Source: Trametes villosa
Lineage: Eukaryota; Basidiomycota; Agaricomycetes; Polyporales; Polyporaceae
Assembly (NCBI GenBank): GCA_002964805.2
Contig: PUDQ02000024.1
Span: forward strand, 310,001-374,000
Reading direction: 5' to 3'
DNA: 64,000 nt
The notes under the pieces were generated by a model, which saw only the letters and a list, made by a program, of their open reading frames with translations, was not told the DNA's origin and searched no databases. A program made the position numbers and the translations under genes. This document shows positions 1-64,000 of the stretch, in pieces. Numbering within the stretch: the first letter of the stretch is position 1; every line of letters begins with the position of its first letter.

Positions 1-390
1 CCAGAACTGCACTACGAAGACATTGTAGAGCGCCTTGACTAGGGATGCATCGTACTTGGGTTGCTTTCCTGCCTTCTTCGGAGGCGCGTCAGCGGATGGT
101 GGGTTCTCGACGTCAACCTTCTCCGTGTGTGCCTGCTTCGTCTCGTTGGACGTCTGGCGCGAGACGTTGTCGTCCCCAGGGGTGTCATGGGGAAGCGCGC
201 CCTCGCGCTGCAAGATGAACGCCGGGCGTTCCTCCGGGGCACATCTCTTGTAGAATGCGACCTCGACCCGATCGGTGAGAGCGTCTGTTAGGCTTGCCTG
301 GGGAAGTTGCCAGAAATCTGTGCGTTCCGGGAGAGTTGTGGCACTGCTACCCACCGGGAGAAGAGTAGGGACTCCGCACCTTGTTTCTCT
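1..390 (-). CDS. ABC transporter of the ABC-C (Yor1/MRP-like) type, N-terminal fragment
   Basis: A minus-strand frame stays open from about 390 down to the window edge. It reads a stretch like TDFWQLPQASLTDALTDRVE, then VAFYKRCAPEERP, a charged linker, and KYDASLVKALYNVFVVQFW at the edge. Fungal full-length ABC-C transporters have this order at the start of their cytosolic N-terminal segment: a W-L-x-x-x-x-A motif, a region pairing a helix with FYxRCPPExRP, a variable charged linker, then a K-Y-x-x-S-L-xx-AL helix leading into the first transmembrane domain. Only this segment is inside the window; membrane spans and nucleotide-binding domains would lie off the left end. The upstream exon boundary (near 390) is not resolved. 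The family call rests on pattern memory without any catalytic motif, so it is moderate. Confidence 0.5.
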
Positions 391-1426
391 AGTGGTCGGG
401 AGAAGCCCACGGATAGGAAGGAGTCAAGCCAAGAGAACAAGAGCTTCGAGAGTGGTCTATGCAATAAACATCGTGTGAGCCGCTGAAACGAACCTTACAG
501 AGCCGCCGCTGAGCAATATCCGGACGATGACCACAAGACCGCCCGACTAGTCCGCTTTCGCTGTATGCGCGATATATGCTGCGTATCCCGCCATTCCCGC
601 CCAGACGAGATGCGCCCTTCGAATTCGACATTGATGACGTTACTCACGAAGCCGTTATTTCCGGTACAACCTTGCCCTCGCCAAAGGCCGGAGGAGCTGG
701 CCGCGGGTGGAAGGGGTTCCACATCTCCGTCCAGGTCGCCTACGGGGGAGCAGCAGACGGTGCAGGGGAAAGCGGAGGGGGAGTCAACTGGCTCGTAGCC
801 GTCGCAGCAGACCTTGAAATAGGACGGAGGAGCATGGCAAAGTGCGCCCATAGGGATACGCATGCCACCCTCGCAGCAATCTATTCGGACGATGACCACA
901 TACCCACATCCCCGGCCGGCTCAAGCTCGACCACGCAACACTCCCGGCCTCTTCCCCCGCCAGCCAATCAAAGCCCCGCGATTGCCCCCGGGGCCTGCGA
1001 TCACGCTCGATCACCCCCGGGAATCCAGATCTCGGTCGCTCGGTGCCTAAAGTGACTCACATCGCTGACGGCCCCCCGGAGCTCTCGCCGGGGCGCCCCT
1101 CACGCCGTCCGGGGTTGCCCCGCCCGCCCGCCCCGCCGTCGCCGCCCCGCCGGGCGGGCCGGAGGGCGGGGGAATGCCCAAATAAGCAATGCTTTGAATT
1201 TGGGCGGACTTTGAAAGGGCAGAGGACGGACTGAGACGCTCCTGTCTGGCCAGCGATTGCCTCAGCAGCTCTTGCATTCCTCCACCATGGCCTCCCGCCG
1301 CTGACCGTCCTATGTGACACCGTCGACGCATGTTCTCCCTCAATATTGTATCTTTCTTCCTAGCTACCTCTTACGTCGCCACGTTGTCTACGCGCCGCCT
1401 TACCGAGCATCTCACACTACCCAAGG
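391..1426. other. Intergenic or unresolved stretch
   Basis: No gene is convincing here. A plus-strand frame is open from 576 to 1055 (159 codons) and contains an acidic patch (FEFDIDDVTHEAV) and a Gly/Ala-rich part, but no family is recognisable. Minus-strand frames overlapping it are Cys- and Ser-rich and look like shadows. A short direct repeat, GGACGATGACCACA, occurs near 522 and near 887. The stretch from 1080 to 1180 is strongly C/G-rich. It could hold the promoters of the divergent ABC transporter and C2H2 genes. Confidence 0.4.
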
Positions 1427-3378
1427 ATGAGTGACAGATTGGACCGGACCCCTTCAGTACGTTCCGCTTGTATTTCTCCGTATGCGGTGGAAATCTACAG
1501 CTCCATCCAGGTGGGTGCTGACGGCCAAGCTCTGTTCTCGCTCGTCGAGGCTGCCACCGTCGCCCGACCTATCCCCACAGCCAGAGACTCCTCGGGCACG
1601 GTCGACAGCGCGCTATCTCCCGGAAGCTTCAACGGTCCCAGCAGCCTCCATGCGGGGACCGGGAGCAGCTATGGCAGCGGCAGCACCTCCAAGGTCCACA
1701 CCGCCATGAAGCACCGTCGGCTCTCCTCCACCGGTCAGGCCAGGCGCAGGCTGAGCGATGCACGGGAGGCGACGAGCCGTCCTTCGTGCGTTGTCTGCAT
1801 TCTTTGAATGTCTTACAGGACCGAATATATTGCCTTCAGACCTGTGATGCTTCAGACTGCTGCGGCAGCCCTGTCTTCTCTGGCAACCCTCTCGCTCTCC
1901 GGCTCTCCTCCCCCTCCCAGCGTACCCCAGGCTGCGACATCCTTTACTGCCGCCAGTAGTCAGATGTCGTCAGGACTGGCGACGAGGGTTCCGAAGGAAG
2001 AGGCAACCGATGAGAACACCCTCCCGGATGAAGCTTCGGCTGTCCCTCCGACAAAGACGGAAATTAATGGCGCCGGTATTAGCGTCACGAAGACCGGCAA
2101 GAAGAGAGGGACGATATTCAAGTGCGAGAGCTGTTCCAAGGTCAGTACACATTTGTAGCTTAGCTACGGTGAGAGTGTCGCTGTGCACGCCCTTGGAGAT
2201 ACGCAGTCGGCGATTCTCGGCCGCCATATTCGCTCAAGAGTCATCGGCCCACTTCCACAAGGACGTGGGTCACATTGTACCATGACGCTGACGGTATTTT
2301 GCAGGTCTACCGCCACCCGTCCTGCCTGATCAAGCATCGCTGGGAGCACTCTCCCCACTGGCGCGAGGCCTCCAAGTTCCTGCTCAGCAAACACCAGCAG
2401 GTGCAACTGCTCGAGGTGCGCTGTCATCCCAAATTCCTCTCCGCCAAGCGCCCAATCTTTTATTAGGCGGCGGCGATCCTTACGCACCTAGACCCCACGG
2501 CCACGGGTGGGCGCTCGCTTCCCGAAGATCGCTCGCTATGGCCCTCGTTCATGTCAGGAGGCCTCCTTCCTCCTCCAGACACGGCCAACGGCAGGCCGAC
2601 TCCCAAGGCGCGCTCGTCCTCGGTATCCGCGTCGCTCGACCAGGCAGTCGTATACCCGACTTCCAGCTCTGTCCCGGCAACCTCGCTGCTATCCGCGAGC
2701 TCCGGCGGCACTGCACCCGGGCGGGGTCCAACGCGGTCCCCGTCTGCCGGGCCGCGCATGCACGACTACGCGCTCCCCACCTCCGGCGGCATCACACACG
2801 TCCGGCCGGGCGTCGTCGGCGTGCCCATGACTCGCGGTGCGCAGTCAGACCCGGTTCCCCATTCCTCGGTCTCGGCATCCGCGCCTCCCACCACTGCGTC
2901 GAGCCGCTCGGCGCCCATGCCGGTCCCCGTCGTCAGCCGCGACGCGTACCGCGACCCGCAGGACAGCGCGGCATACAGCTTCGCGAGCGGAGCCTCTGTA
3001 TCCGAGGCGTGGAGTTCGCCCGTCTCTGTGGGCTTCGCGCAGTCCTCGTTCCGTTCGTCGTCGGTCACCTCGCACTCTGCCGCGTCCTTCTCGGCGTCTG
3101 GCTTGGAGCGTTCGTTCTCGTCCGAGGGTGCGGGCGCGTGGAGCCTCCCGCGCTCGTCCGTACGCTCGAGCTCGCTGTCGCGTAGCAGGAGCGGGAGCGT
3201 GGATATGGACGAGGGCGACTTCGTCGACGTCGAGGGCAGCCCGGAGGATACGGGCGCTGGCGCGGGGAGGTTTGGGTTCACGGCGCGCGGGTGGAAGATG
3301 AACGTCGCGCAGCACGGCGGGAACGGGAAGATTGAGGAGGAGGAGTGGGACGGGATGGAGATGGAGATGGAGATGTGA
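1427..3378 (+). CDS. Single C2H2 zinc-finger protein, probable transcription factor
   Basis: The diagnostic part is the zinc finger CESCSKVYRHPSCLIKHRWEH (C-x2-C-x12-H-x4-H by the usual reading), preceded by a basic KTGKKRGTIFK and followed by HWREASKFLLSKHQQVQLLE. This layout is typical of a basidiomycete single-finger nuclear family. The finger is split by an intron at 2143-2304. A second intron is 2416-2466, and the last exon runs 2467-3378 as a Ser/Pro/Ala-rich, low-complexity tail. It ends in an acidic segment (DMDEGDFVDVE, then GRFGFTARGWKMNV and a run of EMEM). Upstream exons contain AMKHRRLSSTGQARRRLSD, joined to the finger exon by an apparent 33-nt intron (1786-1818). The start at 1427 and introns before 1580 are provisional. 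It lies convergent with the P450. Confidence 0.65.
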
Positions 3379-4214
3379 GCGGCGCCGCGGGGGGCCCTCA
3401 CACAGCGGCGGGCGCGGCTTGGAGGCGGATGCGGATGTGGACGGACGAGCACGCGCATGCGCATGCGGGCGACCCCCATTTCACGGCGTTCACGGACATT
3501 CACGGTATGTGTATCTTTGGGCCAGCGGTGCCTCTTTTTTGTTTGCGTACTGCGTCGGATCGCTGTTTTTGCCCCTGGCGAGGAGTCGGAGGCGACGGTC
3601 GCCGAGGTGCAGACATCTAGCTACTAGTCTGACTTACTCACATCCTCATCCTCACTGTTTTGTTTTGTTTTTCTGTGTACATGATTACCGGCTCCCGCCG
3701 GCGCGGCGTGGTTCTGTTGTGCGACTAGTATAACGTGTATTCCGCTGTACTTGTGCCCCTATATAAGTATATATTCACGCGTACAAACGTTTGGGCGGCC
3801 GGACGGTGTTTGTGAGGTTGGGTGGGCTTCCCCGCAAGAAGCCTCATCAAGATATGCACGGAGCCGGCAAAGCTGCAGTACATACTGTACGCCGCGCTGC
3901 ATGCACGTCGATGACCGGGGACGAATAGCGAATATTGAATACTGACTGCCACGGACGGCCGGCCGACCGCACGGAGACCTCGACAAAGCTCACTACATAC
4001 CCGAAGCACGAGCGGCACCGAGAGTTTCTCCGAGCTCCAATGACTCCCAAAGGGACTCATGTCCAGTCACGATGATTCACCTCGAGCGGGAAAGACCGGG
4101 ATGCCACGGTGATACGTACACTGCTGCGTTCTCGGCAGGCTCGTCAGCGGCGTCTTCTCGCCATCCTCCTGACCCGATACACACTATGTCGAGCAAACAC
4201 CTCTCTCGTGGATA
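3379..4214. other. 3' flank and spacer between convergent genes
   Basis: The C2H2 gene ends at 3378 (plus) and the P450 stop is at 4215 (minus), so this holds two 3' untranslated regions. The T-rich stretch near 3535-3680 would suit transcript ends of the plus-strand gene. Short frames on both strands lack any recognisable domain. I see no gene. Confidence 0.5.
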
Positions 4215-5681
4215 CTACGAGGACGTGGCAACGGCCTCCCGAACAAGCTGAGCGGCGAGCTCGGACCTTGGCCTGATCTTGCAGGGGAACGGCTCGGGCA
4301 TCCTGTAGCGCATCGTCAATTGCGTTCTCCCTTTGTCGTCTAAACTGCCCGCGAAAGACCAAGGTACGCACCTGAACGTCGCATTGTTGTACTCAGGCTG
4401 GGGCTCGACAGAGTTGCCGGAGGCGTCAGAGGCCTTGCCAAAGTCGAGTGTCGCGAGCATGCAGGCAATGGCGAGCCAGAGGAACGCGTCGGCGAGGTGT
4501 GTGCCTGGGCATCGTCTGCGCCCGAAGCCGAAGACAAAGTTGCTGGGGTCGCATCGTTTGGCGTGCGTTGCGTCCTGTGCGGTCTCGAGGAACCGGTCAG
4601 GTAAGAAGTCCTCGGGGTTTGAGAAGAGCTTGGGGTCGCGAGACATGTTCCTGTAGAGCATGGATTGCCGGTGAGTCCATTTACAGACGATGTGGCGTAA
4701 GAGAGTATGCAGTTAGGACTGACCATATGTTTGCGAAAACCAGCGTGCCCTTCGGTATGATTTTACCCTCGTATACGTCGTCCTCCATCAAGCGGTGAGG
4801 AAGACCTTGCATCGCCCTTCAGCATACCCTCGTGGACATAATACTCGCGGGAGGCTCACCAAGTGGTACCGGAACCGCCCATCGTAGACACTCGCTGAGG
4901 ACGGCCTCGAGATAAGGAAGCGCAGGCCGGTCGTCGGCATTGGGGAGGCGACGCCCGCCCGTCACGGAGTCGATCTCTGCCTGGGCTTTCTTCATGACCG
5001 CCGGGTACTTCACCATAGCGAGGATGAAGTGGCTCAGGGCGACGAGGGTCTGGGATGCATTCAGCGGGAGTGGCAGGCGTGCCGCGGATGAAACTCACCG
5101 TGTCAATGCTGCCTGGAGAGGAAATTCAGGTTTCAATGTGTAGTGCCGGTATATCTGACACCAGAACACTTACCGGTGTACATTGTAAGAGCAGTCCACA
5201 TGATATCGAATTCACCTTTCGTGCCCATACGGTTGGGGGCACCGGCTTCTGTGCCGAGCAGCAGTGTGCAGTAGCACGGCGTACTTGCGGTCTGGAACTA
5301 TCGTCAGTCCGCCCGTTGTTCGACGACGATGAGAGGGCTTTGCTGACCGTGTTAGCTTTCGCCCATTGGAAGGGCGCGTCCGCAGCATCCTCAATTTCAG
5401 CCCTCCATTTGGCGGCCTTCCTCTTGAAGCCTGCGCCAGGGAACCACGAGGGCAAGTGCTTCACTGCAGAGTGATTCGATGAGAAGAGTGAGCGTGTATT
5501 CATTGTTTGTGGAAACGGATTAGCTTACAGAAGGGGAATATGTCAACCATCCACATCCCCGCCCCTGCACTCGCGATATGGTTCGAGAGAAGGTCTTGCG
5601 TATCCTCCGCCAATTTCAGGAATGCGTCGTCTTCCGCCTTGACGCGGTATCCGTACAGGATGGTCAGCGTTTGGGCGCCGA
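4215..5681 (-). pseudogene. Cytochrome P450, C-terminal half, separated from its N-terminal half by a transposon
   Basis: The minus strand reads in P450 order. IGAQTLTILYGYRV at the break is followed by DIFPF, HLPSWFPGAGFKRKA, an I-helix-like GSIDTT, the K-helix ECLRW (ExxR), LPHRLMEDDVYEG, DPKLFSNPEDFLPDRF and the haem loop FGFGRRRCPGTHLADAF with its cysteine ligand. It ends at a TAG at 4215-4217. About six introns with GT/AG ends interrupt it. The exon at the upper edge breaks in mid-codon exactly at a transposon end. The missing N-terminal half lies at 21432-22192 on the same strand and joins in frame to give LRRYIGAQTLTILYG, the usual spacing in this family. Every motif expected of a working monooxygenase is present across the two halves, so the break is recent. 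As it stands no continuous P450 can be made. Confidence 0.9.
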
Positions 5682-5706
5682 TGTCGGAGAAAGGTTAGGG
5701 GCATCC
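5682..5706 (+). repeat. Left terminal inverted repeat of element 1
   Basis: Starts TGTCGGA; imperfect inverted match to 21406-21431, differing mainly in a 5-base block after TGTCGGA and one inserted base. It sits directly against the P450 codons for IGAQ. Confidence 0.85.
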
Positions 5707-6206
5707 CGAGGGCGCCAACCTCGGAGCGCCCTCCGGCCCCCTCGGGATCTTTCTCGCGGCCAACGGGAGGCGCTCGGGAGCATGGCCCGCCCCTCGAGCG
5801 CTACCTCCGAGCTCGGAGCGGCCCTCCGGATGCTAGACGCGGGTGCCTGAGATATCCTGATGAACTCGCGCGGCACTCGCGATTCCGAGATCGTTATCGC
5901 GCTGATCAAGCGATCGCGGGAGGCCTCGCGATGGTATCACAGAGGATCGCGCGGGGTTGCGGAGGACGCGGTGCCTGTAAACCACCACTCTCGTCTTGTT
6001 CTTAGCTGTATCTACATTGCTGTGGCCCGCTGTCGAATAATCCTGTGATACCATCAAGCTCATATCATCAAGCCGAGGATCTATAGTGAGTGCGAACTTA
6101 TCTGAGCCGCGTAGCAGCGCTGGAAGTAGAGTTGTGCCCTCAACCGTGCCACAATAGCGTTGTCCCTAGTCTCTATTGTCCCTCCGCGATCCGCTCTAGG
6201 TTCACC
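5707..6206 (+). repeat. Left subterminal motif field of element 1 and transposase promoter region
   Basis: Repeated short motifs of the CCCGAGG / CCTCGGG / CTCGGA type occur between about 5705 and 5830, then TCGCGA-type motifs to about 5960. Such arrays next to transposon ends are commonly transposase-binding sites. The 5' leader of the transposase gene probably lies in 6060-6206. Confidence 0.55.
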
Positions 6207-9200
6207 ATGAAGCGAGGAAGAAAGCCGACCGAGGCGAAGGCTCCCTGCCCGAGATGCGGGACCTTGTACAACCCGAATGGGATGCCCTCGCATTTACGCG
6301 CCTGCAATCTGCGCAGACGGATTGAGGACGCCGCGCAGGAGCTAGCTGATAGTTTGCTCGCTGGTACGTACTGTTTACATTCTCTTTATAATCCTCAGCA
6401 CTGATACTTCATCAGAACCTCAAGCTGGCCCTAGCTTACCCCTCGCCGCAGCGGCGCCGGTAGCGTCGGGATCGCAGGACGAGGACGTACCGCCGCCACC
6501 GCCTGTGGAGGAGCCGCACGCGCACGCGACCATGGGTGGTGAGTACTGAGGCTACTCTTCCGGCGTTAGAGCTTCACAATGTCGCCTCAGCCGTCGTGCA
6601 CGACATCCCCGCGAACCCGCCCATCGATGATGATCATCGGCAACGGCGTACGTGCCCACGCACACCTGCACAGGTGCCTACTAACCCTGTCCCTAGGATC
6701 GGTTTCTGTTGAGGACGTCCCAGACGTCGAGTCCCTTTCGGCCGCGCCCGCGAACACTGCGCCGCTGGAGGCCGTCTTCGTTGACCCTGTCCAAGCGCCG
6801 GGCGCTCCTGATCCGATGACGCTCCGCCTCCCCTCCTTCGAACCTCCCATCCTCCACAACGCTCCTGCCGACCTTTACGAGGATGACTTCCTCACCGTCC
6901 ACCACCCGCATGCCCGGAAATCGCCGGAAATCGCCCGTTTCGAGGACTACAAACCGAACCCGCCATCGGAGCCGCTGGACCCCGCCAGGCTGAACTTGAC
7001 GCCCTGGGACCCGTTCACGTCCCGCATCGACTACGAGTTCGCGGCGTTCACGACGAAGGTGGGGCTCAACCAGGAGCAGGTCGGCGGGCTGCTGGAGCTG
7101 GTTCAGCACATCATGGCCAAGCCCTCGGCGTTCAGCTTCAAGTCATACAACGATGTCAAGCGGGCCTGGGAGGTTGCGGCTGATGTTTCCACGAATGTCT
7201 GTTCTTCCATGTTGTCCACCTCTATGTATGATACTTAAGGATGTATAGTACAAGCCGCACGACTTCACCGTGAAGTACAAGGAGACAATGCGCGAGTATA
7301 CCACTCTCTGCCGGCCTCTCTTCAAGTGGGGCATGTCACTCGTTCGCGATCCGGTACTCGCGCCGAAGTTCAACTGGCATGCATCTCGGAAGTACAAGAG
7401 GAGCTCCGAAGGCGTCTGGATGCGTGTCGTCGACAATCCCTCAACAGCCGATGGGTGGTGGGATGCAGAGGTACCGTGTTCGGTCGTCGCGTTCACCGGT
7501 TGTGATACAGGCTTATGCGCCCATAGTCTGAGATACCTGAGGATGGCGATGCCCTGGTGTACAGCCTGTATGCAGACAAAACACGCTTGTCGTCGTTCGG
7601 AGGTCAAAAGGGCTATCCTATTATGGCACGCATTGATAACCTTGCATCCGACATCCGTGGTAGCGACCAGTACGGTGGAGCGGAAGTCGTCGGCTTCTTG
7701 CCGATTGTGAGTGTCCGCTGCTCTGGTGCAACCAGAAACTAATATAGCTATGATCAGGTGGAAGATGAAGAAGAAGAGGGCAAGCCCGGCTTCACGACCC
7801 ACAAACGTGTTGTCTGGCACAAGGCGTTCGAGTTCTTGCTCGCTGATCTGGCGCCGTACGCCAAGACTGGATATAGGGTCAAATGTGGTGATGGTGTTAT
7901 TCGCACCCTTTACCCCGTCATCCTCATGCTCATCGCGGATTACGAGGAACAGTGCGTCTGGCGTGGTAGCACAAATGTCGCCAGCATGACTGACAAATTC
8001 ACTGGCACTACAGGACCATGATGGCGCTCACCCGTGGCATGCGTGGGCTCTGTCCCTGTCCTGTCTGTCTCGTGCCTCAGGCTGAGCAGGCGGTCTTGGG
8101 AGTCCATCCGCTCTGGCCCCTGCGAGACCAGAAGGTTGCACAGGAACTCGTGGCGCAAAAAGATGATCCCACAGTCACCGTCACTGCCCTAAACGACCTG
8201 CTCAAGCCGCTGGGGCTCCGCCCGGTGGAGGTATGGACTTCCGTCTGAGCTTTTCACCGTACTAGTAATCTCACATGTTTGATTACTCAGAACGTCTTCT
8301 GGAAAGTCCTTACATGTAATGTGTACAGGGCGCTTTCTTGGGACAGACTTCATGCATATCATGGTGGTTTATTCAGCGACCATCTCTTCGCACAATTCCA
8401 GTGGGTGGTGCGTGAGCTGCTAGGACGAGCAGCAGTACAGGAAATCAATGCCCAGTATGCTAATAATCTACCCTGCATTTCTGATACTAATTCTTGCCCC
8501 CCATCTTAATCAGGTTCAATGCGACTCCACCCTGGCCTGATCTGAATCATTTCAAGGCTGTCGTGGCAGTCAATTTTACAGATGGAACAAAATATGAAGA
8601 CATATCCAAAGTCGTGAGCCCATGTCCTGGCATAGTCCACTGTACTGACATGTCTCCGAGTCTAGGTCTTAGTACAGGCTAGCTATGCAGTCATGCAGCG
8701 ATATCGCTCTGCCCGTGGGCTCCTGCTTCTCCAGTGCATCCGACGCTACATGGTGTTGGATATTCTGGCCGGCCTGGAGGTTCAGACTCAGGATACTCTA
8801 CAAATGTACGCCACAGAGCTTACCAGGTTTTCAACAGCCATTCAGGTATTCACAGTCCTATTGCCCGCACATTGATTCGCTGCTAGATTGGCTGACTATT
8901 CACACTGTAGGCTTACGCGGCCAAGTACGACGACAAGAATTGGAGCTTTCCCAAGCTTCATACCCACCAGCACCTCATCGATGACATCGTCTCAAAAGGC
9001 GCCAGCCGGAACTTCAACACAAAACCGTTCGAGCACATGCACGGGCCGCTGAAGACCATCTACCAAGGACAAACTAACTTCAAGGACACTGACATCCAGG
9101 TGAGTCCTACCAGGCTTGCGCAACATAACTATCTCTCAAAATTCTCTCAGGTCTCTCAGATTGAGCACCGCTTATCAGTCTGCAAGACCTTGGACGCCCG

Positions 9201-9982
9201 CATCGATGCCCTTGATCAACTCATGACATCGCAGGTTCCTTCTCCACCCGAAACCGACGAAATCCAGCCCTTCCGATTCCACCACATTTACTTGGGTGCT
9301 CGGCAGCCCCTGTGCTCGCTTGCACAGCTCGAGGCACAACATCCGCCTGAAGTAGACTCTGACTACTCTCGCTTTCGCATTCGGCTGCAACATTATCTGA
9401 ACTCCCTGCAAACTGCCGCGCCAGGTGTAGTTTATCAGACTCTCAAGCCGGAGGATGAGGTAAGCTTCGTGCTCTGGGTCGACAGCCTCCAATATTTATT
9501 CATTGACTATTCACATATGGCAGATCATGGAATCTCGTTTCATTAAAGTCGACTACGAGTCCGTCGTCAGCTGGCGTCTCGAGACAGACAACCTCCGATG
9601 CAATCCCAGATTCCAGAACACCCCACGATACGACTTCGTCATTTACCAGGCGGACGAGCAAACTATCGGCTTTGCGCAACTCAAGCTAGTCTTCCTGGTC
9701 ACCTTCCAGGATATCCAGTATCCCATCGCTTTCGTCAAGCCATTCAATATCATCCATGCCCGGCGGAACATGGATCGCGAGCTCGGACTGTGTCGGTTGC
9801 GTCCCACAAGTGGCCCGGAGAGCTCGATGTTCATTCCAGCCCAGTCGATTCTCCGGGGTGCACTGATAATCAAGGACGGAGAAGGTGACGGCGCCCGGGC
9901 CTCGAACTACGTAGTTATTGACACGCTCGACGGGGACATGTTCTTGCGGCTGAGGAGAGCGGTCCCGGAGTGGAATACCTAG
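6207..9982 (+). CDS. Plavaka-type transposase
   Basis: Fourteen exons can be followed: 6207-6363, 6416-6538, about 6570-6647, 6697-7196, 7249-7470, 7527-7706, 7758-7951, 8014-8230, 8291-8454, 8514 to about 8610, 8666-8845, 8911-9099, 9151-9459 and 9524-9982. The N-terminus carries a C2HC-type finger, CPRCG...GMPSHLRAC. Then come FEDYKPNPPSEPLDP, WDPFTSRIDYEFAAFT, the FKSYNDVKRAWEVA helix, YKPHDFTVKYKETMREY, PKFNWHASRKY, STADGWWDAE, NVFWKVLTCNVYRALSWDRLH, SFPKLHTHQHLIDDI and DYESVVSWRLETDNLRCNP. These follow the order of agaricomycete Plavaka transposases (RNase-H fold). No internal stop or frameshift was seen, so it may be active. The exact splice sites of exons 3 and 10 are uncertain. It is the mobilising gene of element 1. 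Confidence 0.82.
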
Positions 9983-10488
9983 CACTACTCGAAGCATTAC
10001 TACTACTAGTACCTATTCTCATGCTCGCCCTACTCACCTCGCCGATGTCTTCGCAATGAACATAAGTAGTACGTCGACGGCGGTAGCTGCATTCGCACCG
10101 GAAGAACATACCAAAACAGTATCGCGACTCGGACGGTGACTAAAGAAGCCAGCCTGAGTGGGGCGACGACCGCCTTCCTGCCCTGACTGACATGCGGCGC
10201 TCCGGCTGGCGTTCCGAGCATGCGTGTTAATGGAAAGCCGAGCTCAGCCAAGAATCCAGCCTGAGGTATGATTGCGCCAGGCTCGAGTCAGCGCACATCG
10301 CAGTCGGAGGGGACACAGATCCAGCGAGTCTGAGAGAGTTCCCGCGATGTGGCTGTGCACGTCGAGGAGTCGGTGACATTCCCCATTCACCTTTCTATCG
10401 CACACAACCACCGTCCACACCTCTCAACCATGAGAGTCTTATCTGTAAGTCAAACTTCTGGCTTGCAGTCTGTATTCAACTTATCCCG
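9983..10488. other. Spacer after the transposase
   Basis: No gene seen. An ATG at 10431 (MRVLS) runs into a GTAAGT donor-like site, so it could be a short first exon or leader for the frame starting at 10489, but the only nearby acceptor gives an implausibly short intron. Confidence 0.3.
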
Positions 10489-10944
10489 ATGTCTATGGAG
10501 GATCTGCAACGCTCCCTACCCCTACTACAAGCACGGTCACAGCGGTCTCCGCCATCCGACTCCGACTCGAACTCGGACTCGGAACACGCCGGCCACAAGC
10601 AAAACGACCAGACGGTCGAGAATCACGCCGCCGTACTCGTTAAGTATGGAATCAAGGCCCGCGACTTTGCGTATGAACAGTCGCTTCCCCCAGTCAAGAC
10701 GGTGCCGCGCGTCCAGCCACGAACCCAGCCCCAGGGCAGAGGGCGCCCTCTCAAGCGCACTCGCGACATGTTCAAGGACCGGGAAGAAAGCGAATTAGAA
10801 AGTGATACGGAGGATCCTACGGTACCCCGCTCGTGGTACATCGATTCTAGCTGTATCGGCTCAAACAACCAGTCGCGCTACCGCAAGAGAGTACGGGCAC
10901 CCACTCCAAGCGCGTGGGATACACCACCTAGCACGGCGGCGTAA
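10489..10944 (+). CDS. Small hydrophilic protein of element 1, function unknown
   Basis: A 151-codon frame begins MSMEDLQRSLPLLQARS and contains a Ser/Asp-rich segment (SDSDSNSDSEHAG). Next come a helix (VENHAAVLVKYGIKARDFAYEQSLPP), a basic patch (RGRPLKRTRD) and an acidic patch (DREESELESDTEDP), then RSWYIDSSCIGSNNQSRYRKRVRAPTPS. The alternating acidic and basic blocks resemble small DNA-binding or nuclear accessory proteins seen in basidiomycete transposons. No family is recognised. The start is the first ATG in frame, and a spliced upstream start is possible. Confidence 0.45.
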   Translation: MSMEDLQRSLPLLQARSQRSPPSDSDSNSDSEHAGHKQNDQTVENHAAVLVKYGIKARDFAYEQSLPPVKTVPRVQPRTQPQGRGRPLKRTRDMFKDREESELESDTEDPTVPRSWYIDSSCIGSNNQSRYRKRVRAPTPSAWDTPPSTAA

Positions 10945-11384
10945 GACTTGGCTGGTGCACCACGCCGGACTCGTGTGGAGATGAAGGCAAGTACTCTGCT
11001 TACTCCATTCAAGGGTTGAATCGAAAGTTAGTAACCGATACTCTTGTGTCTCGACTCATACAGCTGCTAAGCATCACGCCGCTGTTCTCCTTGATACCAG
11101 CACTAGTTCCATTAGCCATGTATGTGATCTTCCTGATAATTCATGATCTTCCTGTGCGTCCTCAGCAATATCCCATCCTCATGGTATGTAACTATCTCAC
11201 TTTGTTCACTCTAGCACATTCCAACGCTCGACACCGCTATCATAAGCGTCTGCGCCGACGCCAAGACCGCCGCCGTGACCCTCATGTCAGACTGGAGGGC
11301 TCAAGTTGCTGCAGCCCGGGGCCTGAAGTCAGAGAACGCCTCGCTGCTGGCTTCGCACTCGGGCGCGCTTGCGCGCCAAGACCA
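10945..11384. other. Stretch with possible exon fragments
   Basis: A plus-strand exon-like piece lies at about 11217-11372, after a consensus acceptor (CACTCTAG). It reads IPTLDTAIISVCADAK and then MSDWRAQVAAARGLKSENAS. A continuation in another frame (MRAKTITAIVAPDRTAAATLG) follows. I could not make a continuous gene, so it may be decayed cargo. Confidence 0.25.
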
Positions 11385-12315
11385 TCACCGCCATCGTTGC
11401 ACCAGACCGGACGGCCGCTGCAACCCTAGGCGCGAAGCTGGGGGACGACGAGCGTCCAGCGTCCAACGCCCGAGCACTCGCATGTCCACGCCCGCCCTCA
11501 GCCTGTGTGGGGCGGGGACTCGCGACAGTGCCGCTCGCTGACCCGCTCGCATTGCGATTCGCAAGACGACAGCCGGGGCATCGGTGTCGGTCTGCCTCTT
11601 GTGAACGGTGGTGGCCAATTGTTCGAGCATGGCAGTCACGTCTGCGCGGCGAACCTTATTCTTGCGGCGAGACGCCGGCGCTTGCTCTTGCTCTTGCTCG
11701 TCCTCGTCCTCGGCTGCGCCCTCTGCTTCCTCTTCCCTGCTCGTCTCGTCGTCCTGAGGCTCGAACTCGGACTCATCGCCGTCGCTGCCACTCAAACCCG
11801 CAGCCGCGTCGCCTGGCTCTCACTGTTCAGCGCCTGTGTGGTCAACCCGATTAGGTAGGTCTACTCACCGCCAGCTTCATCGTCCATCTCGAGCTCATCG
11901 ACATCCATCGGCAGTACATCCGAATTTTCCGAGGACCGCAGCTCGTCCTCGATCATGTCGCCTATGGATTGAACGGGCACCGCAGCTATGAAGATTCGCA
12001 ACGGACGGTCAGTACAAGCGAACCAGTAGGCTACAAGGTGAGCGATGGAGCGAACATACCGGTGTCGGGCTGGCTGAGTCGTGCGGATACAGGACGCGGG
12101 CGAGGCGGCGGTCGGCGGCGACGCTCGTCGGCTTCGGCGTCGTCGCGTTGTTGAGCACCCACGATACGAGCCGCTCGGGTGACGGCGGCGAGCTGCGAAG
12201 CCTGCTTCGCCGCTGCTCGCGCAGCCGCCTCCTGCTTCGCAGCGGCGTCGAGCTCCCGTCGCTCAGCAGGTGGGGTAGGAACGCGCTCGGGGAGGTCAGG
12301 ATCGAAACCCGGCAT
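11385..12315 (-). CDS. Acidic, low-complexity nuclear-type protein of element 1, function unknown
   Basis: Starting at 12315 the minus strand reads MPGFDPDLPERVPTPPAERR, an Ala/Gln-rich helix, a basic proline-rich patch and RLSQPDT. An intron (about 11986-12058) follows. The second exon reads AAVPVQSIGDMIEDELRSSE and LPMDVDELEMDDEAGG. After another intron (about 11830-11870) comes a very acidic block (SGSDGDESEFEPQDDE, then runs of E and D), followed by a basic helix, KNKVRRADVTAMLEQLATTV. Such acidic-then-basic proteins with a short C-terminal helix are common passengers of agaricomycete transposons. It lies opposite to the other genes of the element. The C-terminus after about 11580 is uncertain. 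Confidence 0.45.
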
Positions 12316-12519
12316 GTCACATGCTCGCTCGAGCGTCCGCGAATGCAGCACGACCGCCATCGCCATCGCACCAGGCACGCACGACGGCTCTTGCAGCTCG
12401 GGGCACGGAGTTGAGGATGACCCGCGACTGCCGCCGCACGCCCGCGACCATAAGACGACGGCTATCAGCACGGGTGGGGCGCAACAGCCATCCCTGTTCC
12501 CTACTGGACATCTCAATTT

Positions 12520-12645
12520 TCCTCTCCCCCCGGCAAGACCTCGTTCATCGTCGGCGGCTCTGGCTCTGGCAAGTCGGCCCTCGCGCAGCTCCTCAGGCTT
12601 TTGCGCATGTACACTCCGCGCGCAGGCTCGATCTCCCTTGGCAGC
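12520..12645 (+). pseudogene. Captured fragment of an ABC transporter nucleotide-binding domain (Ste6-like)
   Basis: The plus strand reads GKTSFIVGGSGSGKS and then ALAQLLRLLRMYTPRAGSI. This is the Walker A segment and following helix of a Ste6/Mdr-type ABC transporter, in the family's spacing. No Q-loop, signature motif or Walker B follows, and the reading frame changes content after 12650. It is therefore an isolated exon piece carried inside element 1, not a gene. Confidence 0.6.
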
Positions 12646-12660
12646 CCTCGACGAGGAGGC

Positions 12661-13476
12661 ATGTTCGCGGTCAGCAAAATCAAGCAAATGGAGTGCAAGG
12701 TGTGCGTTTACCTCGGGTGGCAGCTCAACCTCAACGCTAACCTGCACAAGGAGTTCCAGCAGAAGGTGCGCCTCCGCTTGAAGGGAAACGGGCCCTACCG
12801 CGCCTACGTCCTCTCCACGCCCGTTCCCTCGCCCACGTCCTCGACGACGCCGTACACCCAGGCGAACGCCACGACGTCCCCGCCTGCATTCACAACATGT
12901 CCTACCAAGGCCCGTCGATGTCGCTCCCGAAGCCCATCACGCCCCTCGTCTCTTGTGCCTCGCCCCTGTCTACGAGGGAAACACGTACAGCCCGAGTCAC
13001 GCGCGCGCGTCCCCGCCTGTGCGCCGGGGCCGGTCGACGATGCTCAACACGTCGTCCGCGCCGAACACACCCGACACTCCGAGTTGTCAATGTCGACGTC
13101 GACATCGCCCCCGAGCTCCGCGCCGCGCTCGATCCCGCTCGAGTACAGCTCCGCGCCGCCCTCGATCCTGCTTGAGTACAGCTCCGCGCCGCCCTCGAGT
13201 ACAGCTCCGCGCTGCGCTCGAGTACAGCTCCGCGCCGCGCTCGAGTACAGCTCCGCGCCGCCCTCGACCCCGCTCGGGTACAAGGACCACAACGTGCGCG
13301 TCGTACGGTCGGGCACCATCGGCACCCCGATCACCATGGACTCGTCCTCGTCAAGTCTCAGCGTTGGCGTGGCCACGGCGTACGGGCGCGGGGCGCTGCC
13401 AGCCGCTACTGCGCCGACGACGGTGAAGAAGGCGAAGGGCGATGACATGTTCGCGCGCGCGTCGCCGTGCATCTAG
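12661..13476 (+). pseudogene. Captured C-terminal part of a probable cyclin (Pcl/G1-type)
   Basis: An open plus-strand frame reads MFAVSKIKQMECKV, CVYLGWQLNLNANLHKEFQQ, KVRLRLKGNGPYRAYVLSTP, a Ser/Thr/Pro-rich linker containing a 21-bp tandem repeat, then TPLGYKDHNVRVVRSGTIGT and KAKGDDMFARASPCI with a stop at 13474-13476. Fungal cyclins have a helix pair of the form 'Q-ME-x-x-x-C-x-YL-x-W-x-LN-V' followed by F-x-x-x-V-x-x-D-x-x-GPGPY and a Ser/Pro-rich tail, which this resembles. The N-terminal cyclin box is absent, and the open frame runs on from the ABC fragment upstream. I read it as host sequence acquired by the element; the cyclin identity is an inference. Confidence 0.4.
13130..13275 (+). 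repeat. Minisatellite, about 21-bp unit, in the captured fragment
   Basis: Five to six tandem copies of a unit of the form CTCGAGTACAGCTCCGCGCC encode varying EYSSAPPS-like repeats. Copies differ by one or two bases and some are shortened. Confidence 0.75.
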
Positions 13477-15175
13477 TCGACTACCGCTGCGCCGTTCTGT
13501 TACTTGGGCTCGTGCGCGCGACGGTGCGCCTGCGCGTCCTGGCGTCGGCCATGGTGGTCGATTCAGCGCCCCTTCCCCTTCCCCTCTCCATCCTATCCAC
13601 GCTCATCACTTCCCTCCCCGCCCTCCTCTTGCCTCGCATCGGACCGTGCACTGTACCATTGTACTCCGACCCCCGCGCATCCATCTATCCCTTTCCGGGA
13701 TCGAGGGTTCGCTCGCATGGTCGCTTCGCCTCGCCTCGCTTCGCCACCTCTCTCCGCTTGCTCTTCCTCTTCCTCCGCTTCGGTCTCTGGCTTTCCTCTA
13801 GGGTATCTTTTGCATGGTGCGCATCTCTTGCACGCACCCGGCACAGTATCCGCACGCTAACGTTTATCGTCTTTTCACTTCTCTCTCTTCCTCTCTCGCA
13901 GTATTCGAGGGCGAGTTCCGCCGCATGGCGCCCACTCGGATAGCAGACGGCGCATTCAAGGAGAAGGACGCACTCGACGAGGCGACTGAAGAAGTCTCAA
14001 TCACGGCCTTCCTCGAGTAGCAGCACGAGAAGCAGTTGGAGGACTTCGGAATTATGGGCCTCAATATCCGCACTCTCGACGTGCTCTGCCAGTTTATCGT
14101 CGCCGTCGCGACGCTCAGCGTTGGCCCAATCAGGGCGTCGGTACCTTGCCTAGCTCGTCGGCTCCACAATCGCCGTAGCGCGCCCCGGGTACTAATACGT
14201 CGTCGGCGACTGCGAGTCTGCAGGTGAGAATTTGTCTTTACACCAGTGTCGAGAAACAGTGCTATTGATTACGACCATTGTAGTGACAGACTGAGACAAC
14301 CTCTGTGGCGCCGAGTCCAGTCCTGGCTCGCGCCGAACATGGTTCTCCTCTACCACGTCACGCGGCACGGCGCGGCGGCGATTGGGGACGGGCGAACGCT
14401 GGGGCAGTTCGAGGCTGCTGGTGCACATTGTGCAGGGCAGGACAATGCGCCCACCCCATGGAGCGCCACACCTCATGGCGGGGACGGTCGACGCTCAGTA
14501 TATGGCAGGGTGGGTGGAAAAACCACAAGGCTTGCACAGCGCTTGGCGCTTACCTATAGCCACGAGTAAGCAGCGATCGTCCATTGTCCTGGCCATGGCT
14601 ACGTATGGCTAATACTTCATTTAGCCCTCGCAGGATCTTTCATTGTTCCGTTTTGCATAAGAATCCCGCCGCCGCCCTCGTCTCTCTCCCCAACCCCCGC
14701 CTCTGCCCGCCACTCCCAGTTGACTACAGCCCCGCCCACCCCATCCGATTGCACGCCACTCACGCTTTCAGTCTCAATCGGAAAGGTAAGCACCGCTCCA
14801 CCCGATAGATGACGAGCTCCTGCACACTACCCACGGGGCTTGCAATATGGCCATCCATTGTATGCAATCGCGACGAGTATCCGACCCTGGAAACCGCGTG
14901 AATGCTACTATGTGTTGCGTCCGGAACTGCAGCCTTGGTGTGCTGCACGTGTCGTCCAGCCCCATTCCACTGTGCTTCGATGCATGGCGCTCATCATGGA
15001 GCATCTCCCCCGTACTAATCAGGACTCTATTTCAGCCCCTTTCATATTGCAATGGTACCCTCCCCTCGCTCTTCTAGCTATTCTCATAAACTTACCATTC
15101 GCACTCGACCAGGCCTCATCGACTGGCAGATTCCCGCCGTCCGCCCACTACAGTAGTGCCCCGCTCAAGGTCCCC
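13477..15175. other. Decayed cargo region of element 1
   Basis: No intact gene is evident. Pyrimidine-rich, promoter-like sequence fills 13560-13900. A coding-like plus-strand piece follows at about 13905-14140 (MAPTRIADGAFKEKDALDEA, then QLEDFGIMGLNIRTLDVL), with an in-frame TAG near 14018 between the two parts. This looks like a captured and broken exon of an unrecognised gene. Another pyrimidine-rich leader lies at about 14640-14790. The stretch 15040-15175 probably contains the promoter or an upstream exon of the dioxygenase gene. Confidence 0.35.
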
Positions 15176-16792
15176 ATGACGCTCGACGGCTTGATGGAGA
15201 AGGCCCGGCTGCTTGCACAGGCAGCGGTGACATCTGCGCTCCCCGACGAAGACGAGCTACCGCTAGACCCGTACGTTCTGTTACTGTAGCCCAGGAAGAA
15301 CTTACTCACCGCCTGCTGCAGAAACCCTCCGCCTCCCTCGGAAGGCAGGACGGCCCTTGAGAAGTCTCGGGGGCAGGTGAACCGGCTGGACTCCGCGAAA
15401 TCTCGAGACAAAGCACGCTCCAAACAGCGCCGTCAGGCAACCCGGGACAGTCACGCAAAGCAGGAACTCGCGCAGGCCTCTCTGGATCGACACATCAAGT
15501 TCGCGTCTCTCAAACACCGCCGTCGGGCGAACGTGATGACAGTGAGCTTCAATATAACAGGTTTGTTCACGATCTGTGCTTTCAATACAAATATTCACGA
15601 GATTCTCCGTTTACAGAGATGGGTACTTCGTCCAAGAACGTGCACCCGGCGAAGAAGGGCACCGTGGCAAGCACGGGCTTTGTCGGCCGCCGCCTTCCTA
15701 AGAACCCTGGAGATAGTCGTGCCCTTACCAAGGCGGATGCCCTCGAGCTAGGGTTCCAGTACATTGCATGGGATGGACAGTAAGTGTTACATCTGCGCTA
15801 TTCGTCGGTCGCTCACACAGGTCTCTCACAACAAACAGGGAGCCAGTCCCTTTACTAGACGAGGCTTCCCGCGTCTTCGCTGTCCTTGCCGGAAGTCCAA
15901 GGGATACTGAGGGGTGGGCGAAGGTCAACGCCGACGCTCAGACGGCGTTCGACATAGCAAGATCTGCCTACAAGCTCGACGCCAAGCAGCTGATCCACCG
16001 CCGAGGCTCGTTTCCCGCCATCGCGGCCGGCATCTCCTACGGTGGAGGGCAGAAGGTAAACCATTCCGCTCCCCCTAGGTGATTAGTGACTAAATTTGTC
16101 CGACGATATAGTGCGTCAGTAACCTCTCGCACTCCGCGCACAATAAGAAGGTCATGGCGCAATTGCTTGACAACGAAGCCATACGGCGCATCGCGGGTTT
16201 CGGCGATGGTGAGGTCCCTATCCATGTATTCACAATAATATCTAGCTGATGGCGAAAACGAACAGCCGCTCTCAAGCTGTTTGCACCTCGGCTGCACGAC
16301 TACTACAGCACCACGATGAAGACGCTTCTGCGGGACAATGTCACGCTGAAGGCGAATTTTCGGAAGAGCGTTTTCGGCTGCGCGACGTTCAATCTCGGAC
16401 CGCAGGTCGCCACGCATGTGCATACTGATCATCTCAACCTTCCTGCAGGATGGTGCGCGATCACCGCAATCGGGAGGTTCGATCCCCGAGAAGGAGGACA
16501 TCTCCTTCTCTGGGACTTGAACCTGATGATTGAATTTCCGCCAGGGGCACTGATACTTATCCCGTCGGCAATCCTGCGACACTCCAACACCGTTGTCCAG
16601 GATTTTGAGCACAGGAGCTCGTTCACACAGTACTCAGCTGGCGGGCTGTTCAGATGGGTGGAGTGCGGCAGCAAATCCCAGAAGGACTTCGACGCGGAGG
16701 GCGGCGTGCACGCTCTCAGTGGCGAGCAGCGGTGGCTGCGGGGCGTGGACATGTGGAGTACGTCAGACGAGCTCCAGAACGCTGCTCAATGA
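15176..16792 (+). CDS. TET/JBP-type 2-oxoglutarate/Fe(II) dioxygenase, transposon-associated
   Basis: Six exons (15176-15270, 15322-15560, 15617-15779, 15839-16055, 16112-16208, 16266-16792) join in phase to a 445-residue protein. The N-terminus is a Lys/Arg-rich helix (RLDSAKSRDKARSKQRRQ). The middle reads ALELGFQYIAWDG and SYGGGQK. The catalytic core holds HVHTDHLN (H-x-D pair), GGHLLLWDL, IEFPPGALILIPSAILRHSN (distal His) and RSSFTQYSAGGLFRWV (the Arg expected to hold 2-oxoglutarate). These are the marks of the fungal branch of the TET/JBP 5-methylpyrimidine oxidases, expanded in basidiomycetes together with KDZ-class transposases. All metal and cosubstrate residues are visible, so it is probably active. 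Its likely substrate is 5-methylcytosine in DNA, by analogy. An additional upstream exon cannot be excluded. Confidence 0.8.
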
Positions 16793-17409
16793 ATCTGTGG
16801 TACGTCTGGGCCGCTCGGTGTCGGCACGCATGACTAACTGCTGCACAGAAGTTGACGTATGACTATCAGCTGGACTTTCCCAAACTGTAGGAGCAAGGTG
16901 TGTCGATCTCCACGGGTTCTAACCCAAGCTACCCGCCGTAACTGATCTCTACTCGACCAGCTATAATCACGAACTTCTCTAACTTCTCTGTACATACCAT
17001 TCTCCGTTTGCCAGTCAGCAGTTTGTGTGCAGGTCCGGACTCTCGTCTTGCGGAGTTACTCGCGGATTGTCTCCCTTCCTTCCTTCAGCTCTTCCATGCG
17101 CGACATTATGCCGCTTGCATCAGATGACTCCCAGTGCGTCCCACGGAATACAACTGATGCACAGATAGCAGCGCCTGCCTGCTCCCAACCGAACGCCTTA
17201 CGTATGTGGTGCCCTTTCTCTCGTAGTTCCGGGCCGTGCACGAGGTGAGTCGATTCATACGACGCTCCACGCGTGTGTTCAGGGAGGTTTTCCCCAGCTC
17301 CGTTAAAGGTCGAGCCGTGTGCTCGACCGTCCCCCACACTCGCCTCATCTCCTCCAAGCCCGGCCCTCACCCGGTGCAGCTCCTGACGACCTCCGCCCCC
17401 GCCCCCGAC
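16793..17409. other. Spacer and leader between two element 1 genes
   Basis: No gene seen. A frame upstream of 17410 is open from 17236 without features, so the start of the next gene could lie earlier than chosen. Confidence 0.4.
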
Positions 17410-20400
17410 ATGCAGCGCTCGCAACCTCTTCCCGCTCATCCCCCGGGTCCCGCCGAACATGTCCGGCCGACCGAAGGTTCAGACGAGGACGAGGACGACG
17501 AGGACGCACCTTTTGCCCAGGGCTGGAGCCAGGGCGACTTCGAGGCCCACGCGGCGGCCTTTCGCATGACGCGGGAGGTACGCCCACTCCGACGACTCCG
17601 TCAGCATCATACTGATAGGCCTTCCGTGCAGCAAATGCACCAGATGCAGGTCGAACAGCAGGAATATGAGCAGCAGCTACGTAACCTCCAGATGCAAGTA
17701 CTGATGGGCGAAAGCTCCAGGGCTCGTAAGAAAGGGAAGAAGAAGAAGGCCTCGCCAGACACGCCTCCTCAGGATTCCGCCCCGGAGGTCATCGCGTCGT
17801 CGGCGTCGGGGGCGCCGGGGTCGCACGACCAGGATCGCCGCAAGAACGCGCTCGAGCCGCTTCAATACGATTTCCGCACCCTCGGCCGCAAGTATTCGAT
17901 CATCTACAAACCGTGGGCCCCACCCAGGGACTCGAAGGTCTTTTCTCTCATCGCGCGCGCCGAGAGCGTCGATCCTTACGACAAGGCAACTCGCTACCCG
18001 GAGACCTCGATCTTAGAGGCTCGGGCCGCCGCCATTGATCTTGCGGAGGCCGCGCAGTTCTCCCGCCTCGTACCGCATGACCTACTCCCTCACATAACCA
18101 ACGCGTATGTCATAAGCCAGGTGTGTACCCATCTCTCTCTCAGCGCGTGCATCGTCGCTAACGCCCGCGCGTACTAGATCTCCTCTGCGATCAACGACCA
18201 GAAGAGCAAGATCATGACAAACATGAGGAAGCGGCGGGCGCAGATCTTCTCTCACATGAAGTCGGAACTCAACCCCCTCCTATTCATCGGGACGGGCGAC
18301 AACTATCTAGACATCCTCGATCAGGACCCTCAAGTTCAGCATTGGCGCAGCGGCCGGAACGCGAAGGACCCGTGGGTCCGAATTCTCTTCCCTCAAACAC
18401 CGCCCTCCGCGTTCGATGAGACGAAGTATATCTTCCAGAATGACGCAGTATGGAAGGTATGCGATTACAATTGACTCCTCCGCTTCCCGCAAAGTGTGCT
18501 AACTTTCTTCCCGGCAGTTCATCCGGCTGATGCTGTACGGAGAGACCGCCCTGGAGAGGGAGAAACCTTGGGGAACATCTGCGGGTGTGGTATGGCAGAT
18601 CAGGGCCGTGACGTTCGGCATGATTGCTTTCGCCGGCGTAGGAGTGCGTTCTTCTGATTCTGTGCCGGAAGCGTTTCTTACCAACTGATTTCTTTGACAG
18701 ATACGCTACCTCCTCTCGGCCGACACGAGTTTTGAGGAGAAGGGTGCGATTTCTAAGATCGACTACCTGTCAGCCTACAAGGAGTACCTCAGTACTCTGA
18801 TATTCCACCGCAACACCCCTCGTATAGCCTTCCTCATCCAGTCGATCGAGAAGGAGGTCTTCCGTGGTCTCCCCCACCGACAGCTTGCGGGGGACGAGGC
18901 GGGAGGCAGCGCGTATCAGACAGGTCGCGATTTTGCAGATCTCGAAGGAGAAGTCACGGTGGAGCTTGACGAGGCCCCTTCCTTCTCCGATGACGATATC
19001 CAAGCTCCCCAGAGCAGCGCGAGCAACCCCTCGCGGGTTTCCCAAGGAGGAGCACCGCCCGCCCCTCATGTCACGTCCAGCGGCCCTGAGTTCTCAATCC
19101 CTCCCACGTCTTCCCAAGTCTCGTACGCCCACTCTGCAGCACCGTCACCGTCAACGTCAACGTCAATCTTGTCCTCCAGGAGCTCCCGTGTCCGCCCTAT
19201 TCCTGTCTCTTCCATCTCCAGTCAGTCTATCCCCGCGCCCCGTGATTCCACATCCGAGGAGGAGTTCGAGTTCATCCCCTCTGCGCCTCCGCCCTCGGCC
19301 CCGTACTCCTCGCAGCACCCACACGCGCCGCCGCCGCCCTCGCAGCAGCCACACGCGCCGCCGCCGCCCTCGCAGCAGCAGCATCCGCACGCGCCGCCGC
19401 CCTCGGCACCGCACACCTCGCAGCAACAGCGCGCGCCGCCGCCGCCACCGCCGCCCTCGCAGCAGCAGCAGCAGCAGCAGCAGCAGCACGCGCCGCCACC
19501 GCCCTCGCAGCGCCCGCACGCACCGCCGCACCCCTCGCAGCAACCGCACGCGCCGCCGCTGCCCTCACAGCAGCAGCAGCACGCGCCGCCGCCGCCGCCC
19601 TCGCAGCACCCGCACGCACCGCCGCACCCCTCGCAGCAACCGCACGCGCCGCCACCGCCCTCGCAGCAGCAGCAGCAGCAGCAGCACGCGCCGCCGCCGC
19701 CGCCCTCGCAGCACGCGCCGCCGCCGCCGCCCTCGCAGCACCCCCACGCGCCGCCGCCCTCGGCGCCGCACACCTCGCAGCCGCTGTACGCGCCGCCGCC
19801 CTCCGCTCCGTACGCCTTGCATCACCCCCACGCGCCGTCCCCGCCCTCGCAGCAGCAGCACCCGCACGCGCCGCCGCACACCTCGCAGCACCCGCACGCG
19901 CCGACGCCGCCCTCGGCGCCGTACAATTCGCAGCACCCGTACGTGCCGCCGCCCTCCGAGCCGTACATCCCGCAGGAACCGTACACGCCGCCGCCGCCTT
20001 CGCAGCAGCAGCAGCAGCAACACGCGCCGCAAGGGGCGAATGCGCCGCCGCCCTCTGCGCCGCACACCTCGCAGCACCCGTACGCGCCGCCGCCCTCTCA
20101 ACCGCACGCACAGCAGCAGCAAACGCACGGCCAGATCCTGCCGCCGCAGGACGTCGCGATGCCCCCACCCGCGCAGAAACGCGTGCCGCCCCGCCCTCGC
20201 CCCGTCGCGCGCCCCGCACAGAACTTGGGCGAGTCGTCGCTCCCATCCCACGTGCTGCAGTCGCAGCCGCCCCCGATCGTCCCGCCGCCCACAGCCGAGC
20301 ATCACCCAGTCAGCTCCGAATCGCTTGCTGAGACCTTGGCCAACGTAGAGCTCGGCGGGAACCCTCCAATCTCAGGAAACCTCTTGCCAGTACCAGTGGA

Positions 20401-20596
20401 CTCTGGGCCCCTCGAGGAGGCTGTTCGCCCGGTCCCACGGAAGGCCCCCGCCAAACGCGGCGGCCGAAAGAAAACCGGAAACACGAGCGGAGCCCCGGAG
20501 GATCTTGCGCAGCCGTCGACTCTCCCGAGCGAGGCAGGCATCCAAGAGTCATCGGCGAGGCGTTCGACTAGGGTGACTAGGTCGCGGGCGAAGTAG
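17410..20596 (+). CDS. Large TE-associated protein with a conserved helical domain and a Pro/Gln-rich tail
   Basis: Exons 17410-17577, 17632-18120, 18178-18456, 18518-18643 and 18701-20596 join in phase to about 985 residues. The N-terminus is acidic ([19 protein letters not shown]) and followed by a coiled coil ([19 protein letters not shown]) and a lysine patch ([10 protein letters not shown]). A conserved domain occupies roughly residues 140-450: [59 protein letters not shown] and [19 protein letters not shown]. This helical arrangement is like domains of unknown function repeatedly found in agaricomycete transposons (DUF6532-like in layout; assignment not certain). The tail has about 270 residues of [13 protein letters not shown] repeats and ends in a basic [12 protein letters not shown]. 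It is probably a nuclear accessory factor of element 1. Confidence 0.6.
19290..20130 (+). repeat. Coding minisatellite, CAG and GCCGCC-rich (Pro/Gln/His repeats)
   Basis: Imperfect units of about 24-48 bp made of CAGCAG runs, CACGCGCCGCC and GCCCTCG encode [14 protein letters not shown] repeats. The longest pure CAG run is near 19459-19487. Both strands have long open frames because stops are absent from the repeat. Confidence 0.85.
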
Positions 20597-20814
20597 TATC
20601 AGTCTTGTTTCTTTCAAGCGGAGTATGTACATGTACAATGTATCCTTCCCACAATATATGCACACAGTTCACGCGTCTCCTACACCGTCCGCGACGAGCA
20701 ATGGAGAGGGTGCAGTCCTCCGCCGATGAGAGGTGCAATGGGATTCCGACTCGATACTCTAAGTAAGGGATGATCAGGTCTCGATGTATTAGGTCTGCAA
20801 ACAAGTGAAGTAAA
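20597..20814. other. 3' flank of the Pro/Gln-rich gene
   Basis: Nothing recognisable; it probably holds the transcript end of the preceding gene. Confidence 0.3.
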
Positions 20815-20895
20815 GGACCGTTGGCGTAGTGGTTTTGATCGCCTAGCTTGGCGCTTGTTAACTCAGAAGGTCGGCGGTTCGAGTCCCCACAGGTG
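20815..20895 (+). ncRNA. tRNA-like sequence (pseudo-tRNA or SINE head)
   Basis: TGGCGTAGTGG (20822-20832) fits an RNA polymerase III A box and GGTTCGAGTCC (20876-20886) fits a B box. A D-arm-like hairpin (GGCG...CGCC) follows the A box. The acceptor stem would pair in only about four of seven positions, the T stem is poor, and the spacing is about 10 nt longer than in a class I tRNA. I therefore do not call a working tRNA. A GTT triplet sits where the anticodon might be. Confidence 0.35.
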
Positions 20896-21059
20896 CGCGT
20901 TTTCATTTGCCTTCAGTCCTAACACTATTCAGTTTACTAACCGTTTGATCTAGCAGTAACAGCCGCGCAAGAAACGACGACCAACGTCAAGTCATTAACT
21001 AGTAAGTCTGCACTTGAAAGCCATGTAGTAAGTAGTCCTATAGAAACTTAACCGTGAAC

Positions 21060-21405
21060 TAAGCCCCTCCAGCTCATGGGGTACTCGGGGCTCTCGGGGT
21101 ACGCTTGCCACCATCGGGACTACCCCGAGGCAATTTTTGCCCTCCCGGTCTTTCGGTCAGGCACCCGAGGTACCCGTGAGGTACCCGATGACCTCGGGAG
21201 GACGCTTAGATATCACGATGAATCAGTGATCTCTGGAGGCTCGGTTTGCCTACGCGATGCCCTCGGGATGTTGGCGCAGTGCATCGGGAGTACGGCCTCG
21301 ATCTCTCGATGACCTCACAGGTCCCTCGCGAACAATTGTATCCCCTCGAGTGGGATCCCGAGGCCGGCCCGCCCTCCGCGCCCTCGGGTACCCTCCCGAG
21401 TCATC
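21060..21405 (-). repeat. Right subterminal motif field of element 1
   Basis: About twenty copies of CTCGGG / CCCGAGG / ATCGGG-type motifs occur in both orientations, matching the field behind the left end. Confidence 0.65.
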
Positions 21406-21431
21406 GGATGGCGCCTAACAAATGTCCGACA
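21406..21431 (-). repeat. Right terminal inverted repeat of element 1
   Basis: Ends ...TCCGACA on the plus strand, followed by GATGT and the P450 codons for RRY. It is the inverted partner of 5682-5706. Confidence 0.85.
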
Positions 21432-22192
21432 GATGTATCTGCCACCCAGCATCAACACAGGCACCTCTGTATATACGGCGTCTGCGGTATGCGCACATAC
21501 CTCCGTAGGTGGCCCATGTAGTCATCCGGTAACTCCATCATCCGCTGAAGAAACTTCGAAGTCTCTGCCATGAGCAGCGGTTGATAAGACTTTATGCTGC
21601 TTGCCCCCAGGGCTGATTGCATCATACGTCGGTGGCGGCGAAATCTATCGCCAGGCGGCGCGAAAGCAATCTGAGGGAAGGGGCGAACGGAGTTCAGCCA
21701 TCCCGCCATTGCCACAGATATTCACAATGATCGACGTTCTACATACGATGTTCTCACAGCCACAGCTAGAGTGACACGTAAGGGACCAGGAAGAGCGTAC
21801 ATCGAAACGCAAGACTTACAGTTCCGCGCACATTACCATGCGCGGCCTGTCAGCGTACATGGCCCCTCGTTTCTCGAGCAGCTCGACAGCGACATCGTAT
21901 GAGTTGAGGAAGAGTATCCCCTGGCCGAGCACCTGGAGGTACACCATATCCCCTATAACGATACAGCTTCATGAATGCGCAGCTACTCGGAACGCGTGGA
22001 TCGCATACCATATCTCTCGGCCCAGTCCGTTGCGCGTAACCACAGCTCTTTCAAGGTAAGGTCAAAGAGGTTCCCCAGCAGGAGGTACCCCTTCGGTCCC
22101 GGGGGCGTGTTCCTGCGTCTTCGCCCGAGTGACGCCAGAACCAAAGTTGAGGCCACCGCAAGCAGCGAGAGGGAGATGAAGAGCGAGAACAT
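21432..22192 (-). pseudogene. Cytochrome P450, N-terminal half, cut by element 1
   Basis: The start at 22192 opens MFSLFISLSLLAVASTLVLA, a membrane anchor. The proline hinge follows (NTPPGPKGYLLLGNLFDL), then ELWLRATDWAERYG, DMVYLQVLGQGILFLNS, the B-helix region ELLEKRGAMYADRPRMVM, CGCENI and the C-helix FAPPGDRFRRHRRMMQSAL (the W/F-x-x-x-R haem-propionate region), ending GHLRRY at the break. Introns at about 22010, 21815, 21755 and 21515 have GT/AG ends. The frame runs into element 1 and meets a TGA at 21315-21317, so the best product is a truncated, haem-less protein with a transposon-encoded tail of about 38 residues. The C-terminal half is at 4215-5681. Confidence 0.9.
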
Positions 22193-22239
22193 CGTCTGCG
22201 CGATCCTGACGGGATCCTGTATGTGCCTTGCGTTCGAGT

Positions 22240-22247
22240 ACTTATAG
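22240..22247 (-). promoter_or_regulatory. TATA-like box of the P450
   Basis: The minus strand reads CTATAAGT about 50 nt upstream of the ATG at 22192, a plausible core promoter position. Confidence 0.4.
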
Positions 22248-22859
22248 GATAGGGTTCCCGCGCTATCCTGCAAACCATGCTCTCCAAAGGCCGTGTGGGC
22301 ACTGGCCGCCGGACGCTGCTACACTAACCGCAGTAGCACCCGGCACCTGCCAAAGACTCGGTTTGAGTTGATCAACGAGGAGCGTCATCAGTAACCTTCA
22401 CCGGCAATTGTAAAACATACGCCTATCTCACAAATAGCTAGCGCCCTCGCGGTATAAAACCCGCCCGGACTGCCGAACTGTTCAGTGAGATGGAAGAGAC
22501 TGCAAGCTACGTCACTTACCTTCATTACACTCGCCTACTGATGTTCCACTCATGCAAGGGGGTAGAAGACCGACATGGTTCGGCACTCCCTCTCGGCCTC
22601 TGTAGAAGGCAGCAAGAACCGTTGAGAGCGTCAGTAAGCAGCTACTTGGACGCCCATCTCAAATGACTCGTTTCGCGTTCGGCGTTCGGCGTAAGCACCC
22701 CTCGGATACGCACAAACATGAAGAGTGTTACAAAAAGCTACAAGGTCACATGCATGGCATATATGCTCCGCAGGTAGTCGTACACGAAGTCCTGCTCTGT
22801 AAAAGGTTAGGACGAAGGCGTCACAGCGGCTAGCAACAACCCACCTTTCCTTTCGCATC
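22248..22859. other. Upstream region of the P450 and 3' flank of the NTF2-like gene
   Basis: No gene seen. A plus-strand GGTATAAAACCC lies near 22451, but no plus-strand gene follows it. Confidence 0.4.
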
Positions 22860-23557
22860 CTACAAGTGCTCCGGCCCAATCTCAATAGAGTTCACGTCGA
22901 CGCCCTCCTTGAACCAGCGGTCCGCATCGGAGATGGCGACGTCGTTGCCGCTCATCTGCCGCTTGCGCATCAGGCCGTCGTCGTTGAACGTCCAGTCCTA
23001 AGTACGTCAGAAGCCGGAACCAGTCAGCACAGACGCTATATGCGCTCGGCCTGCCAGAAGGCCGCCTGAGGGTGACGTACCTCCAAGCCGTAGGTGCGGT
23101 ACCACTGGCGGGTGCCGTCCGGCTTCTCGTCGTACCACTCGTAGAAGAACTGCCGGCGCGAGAAGGAGAGAGGCAACGGCGTTAGCAAGTGCAATTTCCG
23201 TGATCGGCCACACCGGACCGGTGTACTACTGACCTGGACGGCGATCTTGTTGTCAGTGAACGCGAAGAGGTCCTTGCGGAGCTTGTACCCGTTCTCCTTC
23301 TGCCACTTCTTCGTGAGGAATTGGACAACCTCGTCGCGTCCCTTGAGGAACGAGTCGCGGTTGCGCCAGATGGTGTCGGGCTACAGACGGTCCCATGCGC
23401 ATTAGTTCGTAGAACGAACGAAGGCCGCGTAGATAGGGCAACATACCGTGTACGCTAGGCAGACCTTCGCGGGATCCCTAGTGTTCCAGAGATCCTGCGC
23501 GACCTTGACCTTCTGCAACGCGGTCTCGGCGGTGAACGGGGGGACGATAGGAGCCAT
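22860..23557 (-). CDS. NTF2/SnoaL-like small protein (DUF1348 type)
   Basis: Four exons (23447-23557, 23234-23380, 23081-23149, 22860-22997) join in phase to 154 residues. The sequence reads [118 protein letters not shown] and ends [18 protein letters not shown]. This is the complete length and pattern of the DUF1348 branch of the NTF2-like (cone-shaped alpha+beta) superfamily, widespread in bacteria and fungi and without an established reaction. The first three helices, the central strand WRNRDSF and the YxWYDE strand are all present. A TATA box lies 70 nt upstream. No defect seen. Confidence 0.85.
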
Positions 23558-23625
23558 GCTGCACTACTCAGGCGTCGAACGGAGGACTCGGAGGCTTCTC
23601 TTCCACTGTGCGCCCGCGAACTGCT

Positions 23626-23635
23626 GCTTTATATG
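23626..23635 (-). promoter_or_regulatory. TATA box of the NTF2-like gene
   Basis: The minus strand reads GCATATAAAGC about 70 nt upstream of the start codon. Confidence 0.5.
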
Positions 23636-26600
23636 CACGCCCGCCGTATTTCGAATTGGAAGCCGTAAGTATGGGCGGCAGTCCGCACGTCGTGGTGGTT
23701 CCGGTGAACGTCGGGTAGCAGCTGCCCCAGCGTCGATCCGGAGGTGGGTCCACTGTGACTGTGGCGGGAACATCGATCGTATCAGATGGTGCGCCAGTTG
23801 CACGCCATCGGGAGAAGGTTGCGGCAGAAGAAACGCAGACAGTCAGAAGAGACGGCGGTTTGGGGAACGTCTCCTTGCAGTTGGGACAATAGAGTCTGCC
23901 CAAGTTTCAGCGCCGTACTTACACGAGGTAGGACACGCACTATCGCGGACTAATAATTGGGGTAAGTAGGGGTAAGCAGTCAAATCGGATAGGCGCCGGT
24001 AGTGCTAGTGCGGTGATGCGCAAGCGCTCACGGCGGTACGAGACATCGTAGAACGAGAGGCGTACTGAATGAGATGCAACGGTCAGCGGCACGTATATGA
24101 ATGCAGAGAGCAAAAGACATCGCGGTCCGACCGCTGCGACGTGGTGTATGGTGTAGAATTCGACTTCGTGGTTTCCCGCAGAGCAAAAGGGCAAGAATGG
24201 GTTGGCGAGGTATTTGTCTCAGTGTGTGGGGGCACGCAGGTGGCGCGAGGATGGCAAGAGGGGTGTGGACAAGCGACAACCTCAGGCGAACACCGACCAC
24301 GCCACCCGCGGTCCCCCGAACACTTTGTGACATCTGCAGTCAGAGGCTCGGAGCACGATGTGGATCCACAGGAAAGACCGGCGAAGTTCTGTGTTGAAGT
24401 TGGCCCGGTACGTAAACGTCGGTGACATGCATCGGCCGCTCGAACGTCGGCCAGACCATGCCCGCGAGCCTGCAGCGAGCCAGCCACGGCGGGCCACGAC
24501 GAGGGAGCCCGCCGAGCGTTGATGGTGGGCAGTGGCGTTAGGCTACGGAGTTCGGGCATGTCACGGCCATGGTGTGGTCGGGAGCTGATCGCTCGATGCT
24601 GGGAAGATGGGGTGCAAGTTAACACCGACGTCCGACACCTCGTCGCCTGAGGGCTGAGGACGCATGTATGATGTGGGTTGACGGACGGAGCGGATTGACG
24701 CGCGGTAGACGCTAGCGGACGGCGTGGTGAACGTACTGAACGCCGAGGCAACAGAGCAACGATACGTACCTGGCGGTCTAGTTGTTTAGCCTACAGAGCC
24801 AAGGGTACGGGTGCATGATGAACTTGACGTAGCTGTGCTTCCCCTCCATGTGCGCGAGAGTCGGAAACCTCCGGCAGCAAACACCTATTGAGAACGTAGC
24901 CGGCTCGGAGGTCGCTCTGGAAGAGCTGCGTAGCGCAGTCCCAGCACGGCTGCGGCGTCCAATCTTGTGTAGCAAGGAGATCCATCCTTCAAGCTAGCAA
25001 CAGGACCAGTCGCGGGGGGAGTGGGAACCACCGGAGACGGAGGAAGTGGGAACGCAAACTAGCGGAGGAAGAGGAGCTAAGCTGACTTGCGATGGGTGGG
25101 TTGCCGTGCTGGATGTACTATATAGCATAAACCGTACAAGAGAGCGACCCTGCAGCGAGCCACTATTTCAGCGTCGTTTGGTAGCCGTGTGTAGTCCGTC
25201 TGGACTTCTCACCGCTCGGCGCCGCCACGCGAGTATCGACAAACTGCGCCACTACTGTGCCGCAGGCTGAAAGCCGCTCGTATCGGTTCCTGGGTCCGAG
25301 TATGTATGCTTCTTCGCCTCGATCGTCCGACTCTGTATGTCGAGAAAAATCAATCTCCTACGGTGACGCACCGGGCTCAGACGACAGCAATATGCAATAG
25401 GAACTGAGGTAAAACTGCTGAACCGAGAGCCGGGCTTCGAATGGCCTCCTATTAGTCGTTTGGTAGACGACGAGACTCAGAAAAAGTCATGCAGAGTTTA
25501 GCTTTCCGGCCAAACGTCGGAGGAGAGCGTCGACCGCGAAGTGACGTCGGCACAGCCGTGCAGGGGCAGACGAGAGCCGCTGAAGATTGAGTGAGGGAGA
25601 TGGCGGCTGAGCAAAGAACGCGTCCATAAGCTTGCTCTAAGCAGGTCACGATACGGGGAGGCGGGGCAGGCTGAGTAAGGCAGAGACGCTGGTGTAAGGA
25701 GGAGGAGTGGATGGTCGTTACCAATCCGAGTCGGGCGGGGTACGCGCGCCTAGCCGCGGCAACTGCCGCCCTGCGTCACCCCACCGCAACGCTGCCACCG
25801 CTTGCATCGCAATTATGGCAGAGGCCACGGAGCTGCGCACACTCCCATCCGACTCGAGCGGCCGTCCGCCGACCGAGGCCCTCATACGGGCCACTGCGGC
25901 CTACTCTGGTGCTGAAACATTCCTGCACATCCGCTCGTAGTCAGATAGGACGACATCGCGCCTCTCAGGTGCCCGTGTATGCTCGTAACACCTGGGTACA
26001 CCCAGTGCCTGCCGCAAATCTTCTCTTTCTGGGGCTACCAGCGGCACGCTCTCAAGCGTGGCGATGCAAACTCCGCCACAGACACTCTCCTCCTTGACGC
26101 CAACCACACTGTCGGACCGACGGTCAAACACTGTTTGACTTGCAGACTTTGCCATGCGTCCAGATGATCGTGATTCAGAGTCGCTGCCGCGGCATGCGCG
26201 CGTGGTCGACAACGTGGGACTGACACCCTCGCGCGAACAGTTGGGCTCGATGAACTTCATGCGGACTCTGATTGCCCGACATACAATACAAGAGCGTGTC
26301 TCACAACCCCAACCAGACGCGTATCTGCATCGCGGTGCTCGGATACCGTCGAGATGCCATCGCGCTTTTGCTGTACTCGCTGCCGGCGCTTCCCCCGCCA
26401 CTGGCCCGCCGGGACGCATCGGGTGGGCGGGCGATGCACCCTCCCCGGTCGGTGGCTTTGCGCACTCTGGTAAGCGACACCGACGCCCTTGTATTCCGGC
26501 TAGCTGCCTGACTGTGCCGCGCCAAATATGGCAGTGTCTCGCTCTCGCGTTTTGCAGCACCTCCAATCGTCTTACCCATCCAAGATGGCGGCGCCAGATC

Positions 26601-26878
26601 TCCTTACTAATCCCCGCCAGGGCCTGCGTTCGCGTACGGCCCCGCTACGCGCACCTGGGCTCGCCCGTTTATGGCAATGAAGTTCCCCTGACTGCCTCCT
26701 TACACCATGTCCACTTCCCCGACAGTATGCCCTGGCGCCTCTGAATATCCTCTCCCGCGTCACACAGCGTTTCACGGACCTCGCATCCATATGCAGCCAT
26801 GACGGGGTCCCACCTCCAAGGCGCTGCGAAGATGATAAATCTTTTACGCTGTTCCACTCCCTCTCGGATGTGCACCCT

Positions 26879-26888
26879 CGTATATATA
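26879..26888 (+). promoter_or_regulatory. TATA box of the Zn2Cys6 gene
   Basis: CGTATATATACC lies about 60 nt upstream of the ATG at 26943. Confidence 0.55.
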
Positions 26889-26942
26889 CCTCGTGGGGCT
26901 AAACCTCCATGCGGCAACATACGCCTTTGAACATTCGCCAAC

Positions 26943-29001
26943 ATGTCTACCACTCCCAACCGTCCACTCAACAGAGGTGCAGCGTGCCTGCCCTGTCGCA
27001 AGCTCAAGGCGGTGAGTGCATCCTCGTCATCGAGGACATCGAGCTCCCGCTGACACGCGCAACCCTCAGCGATGCGACGGAAACAAGCCTGCCTGTGGTC
27101 GCTGTCTAGCCAACGGCAGACCCGACGACTGCGAGTACGCCGTGGGTGGCGAGGTCACACGATCACGACTACTTGAAGAAAACATTGCGCTGCTCGAAGC
27201 ACGCATCCGCGAGCTCGAGAACCCGCACGAGACACCATCCGTCAGACTCCATGATCCTCGCCGACGAGAGGCGGGCTCTTCACGGGGGGCTGCACCCGGA
27301 CCCTCTAGTTTGCAGCTTCACATACCCGGAATGCCCCAGCTCGCAGGTATGTCCCGCGACGCTGGAATGCAGGCCGGGTATGCTAACCCACTTCGTCCTC
27401 GCAGCACCCAGCACGTACTCCGCACCCACCCAGCAGGAGGCTCAAACACTGTAAGAAGATGCCACTCGCTCATGTGCCTAGCTGACCCGTGTGACACATC
27501 AGTGTTCAGGCCTTCATGGCGCACGCATCTCAGCTCGGCCTCTTCCTGAACCCGACGAGGTTCATGCGGGCAGCGAGCCTGCCACGGGGATCGCCCGGCG
27601 CGCTCGATGACGCCCTTATGAACGCCGTGTACCTTTGGGGGACGCGTCTCTCAGGCTCGAACACGCTACGCGCCCGGGAGACGTTCTTCGCCGCCAACGC
27701 GGTGCACGCGGCCGCATCAGGGTGCTCCCTCCCCTCTCCACCCACGGCGCCCTCACACGGCGTGCTGCACTCTGTGCAGACCGCCGTCCTCCTCGCGAAC
27801 TACTACCTCTCCGCCGGCCGGTTCCTCGAGGGCAAGTACCACTGGCTCGCGGCGGTCGCGCTCGTCACGGGCAGCAAGCTGCACCAGCTCGACATCGTCG
27901 CGCTCGTCGGCGCGCGCACGGACCCGGTCACCATCGGCGAGCAGGTGCACGCGTTCTGGACGGTGTTCGCGCTCGACAAGGCGTGGTCCGCCGCGATGAA
28001 CGTCCCGCCGTCGATCTGCCAGCGGGGACGCGCGGGCATCCTGGTCACCACGCCCTGGCCGCTCGCCACGGAGGCGTACGAGCAGGTGCGTCTTCCGTCA
28101 CGGCGGAAATTTTCCGTCCGACGTCGGCGGAGCGTTGTTGACCCGTGTCGCGCAGGGGACGATTATCTCGTCGCGCGGGTTCAATTACTCCATACACGAG
28201 TTCGCGCGCGGCCCGGTCGACGAGTCGGGCGAGGACTTCTCGCGCCTCGCGCTCCGCGTGAAGGCCGCCGCACTCTACGAGAGCGCGCTCTACGTCTCCT
28301 CCCAATACAGACCTGGTACGTTTTTTCGCAAAAATTTCTCTTGCTCTCTACGCTGCTGACTCACCCCGATCGTCACCCCGTGTGTTTCAGATATGCCCAG
28401 CCGCAACGAGTTCCTCGCCCAGTTCACCGCGCTCGACAACCACATAGAGAGCTTCCACCGCCGCCTCGTCGCCGTGCGGAACCGGGGGCCCGACGACGCG
28501 CGCGAGCTCCTGGCGTCGCGCACGCTCGCCTGCGTTGCGGCGATCCAGCTGCACTCCGCGTTCGCGGGCCAGCAACCTGCGTCCCGTCAGAAGTCGCTCA
28601 GCGTCGCCGTCGCCGCCGCACGCGCGCTGGACATCGTCGATCTCAGCCAGTTTCGGCATCTCGACTCCGTCGTCGCGGTGAGTGATTTTTTGGCTGCGAT
28701 CTGTGCGCTGCGGGGGTGCTGATCGGGGATGGTTAATGCTAGATGCTGTGGGCGACCGTGGGCCGGGCCCTGCTCGAGGAGATCAAGCGTCTGATACAGA
28801 GCGCAGCTCCGGTCAGACAGGAGGATGTTGCGAGGATCACGACTAGCCTGGATAGAATCATGGGTGCCATGGCCTCGCTTGCGGCTAGCAGCCCGCTCAT
28901 GGGTACGTGGTGCCACGCTGTAATAACGTTCCTCAGCTAACGTCGGAGATGCAGCCTCCCAGCTCTCAGATATCCAGCAAGCCAGGGCCTCCATCAACTA
29001 G
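26943..29001 (+). CDS. Zn(II)2Cys6 transcription factor with fungal MHR domain
   Basis: The start at 26943 opens MSTTPNRPLNRGAACLPCRK. After an intron inside the zinc cluster (27012-27069) it continues RCDGNKPACGRCLANGRPDDC. The six cysteines are in the C-x2-C-x6-C-x5-C-x2-C-x8-C spacing of the Gal4-type binuclear cluster. A short coiled coil follows (LLEENIALLEARIRELE). Later exons give the middle homology region: FMAHASQLGLFLNPTRF, DDALMNAVYLWGTRLSG, QTAVLLANYYLSAGRFLEGK, YHWLAAVALVTGSKLHQLD, EQVHAFWTVFALDKAWSAAM and a helical C-terminus ending IQQARASIN. Eight exons were followed with consensus splice sites. It is a nuclear DNA-binding regulator; its target is unknown. The neighbours (NTF2-like gene, disrupted P450) hint at, but do not show, a metabolic locus. 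Confidence 0.88.
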
Positions 29002-29457
29002 ACTGCCGCGCTGTATACCTATACCCGTTACGTTAAGCTTGTATGTATGCTATACCCTCTATGTACATGCCGGATCGACTGCTTTCTTGATATTTCTTGA
29101 TACTGTAGACCAGCCACGACTCGTAGATACACGCCTCTCTCGCTAGCCATAGAATGTAGATACTCGCGCCTGTATAATTTCTTGTAGTTCCCGTGTTCGC
29201 AGCGCCTACCGGGATAATGCACCATGTTGTTACTTCCGAAGACCGCCGTGCGTGATCCACAACACCTGCCAAATGCGGCAGCGCTCCCCGGTACCTGTGT
29301 GATCGTAGTCGGGATGCGCATAGGCGTCTAGACGCGCCCGCCAACTCTGCCAGTCTCCCCACCACTCACGCCTCTCGACACTCTGGTTTTGTTCTGTTGC
29401 GTGCTGCACGACCTTCACGGTATCTGCTAAATCATTTGAACCTCGCGCACGACCGCC
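29002..29457. other. Spacer between the Zn2Cys6 and SNARE genes
   Basis: 3' flank of the first gene and promoter of the second. Nothing else seen. Confidence 0.5.
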
Positions 29458-30289
29458 ATGGCTTCCCTAGCGAAGCTCACCTCGCTGTCCACGCAGACGC
29501 TCTCCCTACTCCTCGAGCGCCAGCGGCTGCAGAACCTCAACTCGACATCGCTGCACACGCCCCAGATTGCCAAGAATCTCGAGCAGCTACGGCAAGGTAT
29601 CTTTGACATGGAGGAGCGGGAGGGGCCCTCGGAGGCGTCGCGGTTACTGCGCTCACAGCATGAGCGGATGCGCGGCATGCTGGGGCCCGAGGCGGACACC
29701 GCTGGGGTGCAGAGGTATGCTCTTGCGCCTTGAGATGCTATACATGCAGCTAATGTGGCTTCACAGGTGTGAAGAGCCCCAGCCACCAGCATCCAGCGCG
29801 TCCCCGTCGACGTCATCCTCCCCCCTCCCCGACTCTCCCGCCGCGCCCTCCCCACCTCCAACGCACCCCGCGCCCGCGGGGGCCTCGGGCTTCGCGCCAT
29901 ATACGGACGACCCCGAGGCGGGGTACACCTCGCAGGAGATGCTGCTCCAGCAGCGCGAGATCATGGAGAACCAGGACGTGCACCTCGACGAGCTCTCGCG
30001 CTCGATCACGCGGCAGCGCGACATCTCGCTGCAGATCAACGACGAGCTGGACGTGCACACGGGCCTCCTGGAGGGGCTCGACCACGATTTGGACCGGACG
30101 GACAGCCGGCTGACGAATGCAAGAAGGAGGCTGGATCGCGTCGCGAAGGGTGTTAAGGGCAACGGTGCGTGGTATTCGTGTAAATGAATGCGGGTTTGCG
30201 GTTGACGAGGCCTGCTGGTAGGCTCGACTGTTATGATTGGGGTGCTGATTCTCGTGCTGCTCATCCTCATTATCGTGTTCAAGACATGA
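29458..30289 (+). CDS. Syntaxin-8-type (Syn8/Fsv1-like) SNARE
   Basis: Three exons (29458-29714, 29767-30164, 30222-30289) give a protein of about 240 residues. The N-terminal helices read MASLAKLTSLSTQTLSLLLE and RQRLQNLNSTSLHTPQIAKN. A Ser/Pro linker follows. The SNARE motif is MLLQQREIMENQDVHLDELS, RSITRQRDISLQINDELDVH, TGLLEGLDHDLDRTDSRLTN, with the central Gln in the zero-layer position expected of a Qc SNARE (LQINDELDVHTGLL). The last exon encodes only the tail anchor, VMIGVLILVLLILIIVF, ending KT. Endosome or Golgi membrane fusion is the family role. Gene ends convergently with the GNAT-Mss4 gene 200 bp away. Confidence 0.88.
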
Positions 30290-30493
30290 TGTACGGACGC
30301 CCAGATACCCTCGGCTCTGCTCGCTATGCATGTATGGATATGTACATCACACCCACCTAATTCACCATGGACCGCTTTCCTCCATTTCGTTTCGGCTTCC
30401 CGCTCTGGTTCTACTGCCCTAGCTAACACTTGGCTATCGCTACTCGGGTTCTCAGGACAGGCAAACGCCACTCTGCACCTCTTTGCGGATTCT

Positions 30494-31765
30494 TCATGCG
30501 CGGTATCCTACACGGTTACAAGCGAGCCAAAACTCGGAGCCTCCTTCCTCGCACCACCCCAACGGACCGAGGTCACATTCCGCACACGCCAGGTACTTCA
30601 GCCTCCCGCCGCCAGGACCTGCGGGCGCAGCTCAGTGACGTGCGGCTGACAGCACAAAACGAACTTCGACATACCCGTCGTCTGCACCGCCCGCGAGAAT
30701 CCAATGTTTTCAAACGCCATGGCGTTCCCCTTCACGAGCCACCACTGCGCAGTCGCCGGCGGTGCGGGAAGTGCGCCCAAGTATTCCGGCAGGTCCTGTC
30801 CCCGGAGATCGAGCTGCAAGCTCTCTCGCTCGACCCAACTCGCGACGCCGGACAGGAGGATGACGCTGCCGCAGCCGGGGCGGGGGCACAGCAAGTCGTA
30901 TTTGTTCCCTGGTAAGCCCTGGGACCCGGCTTCGTCGATGTCCGAAACGAGGTCCCTGACTGCGTTCGGGAAGGACGTCAGGAGACGCGAGACGGGCCGT
31001 GCACGCGTCGACGAGCGTTGTAGCGCGTCCCATAACCCGGGCGGGAGTTGCTGTGGCTCCGATGCTCCCGCATTCGACGCGGCCGCCTGCGTTTCGGGTG
31101 CGGGTGCAGCGTCTGCGGGACGGAGCTCTTTCCGCATCTCGTACCACGGGCGGGCGCCATGCACGACCGAACTGAGCCCGACAAGCTCGAACCCCGCCTT
31201 CTGATAGAAACCCTGCAGCTCCTCGTGCGCAATGAGCAGCACACGCTCGTACGGCTTCCCCTTTGCCGCCGCACTCCCCACGCGCGAGACGAACTCCTTC
31301 ACGAGGTCGAGCCCGACGTGCCGGCGGCGGTGGGCGGAGTCGACGCAGACGGAGTGGATGCAGACGGACGGCGCGCCGGGGACGTGCGTCTCCATCGACG
31401 CGTGCGTGAGCGTGCTGCCCGGGGCGAGCGTCGCGCAGACGTAGCCGACGAGCGTGCGGCTGCCCTTGCCGTCGGGCTCAGGCAGGAAGGCTCCGAGGAA
31501 GAGCTCCGGGGCGTGCGCCTGGCGGTACCTGGGATGACTCGGTCAGCGGTGCACTATAGACAGTTTTTGCGAACTATCATACCGGAAAGTTTCGAGACTT
31601 CCGGCCTCGTCCGCTGGGTACCCTGAGCAGCAAAGAGTCATTCAAGTTGTTAGTAAGGTCATCACCGAGCAGGACGGAGGTTGCGCAGAAAATTTCACCG
31701 CGAGCTTCTATGTTCGCCGCATCTTCCAGCTCTTCTGTTGAGACGAGGTCGTAGAAAATTGACAT
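30494..31765 (-). CDS. Fusion of a GNAT N-acetyltransferase with an Mss4-like zinc domain
   Basis: Four exons (31699-31765, 31583-31622, 30675-31528, 30494-30618) join in phase to 361 residues. The first half opens MSIFYDLVSTEELEDAANIE and contains the GNAT core: APELFLGAFLPE, TLVGYVCATLAPG, SVCIHSVCVDSAHRRRHVGL (acetyl-CoA loop, R-x-x-H-V-G) and EELQGFYQKAGFELVGLS. The second half, after an Ala-rich linker, is Mss4-like: KYDLLCPRPGCGSVILLSGV, LPAPPATAQWWLVKGNAMAF, ENIGFSR and YLACAECDLGPLGW, with both cysteine pairs of the zinc site. Mss4 binds exocytic Rab GTPases as a chaperone-like factor; GNATs acetylate amines. The continuous splice pattern supports a true fusion. I do not know the substrate. 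Confidence 0.85.
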
Positions 31766-32426
31766 CGCGGAACTCGGCCTTACAAACGGCAAAATCGCAG
31801 GTTGTGGTAGCAGGACAAGCACGCCCACTCAATGACGCCGATCGCAGGCTTGCCGCGCCACCGTCCCGATCTCCGGAGATCTCGGACTGGCGTTGTGTAC
31901 AGGCGCGTCTTCACTAGCACTTATACATGTCCTCGCGCATGCGCAGATCCTTGCAGCGATCTTCGAGACTACACATATCAATGCCGCTACGCTTTCGCGT
32001 GCGAGAGACGCGACGACCAACGATACAGTTTCATCCGGCAGCAGCGCTCGGTCTAGCGTCCATGCGAATGCGTGTACATGATATACTCGAGCCAGTGCGA
32101 ATGCGTACTCCTGAACACGTAGCCGTAGAAGAACAAACAGACAACAGATAACAGACCGGGACGGACGCCGGCAAAAGGAGAGGGCCGGAGCTGGGAGACG
32201 AGGAGGCGGAGACGGGAGCAGTTAACTTAGGTAGGGAGAGAGGGGCGGCGTACTGATACAAGAATCCAGTGACGCGAAGGCGCGAGAATACGATACGTTA
32301 GGGGGCAGGGGGAGGGGCACCAAGACGGGAGGGGGCAGATGGGAACGAAGGTGACGGATGGGGACGAGCGGGATACGGAAAGCGGGCCGGCGCATGCAGG
32401 GGAAAGAAGAGAGGGGTAGGAGCAGC
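31766..32426. other. Spacer upstream of the GNAT-Mss4 gene and downstream of the kinase
   Basis: Both neighbours are on the minus strand. The part near 32150-32400 is purine-rich (GGGAGGGG), as in a 3' untranslated region on the minus strand. No gene seen. Confidence 0.45.
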
Positions 32427-34938
<2,512 letters not shown>

Positions 34939-35728
34939 GGTGGTGGTGGGAGGGAAGGAGGGGATGGGGCGGGAGCGCTGAGCAGCGCGCTCGTGGTCGG
35001 GAGGAGAGTTCGGTGCTTTGTGATCGCGCTCGTGTCTCCTCCATCCGCCTCTCTCGCACCCTCAACCTGCGCTGGATCCCTCACCTGCCCCCGCTTCCCG
35101 CACTCGCCGTCGCCCGCAGCAGCGATCTTATCGTCCACCTTTCTCCTCCATTCTGGCCCATCTTGCGTGCTCGAGTGTCCACGGCCCCTATCTGCGTCCC
35201 ATCATCGCTCAGGAGCCCGCTCTCTCACTCCGACTCTCATCGGCACGCCCGGGACCGCTTCCTCCCTCCGGTCTCTCCGTGCGCCCCACAAACTCCCGCG
35301 GATACTAGCAGCCTCGGTAGCTCAAAGTTCTGAATTACTAGCCGGGCGACGCGCCCTCTGTCGTGCGCCGTATCACGTCTCGAGGCAACGGGGGACGCTA
35401 AGTGGTCCTGCTGTCACCTTCGGAGGCACTCCCAGCGGATATACGGGCCTAAACTCACGGCATGAAGCCCTGTTAGTACAGCGCTCGTGCACATCATTCC
35501 GTAAGCCTCCATCGTTCACAGATATCCCCGCTGCCATGCGGCCCTTCATAGATTTTTGTCGAGGAACACGATCCCACGACGGGATCATGCTAGAAGCGCT
35601 GTCCGAAGGGAGACCCATCCGGCCGCCCTCCTGTGCATCCTTGCAAGGTTATGAGTTATTTATGGCACCCAAATACGCCATACACCCAACGAACTGAAAG
35701 CGACAGGGAAGGTCAGAGGGCAAGAGAT
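34939..35728. other. Promoter side of the kinase gene and unassigned sequence
   Basis: The pyrimidine-rich stretch on the plus strand (35030-35300) is the likely 5' region of the kinase gene. From 35340 to 35728 short frames exist but none is recognisable. Confidence 0.4.
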
Positions 35729-35962
35729 CTGGGGGTGCACATCTATCCGCACTCAACGAACGTGATGATGGACTAGTGAAGCTGCGTTTACACACATCAT
35801 CTCGTAAGTTCCCTGCGCTCATAGATGTGTATCCTTCTATGGGACAACTCTATATATACCAGCATCTCCGGGGGTTATACGACCGGTCACCCTGCGGTTC
35901 TGCGGATGCGTGCCCGCCGTTGCCCTCGCTGCGCGCAGCACCACCACGCCTGGGCTATAGCT

Positions 35963-36245
35963 CACAAGGGGCATTGGCCAATATTCCTGTCCGGAACAGC
36001 TTGCTGGGAAACAGCCGAAACTGTTCTCCTGCCGCCAGACGACTTCTGAACCGGGAAAGTTTGGTAACAACGGCTTTGTTCTCTAACACTGCTTGAAGCC
36101 CACATACAAAGGGGATACATACCCTAGTCAAAGTGAGTGAAGTTACTAGACTGCCTCCGGTCCGGAATATGTTGGCGGACGGAGAACAGTCTCTAGGCTG
36201 TTCCAAGCCTACTCCGGGGTGGGGTATGGGCCAATGCCCGTTGTG
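35963..36245. mobile_element. Small non-autonomous element (MITE 1)
   Basis: Starts CACAAGGGGCATTGGCC and ends GGCCAATGCCCGTTGTG, an inverted pair; 283 bp, no coding content. The ends resemble those of element 2 (CACGAGGGGCATTGGCC). It abuts MITE 2 directly. Confidence 0.65.
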
Positions 36246-36489
36246 CACGACAGGCAATGGCCCGTATCAGGGGCTGGAATATGTCCTGAACTGTTCTCCT
36301 GTTCTCGAGCGGAGCTAATCTACGAACCGAGGCAATAGAGTGCAAAGCGCCACTCTAGCATGTTTTGTTACTCAGCGAGTAAATGTACTAGCTGAGATTC
36401 CGCACCTGAGCCAGTCTCGCATTAGGAGAACAGTTCAGGCGCTGTTCCCAGCTTGTTCGGGGGCAGAATATGCGCCAATGCCCGTCGTG
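36246..36489 (+). mobile_element. Small non-autonomous element (MITE 2)
   Basis: Starts CACGACAGGCAATGGCC and ends GCCAATGCCCGTCGTG; 244 bp. Its interior (AAGCGCCACTCTAGCATG, TTTGTTACTC, GAGATTCCG) recurs inverted in 36826-37074. Confidence 0.65.
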
Positions 36490-36803
36490 CTAGTCTCCCC
36501 TATAGGCAGACGTATCCAGGTGCTCTACGAGGGGGGACGGGCACCACGAACGCCGAGGAACTTCTTCCCGACGTCGACGCGTCTCGCGGTGACGGCCTCG
36601 AGGGCTGCATATGCATATCACCTCACAGGCGAGGGCCTCTCTCGCGTCCATGCACGTCCATGGTGCAGACTCGCCCCTCGTCTGTGCACTCATCCGCCTT
36701 CTGCGTCCCTCGTTTTCACGTTTTCACTACTAAGTAGTGCCGCTCCGTCCTATTGAGTTTCCCCCGCCGTTCTCGCCCGCTCGCGTCTCCTCTGCTGCTC
36801 TCA

Positions 36804-36825
36804 CACGACGGGCATTGGCCCATAT
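36804..36825. repeat. Isolated element end nested before MITE 3
   Basis: CACGACGGGCATTGGCCCAT preceded by TCA, followed at once by a second CACGACGGGCATTGGC; looks like the remains of an earlier insertion. Confidence 0.4.
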
Positions 36826-37074
36826 CACGACGGGCATTGGCACCTATTCCGCTCCCAAAAAGGCTTGGGATAGCGCCTGAACTGTACATGTTCTCCTTTT
36901 ACCAGACTGGCTCAGGTCCGGAATCTCAGTAAGTAAATTTACTTACCGAGTAACAAACCATGTTAGAGTGGCGCTTTGTTTTCTATTGTCTGAGTTCCGC
37001 TCCGGAACAGGAGAACAGCCCAGGACATATTCCCAGCCTATTCCGGGCCCTAATACAGGCCATTGCCTGGTCTC
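36826..37074 (-). mobile_element. Small non-autonomous element (MITE 3), inverted relative to MITE 2
   Basis: Starts CACGACGGGCATTGGC; its interior read backwards matches MITE 2 (CAAAGCGCCACTCTAACATG and following). It contains a perfect 18-bp palindrome at 36929-36946 (GTAAGTAAATTTACTTAC). The right end is eroded (CCATTGCCTGGTC). It lies 13 bp left of element 2. Confidence 0.55.
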
Positions 37075-37084
37075 TGCTGTAGGC

Positions 37085-37087
37085 TCA
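37085..37087. repeat. Target site duplication (TCA), left copy
   Basis: TCA directly outside the CAC end; second copy at 56463-56465. The empty site would read GTAGGCTCATCGCTG. Confidence 0.75.
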
Positions 37088-37385
37088 CACGAGGGGCATT
37101 GGCCTATGTCCCCCTCCGGAACAGGCTAGTGACTAATTCGGTAACTGGACTCCTGTCACCGCGCTTGCTCCGGGACTGTCCAGGTCCTGAACCAGACAGC
37201 CTGCTGACGTCATTTCCAGGTCCTGTTCAGGTCCTGAGCCAGACAACCTGGTTGCGGACCGGAACAGCCGCTGAGCCAATCACAGAACAACTATCCTGCT
37301 ACGCCGCTGTTCCGATCCCGAACCAGCACCTCAACCATTATCCTGTCTCCAGACCCAGTCCCGCTTCGGAACAGGTAACCTGCTC
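37088..37385 (+). repeat. Left terminal inverted repeat of element 2
   Basis: 298 bp, identical to the reverse complement of 56165-56462. It contains several GGAACAG and AGGTCCTG motifs, also seen in the neighbouring MITEs. Confidence 0.95.
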
Positions 37386-37394
37386 CTGATAATA

Positions 37395-38110
37395 GACATA
37401 GCCTGAATATCTATCATGGTCCTGTGCCACTGCGCCGTCCGTCGTTCCCCTCGGGGTCGCGCCGTCCGCTCTCGCGCCCTCGCCACGCGCCCTCGCGCCG
37501 TCCACTCTCGCGCCACTCTCGCGCCACTCTCGCGCCCTCGCGCCGTCCGCTCTCGCGCTGTCTGCTCTCGCGCCCTCGCGACGCCCGCCCTCGCCCTCGC
37601 GCCCTTCCGCCCTCGCGCCCTTGGCCCTCACCCCCGCTCTCAGTCGCGCGCTTGCAAGTTGCAGCTCCTAGGGCCGCGAGCGAGCGAGCTCGAAAAGCTC
37701 GCTCGGCTCGAAAAGCTCCGAAAAGCTCGCGAGCTCGAAAAGCTCGCGAGCTCGAAAAGCTCGCGCTTTGTGAGAGAACACTCGAGCTCGTCAGCTCGCA
37801 CCTGAGATCGCGAGCTCGAAAAGCTCGCGAGCTCGAAAAGCTCGCGAGCTCGAAAAGCTCGCGCTTTGTGAGAGAACACTTGAGCTCGTCAGCTCGCACC
37901 TGAGCTCTGAGCTAGTCGAAGCGCGAGAAGAGCTCCGCTCTGCCAAGGCACTGGAGCTCCAAGCTCACTTTGCTCGCCTTTCCCGCTCTGTGAGCTCTGG
38001 ACATTCGGAGCTCTGCGAGCGCATCGGCTCCGAAGCTCTAGAGCTTCGCGCGTTCTGAACGACGCGTGAAAAGTATGACCTGCGCGAGCTAGGCAACTCT
38101 CCACCCCCTA
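37395..38110. repeat. Left subterminal repeat field of element 2
   Basis: First, tandem CTCTCGCGCC and CCCTCGCGCC motifs (37430-37640). Then come two copies of an 85-100 bp unit (about 37725 and 37809) built of GCGAGCTCGAAAAGCTC palindromes followed by a GTGAGAGAACACT block. GAGCTC-type motifs continue to 38040. The right end has the same GAGCTC theme, so these are likely transposase-binding arrays. Confidence 0.7.
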
Positions 38111-38125
38111 CTCGCGCTCCTCTCC

Positions 38126-41100
38126 TCACTGACGGCCGGGCTTCTTCAGCTTCACGCGCCCGCCTCCGGCGCCGCGCGCTGCACTCGCGAGCTGCTCGGG
38201 TTGCGCAGCCAGGAGGGACATTAGCATTACATAACAGACCAGTAATAGTACGATAGGATTCAACTCTGCAAAGTCATCAGTTGCGTATACAGGAGGGCTG
38301 TTTGGAAGAGGTGGACGTACACGATCGAGTGAACGTACCACGATGCAACTCTGCTTCATACCCTCCGGAACGTAGGTGAACGCGGCGAAGTGCGACTTGA
38401 TGTCGTCGCTGCGAACGATAGCCCGTTGAGGTTCAAACCGATTGTAGTGTAGACGCGTGTTGAGCAGCGGGAACTGGCGATAGGGGTCGAGTTCTGCGTG
38501 CGCGGTTGTTAATGGGGTATACTCCTCGATGACGACAAAAGGCTGGACGATACGGTCCCCCGCCGGAGCGACGCGGGAGTGAAGAAAAATCTGCACGATT
38601 TGCCCGGCGCAAACTCGTGTGGGGTCATCGGAGGCAGGATCCTTGAAGCACACGAAGGAGTTGCGGACGTGATCCGCGCGGGTTCCGTAGCTGACGCGGC
38701 CGACATCAATCTTGGTGATGGTTCGCATGCGGGGCGCGAGACGGGATCGCTGGTCTGACAGATCGGCATGATATGTAGTGAAGTCGTTGGGACCGTAGAC
38801 GGCGGAGATAAGCTTGACGAAGCCAGAGTAGGCTATACTGTCCATCCGCGTGTCGCTCAGCTTGCTGTGCATTGCGACCAGACGTTCCGCAGCCTCCGTG
38901 GTGGACGCCGGCGTGGTGCCAAAGATATCGAGCACGCGAGATCCGCGCGCTGCGTCCTTGTACGTTTTATCGAACGCCGCCAGGACTGCGTGTAGTTCCT
39001 CCGAATCCGGCCACTCCGTTGAGGACATCAACCACCGCAGCTCAGCGCCGGCGTAGAACAGGCGCATGAACGTCAAAGGGATCTCATCTGTGACATATAC
39101 GGTCAGTGCGGCTATCAAGTTGGGCGTATGCAGCTCTTACCGATGTGGTTGTTGGTATTCAGGCGCTGGATTATGCCGTTGTATCGCTCGAAAGGGTAAC
39201 CCCACCAACCACGGACGGGGCCGAACAGGAGAAGGCAGGTAGTGAGATGAAGCGAGAGATGGTGGTTCGGAACGAGGGTGTGATCGAAGAGTTCACGGAG
39301 CGTGCGCAGATATTCCGCCATGTGATAGTCGTATAGCCTAGCTCGTTCGGAGTCCATGGAACGTCGTGTCGCGAGGTCGACGGCGATGACGAGGTGAACG
39401 AAGTTCTCGAGCAGACGGCGGTCTCCGTTCGTCGCTACCGACGAAGACCATAGTCGGACGAGCGTGATGACCATGCTGATGGTGCAGGTCGTCCGCCAGT
39501 GGTCGGCCTTCAACTTTCCGTGGGAGGGGCTGCCAAAATTCGCGGGAGGACGTTCGATCCAAGACGGTAGGAACGTCGTCGACATGTCTGAACGGAGGGT
39601 TTCGATGACCTCGGACGTAAGAATCCGGAACTTGGCGATGTCGTGCTGATTGGTGGCGAGATGGAAGTCGCACGTCGGCTTTGGAAGGACAGGTGGTATG
39701 ACGAGTTGCTCGACGGAGTGCGTTTGAACCTAGCAAATGATAATGAGCGAGACATCTCCAAGTTCATATCGCAACAACTGACCCATTCCAAGAGCGTTGC
39801 CGCATACACTTTCTTGGTAACCTTCGAGGGTGGATGAATGCCGTTGATTTGAGCGAGGGCGACCAAGTATCCCTTCCGTGGTTGCATGACCGCCGAGAGA
39901 GCACCCTTGGCGAGCGAACCATCCGGTAGCACGCCCTGCCGCAGCGCCCTCACCAAGCGGGTGAGCCACTCCTCTTGTTCTGCCGGCGAGTGGGGTGTTG
40001 CCTTCGTCACCGTCACCTTGTCCTTGACGTCTATCCCCCAGACGTCCCTGCAGTGATGGCGGAGCTCTCCGAGGAAGAGGTTGTGCATGGCGTCGACTAC
40101 GGCGTAACGGGTCGGATCCCAGTAAGGCAGACGAAGGAGCTCCGACCAGCGTATGCCGTCTTCGCTGAAGAGCGCGTCGCGTTCGGTCTCGGTTTGGGCG
40201 TCCCGCCACCTAGAGGCTACGTCCAGATGCTCTTGCCAAGTACGAGATGGCCAAGGGCGAGATAGATTGTTGATCTCGCTCTTCTTGAGGAGGCAGAACG
40301 AACAGAAGTGTTTGGAGCCATGACCCGCGAAGCCGGCAGTCTTACGGAGAGCTGGAAGATCGCAGATGAGAGGGATGACGACCGCGCGGACGAGACGGCC
40401 GTTGGGATGGAGTGCTGTCCGACTGAGGTGCACTCCGGAATACCAGAGGACGAGCAGCTCGTCGATGAGAGGTCGAAGGAAGTGGTTCATCTCGTGGAGG
40501 GATGGTTCGTGGGGGCCGGGGATGATGCCGAGGAGACAGACATACTCCGGAAGAAAGCGTAACTCAGGCGGCAGGTTCAGGCATACGAGATAGATGGCGC
40601 CGATTGAACGTGATTTACCCGCTTGCTTGTTACCACCTGGGTTGAACCAGTCGATGAATAGGCCAAAGACTAGATGCACGTCGCCCCCGGTCTGAACAGA
40701 ATAGAGGTTGCCGTCTGGTCCACGGAAGCAGCGCAAGGCTGGAGACTGCAAGATATCGACATACGGAGCCCCAGGAGACGGCGTCGAATCGGACCACGCG
40801 TTCTCAACGATCTTCTCGGCCGTCGAACGCGTGAACAAATTGGCGATCCACGACACGAGGGGGCGATAGGGAAATGGGCGTAGCGGGACCCAGGTGACCC
40901 GCCCTGGGCGACGCTTGGTTGCTGGAGCGTGGACCACCTTGCGTATCAGCGGAGAGTTACATACAGGCTTGTCGGTTTCCCTGAAAGTGCAGAGCTCCGG
41001 GTAGGGTTGGTCTGGCGAGCGGAGATCGGGTGCATAGGTCTGTGAGCACGAAGGGCAAGTGGCGTAGCGGATGGTTTCGGGTTCGACCTTGAGGCGGGAG

Positions 41101-42558
41101 AGCGCCGTGCGGATATCGCGAGGGACCGAGTCGACCATCAACTGCTGCTCAGTCGTGAGTCGTGCTGACCGGGATCCCCGTCGACGAGAGCTCTTGGTCG
41201 ATGAGGAGGCGATGGCGATTAGCGGGGCCGTGGAAGGAGACGTCGTAGGGAGGCTGTTGCAGGCAATGAAAGCGCCGGTAAGGACAGCTCGGAGCATAGT
41301 CAAGACCAGATTCGAGGCGTCGGCATTCAAGCCAGAAAGTGTATGGAGGGCGCTGGTGATGAGCAAAGCCAAGAGAATGCATGGCTGGAGCGTGTGGCGC
41401 GACGTGAATAGATGTTCTGGGCGAAGCATGTCAGTTGCCGCCGCGCTCCGTACAATAGCATCACATACCCGTGCGATACACTCTGGCCACACCTGCCGTC
41501 GCCTCGTCCGCGAATCCATACAATCCCGTCAACAGCTTCTGGTGCTCCCAAGCGAAGCGCTCTTGAGATTCTAGTACGGCGAGCTCCGCAGTCACCCTTT
41601 CGACAAGCTTGCCGCGGCGGCGATCTGCATCTCTATCGCCGAGAGGGGGTAGCATGCGAAGTACGTGCCGTTTGTTCTCGAGGGAGGAGCGTAGCGCTAG
41701 GAATTGTTGGCTGTCACAACCGGCAGCGGATGGGGAGAGGTCGGCTGGAGCTTCGTCAAGAGATGATGGGGGAGATCGAAAGTTGAGCCGAGGAGCCGCC
41801 GGAGCTAGACGTAGCTCGTGGCTTAGCGTAGACTCTAGTAGGGACAGCTCCGTAATGCGCTGAGCGACCTTGTCTATCTGTGATACGGTCAGTATGTATC
41901 GCCCGATTGTGTGATTGAATCGCACCGTACCTCAGCATTCAGCTTGTTCGTTGTCGTAGAATCTACCGACGACGCTTGAGACGGGGAAGCGAGAGTGGCC
42001 ACCGGCGGGACGGCAGACGGAGGGACGAGAGGGCGTTCAGGGCCGGATGCGATTGGAACTGGAGAGGGGGACGGCGATCGAGAGGATTGAGGCGAAGAGC
42101 GTGAAGGAGAGGTACACGGGGATGGCGAGAGCGGGGGCGATGCTGGAGATGACGGCGACAGTGCAGAGGGAGGAGGGGAGGATGCGGCTCCGATGGACGA
42201 CGGTCTGTTCGGAGTCGTGTTGAGCGTGTCCTGAGAGCACGACAATCAGCCCAGGAAGACAGTGCGAGTTCTCAGGACATACCACGGCGGAACTCTCGGA
42301 TATCGTCCCAAAATCCCTCGGACGAGAAGGTAGATCATCTACTCCGCTTCCATCGTCTAGCGCAGCCACGAAAGTCGAGTAAAAGAGGTGATCTTCTTCG
42401 TCAGCGCGCAGGGCGTCATCAGCCGCGTGCTCCTTCCATTTCCTGTACTCCAATGGATAGCCTGGCACCGCGACACCATTGACCTTGTGGGTAAGAGTCT
42501 TGCACTGCGAGCACATGCATACTCGGTGCTTCTTTCCGCGGGACATCGGGTGGCTCAA
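38126..42558 (-). CDS. Tnp2-type (CACTA/EnSpm) transposase of element 2
   Basis: The start at about 42558 (MSHPMSRGKKHRVCMCSQCK, a C-x-C-x2-C cluster with later His) leads into a Ser/Pro-rich linker and a helical segment (IDKVAQRITELSLLES). The core exon 39830-41425 holds FIACNSLP, LSRLKVEPETIRYATCPSCS, the DDE-fold strand FGLFIDWFNPGGNKQAGKS, GAIYLVCLNLPPELRFLPEY, LLGIIPGPHEPSLHEMNHFL, HFCSFCLLKKSEINNL and the distal DAMHNLFLGELRHHC. Later exons read DHWRTTCTISMVITLVRLW, LYDYHMAEYLRTLRELF, GWWGYPFERYNGIIQRLNTN and the long C-terminal domain MRLFYAGAELRWLM...FAAFTYVPEGMKQSCIVVRSL, stop at 38126. This is the full order of basidiomycete Tnp2 transposases. No stop or frameshift inside. About seven exons. 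Confidence 0.85.
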
Positions 42559-42780
42559 GGGGGAACGGAAAGCAGCTAGAGGGAAGGGGCATACAAAGGG
42601 CGAAGGGCGAAGGGGGAGAGCGATGGCGCGAGCGTGTCAGTTATACGTTATTCCCGAACCGGCTTGCCTGGACGTACCTCCTGCGCGGCGGTGCTGTCAT
42701 TAATCCCAATTCGGAATCAGACGACTCGTGGTCTGGGTGTAAGAACAAGGAACAAGGGCAACCCTTTATTGCCATTCGAT

Positions 42781-43757
42781 CTACGTATCGAGATCCGCCC
42801 ACAGCGGGAATTCGTGGGTTGAAGACGAGGATGACGCGCATAGTACGGCTAACAGAGAGTGGAAGAAGACGACAAGCCAGGTATAAAGATCGGCCTGAGG
42901 AAAGGATGCGGCCAAACCGGAGAGAGCGGCACCATAGACAGTCACAGCATCAATCTGAGGGAGATAACCTGTTCAGCTGGCCAGCACTTGAGTACTAAAT
43001 GCGCCTACCTGTCTCCGTAGCTCTCCCAGTCTACCCGTGATGTAACCGTACACGCTCGCCAGTGGCTCTGCCATCCACCGACATCAGCGATGCGCGGAAA
43101 TAGGGACAGGCATCGCAATGGTAGAACACGCACCACAGATATCGGCAAGTAGCTCCATCGCGAGACGTCGGCTGCGAGCAATCAACTGCCGTTGTTTCTC
43201 CAAGTGGTCGATGAGTTCTCTCAGCCGTTGGAGGTGAGCGCAAAGGTCTCTCGTTTCTTGGTACAGTCTCGCGAGCTCGCGCTCGTACTTGTCAATCCGG
43301 CGGCGGTCGGCATCGCGTTGGGATTTGAGCAATACGAGCTCGGCGCCAAGGCCCCTCGTTTCCTCGTGCAGACTCGCGAGCTCAAGCTCGTATTGATCAA
43401 TCCGTTGGCGGTCGGCATCGCGTTGGGATTTCAGCAATGTGAGCTCGAGCTGCGATGTAACGACCTTCGAGCGAATTCCGGTCAGATGGTCTTGGGTGAC
43501 GGGGTGGTCTTGAGTGACCGGCATGTCCTGCACCTCACTAATCAATGGAGGGGCGACAGACGCAGAAAAGCGCGTACCCGTTGATTTACACCGATGAACT
43601 GACCATCGCGGCTCTCATCCACCTCCTGCGTCGTGTGCTCGCACCCGTCTGAAGCATCGCGGGGACTTTCCTTCAGCCACATGTCCGTGATCGTCGGTGA
43701 GTCTTCCGCGCCTTGGGGTGAGTGGGCTAGTTTGGGCTCAGAGGCGGATGATGTCAT
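42781..43757 (-). CDS. Coiled-coil protein of element 2, possible membrane-associated C-terminus
   Basis: From MTSSASEPKLAHSPQGAEDS the protein continues through an intron near 43580 into a long coiled coil. Two near-identical units lie in it: LKSQRDADRQRIDQYELELA and LKSQRDADRRRIDKYERELA, about 90 nt apart. After ELIDHLEKQRQLIARSRRLA come small exons reading VYGYITGRLGELRRQ, IDAVTVYGAALSGLAASFPQ and ADLYTWLVVFFHSLLAVLC, ending WADLDT at 42781. The last hydrophobic stretch could be a tail anchor or an amphipathic helix. No family recognised. It lies just upstream of the transposase on the same strand. Confidence 0.6.
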
Positions 43758-44420
43758 GTTGAGGAGGTCGTAGAGGTATACGAGGATGCGAAGACGAACG
43801 AGGACGGAAGAATGAGCAGAAGCGAGTGGCCACTAGGGAGAGAACCAGGGTATCGCGTCCGCCGAGCATTGTGCCACATCTAGCTAGCCGAAGCACGCGT
43901 CATGGAGGACAAAGAAGCCGGTCCGCGCGAGCTGGCCACAGTGCGCTCGGGCGCTGGATCCCTGAATCGGCGATCACGATCTCAGATTATGACGGCGACG
44001 ATCAGGCACCGTGCCTGGGATCAACTGGCGGCAGGCGGTATATTGAATAATATGCGGCGAATGCTGAAGGGATCCATGGATCACATCGTACGCGTCAAGA
44101 GCTCTCAAGAGCCAAACGAGGGCCATGTAATTGCAAGATACAAGATGGCAAAGACATAAGGAGACATCGGGAACGGCGAGGAGAGGCATGTATATATGTA
44201 GGCATAGGACGGGCGGGGCATAGGACGGGCGGGGCATAGGACGGGCGGGGCATAGGACGGGCGAGGCATACTAATAGAACGGGTGGGGCATAGGACGAGC
44301 GCGGGCGCATAGATGGAAGGGAGACATAGGATAGTTATGCACAGAGAGGATAGGTATGATAGAGGGAATAGGCCGTTCCGAGGAGCATTTCAACCGGGAT
44401 GTGTGGCGACGATCAGAATC
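43758..44420. other. Spacer with a minisatellite
   Basis: A plus-strand frame, 43902-44159, is open but lacks features. A 16-bp tandem repeat occupies 44200-44306. Otherwise it holds the promoter of the coiled-coil gene and the 3' flank of the LRR gene. Confidence 0.4.
44200..44306 (+). repeat. Minisatellite, 16-bp unit
   Basis: About five to six copies of GGCATAGGACGGGCGG, the last ones diverged and interrupted near 44268-44280. Confidence 0.85.
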
Positions 44421-45668
44421 TCAAAGAGTGAACGTCTGCGTACGACCGATACTGCGCGTAGCGACGCGAGACCATGCGTTTCCCGTACCTTTGAACCAGT
44501 GGCTGAGGCGTTGCCGTCCCACACCCCCTTCGTCGTCCCTCTGGATCAGAGCGATGTAGAACAGGGTGGGATGAGCGCGAACGCGGGATCCCAGCCCGCG
44601 GGCCCAACCGGTCACCACGTCCTTCTCCGTGCGGTTCCGGGAGGATACGCTAGTCAGCGTACGCAACATGAGCTCCTCGAGTTGCGGAAGCCTCATCAAA
44701 GTGAAGTGCCACGATCGGATGTCGTTCCAGGGGCGGCGCGCATGATCGTGGCGACGCTAGGAGATCGTTAGCCAAGCGGCGCGTGGGTGAGGACGACGGC
44801 ATACCTGAATACTGGGTTTCTCATTCAGCTTGAGCTTGCGCACGTTCGGGACGGCCATCGCAACGCGGTTGAGGATGTCGTAGTCGTTGGAGAAATAGTC
44901 GACAGTGAGGGAATGGAGGCGCGACGAGGACAGGGTTTGGATCGCGAGGGATGACATGGAAGCCGAGCGGGCGAGATTCACCGTCGCGGTCACCAAGCGG
45001 CCGCGAGCTATGCCGACGAAGCAGCGCGAGGGACACTGGAGGTCCGATAGGTTCGAGAACGCCATACCGTCGAGAGGGCAGCGTGCGCTGCGTCCACAAG
45101 TTCCTTGGAGGGCGATGGAGGTGAGACGCGGATGCGCGCCGAGAAAGGCCGCCAAGACACGATGGGGGAGGTTGGTTGAGAATACGCGCAAGTTCGGGAA
45201 GTGTAGGCCGTTGAGAAGCGTGACAGGAGAGTCTGCGGGGAGGTCGAGCACAAGGCACTCGAGGTTGGGGGTAAGCCGGAGCGCGACACGGAGCGCATGC
45301 GCGGGATAGCCTGCATCCCTGGGGAGCGTGATCCGGAAGTCTTCCACCACTCTGCCGATGTTCTCGTTGTAGTTTCCGAGCAGGACGAAGGTCTCCAGGC
45401 CTCCGGAAGACGCAATATTGACGTCGCGCCGAACGGGGAATGAATGCGCGCTCTATGACGGATAGTAGGTGAGTGAATTGCATAAACACGAGGCCGCGAC
45501 AGTGCTCACCATGGTCAGCGACTCGCGCCGACCGCGGCGGGTGGGACTATCATAGGCTTGATCCATAGGAGAAGGTGACGGTGCGGGGAGATGGACGGCT
45601 GGGTTGCGAGGGATGGGAGTGGTGGAGTGGTGAGTTGATACTCTCGCTGGCTGAGTGCTGAGGGCCAT
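44421..45668 (-). CDS. Leucine-rich-repeat protein of element 2 (F-box/LRR-like C-terminal type)
   Basis: A first exon, MALSTQPARVSTHHSTTPIP, ends at a Met codon before a GTGAGC donor (about 45508). The main exon then reads GLETFVLLGNYNENIGRVVE, LRVALRLTPNLECLVLDLPA, LLNGLHFPNLRVFSTNLPHR, VLAAFLGAHPRLTSIALQG, LQCPSRCFVGIARG and LHSLTVDYFSNDYDILNRVA, in LRR rhythm. The last exon gives RRPWNDIRSWHFTLMRLPQL, EELMLRTL and WARGLGSRVRAHPTLFYIAL, with the stop at 44421. Basidiomycetes carry many such proteins, often with an F-box in front; none is evident here. Related proteins recur in transposon-rich regions. Function unknown; protein binding is likely. Confidence 0.65.
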
Positions 45669-46201
45669 TTATACGCTCTCGAGTGGCGTGCTGGACGAGT
45701 GGCTCAGTGCCGGCCCATGTCTGGAGTTTTGGTTAGACTGGCCTGGCACGAGTCTGTGACAGCCTCACTATCTAGCCGAGCAGCGTTGTTCAGCGTTCAG
45801 CGTGGACCTACGGGCGCGCCCGACTCGTCTTGCCGGGCAGTTGCACCAATTCAGAACAAGAAGTAACGTGCGGTCGGTTCCATCTGTCAAATGAAGTAGT
45901 CGCCAGGCAAAGACAAAGCAGGAGTGATATAGCGCTCCGAGTAAGACGAGCGCGCGAGCAAGTCGTCGCGCACAGATCTAGAGATCGCCAGACGCAGGAG
46001 GTGCGAGGTCCGCGAAGCACTTCAGGGTCCTCATTATTAGCGCTCTGTCACCGGGCCGAGCTCGCGTGCTCCCGCGGTGCTCCTGTGTGCCTGTGCTCCC
46101 GCGCTCCGCGTCCCGCGCGGCATGCTCTTCCTCCTGTGCTCTTCTTGTCCCGCTCATCTACCGAATGCTCTTACTCTTGGCGGCGTTCTGTCAACATTGC
46201 C
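45669..46201. promoter_or_regulatory. Central divergent promoter region of element 2
   Basis: Separates the three minus-strand from the five plus-strand genes. It is pyrimidine-rich on the plus strand from 46040 to 46195, just before the WD40 start. No operator-like motif was identified. Confidence 0.4.
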
Positions 46202-47794
46202 ATGCCTCTCCAGTACCAGCAGTACCTACGGCTACTCCATCCCGACGGTCACTGTGACGCGATTACTGCTGTGGCTTTTAGCCCTGGTGGAAGTGTTCTC
46301 GCGTCCGCCAGTCTCGACGGCCGCGTTTGTATATGGGAAGTCGCCTCTGGTAAGTTACTACATGTCTTTGCTGGGAAGTCTAGTGTTCTCTCCATTGCGT
46401 GGCTCGATTCCGAAGAAACTGCGGTGTGCGGAATGGAGGACGGCACGCTCGCCTCGCTCGCGATATCTCAGGTACGTTCGGCATTACCCGCCGCACATCG
46501 TCGCGGCGACCTACGGAGACTTTGCAACTAAATTCCAGTAGAACCTCATCCGGCTGGATGGGTTCTTGGCTCATCATAGCCCTGTGGAGCACCTGGCGTA
46601 CAATGGAAAGTACTTAGCATCCGGGGCTCATAGTGAACTCAAGGTCTGGTTACGGGTTCCTGCTGGTAAGCCCCAATATACTCAAGTTGGTCCCTTGGAC
46701 TCAACCCTTCGAGTAGGATGGGTGTTAGTTTCGACTCTTCGCCCGCCTCGACGTAGCTCGTATACCACCGCATGCGATATCGTGGTCACCAGTCTACACT
46801 GGACCTCAACGTCGTCGTATCCCCTCGTCCTCCTGGTAACTTACCTGAATCACGGAATCGTGTAAGTCACCTAGCATGCGCCTTCAAGCGACACCGCTCA
46901 TTCTAGATGGTCCGTGAACTAGAGCGTTCGATGCTCGTATTTGGGCTCGCATCGGTGGTACCGCGGTACCTGGATACATGTGAGCGGCTTGCCCGGTATA
47001 GCGCTTATATACTCACACAGATGGCTTGTCAGCGCAGATGCCAGCCTGACGAGGGACGGCCGGCTTCTCGCGGTGTCGAATATGCTCACTGGTTTCGAGC
47101 TTTTCGCGTTGAAAGGCCTCGTAGAGTTGGAGCCCCTATTCGCGTTTCAACAAGACATCGCCGCGGGCCCGCCTGTTCCCGTCAGCTTCCTACACGGCGA
47201 TCATGCCATCGTTGGAGGTACTACTCGCGGACGGGTGAACGTATGGGATGTCTACTCTAGACAGAAACAGACCCTAACGCTCGAAGGTGCGTCCCGAGTT
47301 CCATAGCACGTCTCGCTGAGGTATGGTCTCTGATCGGCCCGCGCTTCAGGCGAGGTCTCCATCCTCGCGATTGCAGTGAGTACGCGGACAGTGAGGACGC
47401 GGACCCAAGCTCATCTCCACTGTTCCCCAGGCACATTACGACGAGAGCCGCGACGACTTCTACATCGCCACCGGGGTGCTCAACCGTGGCTCCCCGTGTT
47501 CCATCGTCTTGTGGAAAACACAAGAGACTCGTACGTGGGTGATCTACCGGTGCCACACTACCACTGATCCGTCGCCCGCCCAACTGTAGGAAGACAACGT
47601 ACGCCGTCTACAAGGACAAGGGCCACACGCGGCCGCCGTTCGGCTCCTGCCTCTCCGCTCTTTCGGACGCGCTGGACAAGCACAGGAATAATGGCGATCC
47701 TCGTGGTGGGAGCATGCTGGTACTACTATGGCCTACCGTATGGTGCCTCGGCCATGCGCGTGGGATGACTTGTTCAATCAATCAAACACGTTGA
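46202..47794 (+). CDS. WD40 beta-propeller protein of element 2
   Basis: The start at 46202 opens MPLQYQQYLRLLHPDGHCDA. The first blade is clear: AITAVAFSPGGSVLASASLD, GRVCIWEVASGKLLHVF, followed by VLSIAWLDSEETAVCGMEDG. Next exons read LDGFLAHHSPVEHLAYNGKY, LASGAHSELKVWLR, then CDIVVTSLHWTSTSSYPLVL, WLVSADASLTRDGRLLAVSN, DHAIVGGTTRGRVNVWDVYS, AHYDESRDDFYIATGVLNRG and IVLWKTQET, giving five to seven blades. Introns are short, and one acceptor (near 46923) was chosen to keep the frame. It ends LLWPTVWCLGHARG and TCSINQTR. A scaffold role is likely; the partner is unknown. Related WD40 proteins are seen near agaricomycete transposons. Confidence 0.7.
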
Positions 47795-47962
47795 AGCTGT
47801 GGCGTCTCCGTGTCGCATAGGGCCCCTGGAGCTCTCCCCTTGTGCAACTTCTGGTAATTGGGACCCGAAACAACATCGTGACATAAGCGGTGGCTGCGGC
47901 GATGAATCGGCGAGCCGATAACACGGTCGCCCGAGGGCACGAACGACTCGCGAGCCTGAGCC

Positions 47963-49203
47963 ATGGAGGCCCTCTCAACGGTGTCACTGCCATTCGTCTG
48001 CGTCGTCCTCGCTGCACTACTCACCACCTATCTCGCCGTATACCAATGCCTGTGGCGACAACCTATCCCCCCTAAGGCCGACTACGCCTTCTCGGCATCC
48101 ACGATCGTCCGTCGTCGGCCTCCTACTGTCTTACAATTCGCTCCTCGTGTCCCCCCGGGTAGCGGCGCTACGCCGATGGTACTCCGGGTACTCACCCCCG
48201 AGCCAACCTTCCGGTGAGTTTGCGGCTCACCTTCGTACATGGAGAATGTCACTAAATCATGTTTTTCAGTAGTATCAAGGAAGAGAATCCCCCCGGTCGG
48301 CCACATTCGAAGGGGATCTTGACACGGTCGTCTTCCTCGGCGCTAACCGAAGACGCCATGGATGCGAGCGGATCTTCGTCGTCGCCCGCTCCGTCGCCCC
48401 CATCTCCAACCACGCCTCTGCCGCCAGTGTCATCGGCCTTCAGTCGCGCGAGTTCAGTGATACTGGCTGGACCGTCCTTCCGGCAACCTAGTGGCGAGCA
48501 CTTGCGAAGAGGAAACTCCATGCCATCCTCCAACGAGCGACAAGCGCGTAACGTACAGAGCAAACCTCCCGCTTCGAAGCGTATCACGAGGTCCAGCTCG
48601 AAGGCGTCGCTATCACAGGATGTAGGCTCAAGCTCCGCCCTGCCCTTCTCTCCACCCTCTCCGGTGGCGAACACGGATGCTAATGCGGTCAGGAAACTTA
48701 CACGTACATTCATCCCATCACTCTAACATTGCTGACGTCCGTACCCAGGTGATGCTCAAGCGTATGAAAAATCCCATCCGAATCAACACCAAACACGACA
48801 TGTCTCAACACCGTCAATACACTTGGTGGTTCGAAACCGCGTCAGACGCTGCGATTGCGGGCCCGCCTGTCCTTCACCCAGCATGTGGCCTCCAGCGCGG
48901 CGACCTTTTTTGGCACAAAGCTCCGAGTATCTTCCAGCTCTGGTTGCGAGTCAAGGACGAGGTTACCGGGCAAGACGTCTGGCAAGCTATCGAGGTGGGA
49001 CACGTGCGCGAAGACGGCCGCAAGCTTACCGTTACCCTGAAGAAACACGTTCTTTCGTGGGTGGGAGGGGACTGGGGATCCAGGCGCGTATACTCATGTA
49101 CGTATCTCTCGAATGTTGTCGGATGTACTACTAACTAACGGCTTACTCGGATGCAGTGGACCGTGAGCACTGGGCGACGTCGCGCGAGCGGTCGGGGAGT
49201 TAG
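47963..49203 (+). CDS. Single-pass membrane protein of element 2, function unknown
   Basis: The first exon opens MEALSTVSLPFVCVVLAALL and TTYLAVYQCLW, a signal-anchor helix. A Ser/Pro-rich disordered exon follows (48269-48690, GILTRSSSSALTEDAMDAS and on). The third exon is the folded part: VMLKRMKNPIRINTKHDMSQ, YTWWFETASDAAIAGPP, GLQRGDLFWHKAPSIFQLWL, RVKDEVTGQDVWQAIEVGHV and KLTVTLKKHVLSWVGGDWG. A last short exon reads LDREHWATSRERSGS and stops at 49203. The folded region is beta-rich with many Trp residues. I do not recognise the family. It lies between the WD40 and SUN genes on the same strand. Confidence 0.6.
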
Positions 49204-49455
49204 GCCTTTGGAGTAGATACAGTGTATACTTGTCGTACATGGAGAATACGTGCAACGTAATATGATACAGGCGTGATAGATTATCGCGCGAGTGCGGCCG
49301 CTGGAGACTTGGGACCAGCATGGTGCGCGGTGGCGGCGCAATGCCACTCCGGGCGCTCTTCGTAATCAAGCGCCCATGAGCCGTCATTGCCCACGCGATG
49401 TTTCTTCTCTACCGCGTCCAACATCCAGCAACACTATACCTCACCCTCATAACCT

Positions 49456-50520
49456 ATGGCTACACCCCGCGAGTCGCCGTTCAACGGCAGCAGATTTGCG
49501 CTGCGCGATGATTCCCGAACGTGGCCAAACGATTCAAATCGTAAGTATGCCGGTTACTTCCAACCGCGGCAATCGGACGATGCTAACCCTCCCCCGCGCA
49601 CGCCGCACCTAGAGCCTCGCAAATTGCTGCGTTTCGCTTCTACAGACTCCGTGTCCTCTGACAGGGATGAGTCTGAACTACCCCATCCCTCCATCTCTCA
49701 CTCTAGTCGCCTCACTTTCTATCTCCCTGCTACGCTCGCCCTCGCGCTGTTCGCCATGGCCCTGGCAGCTCATCTTGTACGGCCTCCTCACCCTCACCCG
49801 ACCACACCCAACATGTCCCGTCTGGCGAACCTCTCTTCATACTTCGGCTGGCCCTCTCAAGCTACCGAGCCTCAAGTCCTGACGCCTGCTATGAGGAGCG
49901 CCATCGAGGAAATCGTCCGTGCAAATCTTCGCGCTCACGACATATCGCGACGGGGCCCGCCTGATTACGCCCTTCACGCCCATGGCGCGCGAGTAGCCAT
50001 GAAGCTCACGTCCGGGACGTCTGGTGTGTTCTCTTCGCGAGAGGACGACCCGAGCGTCGCTATCAGCGACGACGTCCACGCTGGACGTTGTTGGAGCGTC
50101 CAGACCTTACCTTCTCAGCTAGGTATCCGGCTTCCACGCATGCTCTACCCGACGCATTTCTCCATAGAACATCTCTCCGCGGAAGTATCGGTGGACGTCG
50201 GACAGGCTCCGAAGAACATCAAGATCTGGGGGATGGTAGACGGCGTCCGCAACAAGGAGGCCTTTGCAGCCCTCGTCGCGTCGGGCTTACCTGGATTCGA
50301 CGAGCAGGCTCCGCCCATTGCCAAGGGTCTGCTTTGGGCCCCTCTAGCGACCTTCATGTACGACATCCACGGCGACAACCCGGTTCAAGTCTTCCCCGTC
50401 TCCCGGGCGTACACCGACAGCAAGCTCTCGTTCGGCGTCGTCGCTGTCGGGCTCATGGACAATTGGGGTGCTAACACGACCTGCTTATATCGCGTACGAG
50501 TACACGGGACCCCGGTTTAA
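49456..50520 (+). CDS. SUN-domain protein (Sad1/UNC-84 type) of element 2
   Basis: A single open frame of 354 residues. The N-terminus is a short Ser/Pro-rich nucleoplasmic-type segment (FRSSRL-like, with LLRFASTDSVSSDRDE), then one membrane helix (LTFYLPATLALALFAMALAA). After a linker helix (LTPAMRSAIEEIVRANLRAH) the SUN domain begins: PDYALHAHGARVAMKLTSGT, DVHAGRCWSVQTLPSQLGIR, LPRMLYPTHFSIEHLSAEVS, VDVGQAPKNIKIWGMVDG, VFPVSRAYTDSKLSFGVVAV, MDNWGANTTCLYRVRVHGTP. The order and the final C-L-Y-R-V-R-V-H-G are as in fungal SUN proteins, which sit in the inner nuclear membrane and link chromatin to KASH partners. Agaricomycetes have many such paralogues. Its presence inside a transposon is notable. 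Confidence 0.85.
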   Translation: MATPRESPFNGSRFALRDDSRTWPNDSNRKYAGYFQPRQSDDANPPPRTPHLEPRKLLRFASTDSVSSDRDESELPHPSISHSSRLTFYLPATLALALFAMALAAHLVRPPHPHPTTPNMSRLANLSSYFGWPSQATEPQVLTPAMRSAIEEIVRANLRAHDISRRGPPDYALHAHGARVAMKLTSGTSGVFSSREDDPSVAISDDVHAGRCWSVQTLPSQLGIRLPRMLYPTHFSIEHLSAEVSVDVGQAPKNIKIWGMVDGVRNKEAFAALVASGLPGFDEQAPPIAKGLLWAPLATFMYDIHGDNPVQVFPVSRAYTDSKLSFGVVAVGLMDNWGANTTCLYRVRVHGTPV

Positions 50521-50981
50521 TGCTACGGTCGGTGCAGTACTTTGTGCACCCGCCGTCCTGTGAGCTCACGACGCCCGTGTTGCAGATGTACCTTCATAGC
50601 TATCACAGCCCGCCATGTAGTATACCCAGACCGCATGAATTCTAACGTCGCGCTGCCGTAGCTTTTACTCGTATCCATGGTCTGCGGTACGTGGCTCTGA
50701 AGAGCAAACACGCGCTTTGACGTAGCGCCTGTGCCACTCGGCGCATGTACAATGCGCCGTGGCTCATTGTACCCAACTTGGGTTGGGCCACAATTCTGAC
50801 GTGCCGCGCGACAGACGATCAAGTCAGCTTGAGGTGCGCGCGACGCCTTTCTTCCTCCTTCCACCACTGCGTGCACGCCACTCGCTTCCCTCCGCCTCTG
50901 GTAGGCGTTCCGTCCCCTCACGACAAGCATCCCCATCGAACGACCCCTCTCGGCCTCGCGAGACACGCCTGCACGTACACC
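50521..50981. other. Spacer between SUN and coiled-coil genes
   Basis: 3' flank and promoter; no gene seen. Confidence 0.4.
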
Positions 50982-53900
50982 ATGTCGATTAACGACCATC
51001 GTCTTCATCAAGCTGCTGGTCAGGCCCCCCATGCCCAGCGTGTGTCTGCAGGCAGCACATCACAACCACACCAGGTGCGTCACGACTAGCTCTGTTCAAA
51101 CTCACTTCGTAACGATGTGTCTAGGCCACGGTGCTTGCAGCAGGAATGCAGCACCCACACGGGTTTCCCCCGGTTTTCCCGTCATCGCGTCCCCCATCAC
51201 CTCGACTCCTCTCGACCCCTGCCACGGTACCGCTATCCTCTCCACAGCGCCTCGGTCGCCAACCGTCCTTCCGTGTGGATCCGCAGCCGCCTCATCCTCA
51301 CAGACCTCAGCCTATCCAGCGTGGGCCGTCGTTCACAATCCAGCTCCCGCCGGCGCCGCAAGATGCGCTTCGGCACCCTCCTCCACAGCACTTCGATCCA
51401 CAAAGCCTGTTCGCCGAGGCGGGTCGGTTCTTCCAGGACCCTGACCAGCGTTGGCACGCTCTCCGCGAAGAAGAGATGCGTCGGCAGGCTTCCGGCGTTG
51501 GGGCGGTGCGGCAACTAGCTCTTCGCGCAGAGGAGACGCATCGTCAGGCACTCCGAGACGAAGCTCGCCAGCAACGCTATCGAGAACTCGAAGCAGAGAT
51601 TCACCGACCGCACGCGGAAGCTCTCCTACGTGCTGTCCCCGCCGCACATCCCGCACCCCACTGGGATGCCACCGCCGAGAGACAGATACGTCAGATGCGT
51701 CAGCGGGCACTTCTGGACGACGAGGTGCGCCGGCAGGCGCCGGTCGACGCGATCGCTCAACGTCGAGCCGAGGAGGAAGCGCGCCGACAGGCTGCTCTCG
51801 ACGAAGAGTTGCGTCAGCGAGCTCTGTTTGCAGAGCACGCACGTCGACAGGCTGTCGCCGACGAGGCAGCACGCCGACGGGCGATGGCCGAGGAAGAACT
51901 ACGACAGCGAGAGGCTCTCGAGGCACAAGCACGTCGGCAGGCTGTCGCCGACGAGGATGCACGCCGACGAGCGATGGCCGAGGAAGAACTACGACAGCGA
52001 GAGGCTCTCGAGGTACAAGCACGTCGGCAGGCTGTCGCCGACGAGGAAGCACGCCGACGGGCGAGAGCCGAGGAAGAACTGCGACAGCGAGACGCGCTCG
52101 AGGCACAAGCACGGCAGTGGGCCGTCGATCAAGAGCTGCGCCGGCAGGCGGAGGGGGAAACACGTCGGAGGGAAGCCCTTGACGAGGAGTTGCGAGAGGT
52201 AGAACGTCTTCGCCCTGAAGACGTCACCGAGGATCAAATCGAGGAGGACTTCGTTCTAGGACACCTCGGGTCGGTACACGACGACGACGACGACGACCCC
52301 ATGTCCGAACCTCCTCGCACAACGACGTCGACACCTTCCCGCTCGACGTCGAACCGGTCACGCGAACCATCCCCGGACACCGTCAAGGATCCAGCCCCGC
52401 CCTCGACGCCGCCAAGACCCACCTCTCGCTCAGCAGCATCGTCCATTAGATGGATGTCGGTCAGCCCGCTGCCGTCGCCTGCTAGAACCCCGCGCCCCCT
52501 TGACGACGCACCACGGCTTCCGATACCGGACGATTTCAGCGCACCGGAACCCGTCACCACGCCACCCAAGCCGATCCTAACGGATAGTGCACCTTCCTCG
52601 TCGACCGAGCAGAACCATTACCGCGTACCATCGCCCAAATTCGACCACGCCCCGAGTCCCTCGCCTGGAAAGGTAAGTCTTTGCGTCACGAGCACGCCGA
52701 AGCAGGCGACTGAACTGTTTAATCATCTAGGATAACTCTGCACAGTTCATGGCGCTACTTCTGCGCCAGAACGAACAGATGTCGCAACTGATGCAAACGT
52801 TGGTAGTACAAAACCAAGAGCTACAGTACGTGGTAGTACGAGTATGATGCCGATGCATGCGCTAAAACCCCTCTTCAGGTCTGTTCTTACTAGTCAGTTC
52901 ACCGAGCTCGCGGCGCGTCTTGACACGATCAAGACGCCGCATGCCGAGCGAGAAAGCGCCGCGGACGCACTCGACGACGAGGTGGAAGCGGATGAGGGCG
53001 ACGAGGCGGATGACGAGGTCGCGGAGGGCGACCTCCGTGTGCGCTCCCGTAAGAAGCGGCCGCAGATGGACGCCCTCAAGGATCCCAGGAACAGAGAGGG
53101 CGTCCGAGCACTGCAGGTAAGAGGCCCCCACGCTGGACCAGCTCATTACTTACCATACCCCAAGGCGTGCGTCCGCAAGCATTTGCTGACACTGTGCCAC
53201 GCCGAGTCCATGGACGAGCTTGTCGAGAATAACCCCCCAATCACGGACGAGGAGATGACCAACTTCCTAGCCGGCGACGAGGACATGCTAGCATGCACGG
53301 TCCAGTCCTTCCGCATCGACTTCCAGCGATCTTGGAAAGAGAACGGCTTCAATCGCCTAGCCAATCATGTCTTCTGCGACAGCTTGATCAAGATGTACAA
53401 GGGCGGAGACTATTCCGACCACGACATCCCCAGCGTCCTTCTCACGGAGCGATACATCAGCAAAGTCCTGTATCAGCACATGGATTACCGACGGAAGTTG
53501 TACAAGCAGCACTTCAACCCGCTGAGCAAGGAAGTGCAGGACAAAATCAAGCAGCGGAAAGCAATGAACGCGCGCAGGGGCACGGTAAGTTCGTCATACG
53601 ATCTTCTAAACCGATCGCTAATACGTCCCAGCTTCGCAACAGTCGCGTACACGTCATTCTGGTGTTCAAGCTTGAGCACAAGCGTCTTTTCCTCAAGCTC
53701 AAGCCGATTCACATGAGCGGTGACGAGACGGACGGGGATGAGAAGGAGCACCCGCCGAAGTTCCGCATCGTGGAAGCTCGGTGGCAGAGCTTAGCTCTCA
53801 AGCTCTTCCTGCGAGCGCTCGACGTGTTGTACCGGGAGTGCTGGTCTAAGCCAGTAGGCGAGCGCGCGAAACCGGGGAACGCACCCCGCGACCGCGTCGA

Positions 53901-54093
53901 GCGCGAAAATCCGCGCGTCGAAGACGGACCCGCACCAATCGGCCTTTGGAGGAACTGTTACGACCAGGACTGGTTGAAGTCGCTGCGTCCGCACGAACGC
54001 GAGTCCTTGAAGATCATCGACAAGGACTACGTCTTTACGCTGCCCCCTCCGAGGCCGAAGACTAAGCAGCAAGCCACGCCCCAGAAGCAGTAA
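50982..54093 (+). CDS. Large coiled-coil protein with conserved C-terminal domain, element 2
   Basis: The first exon MSINDHRLHQAAGQAPHAQR joins at 51124 to a long exon. A Pro-rich head is followed by about 300 residues of Arg/Glu/Ala-rich coiled coil, including three near-identical 30-residue units (ARRQAVADE, RRRAMAEEELRQREAL). An acidic then Ser/Pro-rich stretch (DDDDDPMSEPPRTTT) leads to MALLLRQNEQMSQLMQTLVV. The C-terminal third is RSRKKRPQMDALKDPRNREG, ACVRKHLLTLCHAESMDELV, EDMLACTVQSFRIDFQRSWK, YISKVLYQHMDYRRKLYKQH, FRIVEARWQSLALKLFLRAL, and CYDQDWLKSLRPHERESL. This last part resembles a domain carried by many agaricomycete transposon proteins and usually lacking a name. Six or seven exons, stop at 54093. 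Probably a nuclear structural or regulatory factor. Confidence 0.65.
51833..52108 (+). repeat. In-frame tandem repeat, 90-bp unit
   Basis: Three consecutive copies encode (E)(H/A/V)(Q)ARRQAVADE(A/D/E)ARRRA(M/R)AEEELRQR(E/D)AL; a fourth is diverged. Confidence 0.85.
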
Positions 54094-54766
54094 GCGGAGG
54101 CGCGTTCTCTCCCGAGCGCGCGTTCACTTTTCACCGTTGTCTCTGCACCTCTCCCCGCATCTCCGGCTCCCCGTCTCCTTGCATTCTCGTACCATATCCC
54201 TCACTTCGCCCCCGCGCGCTCTCGCGCGTCCTTGTTATCGCTCCCGCGCTCTCTCTCCCGCGCGCACTCCAGCGCCTGTTTGGCGCTTACCTCTCTCCCC
54301 CTCTCTCTCGCGTTCCCCCGTCGTCCACAACCGCCGGCCACCGTTAAACTCAAGCACGCTCCCTTCTACACCCCAACACCCCAACACTCGCTCCATTTTC
54401 TCTCTCTCAGCCCTCTCTCCATCGCCTCCCCGTTGTCTCTCCCCGTCGTTTCTCCCGGTCGTCTCCCGGGGTCGTCTCTCGTCTACTTCTCCCCTCCTCG
54501 CGCGTCCCTCGTCGTCACCTCTCCCCGTCTCCTCCTGGGATCGTCTCTCGCCGTCGTCGTCGTCGCCGCACGCAGTCGACTCTCGCCGCCGCGTCCTGGC
54601 CCGTCGGCCTCTCGTCTACTTCTCTCCCCGTCGCGCGTCCCTCGTCGTCACCTCTCTCCGTCACCTCCTGGGATCGTCTCTCGTCGTCTTCGCCGTCGTC
54701 GCCGCACGCATTCGACTCTCGCCGCCGCGTCTTGGCCCGTTCCATCCTTTTCAACACCAGTCCCCG
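54094..54766. other. Pyrimidine-rich spacer containing a tandem duplication
   Basis: Strongly C/T-rich plus strand. Two copies of about 126-136 bp (roughly 54479-54605 and 54606-54741) share CTCGTCTACTTCTC, GCGCGTCCCTCGTCGTCACC and CGACTCTCGCCGCCGCGTC. It is the promoter or leader of the next gene. Open frames here reflect composition, not coding. Confidence 0.6.
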
Positions 54767-55257
54767 ATGCCTCTCAGCTCCTCCTCGCGCGACGTACGTC
54801 CTTCATCCATATGTCGAACTCAGGGCTGACGATTTCACAGGTCATGCTGTCCCTGTTCAAGGGGGATGCTCGCTACACCTTCCACTGGCAGGACTTTAAC
54901 AGCGTGAGCCCGTCGCGTCTCGGTCGATTCCATACTAACGTCCTGCAGGCCATGGCGGAGCTTGAGTTCAAGATGGTAGGGAAGGGGATTCTATGCGGGT
55001 ATCGCATTCCAGGGTACTTGGGAAGGGGCAGGGTCGTGATTCACAGGGTGAGTATTGCTTCATACTCGTTTGTCGATGTCGCTAACACTCCCATCAGGGT
55101 CATGCCGGTCCCATGGAAAAACATCATCAAGACAAGTATGTATTCATCCCACATGCTATAGGATTCGCCACTAATGCGACTCATCAGCATCAAGCGGCGG
55201 CTTTCGCGCAGGTTTGGCTGGGACAAGGACACCTTTGCCGAGGGCGGCCGATTCTGA
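54767..55257 (+). CDS. Small basic protein of element 2, transposon-associated
   Basis: MPLSSSSRD in the first exon joins (54840) to VMLSLFKGDARYTFHWQDFN and ALQAMAELEFKMVGKGILCG-like sequence (as read: VLQAMAELEFKMVGKGILCG), YRIPGYLGRGRVVIHRGHAG, PMEKHHQDNIKRRLSRRFGW and DKDTFAEGGRF with the stop at 55255-55257. The exons have GT/AG ends at about 54796, 55048 and 55136. Roughly 120 residues. The G-H-x-G-P-M-x-K-x-H signature with a following basic helix recurs in small proteins of agaricomycete mobile elements; function unknown. Position next to the right end suggests a terminus-binding or regulatory role, an inference only. Confidence 0.6.
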
Positions 55258-56164
55258 ACCGATCTTGTGTGCATAACGAGTGCGTACTCTTGGAGCTGTG
55301 GCATACGAATACACGATGTTTCATTGGACGAGCGAGGGCGAGGCGAAGTGTGTGATTGGCACCTGCCATCCCCTCTCTTCGTGCTGGGTTCGCCGGATAT
55401 CGAACTCGAGCTCAAGTAGCTCGTGCGTGCGCTAAGTTCTGGCGAGCTCATAGCTTCGTCGTGAGCGCCCCGAGCTTCGCGAGCTCGGAGTGTGGAACCT
55501 TGAGAGAGCTCGTTCTGAGCTCGTTCACTGACGTGCGCACTCGAAGCTCGCGAGCTCGAAGTCAGGGGCTTCGGCAAGCTAGGAGCTCGGTAGTGCTCAT
55601 CAGAAGCTCGGGCAAGAGAGCTCTGCGCACACAGAGCTCCGGAAATGTGCGCACTAGGTATGCTGTGTGGGTGGCCGAGCTCCGGGGAGGCACATGAGCT
55701 CGCGTACGAGCTCCGGAGAGGCACTCGAGCTCGCGCACGAGCTCCGGTGAGGCACACGAGCTCCGGGGGGAAAAGCGCGAGCTGAACGAGCTCCGGTGAG
55801 GCACACGAGCTCCGGGGGGCAAAGCGCGAGCTGAAGCGCTTACAAGCGCAACAAGCGCATATGAGCTCGCGAGCTCGCGCGCGGGCCCGTAGGAAGTGCT
55901 GGACGGATTTTTGCGCGCGTCCGGACGGATGGTTGCGCGCGTATATGGACGGATGCGCGCACGAATGGGTCTGCGAGTGCGCGTGCGGCAACAGAATCTG
56001 TGTGCGCGCGCGCGAGCGCGGGCACGGGGCGGCAGTTCGCCAGGTCGCGGCGCAGAGCGGTCACTCGATAGCTGGACTGTGGAGGCACGGCGGGCAATAA
56101 CTAGCTATGTCGACGAAGAGCAGGTTACATGTTGCGGGAATGTTCGTTTGGTAGCTACGGGAGC
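55258..56164. repeat. Right subterminal repeat field of element 2
   Basis: From about 55385 to 55880, GAGCTCG, GCGAGCTC and GAGCTCCGG motifs occur every 10-30 bp, including tandem 40-bp units near 55735-55835 (GAGCTCCGGTGAGGCACACG). From 55880 to 56030 follow CGCGCG-rich motifs. It mirrors the left field in theme though not in exact sequence. Confidence 0.65.
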
Positions 56165-56462
56165 GAGCAGGTTACCTGTTCCGAAGCGGGACTGGGTCTG
56201 GAGACAGGATAATGGTTGAGGTGCTGGTTCGGGATCGGAACAGCGGCGTAGCAGGATAGTTGTTCTGTGATTGGCTCAGCGGCTGTTCCGGTCCGCAACC
56301 AGGTTGTCTGGCTCAGGACCTGAACAGGACCTGGAAATGACGTCAGCAGGCTGTCTGGTTCAGGACCTGGACAGTCCCGGAGCAAGCGCGGTGACAGGAG
56401 TCCAGTTACCGAATTAGTCACTAGCCTGTTCCGGAGGGGGACATAGGCCAATGCCCCTCGTG
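56165..56462 (-). repeat. Right terminal inverted repeat of element 2
   Basis: 298 bp, the inverted partner of 37088-37385, with no difference found. Confidence 0.95.
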
Positions 56463-56465
56463 TCA
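56463..56465. repeat. Target site duplication (TCA), right copy
   Basis: Direct copy of 37085-37087. Confidence 0.75.
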
Positions 56466-56922
56466 TCGCTGTCCTAGCCGATTGTCTGCATTGCTTGTGC
56501 GCTCCTCTGCCGTCGGCTACGTATTACGATACGCATCCCGCACCTCCTTGGGCGAGCACCATGTCTGCACACCAGCACCGGCATTCTCAGCAGTTCCTCC
56601 ATCCGACACGCGCTGCTGCACGGTCCCCCTCATGTCCAGCTGCTCACACGCTTTGCGCCAGGTCGGCCGCCATCTCGAACTAACACAAACAGCTCCTACT
56701 CTCGTCTTGTGGCGCGTCGGCTCGGTTCAGACACCAGACGCCGGGATCCCACCACCACCACTCTAATCCTCTCGCGTGCTGCGTACTCGGTAAACGAAAA
56801 AGGTCAGTAGATCATTAATCCGCCTATTCAGTACGAATCTCATAAAACCCCGCGCTGCCTAGTCGACTTCCTCCCACTCTCTGATCCTTCTTCTAGACCT
56901 CGTTCTCCGCACACGACGGCTG
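56466..56922. other. Right flank of element 2 and promoter of the AIM9-like gene
   Basis: No convincing gene. A short frame from 56560 (MSAHQHRHSQQFLHPTRAAA) lacks features. Confidence 0.4.
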
Positions 56923-58815
56923 ATGCGATTCTCCTTCGCGCGCTCGACGCGGGTCCTCCGCACCACTCTCTTCCCATCGCGTTCAGCACGTCTTTACTCG
57001 CTCATCACCATTTCCGCTCGAAATGCTCGACAGCTGCCACGTCGTACATTCTCAAGCATGTCAGGCTGCGGGCATGACTTCTTCAACTATACGTCAGGGC
57101 GCTGGCTGTAAGTCTTATACCTGTCGCTCCCCTCGCATGAGCCCATGTCCCTGATGCGCCGATTCTCGCACGTTCTAGTGTTAACGAAAAAGTTCGCCTC
57201 GCAGAGCGCACGCGCGAGTTCGACGACAACGAGCTGCGTCGTCTTGCGGCACAGTCTGTCGGTCGGACGTTCCAGGATGTCGACACCATGACGAAGCTCG
57301 ACGAGGGCGGCTTCAATCGCATCTTTCTTATCACCATGCGCGATAGTTTCCGAATGGTCGCTCGCATCCCGTACCCCGTCACGGTCCCGAAGTTCTACGC
57401 CGTCGCCAGCGAGGTCGCCACGATGCGCTTCCTCCGTGTCCATGGCCTGCCAGTGCCCCAGATTTACGACTACTCTCCTACGCCGGACAACGCTGCCAAG
57501 ACGGAGTACATATTCATGGAGTTCGTCACAGGTACAAAGCTCAGCGACATATGGATGGAGCTGGAGGACGCGGAAATCGCCTCGGTCGTGCGCCAGATGG
57601 TCGAGCTCGAGGCTCGAATCATGGCGATTCCCTTCCCGGCCGGCGGAAGCCTCTACTATGCCGACGACCTGCAGAAGGCAGCGGGGAGGATGACGGGCGC
57701 TCCGGTGCCTCTCGACGAGCAGCGCTTCTGTATCGGTCCAGACGCGAGGTTGCCGATGTGGTACGGGAGGAGGTCACAGCTCGATGTGGACCGAGGACCT
57801 TGTACGTCTCGCTCTCTCTGTGTATTGAAAATTTCTGGAACTAATCGAGATTTATTGTGTAGACGAAAACGCAGAGGCGGCGCTCGCGGCCGCCGCATGC
57901 AAAGAAGCAGCCTATCTGGAACGCTTCGGTCGGCCGCTACTCCCCTTCCAGCGCGAGCGAAGGGAGGCCTATGAGTTTGAGGAGCAGTCGCCTTTGGACC
58001 ACATCAAGAATCTAGAGCTCTACTGTCGCATGGCCCCCGCGCTCGTGCCCAAGGAAGCCTCCCTCCGCGCGTTCTGTATGCGCCATCCTGACTTCCACCC
58101 CAGCAACGTCATGGTGTCGCCCTCGCCAGACTCCCCAGGCTCTGAACGCTGGAAGATCGTCGGCCTGCTCGACTGGCAGCACGCTGCGATCCTGCCCCGC
58201 TTCCTGCTCGCCGGTATACCGGGTCGTCTGCAGAACTATGACGACCCGGGCTCGCAGACTCTCGCCCCGCCGTCATTGCCGGAGAACATGGACGAGCTGC
58301 AAGAATCCGACTACGCGGAGGTCTACGGGCGCTACCACGCCCGTCTTGTCCACTTCCACTACGCCAAGAGCACGATGGAGCTCAATGCGCTCCACCACGA
58401 CGCCCTATCGGACCCGGTGTCTCTCTTCATCCGCCGCCTCTTCGACCGCGCAGGTGCTCCCTGGGAGGGCGAGACCCACGACCTGAATGCTCTGCTGGTC
58501 GAGGCGACGGAGAGGTGGGCCGAGCTTGTAGGGCCTGATGTGCCGTGTCCGGTCGAGTTCGCACCTGACGACGTGAGCAAGACGAAAGCGTTTAGCGAAC
58601 GGCTGCAGCTGTCAGACGGGAACTTCGTTGGTTGTCAGGCCCTTGTCGGCTTCGAGACGGAGACGTGGGTGCCTAACGAGCACTACGAGAGGGCTAAGGC
58701 CCTCGCCGAGCTTCTGAAGCTGACGGTGTTGAAAGAGGTCCCAGCAGGAGAAGCCCGAGACAAGGCTGCGGCGAATTGGTTCTTGGACGATATGAATGAG
58801 GACGATTACATGTAA
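56923..58815 (+). CDS. AIM9: AIM9-like mitochondrial APH/phosphotransferase-family protein
   Basis: Three exons (56923-57107, 57179-57801, 57863-58815). The N-terminus is basic and Ser/Arg-rich (MRFSFARSTRVLRTTLFPSR) with no acidic residue for about 45 residues, a mitochondrial presequence. Then DFFNYTSGRWL, TMTKLDEGGFNRIFLI (nucleotide loop), FRMVARIPYP with the Lys/Arg strand, ATMRFLRVHGLPVPQIYDYS, YIFMEFVTGTKLSDIW, FCMRHPDFHPSNVMVS (the H-x-D-x-x-x-x-N catalytic loop) and GLLDWQHAAILPRFLLAG (metal-binding D-W-Q-H). These define the fungal AIM9/altered-inheritance-of-mitochondria branch of the aminoglycoside-phosphotransferase fold. The substrate is unknown. The C-terminus ends DDMNEDDYM. 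Intact. Confidence 0.88.
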
Positions 58816-58996
58816 TACGCAGTTAATTTCCGGACTATCCCATCTGGAGGTGTGCATCTATCCGTACTCGTCGGACGTGATGATAAACTAGTGAGGCTGC
58901 TTTTACACACATCATCTCGTAGGTTCCCTGCGCTCATAGATGTGTGTCCTTCCATGCGGCTACTCTATATACAAGCATCTCCAGGCATACGACTGG

Positions 58997-60015
58997 TCAT
59001 GCTGCGGCCTGCTTCGCCGGATGCGAGCCCGCCGTCGCCCTCGCTGCACGCAGCATGTCCCACAGCGTCTTTCCCACCACGCCCGGGCCGTCGTTTCGCC
59101 TGTCCGCCCGCCGCCAGTAGTCCTCGACGAGGGTCTTGTCGAGCGCGCCGGTGGAGTGCCGCGCCTTGACGATCTCCTGCGTAATCTTCGTCTGGAACTC
59201 GGGGTGGCCCTGCACGGTGAAGATGTGCACGTCCGCTGGAGAGAGGGCGTCGGGGGACGCGTCCGGGTAGAGGCGGACCATGCCCTGGTTGGGCGAGACG
59301 GGCGTTGAGCCGAGGAGGTGGAAAGAGGGCGGGACAGTGGGGACGTGGTCGCGGTGCATCTCCTCTAAGCTCTAGATCGGGGGAGTATTGTTAGCTATCG
59401 CCCGCATTGGGCGCAGGGAAGGGAGCGGACTTACCAGTCTGGGCACGCCGAAGAGCTTCTTCCCGACCTCCGTCAGCCCGATATCCGTCAACCCGATCTC
59501 CCACTTTCCGTCGTTTGGCACGCACTCCCCACCCAGCGCACGCGCCACAATTTGGTGCCCAAAGCAGATGCCTGTTCACCACGGTCAGCACCCGCACCCT
59601 CACGGCTGCAAACGCACGAGACCCACCGAATATCCGAATATGTGGCTTCTCACTGGCCAGGAACTGAACGTACTCTACGAGCTTGTTGATCCACTCCAGG
59701 TTCTCGTACGCCGACGCCGCTGGAGCACTCCGTCAGCTGCGCCCCCACCCCGTGCTACTGAAGCGAATACGCACCCGAGCCTGTGAGGAGCACCGCGTCG
59801 TACTGATCGACATCCGCGGGGTACGCCTGCTCGTTCTTGACGTCGTACCCGTCCACGACGAGCTCCACGTCCGGATCGCCGATAGATCTCAGCGCATTGC
59901 GGAACAGCTTCTCGAATATCGCGCCGTAGTCCCCGTTCGCGGCGAGCACCGCCGGCAGCGGCGTGTCGCAGATGAGCACGGCGAGCTTGTACGGGTTCGG
60001 CGGCGCTGACGACAT
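58997..60015 (-). CDS. Class I glutamine amidotransferase-like protein
   Basis: The start at 60015 opens MSSAPPNPYKLAVLICDTPL. Then come FEKLFRNALRSIGDPDVELV, DQYDAVLLTGS, an intron, AYENLEWINKLVEYVQFLAS, ICFGHQIVARALGGE with the nucleophilic Cys in the G-x-C-x-G-H-Q elbow, LTEVGKKLFG, MHRDHVPTVP, and FTVQGHPEFQTKITQEIV with the catalytic His and Glu (GHPE). Four or so exons; stop at 58997-58999. This is a stand-alone GATase1 of the fungal GMP-synthase-like subgroup, perhaps acting on gamma-glutamyl compounds. The frame is open upstream of 60015 to 60102, but 60015 fits the usual family start. It converges with AIM9 about 180 bp away. A decayed copy of its 3' part lies at 35729-36620. Confidence 0.85.
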
Positions 60016-61288
60016 GGCAGTAGCAGTAGTGGGGTGTAGCGTGTAGTGTATGATAGTAAGTAGCAGCAGCGATGGTGGAGAGTGGATCTGGATCTCACGC
60101 ACACGCCCGGCGTGTGATTCTTATTATGTGGGCGGAGGTGGCAGGCCTCCGACACACGGAGGTTGACTGAGGCTGACTCGCGCGCAGCGGCGCCGGGCGC
60201 AAGTGAGCACGACAGTCGGAGGCTTCCTGACGAGGCCCTGCCGTCCATAAATTAGATTTATGCGGCCGCCATCGATACATGAGTAATGGCCCTCTCTGCT
60301 ATCACAAAACCAAAGACGTGTGCGCTCTGGACATTTTGATCATTGAAGGAGTCAAGACTTCAGTACGGATGAGTCATGCAATATCATGGCCAGCGGCTAC
60401 TAACAGCTAGCGCGGCCTGGGACTGGCGCGCGCTCCAATCCCCTCGAAGTGCTCGCTGTGCGTTCTTGTATTCCGCCTCACGACCGAGCAGTTGTGTACG
60501 ATCTCAATCTGTGTGGACACTGCAGAAGTTATGAGCCGGTACTTTCGCTCAGGTGAGCGACACTAGTACTGATATCGCCCTGGGGTACGTCCGTGATTCA
60601 CGGAGTTTAGTCCTTTATCTCGACGAGATTAGATCCCACGATCGGGCGCGTCCACAACAAAGTAGGCGCCCATACATACCACTCCTCCGAGCACAGTGCG
60701 TGGCATTATGTTGCACTTTTGGTTGGCGGCATACTGGGTGAGTCAAGTCTATCACTGGAAAGGCCGATGGATAACCTATCTTTAGGACACTGCGCTGCTA
60801 CCAATAGTTCATTTTTAGAGAGTTAGATGGTGCATGCAATCTAAGACGCCCTCGTACCGAGGTACAAAGTGCTTATCGCACCTCGCTTGCACCAACCCCC
60901 CACGCGTCCAGGAGGATTCTGATAAGTTTGCTCTCGCGAACTTCCTGCGGAGCTCCTGCTTTCTTTGCCTATCTCAATAGGCCGCCACCAACGCCGATAA
61001 GCCCCTCCGCCCTGGGTCTGCTGGCGTATCGCGAAGCTAGCCTTGATGCGGGGCTCGGGTACTACAGGCTGGAAATTTCCTGGGAGTCATGTACTCAACA
61101 AAGCTCCCGCTTCTTATAAACGCTAGGCTGGGGATGGGGAGAAGGCGTTCCTTCCCTCCCCTCGGAACTCACGCCTCTCTCTCGACTTCTTCGCTGAAGT
61201 GGGAGAACTCGCCCCGCGGCTTCTTGCGGCTTCTTGACTCAGAGAACCTCGCCCACTCGACTCGCTTTTCCCTGTGCTGTCTTGAAAG
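60016..61288. other. Divergent promoter region between the amidotransferase and DUR3-like genes
   Basis: Nothing coding recognised in 1.27 kb. The plus strand has TTCTTATAAACGC near 61110, a TATA-like site about 175 nt before the DUR3 start. Confidence 0.4.
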
Positions 61289-64000
61289 ATGTCTGCAAAC
61301 GAGCCCATCTTGCCGCAAGGCGCGGGGTACGGTGTCGGTGAGTCCACATCCCCGCAATCAGACGCCAGCCGATCCCGATTCCTGACGATCCCCACCCGTC
61401 CAGTCGTCGGTATGTTCCCGATCTGCTCGCGTGCGCGGCGCTCGTGGCTGAGCGCGGCGAATAGGCATCGGCCTGTTTTTCAGCGCGTTCATGGTGTGCC
61501 TCACCGCGATCCAGTCGCGCTACACTGGCTTCTCGCCGAAGAACTCGGAGGAGTTCAACAGCGCGTCGCGGAGCGTCAAGCCCGGCCTCATCGCGTCCGG
61601 CATTGTGTCTGCGTGGACGTGGGCGGCAACGCTGGTCAGTCTCTCTTATGCTAAACCGCTCTGTAGTATGGCTGGCTCATGGGATGAGGAAGTTGCAATC
61701 CAGTGCGGTAGCATACAAGGATGGCATCTCAGGCCCGTGGTGGTACGGATCCGGCGCCACGGTGCAGGTCCTGCTCTTCGCCCAGGTACGTCTCTTGGTT
61801 ACGAAACCCAAGTCGCTGTGGTGGCTGACCTCGATCAATGCAGCTGGCCGCAAAGCTCAAGCTGAATGCGCCGCACGCGCACACATGGCTCGAGATCGTT
61901 GCCGCGCGGTGGGGCACCTTCGCGCACCTAGTGTTCATGTTCTTCGGGCTTGCGACGAACATCATCGTGTCGTCCATGCTTATCCTCGGTGGTTCGGCCA
62001 CGGTGAACTCGTTAACGGGTATGGACACGATCGCCGCGTGCTTCCTCATCCCCCTCGGAGTCGCGATCTACGTTGTTGTCGGCGGTATGCGCGCCACGCT
62101 CCTCTGCGACTAGTAAGCCCCTCTTCCCCTTCCCCTTACCATACGCAGTTACTGACCGCTGGGTGTGTAGCACGCACACCGCGGTCCTCTTCGCGATCAT
62201 CTTCGTGTTCGTGTACACCGTGTACGCGACGAGCGACAAAATCGGAAGCTTCGCGGCGATGCACGCACTGCTCGCGAAGGCGTCTGAGGCCGCGCCCGTC
62301 GCGGGCAACGCCCAGGGCTCGTACCTCACCATGCGCTCGAAGAACGGCCTCATCTTCGGCGTCATCAACGTCATCGGCAACTTCGCCACCGTCTTCCAGG
62401 ACCAGGCTGTAAGTCCCCTTGCTCCCCCCCTTCCTTGTTGTGGTCGGTTGCTCATGCACGCGGGGACAATGTAGTACTGGCAACGCGCGATCGCGAGCCG
62501 GCCAGCGTCGTGCGTGAAGGCGTACCTGCTCGGGGGCATCGCGTGGTTCGCGATCCCCTTCATGTTCTCAACCACCCTCGGGCTGTCGGCCGTCGCGCTC
62601 CGCGGAGACCCCGCGATGCGCACGCTCTCGCCCGCGGACGTCTCCGCCGGCCTGCCCGCGTCGGCCGCCGCCGCGGCGCTCTTGGGCAAGTCGGGCGCGG
62701 CGGCACTGCTCATCGTGCTGTTCCTGGCTGTAACATCGGCAACGTCGGCGGAGCTGATTGCGGTGTCGTCTCTCTTGACGTATGATGTGTACAAGGTGCG
62801 TTTTCGGCGGAATTTTGAAGATGTGTGCTGGGAGGGCTGATAAGGGGGATGGGCAGAAATACTTCAACCCGCACGCGACGGAGGCGCAGATCCTGAAGGT
62901 GTCGCATGCGATGGTCGCGCTGTTTGCGGTCGTGATGGGCATCCTCGGCCTCATCTTCTTCTACATCGGCATCTCCATGGGTTGGCTCTACGTCAGTACC
63001 GTCTTTTTCTCTCCCCTTCCGGATCGTTACTGAAACCACTTCCGCGTCACAGGAATTCATGGGCGTCGTGCTCGGCTCGGCGGTCGTACCCATTGCGATG
63101 TGCATTACCTGGAGCAAGGCGAACAAGTGGGGCTCGCTCGCCGGCGCGATCGTTGGCTTCTTTGCAGGCGTCTCGGCGTGGCTCGCTACCACTTCTGCGC
63201 TGAACGACGGCGACCTTTCGGTTACGGTACGTGCTCTGCGTGCGCCATGCATGCCTGGTGTAGTCGGCTGACGGTCCCGGCTGCAGACTACGGGCGGCGA
63301 TCTGGAGATGCTCGCGGGCAACCTCGCGTCCATCGGCGTCGGCGGGATCATCACGGTCGTCACCTCTCTCATCGTGAGTCCCCCCGCGAGCGCTCCCCTC
63401 ATTGCACGTATATATAATAGTCCTGACTTCTCGCTTCCTTTGCCAGTGGCCTGACAACTTCGACTTCGAGGCGACTCGCGCGATCAACCGCCCCGACCCT
63501 GCGTCGGACGAGAAGACCACCTTGCAGCGGTCCGCGTCCCTCGACGACTCCGCGAGCGAGAAGAAGGCGCCCGCGGACGTGAGCCTCGAGCCCGTCGCGT
63601 CCATCCCGCCCGAGGCCGCCGCGGAGGAGGAGCGCGAGCTCGACCCCGTCGCGCTCAACAAGTCGTTCCGCATCGCCGCGTGGGCGTCCGTCGTCCTCGT
63701 GCGTCCTCTGCTCCCTCGTTTTACTTGAGTGTAGGAAGTGCTGACGATTGGGTGTTGGATGGATAGACGTTGGTGATGCTGATCCTCATCCCGCTGCCGT
63801 TGTTCTTCGCGCAGACGGTGTACGGTGTTGGGGGATTGACCGCATGGGTCGTCATCGGCATGATCTGGGCGTTCTGCTCTGCTATCGCGGTCGTGCTCTA
63901 CCCCCTGTGGGAGAGCCGCGAGGCGCTCAGCACCATTGGACGCGGTGTCGTCAAGGTGCGTCTTTTGCGTGACTAGTTACTCGTGGTGGGCTAACCGTGT
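61289..64000 (+). CDS. DUR3: Urea active transporter (DUR3-like, sodium:solute symporter family), 3' end outside window
   Basis: The start at 61289 opens MSANEPILPQGAGYGVV. Then GLFFSAFMVCLTAIQSRYTG, SVKPGLIASGIVSAWTWAAT, GPWWYGSGATVQVLLFAQLA, HTWLEIVAARWGTFAHLVFM, GMDTIAACFLIPLGVAIYVV, HTAVLFAIIFVFVYTVYATS, GVINVIGNFATVFQDQAYWQ (the conserved N-F-x-T-V-F-x-D-Q-x-Y-W-Q motif), AYLLGGIAWFAIPFMFSTTL, TSATSAELIAVSSLLTYDVY and FFYIGISMGWLYEFMGVVLG. A cytosolic acidic loop (ERELDPVALNKSFRIAAW) precedes the last spans seen. Short introns of 50-60 nt separate about nine exons. This is the order of fungal DUR3 urea/polyamine permeases of the plasma membrane, usually nitrogen-regulated. The frame enters an intron at 63956 and the C-terminus lies off the window. 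Confidence 0.92.

What the first reader, a model, noticed from the sequence alone, without database searches (positions are those of the whole stretch)
37088..56462. 19.4 kb CACTA-class element with 298-bp identical inverted repeats and a TCA duplication
Every base of the two 298-bp ends agrees, TCA flanks both sides, and the ends begin with CAC as in CACTA elements. It contains a complete-looking Tnp2 transposase plus seven further genes. That is a very large cargo for the class, and the perfect ends indicate a recent move.
Basis: partly seen in the sequence, partly recalled or inferred. Interest (0 to 1): 0.9.

Follow-up and report, generated by a model that had tools for sequence, protein, structure and literature searches.

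The report
Jumping gene carrying nuclear-envelope protein genes
A 19.4-kb mobile DNA element in a polypore-like fungus carries, besides its transposase, a set of genes that travels with the transposase in related elements and includes a SUN-domain protein of the kind that anchors things to the nuclear envelope; it may be a transposon that uses the nuclear envelope for its own spread.

Summary
In detail: 298-bp perfect terminal inverted repeats (TIRs), TCA on both sides, Tnp2 transposase (PF02992) plus seven gene models. CACTA/EnSpm membership holds: CAC..GTG ends, 3-bp duplication, conserved transposase motifs, subterminal CGGAACAG repeats. The same genome (46.7 Mb, Trametes-like by protein similarity) holds a family of such elements with the same genes in the same order and orientation: transposase, g3, WD40 gene, TM gene g5, SUN-domain gene g6 and g7. 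Three further elements have recognisable ends: C1 (18.6 kb), C3 (25.3 kb, 1,475-bp identical TIR, CAC duplication) and a split one on C5/C65 (ATT duplication). SUN and transposase distances correlate (Mantel r 0.77, 0 of 5,000 permutations), and the 11 valid comparisons show purifying selection. SUN and g5 or g7 share a contig in 4 of 7 other Polyporales with both. A second gene, g2, is a coiled coil with a hydrophobic stretch and a C-terminal tail conserved in the three copies seen, as in KASH proteins. Best reading: an autonomous CACTA lineage whose accessory genes serve the element, probably at the nuclear envelope (function inferred, untested). I found no SUN-bearing transposon in the papers searched.

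The parts
37085..37087 (.). target-site duplication TCA, left
37088..37385 (+). left TIR, 298 bp, CACGAGGGGCATTGG...; four CGGAACAG motifs
37457..37862 (.). subterminal short direct repeats
   Evidence: families D2, D5
38126..42546 (-). g1: Tnp2 (CACTA) transposase, 7 exons, about 1,340 aa; PF02992, weak DUF4218; conserved D, D, C(2)C
   Evidence: the last C-terminal stretch (below 38318) is not conserved with the C1 copy
42781..43757 (-). g2: coiled-coil protein, 264 aa in one of the models tried, hydrophobic stretch followed by conserved C-terminal tail EFPLWADLDT; KASH-like layout
   Evidence: (model with the highest intron cost)
44421..45566 (-). g3: conserved protein, 346 aa, no Pfam hit (leucine-rich look is my impression)
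46202..47534 (+). g4: WD40 protein (3' end uncertain, model runs on to 47857)
47963..49203 (+). g5: N-terminal hydrophobic segment, serine-rich linker, 116-aa conserved C-terminal domain of unknown fold; exons set by eye from the frames and homologues
49456..50520 (+). g6: SUN-domain protein, 330 aa, exons 49456-49540 and 49613-50520, one hydrophobic segment then SUN domain (PF07738)
51031..54093 (+). g7: N-terminal part with coiled coil and repeats, conserved C-terminal part; N-terminus uncertain
54767..55257 (+). g8: short gene, conserved with the C65 copy only (among the copies looked at)
56165..56462 (-). right TIR, identical to the left
56463..56465 (.). target-site duplication TCA, right

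Best explanation
This is a recently inserted, apparently autonomous 19,375-bp CACTA/EnSpm transposon of an old fungal family that has a fixed multi-gene core: Tnp2, g3, a WD40 protein (g4), a membrane-anchored protein (g5), a SUN-domain protein (g6) and g7, with g2 in the three copies where I could look. Tnp2 would cut and paste the element by its CAC..GTG ends, making 3-bp duplications (anatomy shown, reaction inferred). The other genes are held by selection (dN/dS) and keep their order beside the transposase (synteny), and for SUN the trees agree too, so they most likely serve the element's own propagation (inferred). I think the likeliest role is at the nuclear envelope: g6 would sit in the inner nuclear membrane with its SUN domain in the lumen, and g2, a coiled coil with a conserved hydrophobic tail, would be its KASH-like partner, making an element-encoded LINC-like bridge that positions or moves the element, or the nuclei bearing it, in a fungus with several nuclei per cell (inferred, about 0.3). 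My confidence in the family-with-conserved-core part alone is about 0.9, in 'serves the element' about 0.7.
For: Ends and duplication. Three other elements of the family with ends: C1:5722603-5741219 (18.6 kb, TIRs 98.9% over 931 columns, co-linear with the window element at 65-80% DNA identity in the matched pieces), C3:2675367-2700649 (25,283 bp, 1,475-bp exact TIR, CAC/CAC), and C5+C65 (ATT/ATT). C33 holds a copy 99.85% identical to C1 over 3,888 bp that ends in a different flank. Order Tnp2(-) g3(-) g4(+) g5(+) g6(+) g7(+) is the same in C24, C1, C3, C18 and C47, and on C5 up to g6 with the conserved end of g7 on C65 (hits). 10 of 16 SUN hits lie within 30 kb of one of the 18 strong Tnp2 hits, against 0.37 expected by even placement; 15 of those 18 have at least one of g3-g7 within 30 kb (selection of hits told in Tried and rejected). 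SUN and Tnp2 trees share the groupings (C24,C5)+C1, C47+C88, C3+C18, C116+C106; Mantel r 0.77 over ten elements, 0.79 without the far-off C20, 0 of 5,000 permutations each time. dN/dS 0.05-0.33 in 11 of the 13 comparisons (the other two were invalid cuts). The SUN profile matches SUN1/SUN2 chains of known structure (E down to 1e-32) with the Cys of GxCW, EH, AP, NWG and TCLYR.RxHG largely kept. g2 tail conserved to the C-terminus in the window, C5 and C1 copies. Cross-species linkage: T. cingulata SUN and g5 have consecutive locus tags; SUN with g5 or g7 on contigs of equal length in T. cingulata, Pilatotrama, T. sanguinea and T. meyenii, 4 of the 7 species that gave both; T. pubescens P0006 fuses a g4-like end to SUN.
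Against: No transposition, protein location or SUN-g2 binding was measured. The C1 element lacks a matching duplication (TCC/TAT). g2's hydrophobic stretch passes a 19-residue hydropathy cut-off in the window copy but not in C1; the C5 tail was seen but not scored; g2 ends in no PPPX (the metazoan KASH ending, recalled); g2 could be checked in only three elements, and its last exon depends on the model setting. The SUN domain is about 10 residues shorter than SUN2 in the loop before the GxCW strand. 8 of the 18 strong Tnp2 hits have no SUN hit within 30 kb, so SUN is missing, diverged or off the contig there. In 3 of 7 species (Lenzites, T. pubescens, Lentinus brumalis) SUN and g5/g7 hits were on contigs of different length. 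Several relatives' Tnp2 frames carry stops, so part of the family is decayed.
Confidence: 0.6

Rival explanations
1. Passenger cargo: the transposon captured host genes that travel with it and may benefit the fungus, with no role in transposition.
For: SUN and WD40 proteins have no role in CACTA movement that I know of; large elements can carry genes (PMC6431247 passages).
Against: Same gene set and order in elements whose SUN proteins are only about 30-40% identical; SUN-Tnp2 distance and tree agreement. Cargo picked up by chance should differ among elements.
Confidence: 0.2
2. The SUN protein acts alone, for example displacing the host SUN protein or changing nuclear movement or silencing, and g2 is unrelated to it.
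For: SUN domain clear; the g2-KASH link rests on layout and tail conservation only.
Against: Hydrophobic segments in g5 and g6, and in g2 of the window copy, fit a membrane complex better than a lone protein.
Confidence: 0.3
3. Resident host gene cluster that happens to lie between two transposon ends.
For: Nothing found beyond the gene-like quality of the insert.
Against: The block recurs at several loci; two of them (C1, C3) and the split C5/C65 one have TIRs of their own, with 3-bp duplications at C3 and C5/C65.
Confidence: 0.02
4. An integrated virus or other large mobile element (Starship, Maverick-like) rather than CACTA.
For: Size and gene number.
Against: Tnp2 with CACTA ends; no tyrosine recombinase, capsid or polymerase family among 30 of the 82 ORFs of 100 aa or more that overlap 36000-57500, the 30 including the main exons of the gene models (for the WD40 ORF 25 of 34 families were shown).
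Confidence: 0.02

Closest known systems
CACTA/EnSpm transposons (plants, fungi; CMC/CMCT group)
   Same: Tnp2 transposase with C(2)C motif, CAC..GTG ends, 3-bp duplication (criteria from PMC12730594 passages); subterminal repeats (recalled as a CACTA trait)
   Different: Usual elements have 1-2 ORFs (review passage, PMC6431247); here eight gene models, with a conserved core including SUN and WD40 proteins
Enlarged En/Spm families of the red alga Chondrus crispus (16-20 kb, 4-5 ORFs; Kojima et al. 2013 as cited in PMC6431247)
   Same: Large multi-ORF EnSpm
   Different: Known to me only from one review sentence; gene content not compared
Fungal transposons with TET/JBP genes (Kyakuja, Zisupton, EnSpm, Plavaka and others; PMC12730594, passages)
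   Same: Fungal DNA transposons carrying an accessory gene thought to help the element
   Different: That is one epigenetic gene; no TET/JBP family was hit in the 30 ORFs scanned here, and a term search of that paper's main text for 'SUN' gave two occurrences, both author names
SUN-KASH (LINC) complexes of the nuclear envelope
   Same: g6 has a hydrophobic segment plus a canonical SUN domain; g2 has coiled coil plus a C-terminal tail after a hydrophobic stretch
   Different: Encoded by a transposon; shorter SUN loop; g2 tail is EFPLWADLDT, not PPPX (recalled); binding untested
Starship elements
   Same: Large gene-carrying fungal mobile elements
   Different: Captain gene is a tyrosine recombinase, not Tnp2 (captain genes and Starships in a basidiomycete: PMC13066641, passages)

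Membership tests
CACTA/EnSpm | termini 5'-CAC...GTG-3' | tested here: met
   CACGAGGGGC (window), CACGACGCGC (C1), CACGGCAAAC (C3), CACGAGGGGC (C5, C65):
CACTA/EnSpm | 3-bp target-site duplication | tested here: met
   window TCA; in all 3 of 4 elements with both ends seen (TCA, CAC, ATT); not in C1 (TCC/TAT)
CACTA/EnSpm | Tnp2-type transposase with acidic residues and C(2)C, H(3-4)H motifs | tested here: met
   PF02992 E 3.1e-16; D of IDWFNP, D of CDLPA and CSxC in 17 of 17 own-genome rows aligned (the 18th strong hit, L018, was not put in). Candidate last E (PFER) and H(3)H (HLSLH) read by eye in the window and C1 models only
CACTA/EnSpm | repeated subterminal motifs | tested here: met
   CGGAACAG 4 times in the 298-bp TIR, 1 time in the 62,179 bp counted as rest; left out of the rest: the right TIR with the next 38 bp, and the left flank 35901-37087, which holds related repeats and has 2
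CACTA/EnSpm | active transposition | not testable with these tools
   only indirect: perfect TIRs, copies at several loci
SUN-domain proteins | PF07738 C-terminal SUN domain with upstream membrane segment | tested here: met
LINC complex | KASH partner binding the SUN domain | tested here: inconclusive
   g2 tail conserved in 3 of 3 copies seen; hydropathy passes in the window copy, fails in C1, not scored in C5; no binding test
Starship | tyrosine recombinase captain | tested here: not met
   no such Pfam family in 30 of 82 ORFs scanned; Tnp2 present instead
TET/JBP-bearing transposons | TET/JBP dioxygenase gene | tested here: not met
   no such Pfam family in the same 30 of 82 ORFs

The most novel reading that the evidence does not exclude
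A family of DNA transposons that encodes its own LINC-like nuclear-envelope bridge (SUN protein plus KASH-like coiled coil) and uses it to place the element or to bias the movement of the nuclei that carry it in multinucleate or dikaryotic mycelium: a selfish element acting on nuclear positioning.
Probability: 0.3. Interest if true: 0.93.

Novelty: new variant of a known kind. Interest (0 to 1): 0.76.

Why it matters
DNA transposons are usually thought of as a transposase between two ends. A CACTA lineage with a long-conserved set of accessory genes, one of them a SUN protein, would mean that such elements can evolve as multi-gene systems and may act on nuclear architecture or nuclear movement. 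It also suggests that a number of 'SUN domain-containing protein' entries in polypore genomes are transposon genes, and gives a concrete pair (g6, g2) to test.

Tried and rejected
Resident gene cluster: rejected because the block recurs with ends of its own. Starship, virus: no such genes in the ORFs scanned. Fold search for the g5 domain (model pLDDT 85) and g7 (Trametes meyenii P0044, pLDDT 53, too poor to use): no PDB match at E<=0.001. Pfam on g3: nothing. Empty site: the 1 kb to the right has no other full copy (only other match 71% over 232 bp) and the left flank is repetitive, so no empty allele was found in this assembly; no related strain was at hand. Paper searches with no hit: CACTA+Basidiomycota+transposon+cargo genes, SUN domain+transposon+CACTA+fungi (29), Tnp2+CACTA+Polyporales (37), SUN domain+transposase+basidiomycete (86). 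Searches with hits seen as listings only, apart from the papers named next: 13 papers; 5; 1, a nematode review; 2. Only open-licence full texts were searched. Papers seen: PMC12730594, PMC13066641, PMC6431247, PMC1636069 as passages; PMC2613891 as title and abstract start (56).

Results not used or against: the row 'Tnp2 ex3 W-C1' (dN/dS 1.26) was cut out of frame and the g2 row had 6 codons; both are dropped, 11 of 13 rows kept. The Tnp2 tree mixed strands and is replaced. The SUN model started one base off; the right one is. One search used 18 of 54 Tnp2 hits (the strong ones), 14 of 35 WD40 hits (the 13 best plus one weaker hit on C99 that lies near a Tnp2, while two slightly better hits elsewhere were left out), 20 of 21 g7 hits and all g3 (9), g5 (16), g6 (16) hits. 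The own copies in the SUN tree are not one clade.
Full report
OBSERVATION. The window's two 298-bp arms (37088-37385, 56165-56462) are perfectly complementary and are flanked by TCA on both sides. The host genome held is 46.7 Mb in 140 contigs; the window is C24:310001-374000. It is unnamed. The closest named SUN proteins are from Trametes meyenii, T. cingulata and Pilatotrama ljubarskyi (61%, 56%, 55% identity), so I call it Trametes-like; I did not identify it further.

GENES. ORFs conserved with a co-linear relative on contig C1, plus a small splice model of my own, give eight genes. On the minus strand: g1 Tnp2 (42546-38126), g2 coiled coil (43757-42781), g3 (45566-44421). On the plus strand: g4 WD40 (from 46202), g5 (47963-49203, exons set by eye), g6 SUN (49456-49540 + 49613-50520, 330 aa), g7 (51031-54093), g8 (54767-55257). 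The g6 model is backed by full-length homologues of 328-332 aa with the same N-terminus. Pfam gives Transposase_21 (g1), WD40 (g4) and Sad1_UNC (g6); g3, and the g5 and g7 homologues scanned, have no Pfam family. Ends of g4, the last exon of g2, the N-terminus of g7 and the C-terminus of g1 are uncertain.

A FAMILY, NOT ONE ELEMENT. Searching the own genome with the TIR (5 hits), Tnp2 (54 hits), SUN, g7, g3, g5 and g4 (many of them weak WD40 matches) shows the same block many times. Put in one orientation, Tnp2 g3 g4 g5 g6 g7 has the same order and strand in C24 (this window), C1, C3, C18 and C47, and on C5 up to g6; C88 has it with g3 displaced. C116, C106, C100, C20, C10, C99 and C111 show looser or partial sets, C40 only g3 and g4, and C92, C9 and a second C1 hit none. 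10 of 16 SUN hits lie within 30 kb of a strong Tnp2 hit (0.37 expected by even placement). A SUN hit on C1 at 4.94 Mb has no g5 or g7 hit within 30 kb and its nearest strong Tnp2 hit is about 57 kb away; it may be the host's own Sad1 (inference). C74 holds a SUN gene of different make.

ENDS OF RELATIVES. C1:5722603-5741219 has TIRs of 931 columns at 98.9% with ends CACGACGCGC but flanks TCC and TAT, no duplication. C33 starts inside a copy of it, 99.85% over 3,888 bp; the end of that copy, at 7500, is 95% like the C1 TIR over 700 columns and has flank ATA, i.e. TAT in the orientation of C1. A crossover or a misjoin between the two copies would explain the missing duplication in C1 (inference). 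C3:2675367-2700649 is 25,283 bp with an exact 1,475-bp TIR and CAC/CAC. C5 (end 73012) and C65 (end 10374) carry the two ends of what looks like one element: end regions 95.9% alike over 911 columns, ATT on both sides, complementary gene content, and a shared 380-bp stretch at 99.7% at the break, which lies inside g7. Something large would lie between the two halves, beyond both contig starts; the C5 Tnp2 is also interrupted by about 18 kb.

CORE GENES UNDER SELECTION AND CO-INHERITED. The SUN tree and the Tnp2 tree share the groupings C24+C5 with C1, C47+C88 (with C114, which has no Tnp2 hit, in the SUN tree), C3+C18 (with C72 in the SUN tree, C40 in the Tnp2 tree) and C116+C106 (92/96 support in the SUN tree, 100/100 in the Tnp2 tree). 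Distances over ten elements correlate at r 0.77, and at 0.79 without C20, with 0 of 5,000 permutations as high each time. dN/dS is 0.08 for Tnp2 and 0.14 for SUN (window against C5), 0.12 for g3, 0.05-0.26 for g4, 0.15-0.22 for g5, 0.21-0.33 for g7 (NG86, synonymous sites near saturation in several rows, two of 13 rows dropped as invalid). In other species SUN and g5 or g7 share contigs of equal length or neighbouring locus tags in 4 of 7 species that gave both (T. cingulata, Pilatotrama, T. sanguinea, T. meyenii); in Lenzites, T. pubescens and Lentinus brumalis the contig lengths differ. T. pubescens P0006 is a fused model of a g4-like end with SUN. In the SUN tree the C24 and C5 copies sit with T. 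meyenii and Lenzites (100/99), the C1 copy with T. cinnabarina, T. sanguinea and T. versicolor (94/83): the lineages are older than the species, or have crossed between them (inference).

WHAT THE GENES SUGGEST. g6 has one strong hydrophobic segment (residues 66-84) before a SUN domain that a family profile matches to SUN1/SUN2 of known structure at E down to 1e-32, including the helix before the domain, the Cys of GxCW, EH, NWG and TC.YR.R.HG. The Cys of GxCW is invariant in 20 of 20 aligned rows; the second Cys is nearly so. g2 has coiled coil, a hydrophobic stretch and the C-terminus HEFPLWADLDT (window), EEFPLWANLDT (C5), HEFPLWADL (C1), while the coiled-coil part is less conserved (pieces at 26-53% identity between window and C1). 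A short conserved tail after a membrane segment, right at the C-terminus, is the layout of KASH proteins (general knowledge). In C1 the stretch does not pass the hydropathy cut-off. So a LINC-like pair is a lead, not a result. g5 has an N-terminal hydrophobic segment and a 116-residue domain, predicted mostly of strands at pLDDT 85, without a match in the PDB at E<=0.001.

SURROUNDINGS. The left flank holds inverted copies of a roughly 245-bp repeat with related ends (CACGACGGGCATTGG), with 83-94% matches at C82, C10, C32, C3, C39 and C58: probably small non-autonomous derivatives moved by this or a sister family (inference).

COMPARISON AND NOVELTY. By ends, duplication and transposase it is CACTA/EnSpm (criteria from PMC12730594). 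Multi-ORF EnSpm of 16-20 kb is on record in a red alga (PMC6431247). I found no report of SUN-bearing transposons in the searches listed, which cover only open-licence papers. Hence: new variant of a known kind, with an unusual and testable gene set.

Noticed in passing
window 36246-37069: Two inverted copies of a roughly 245-bp repeat with element-like ends (CACGACGGGCATTGG), with 83-94% copies on six other contigs; the 19.4-kb element's target duplication starts 15 bp beside it.
   Followed up: partly
G000 C5:38702-39081 and C65:6787-7166 (L045, L044): Two contigs whose starts face each other carry the two halves of what looks like one element, with a 380-bp overlap at 99.7% inside g7 and an unknown large insert between; Tnp2 on C5 is also split by about 18 kb.
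   Followed up: partly
G000 C1:5722603-5741219 and C33:1-7500 (L026, L027, L031, L075): Near-identical element copies whose flanks look exchanged (C1 TCC/TAT, C33 TAT): ectopic crossover between copies or an assembly misjoin.
   Followed up: partly
G000 C20:632988-633554 and 938929-939495 (L041, L040): Two nearly identical SUN genes in opposite orientation about 306 kb apart, in a long open frame (586 aa), grouped with a JGI-sourced SUN protein (P0028) in the tree.
   Followed up: no
P0055 (Lentinus brumalis): The g5-like part is preceded by about 270 further residues with no Pfam hit, possibly another element gene fused by annotation.
   Followed up: no
window 19001-20000: G+C 74% with strong GC skew (-0.36), the extreme of the window.
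   Followed up: no
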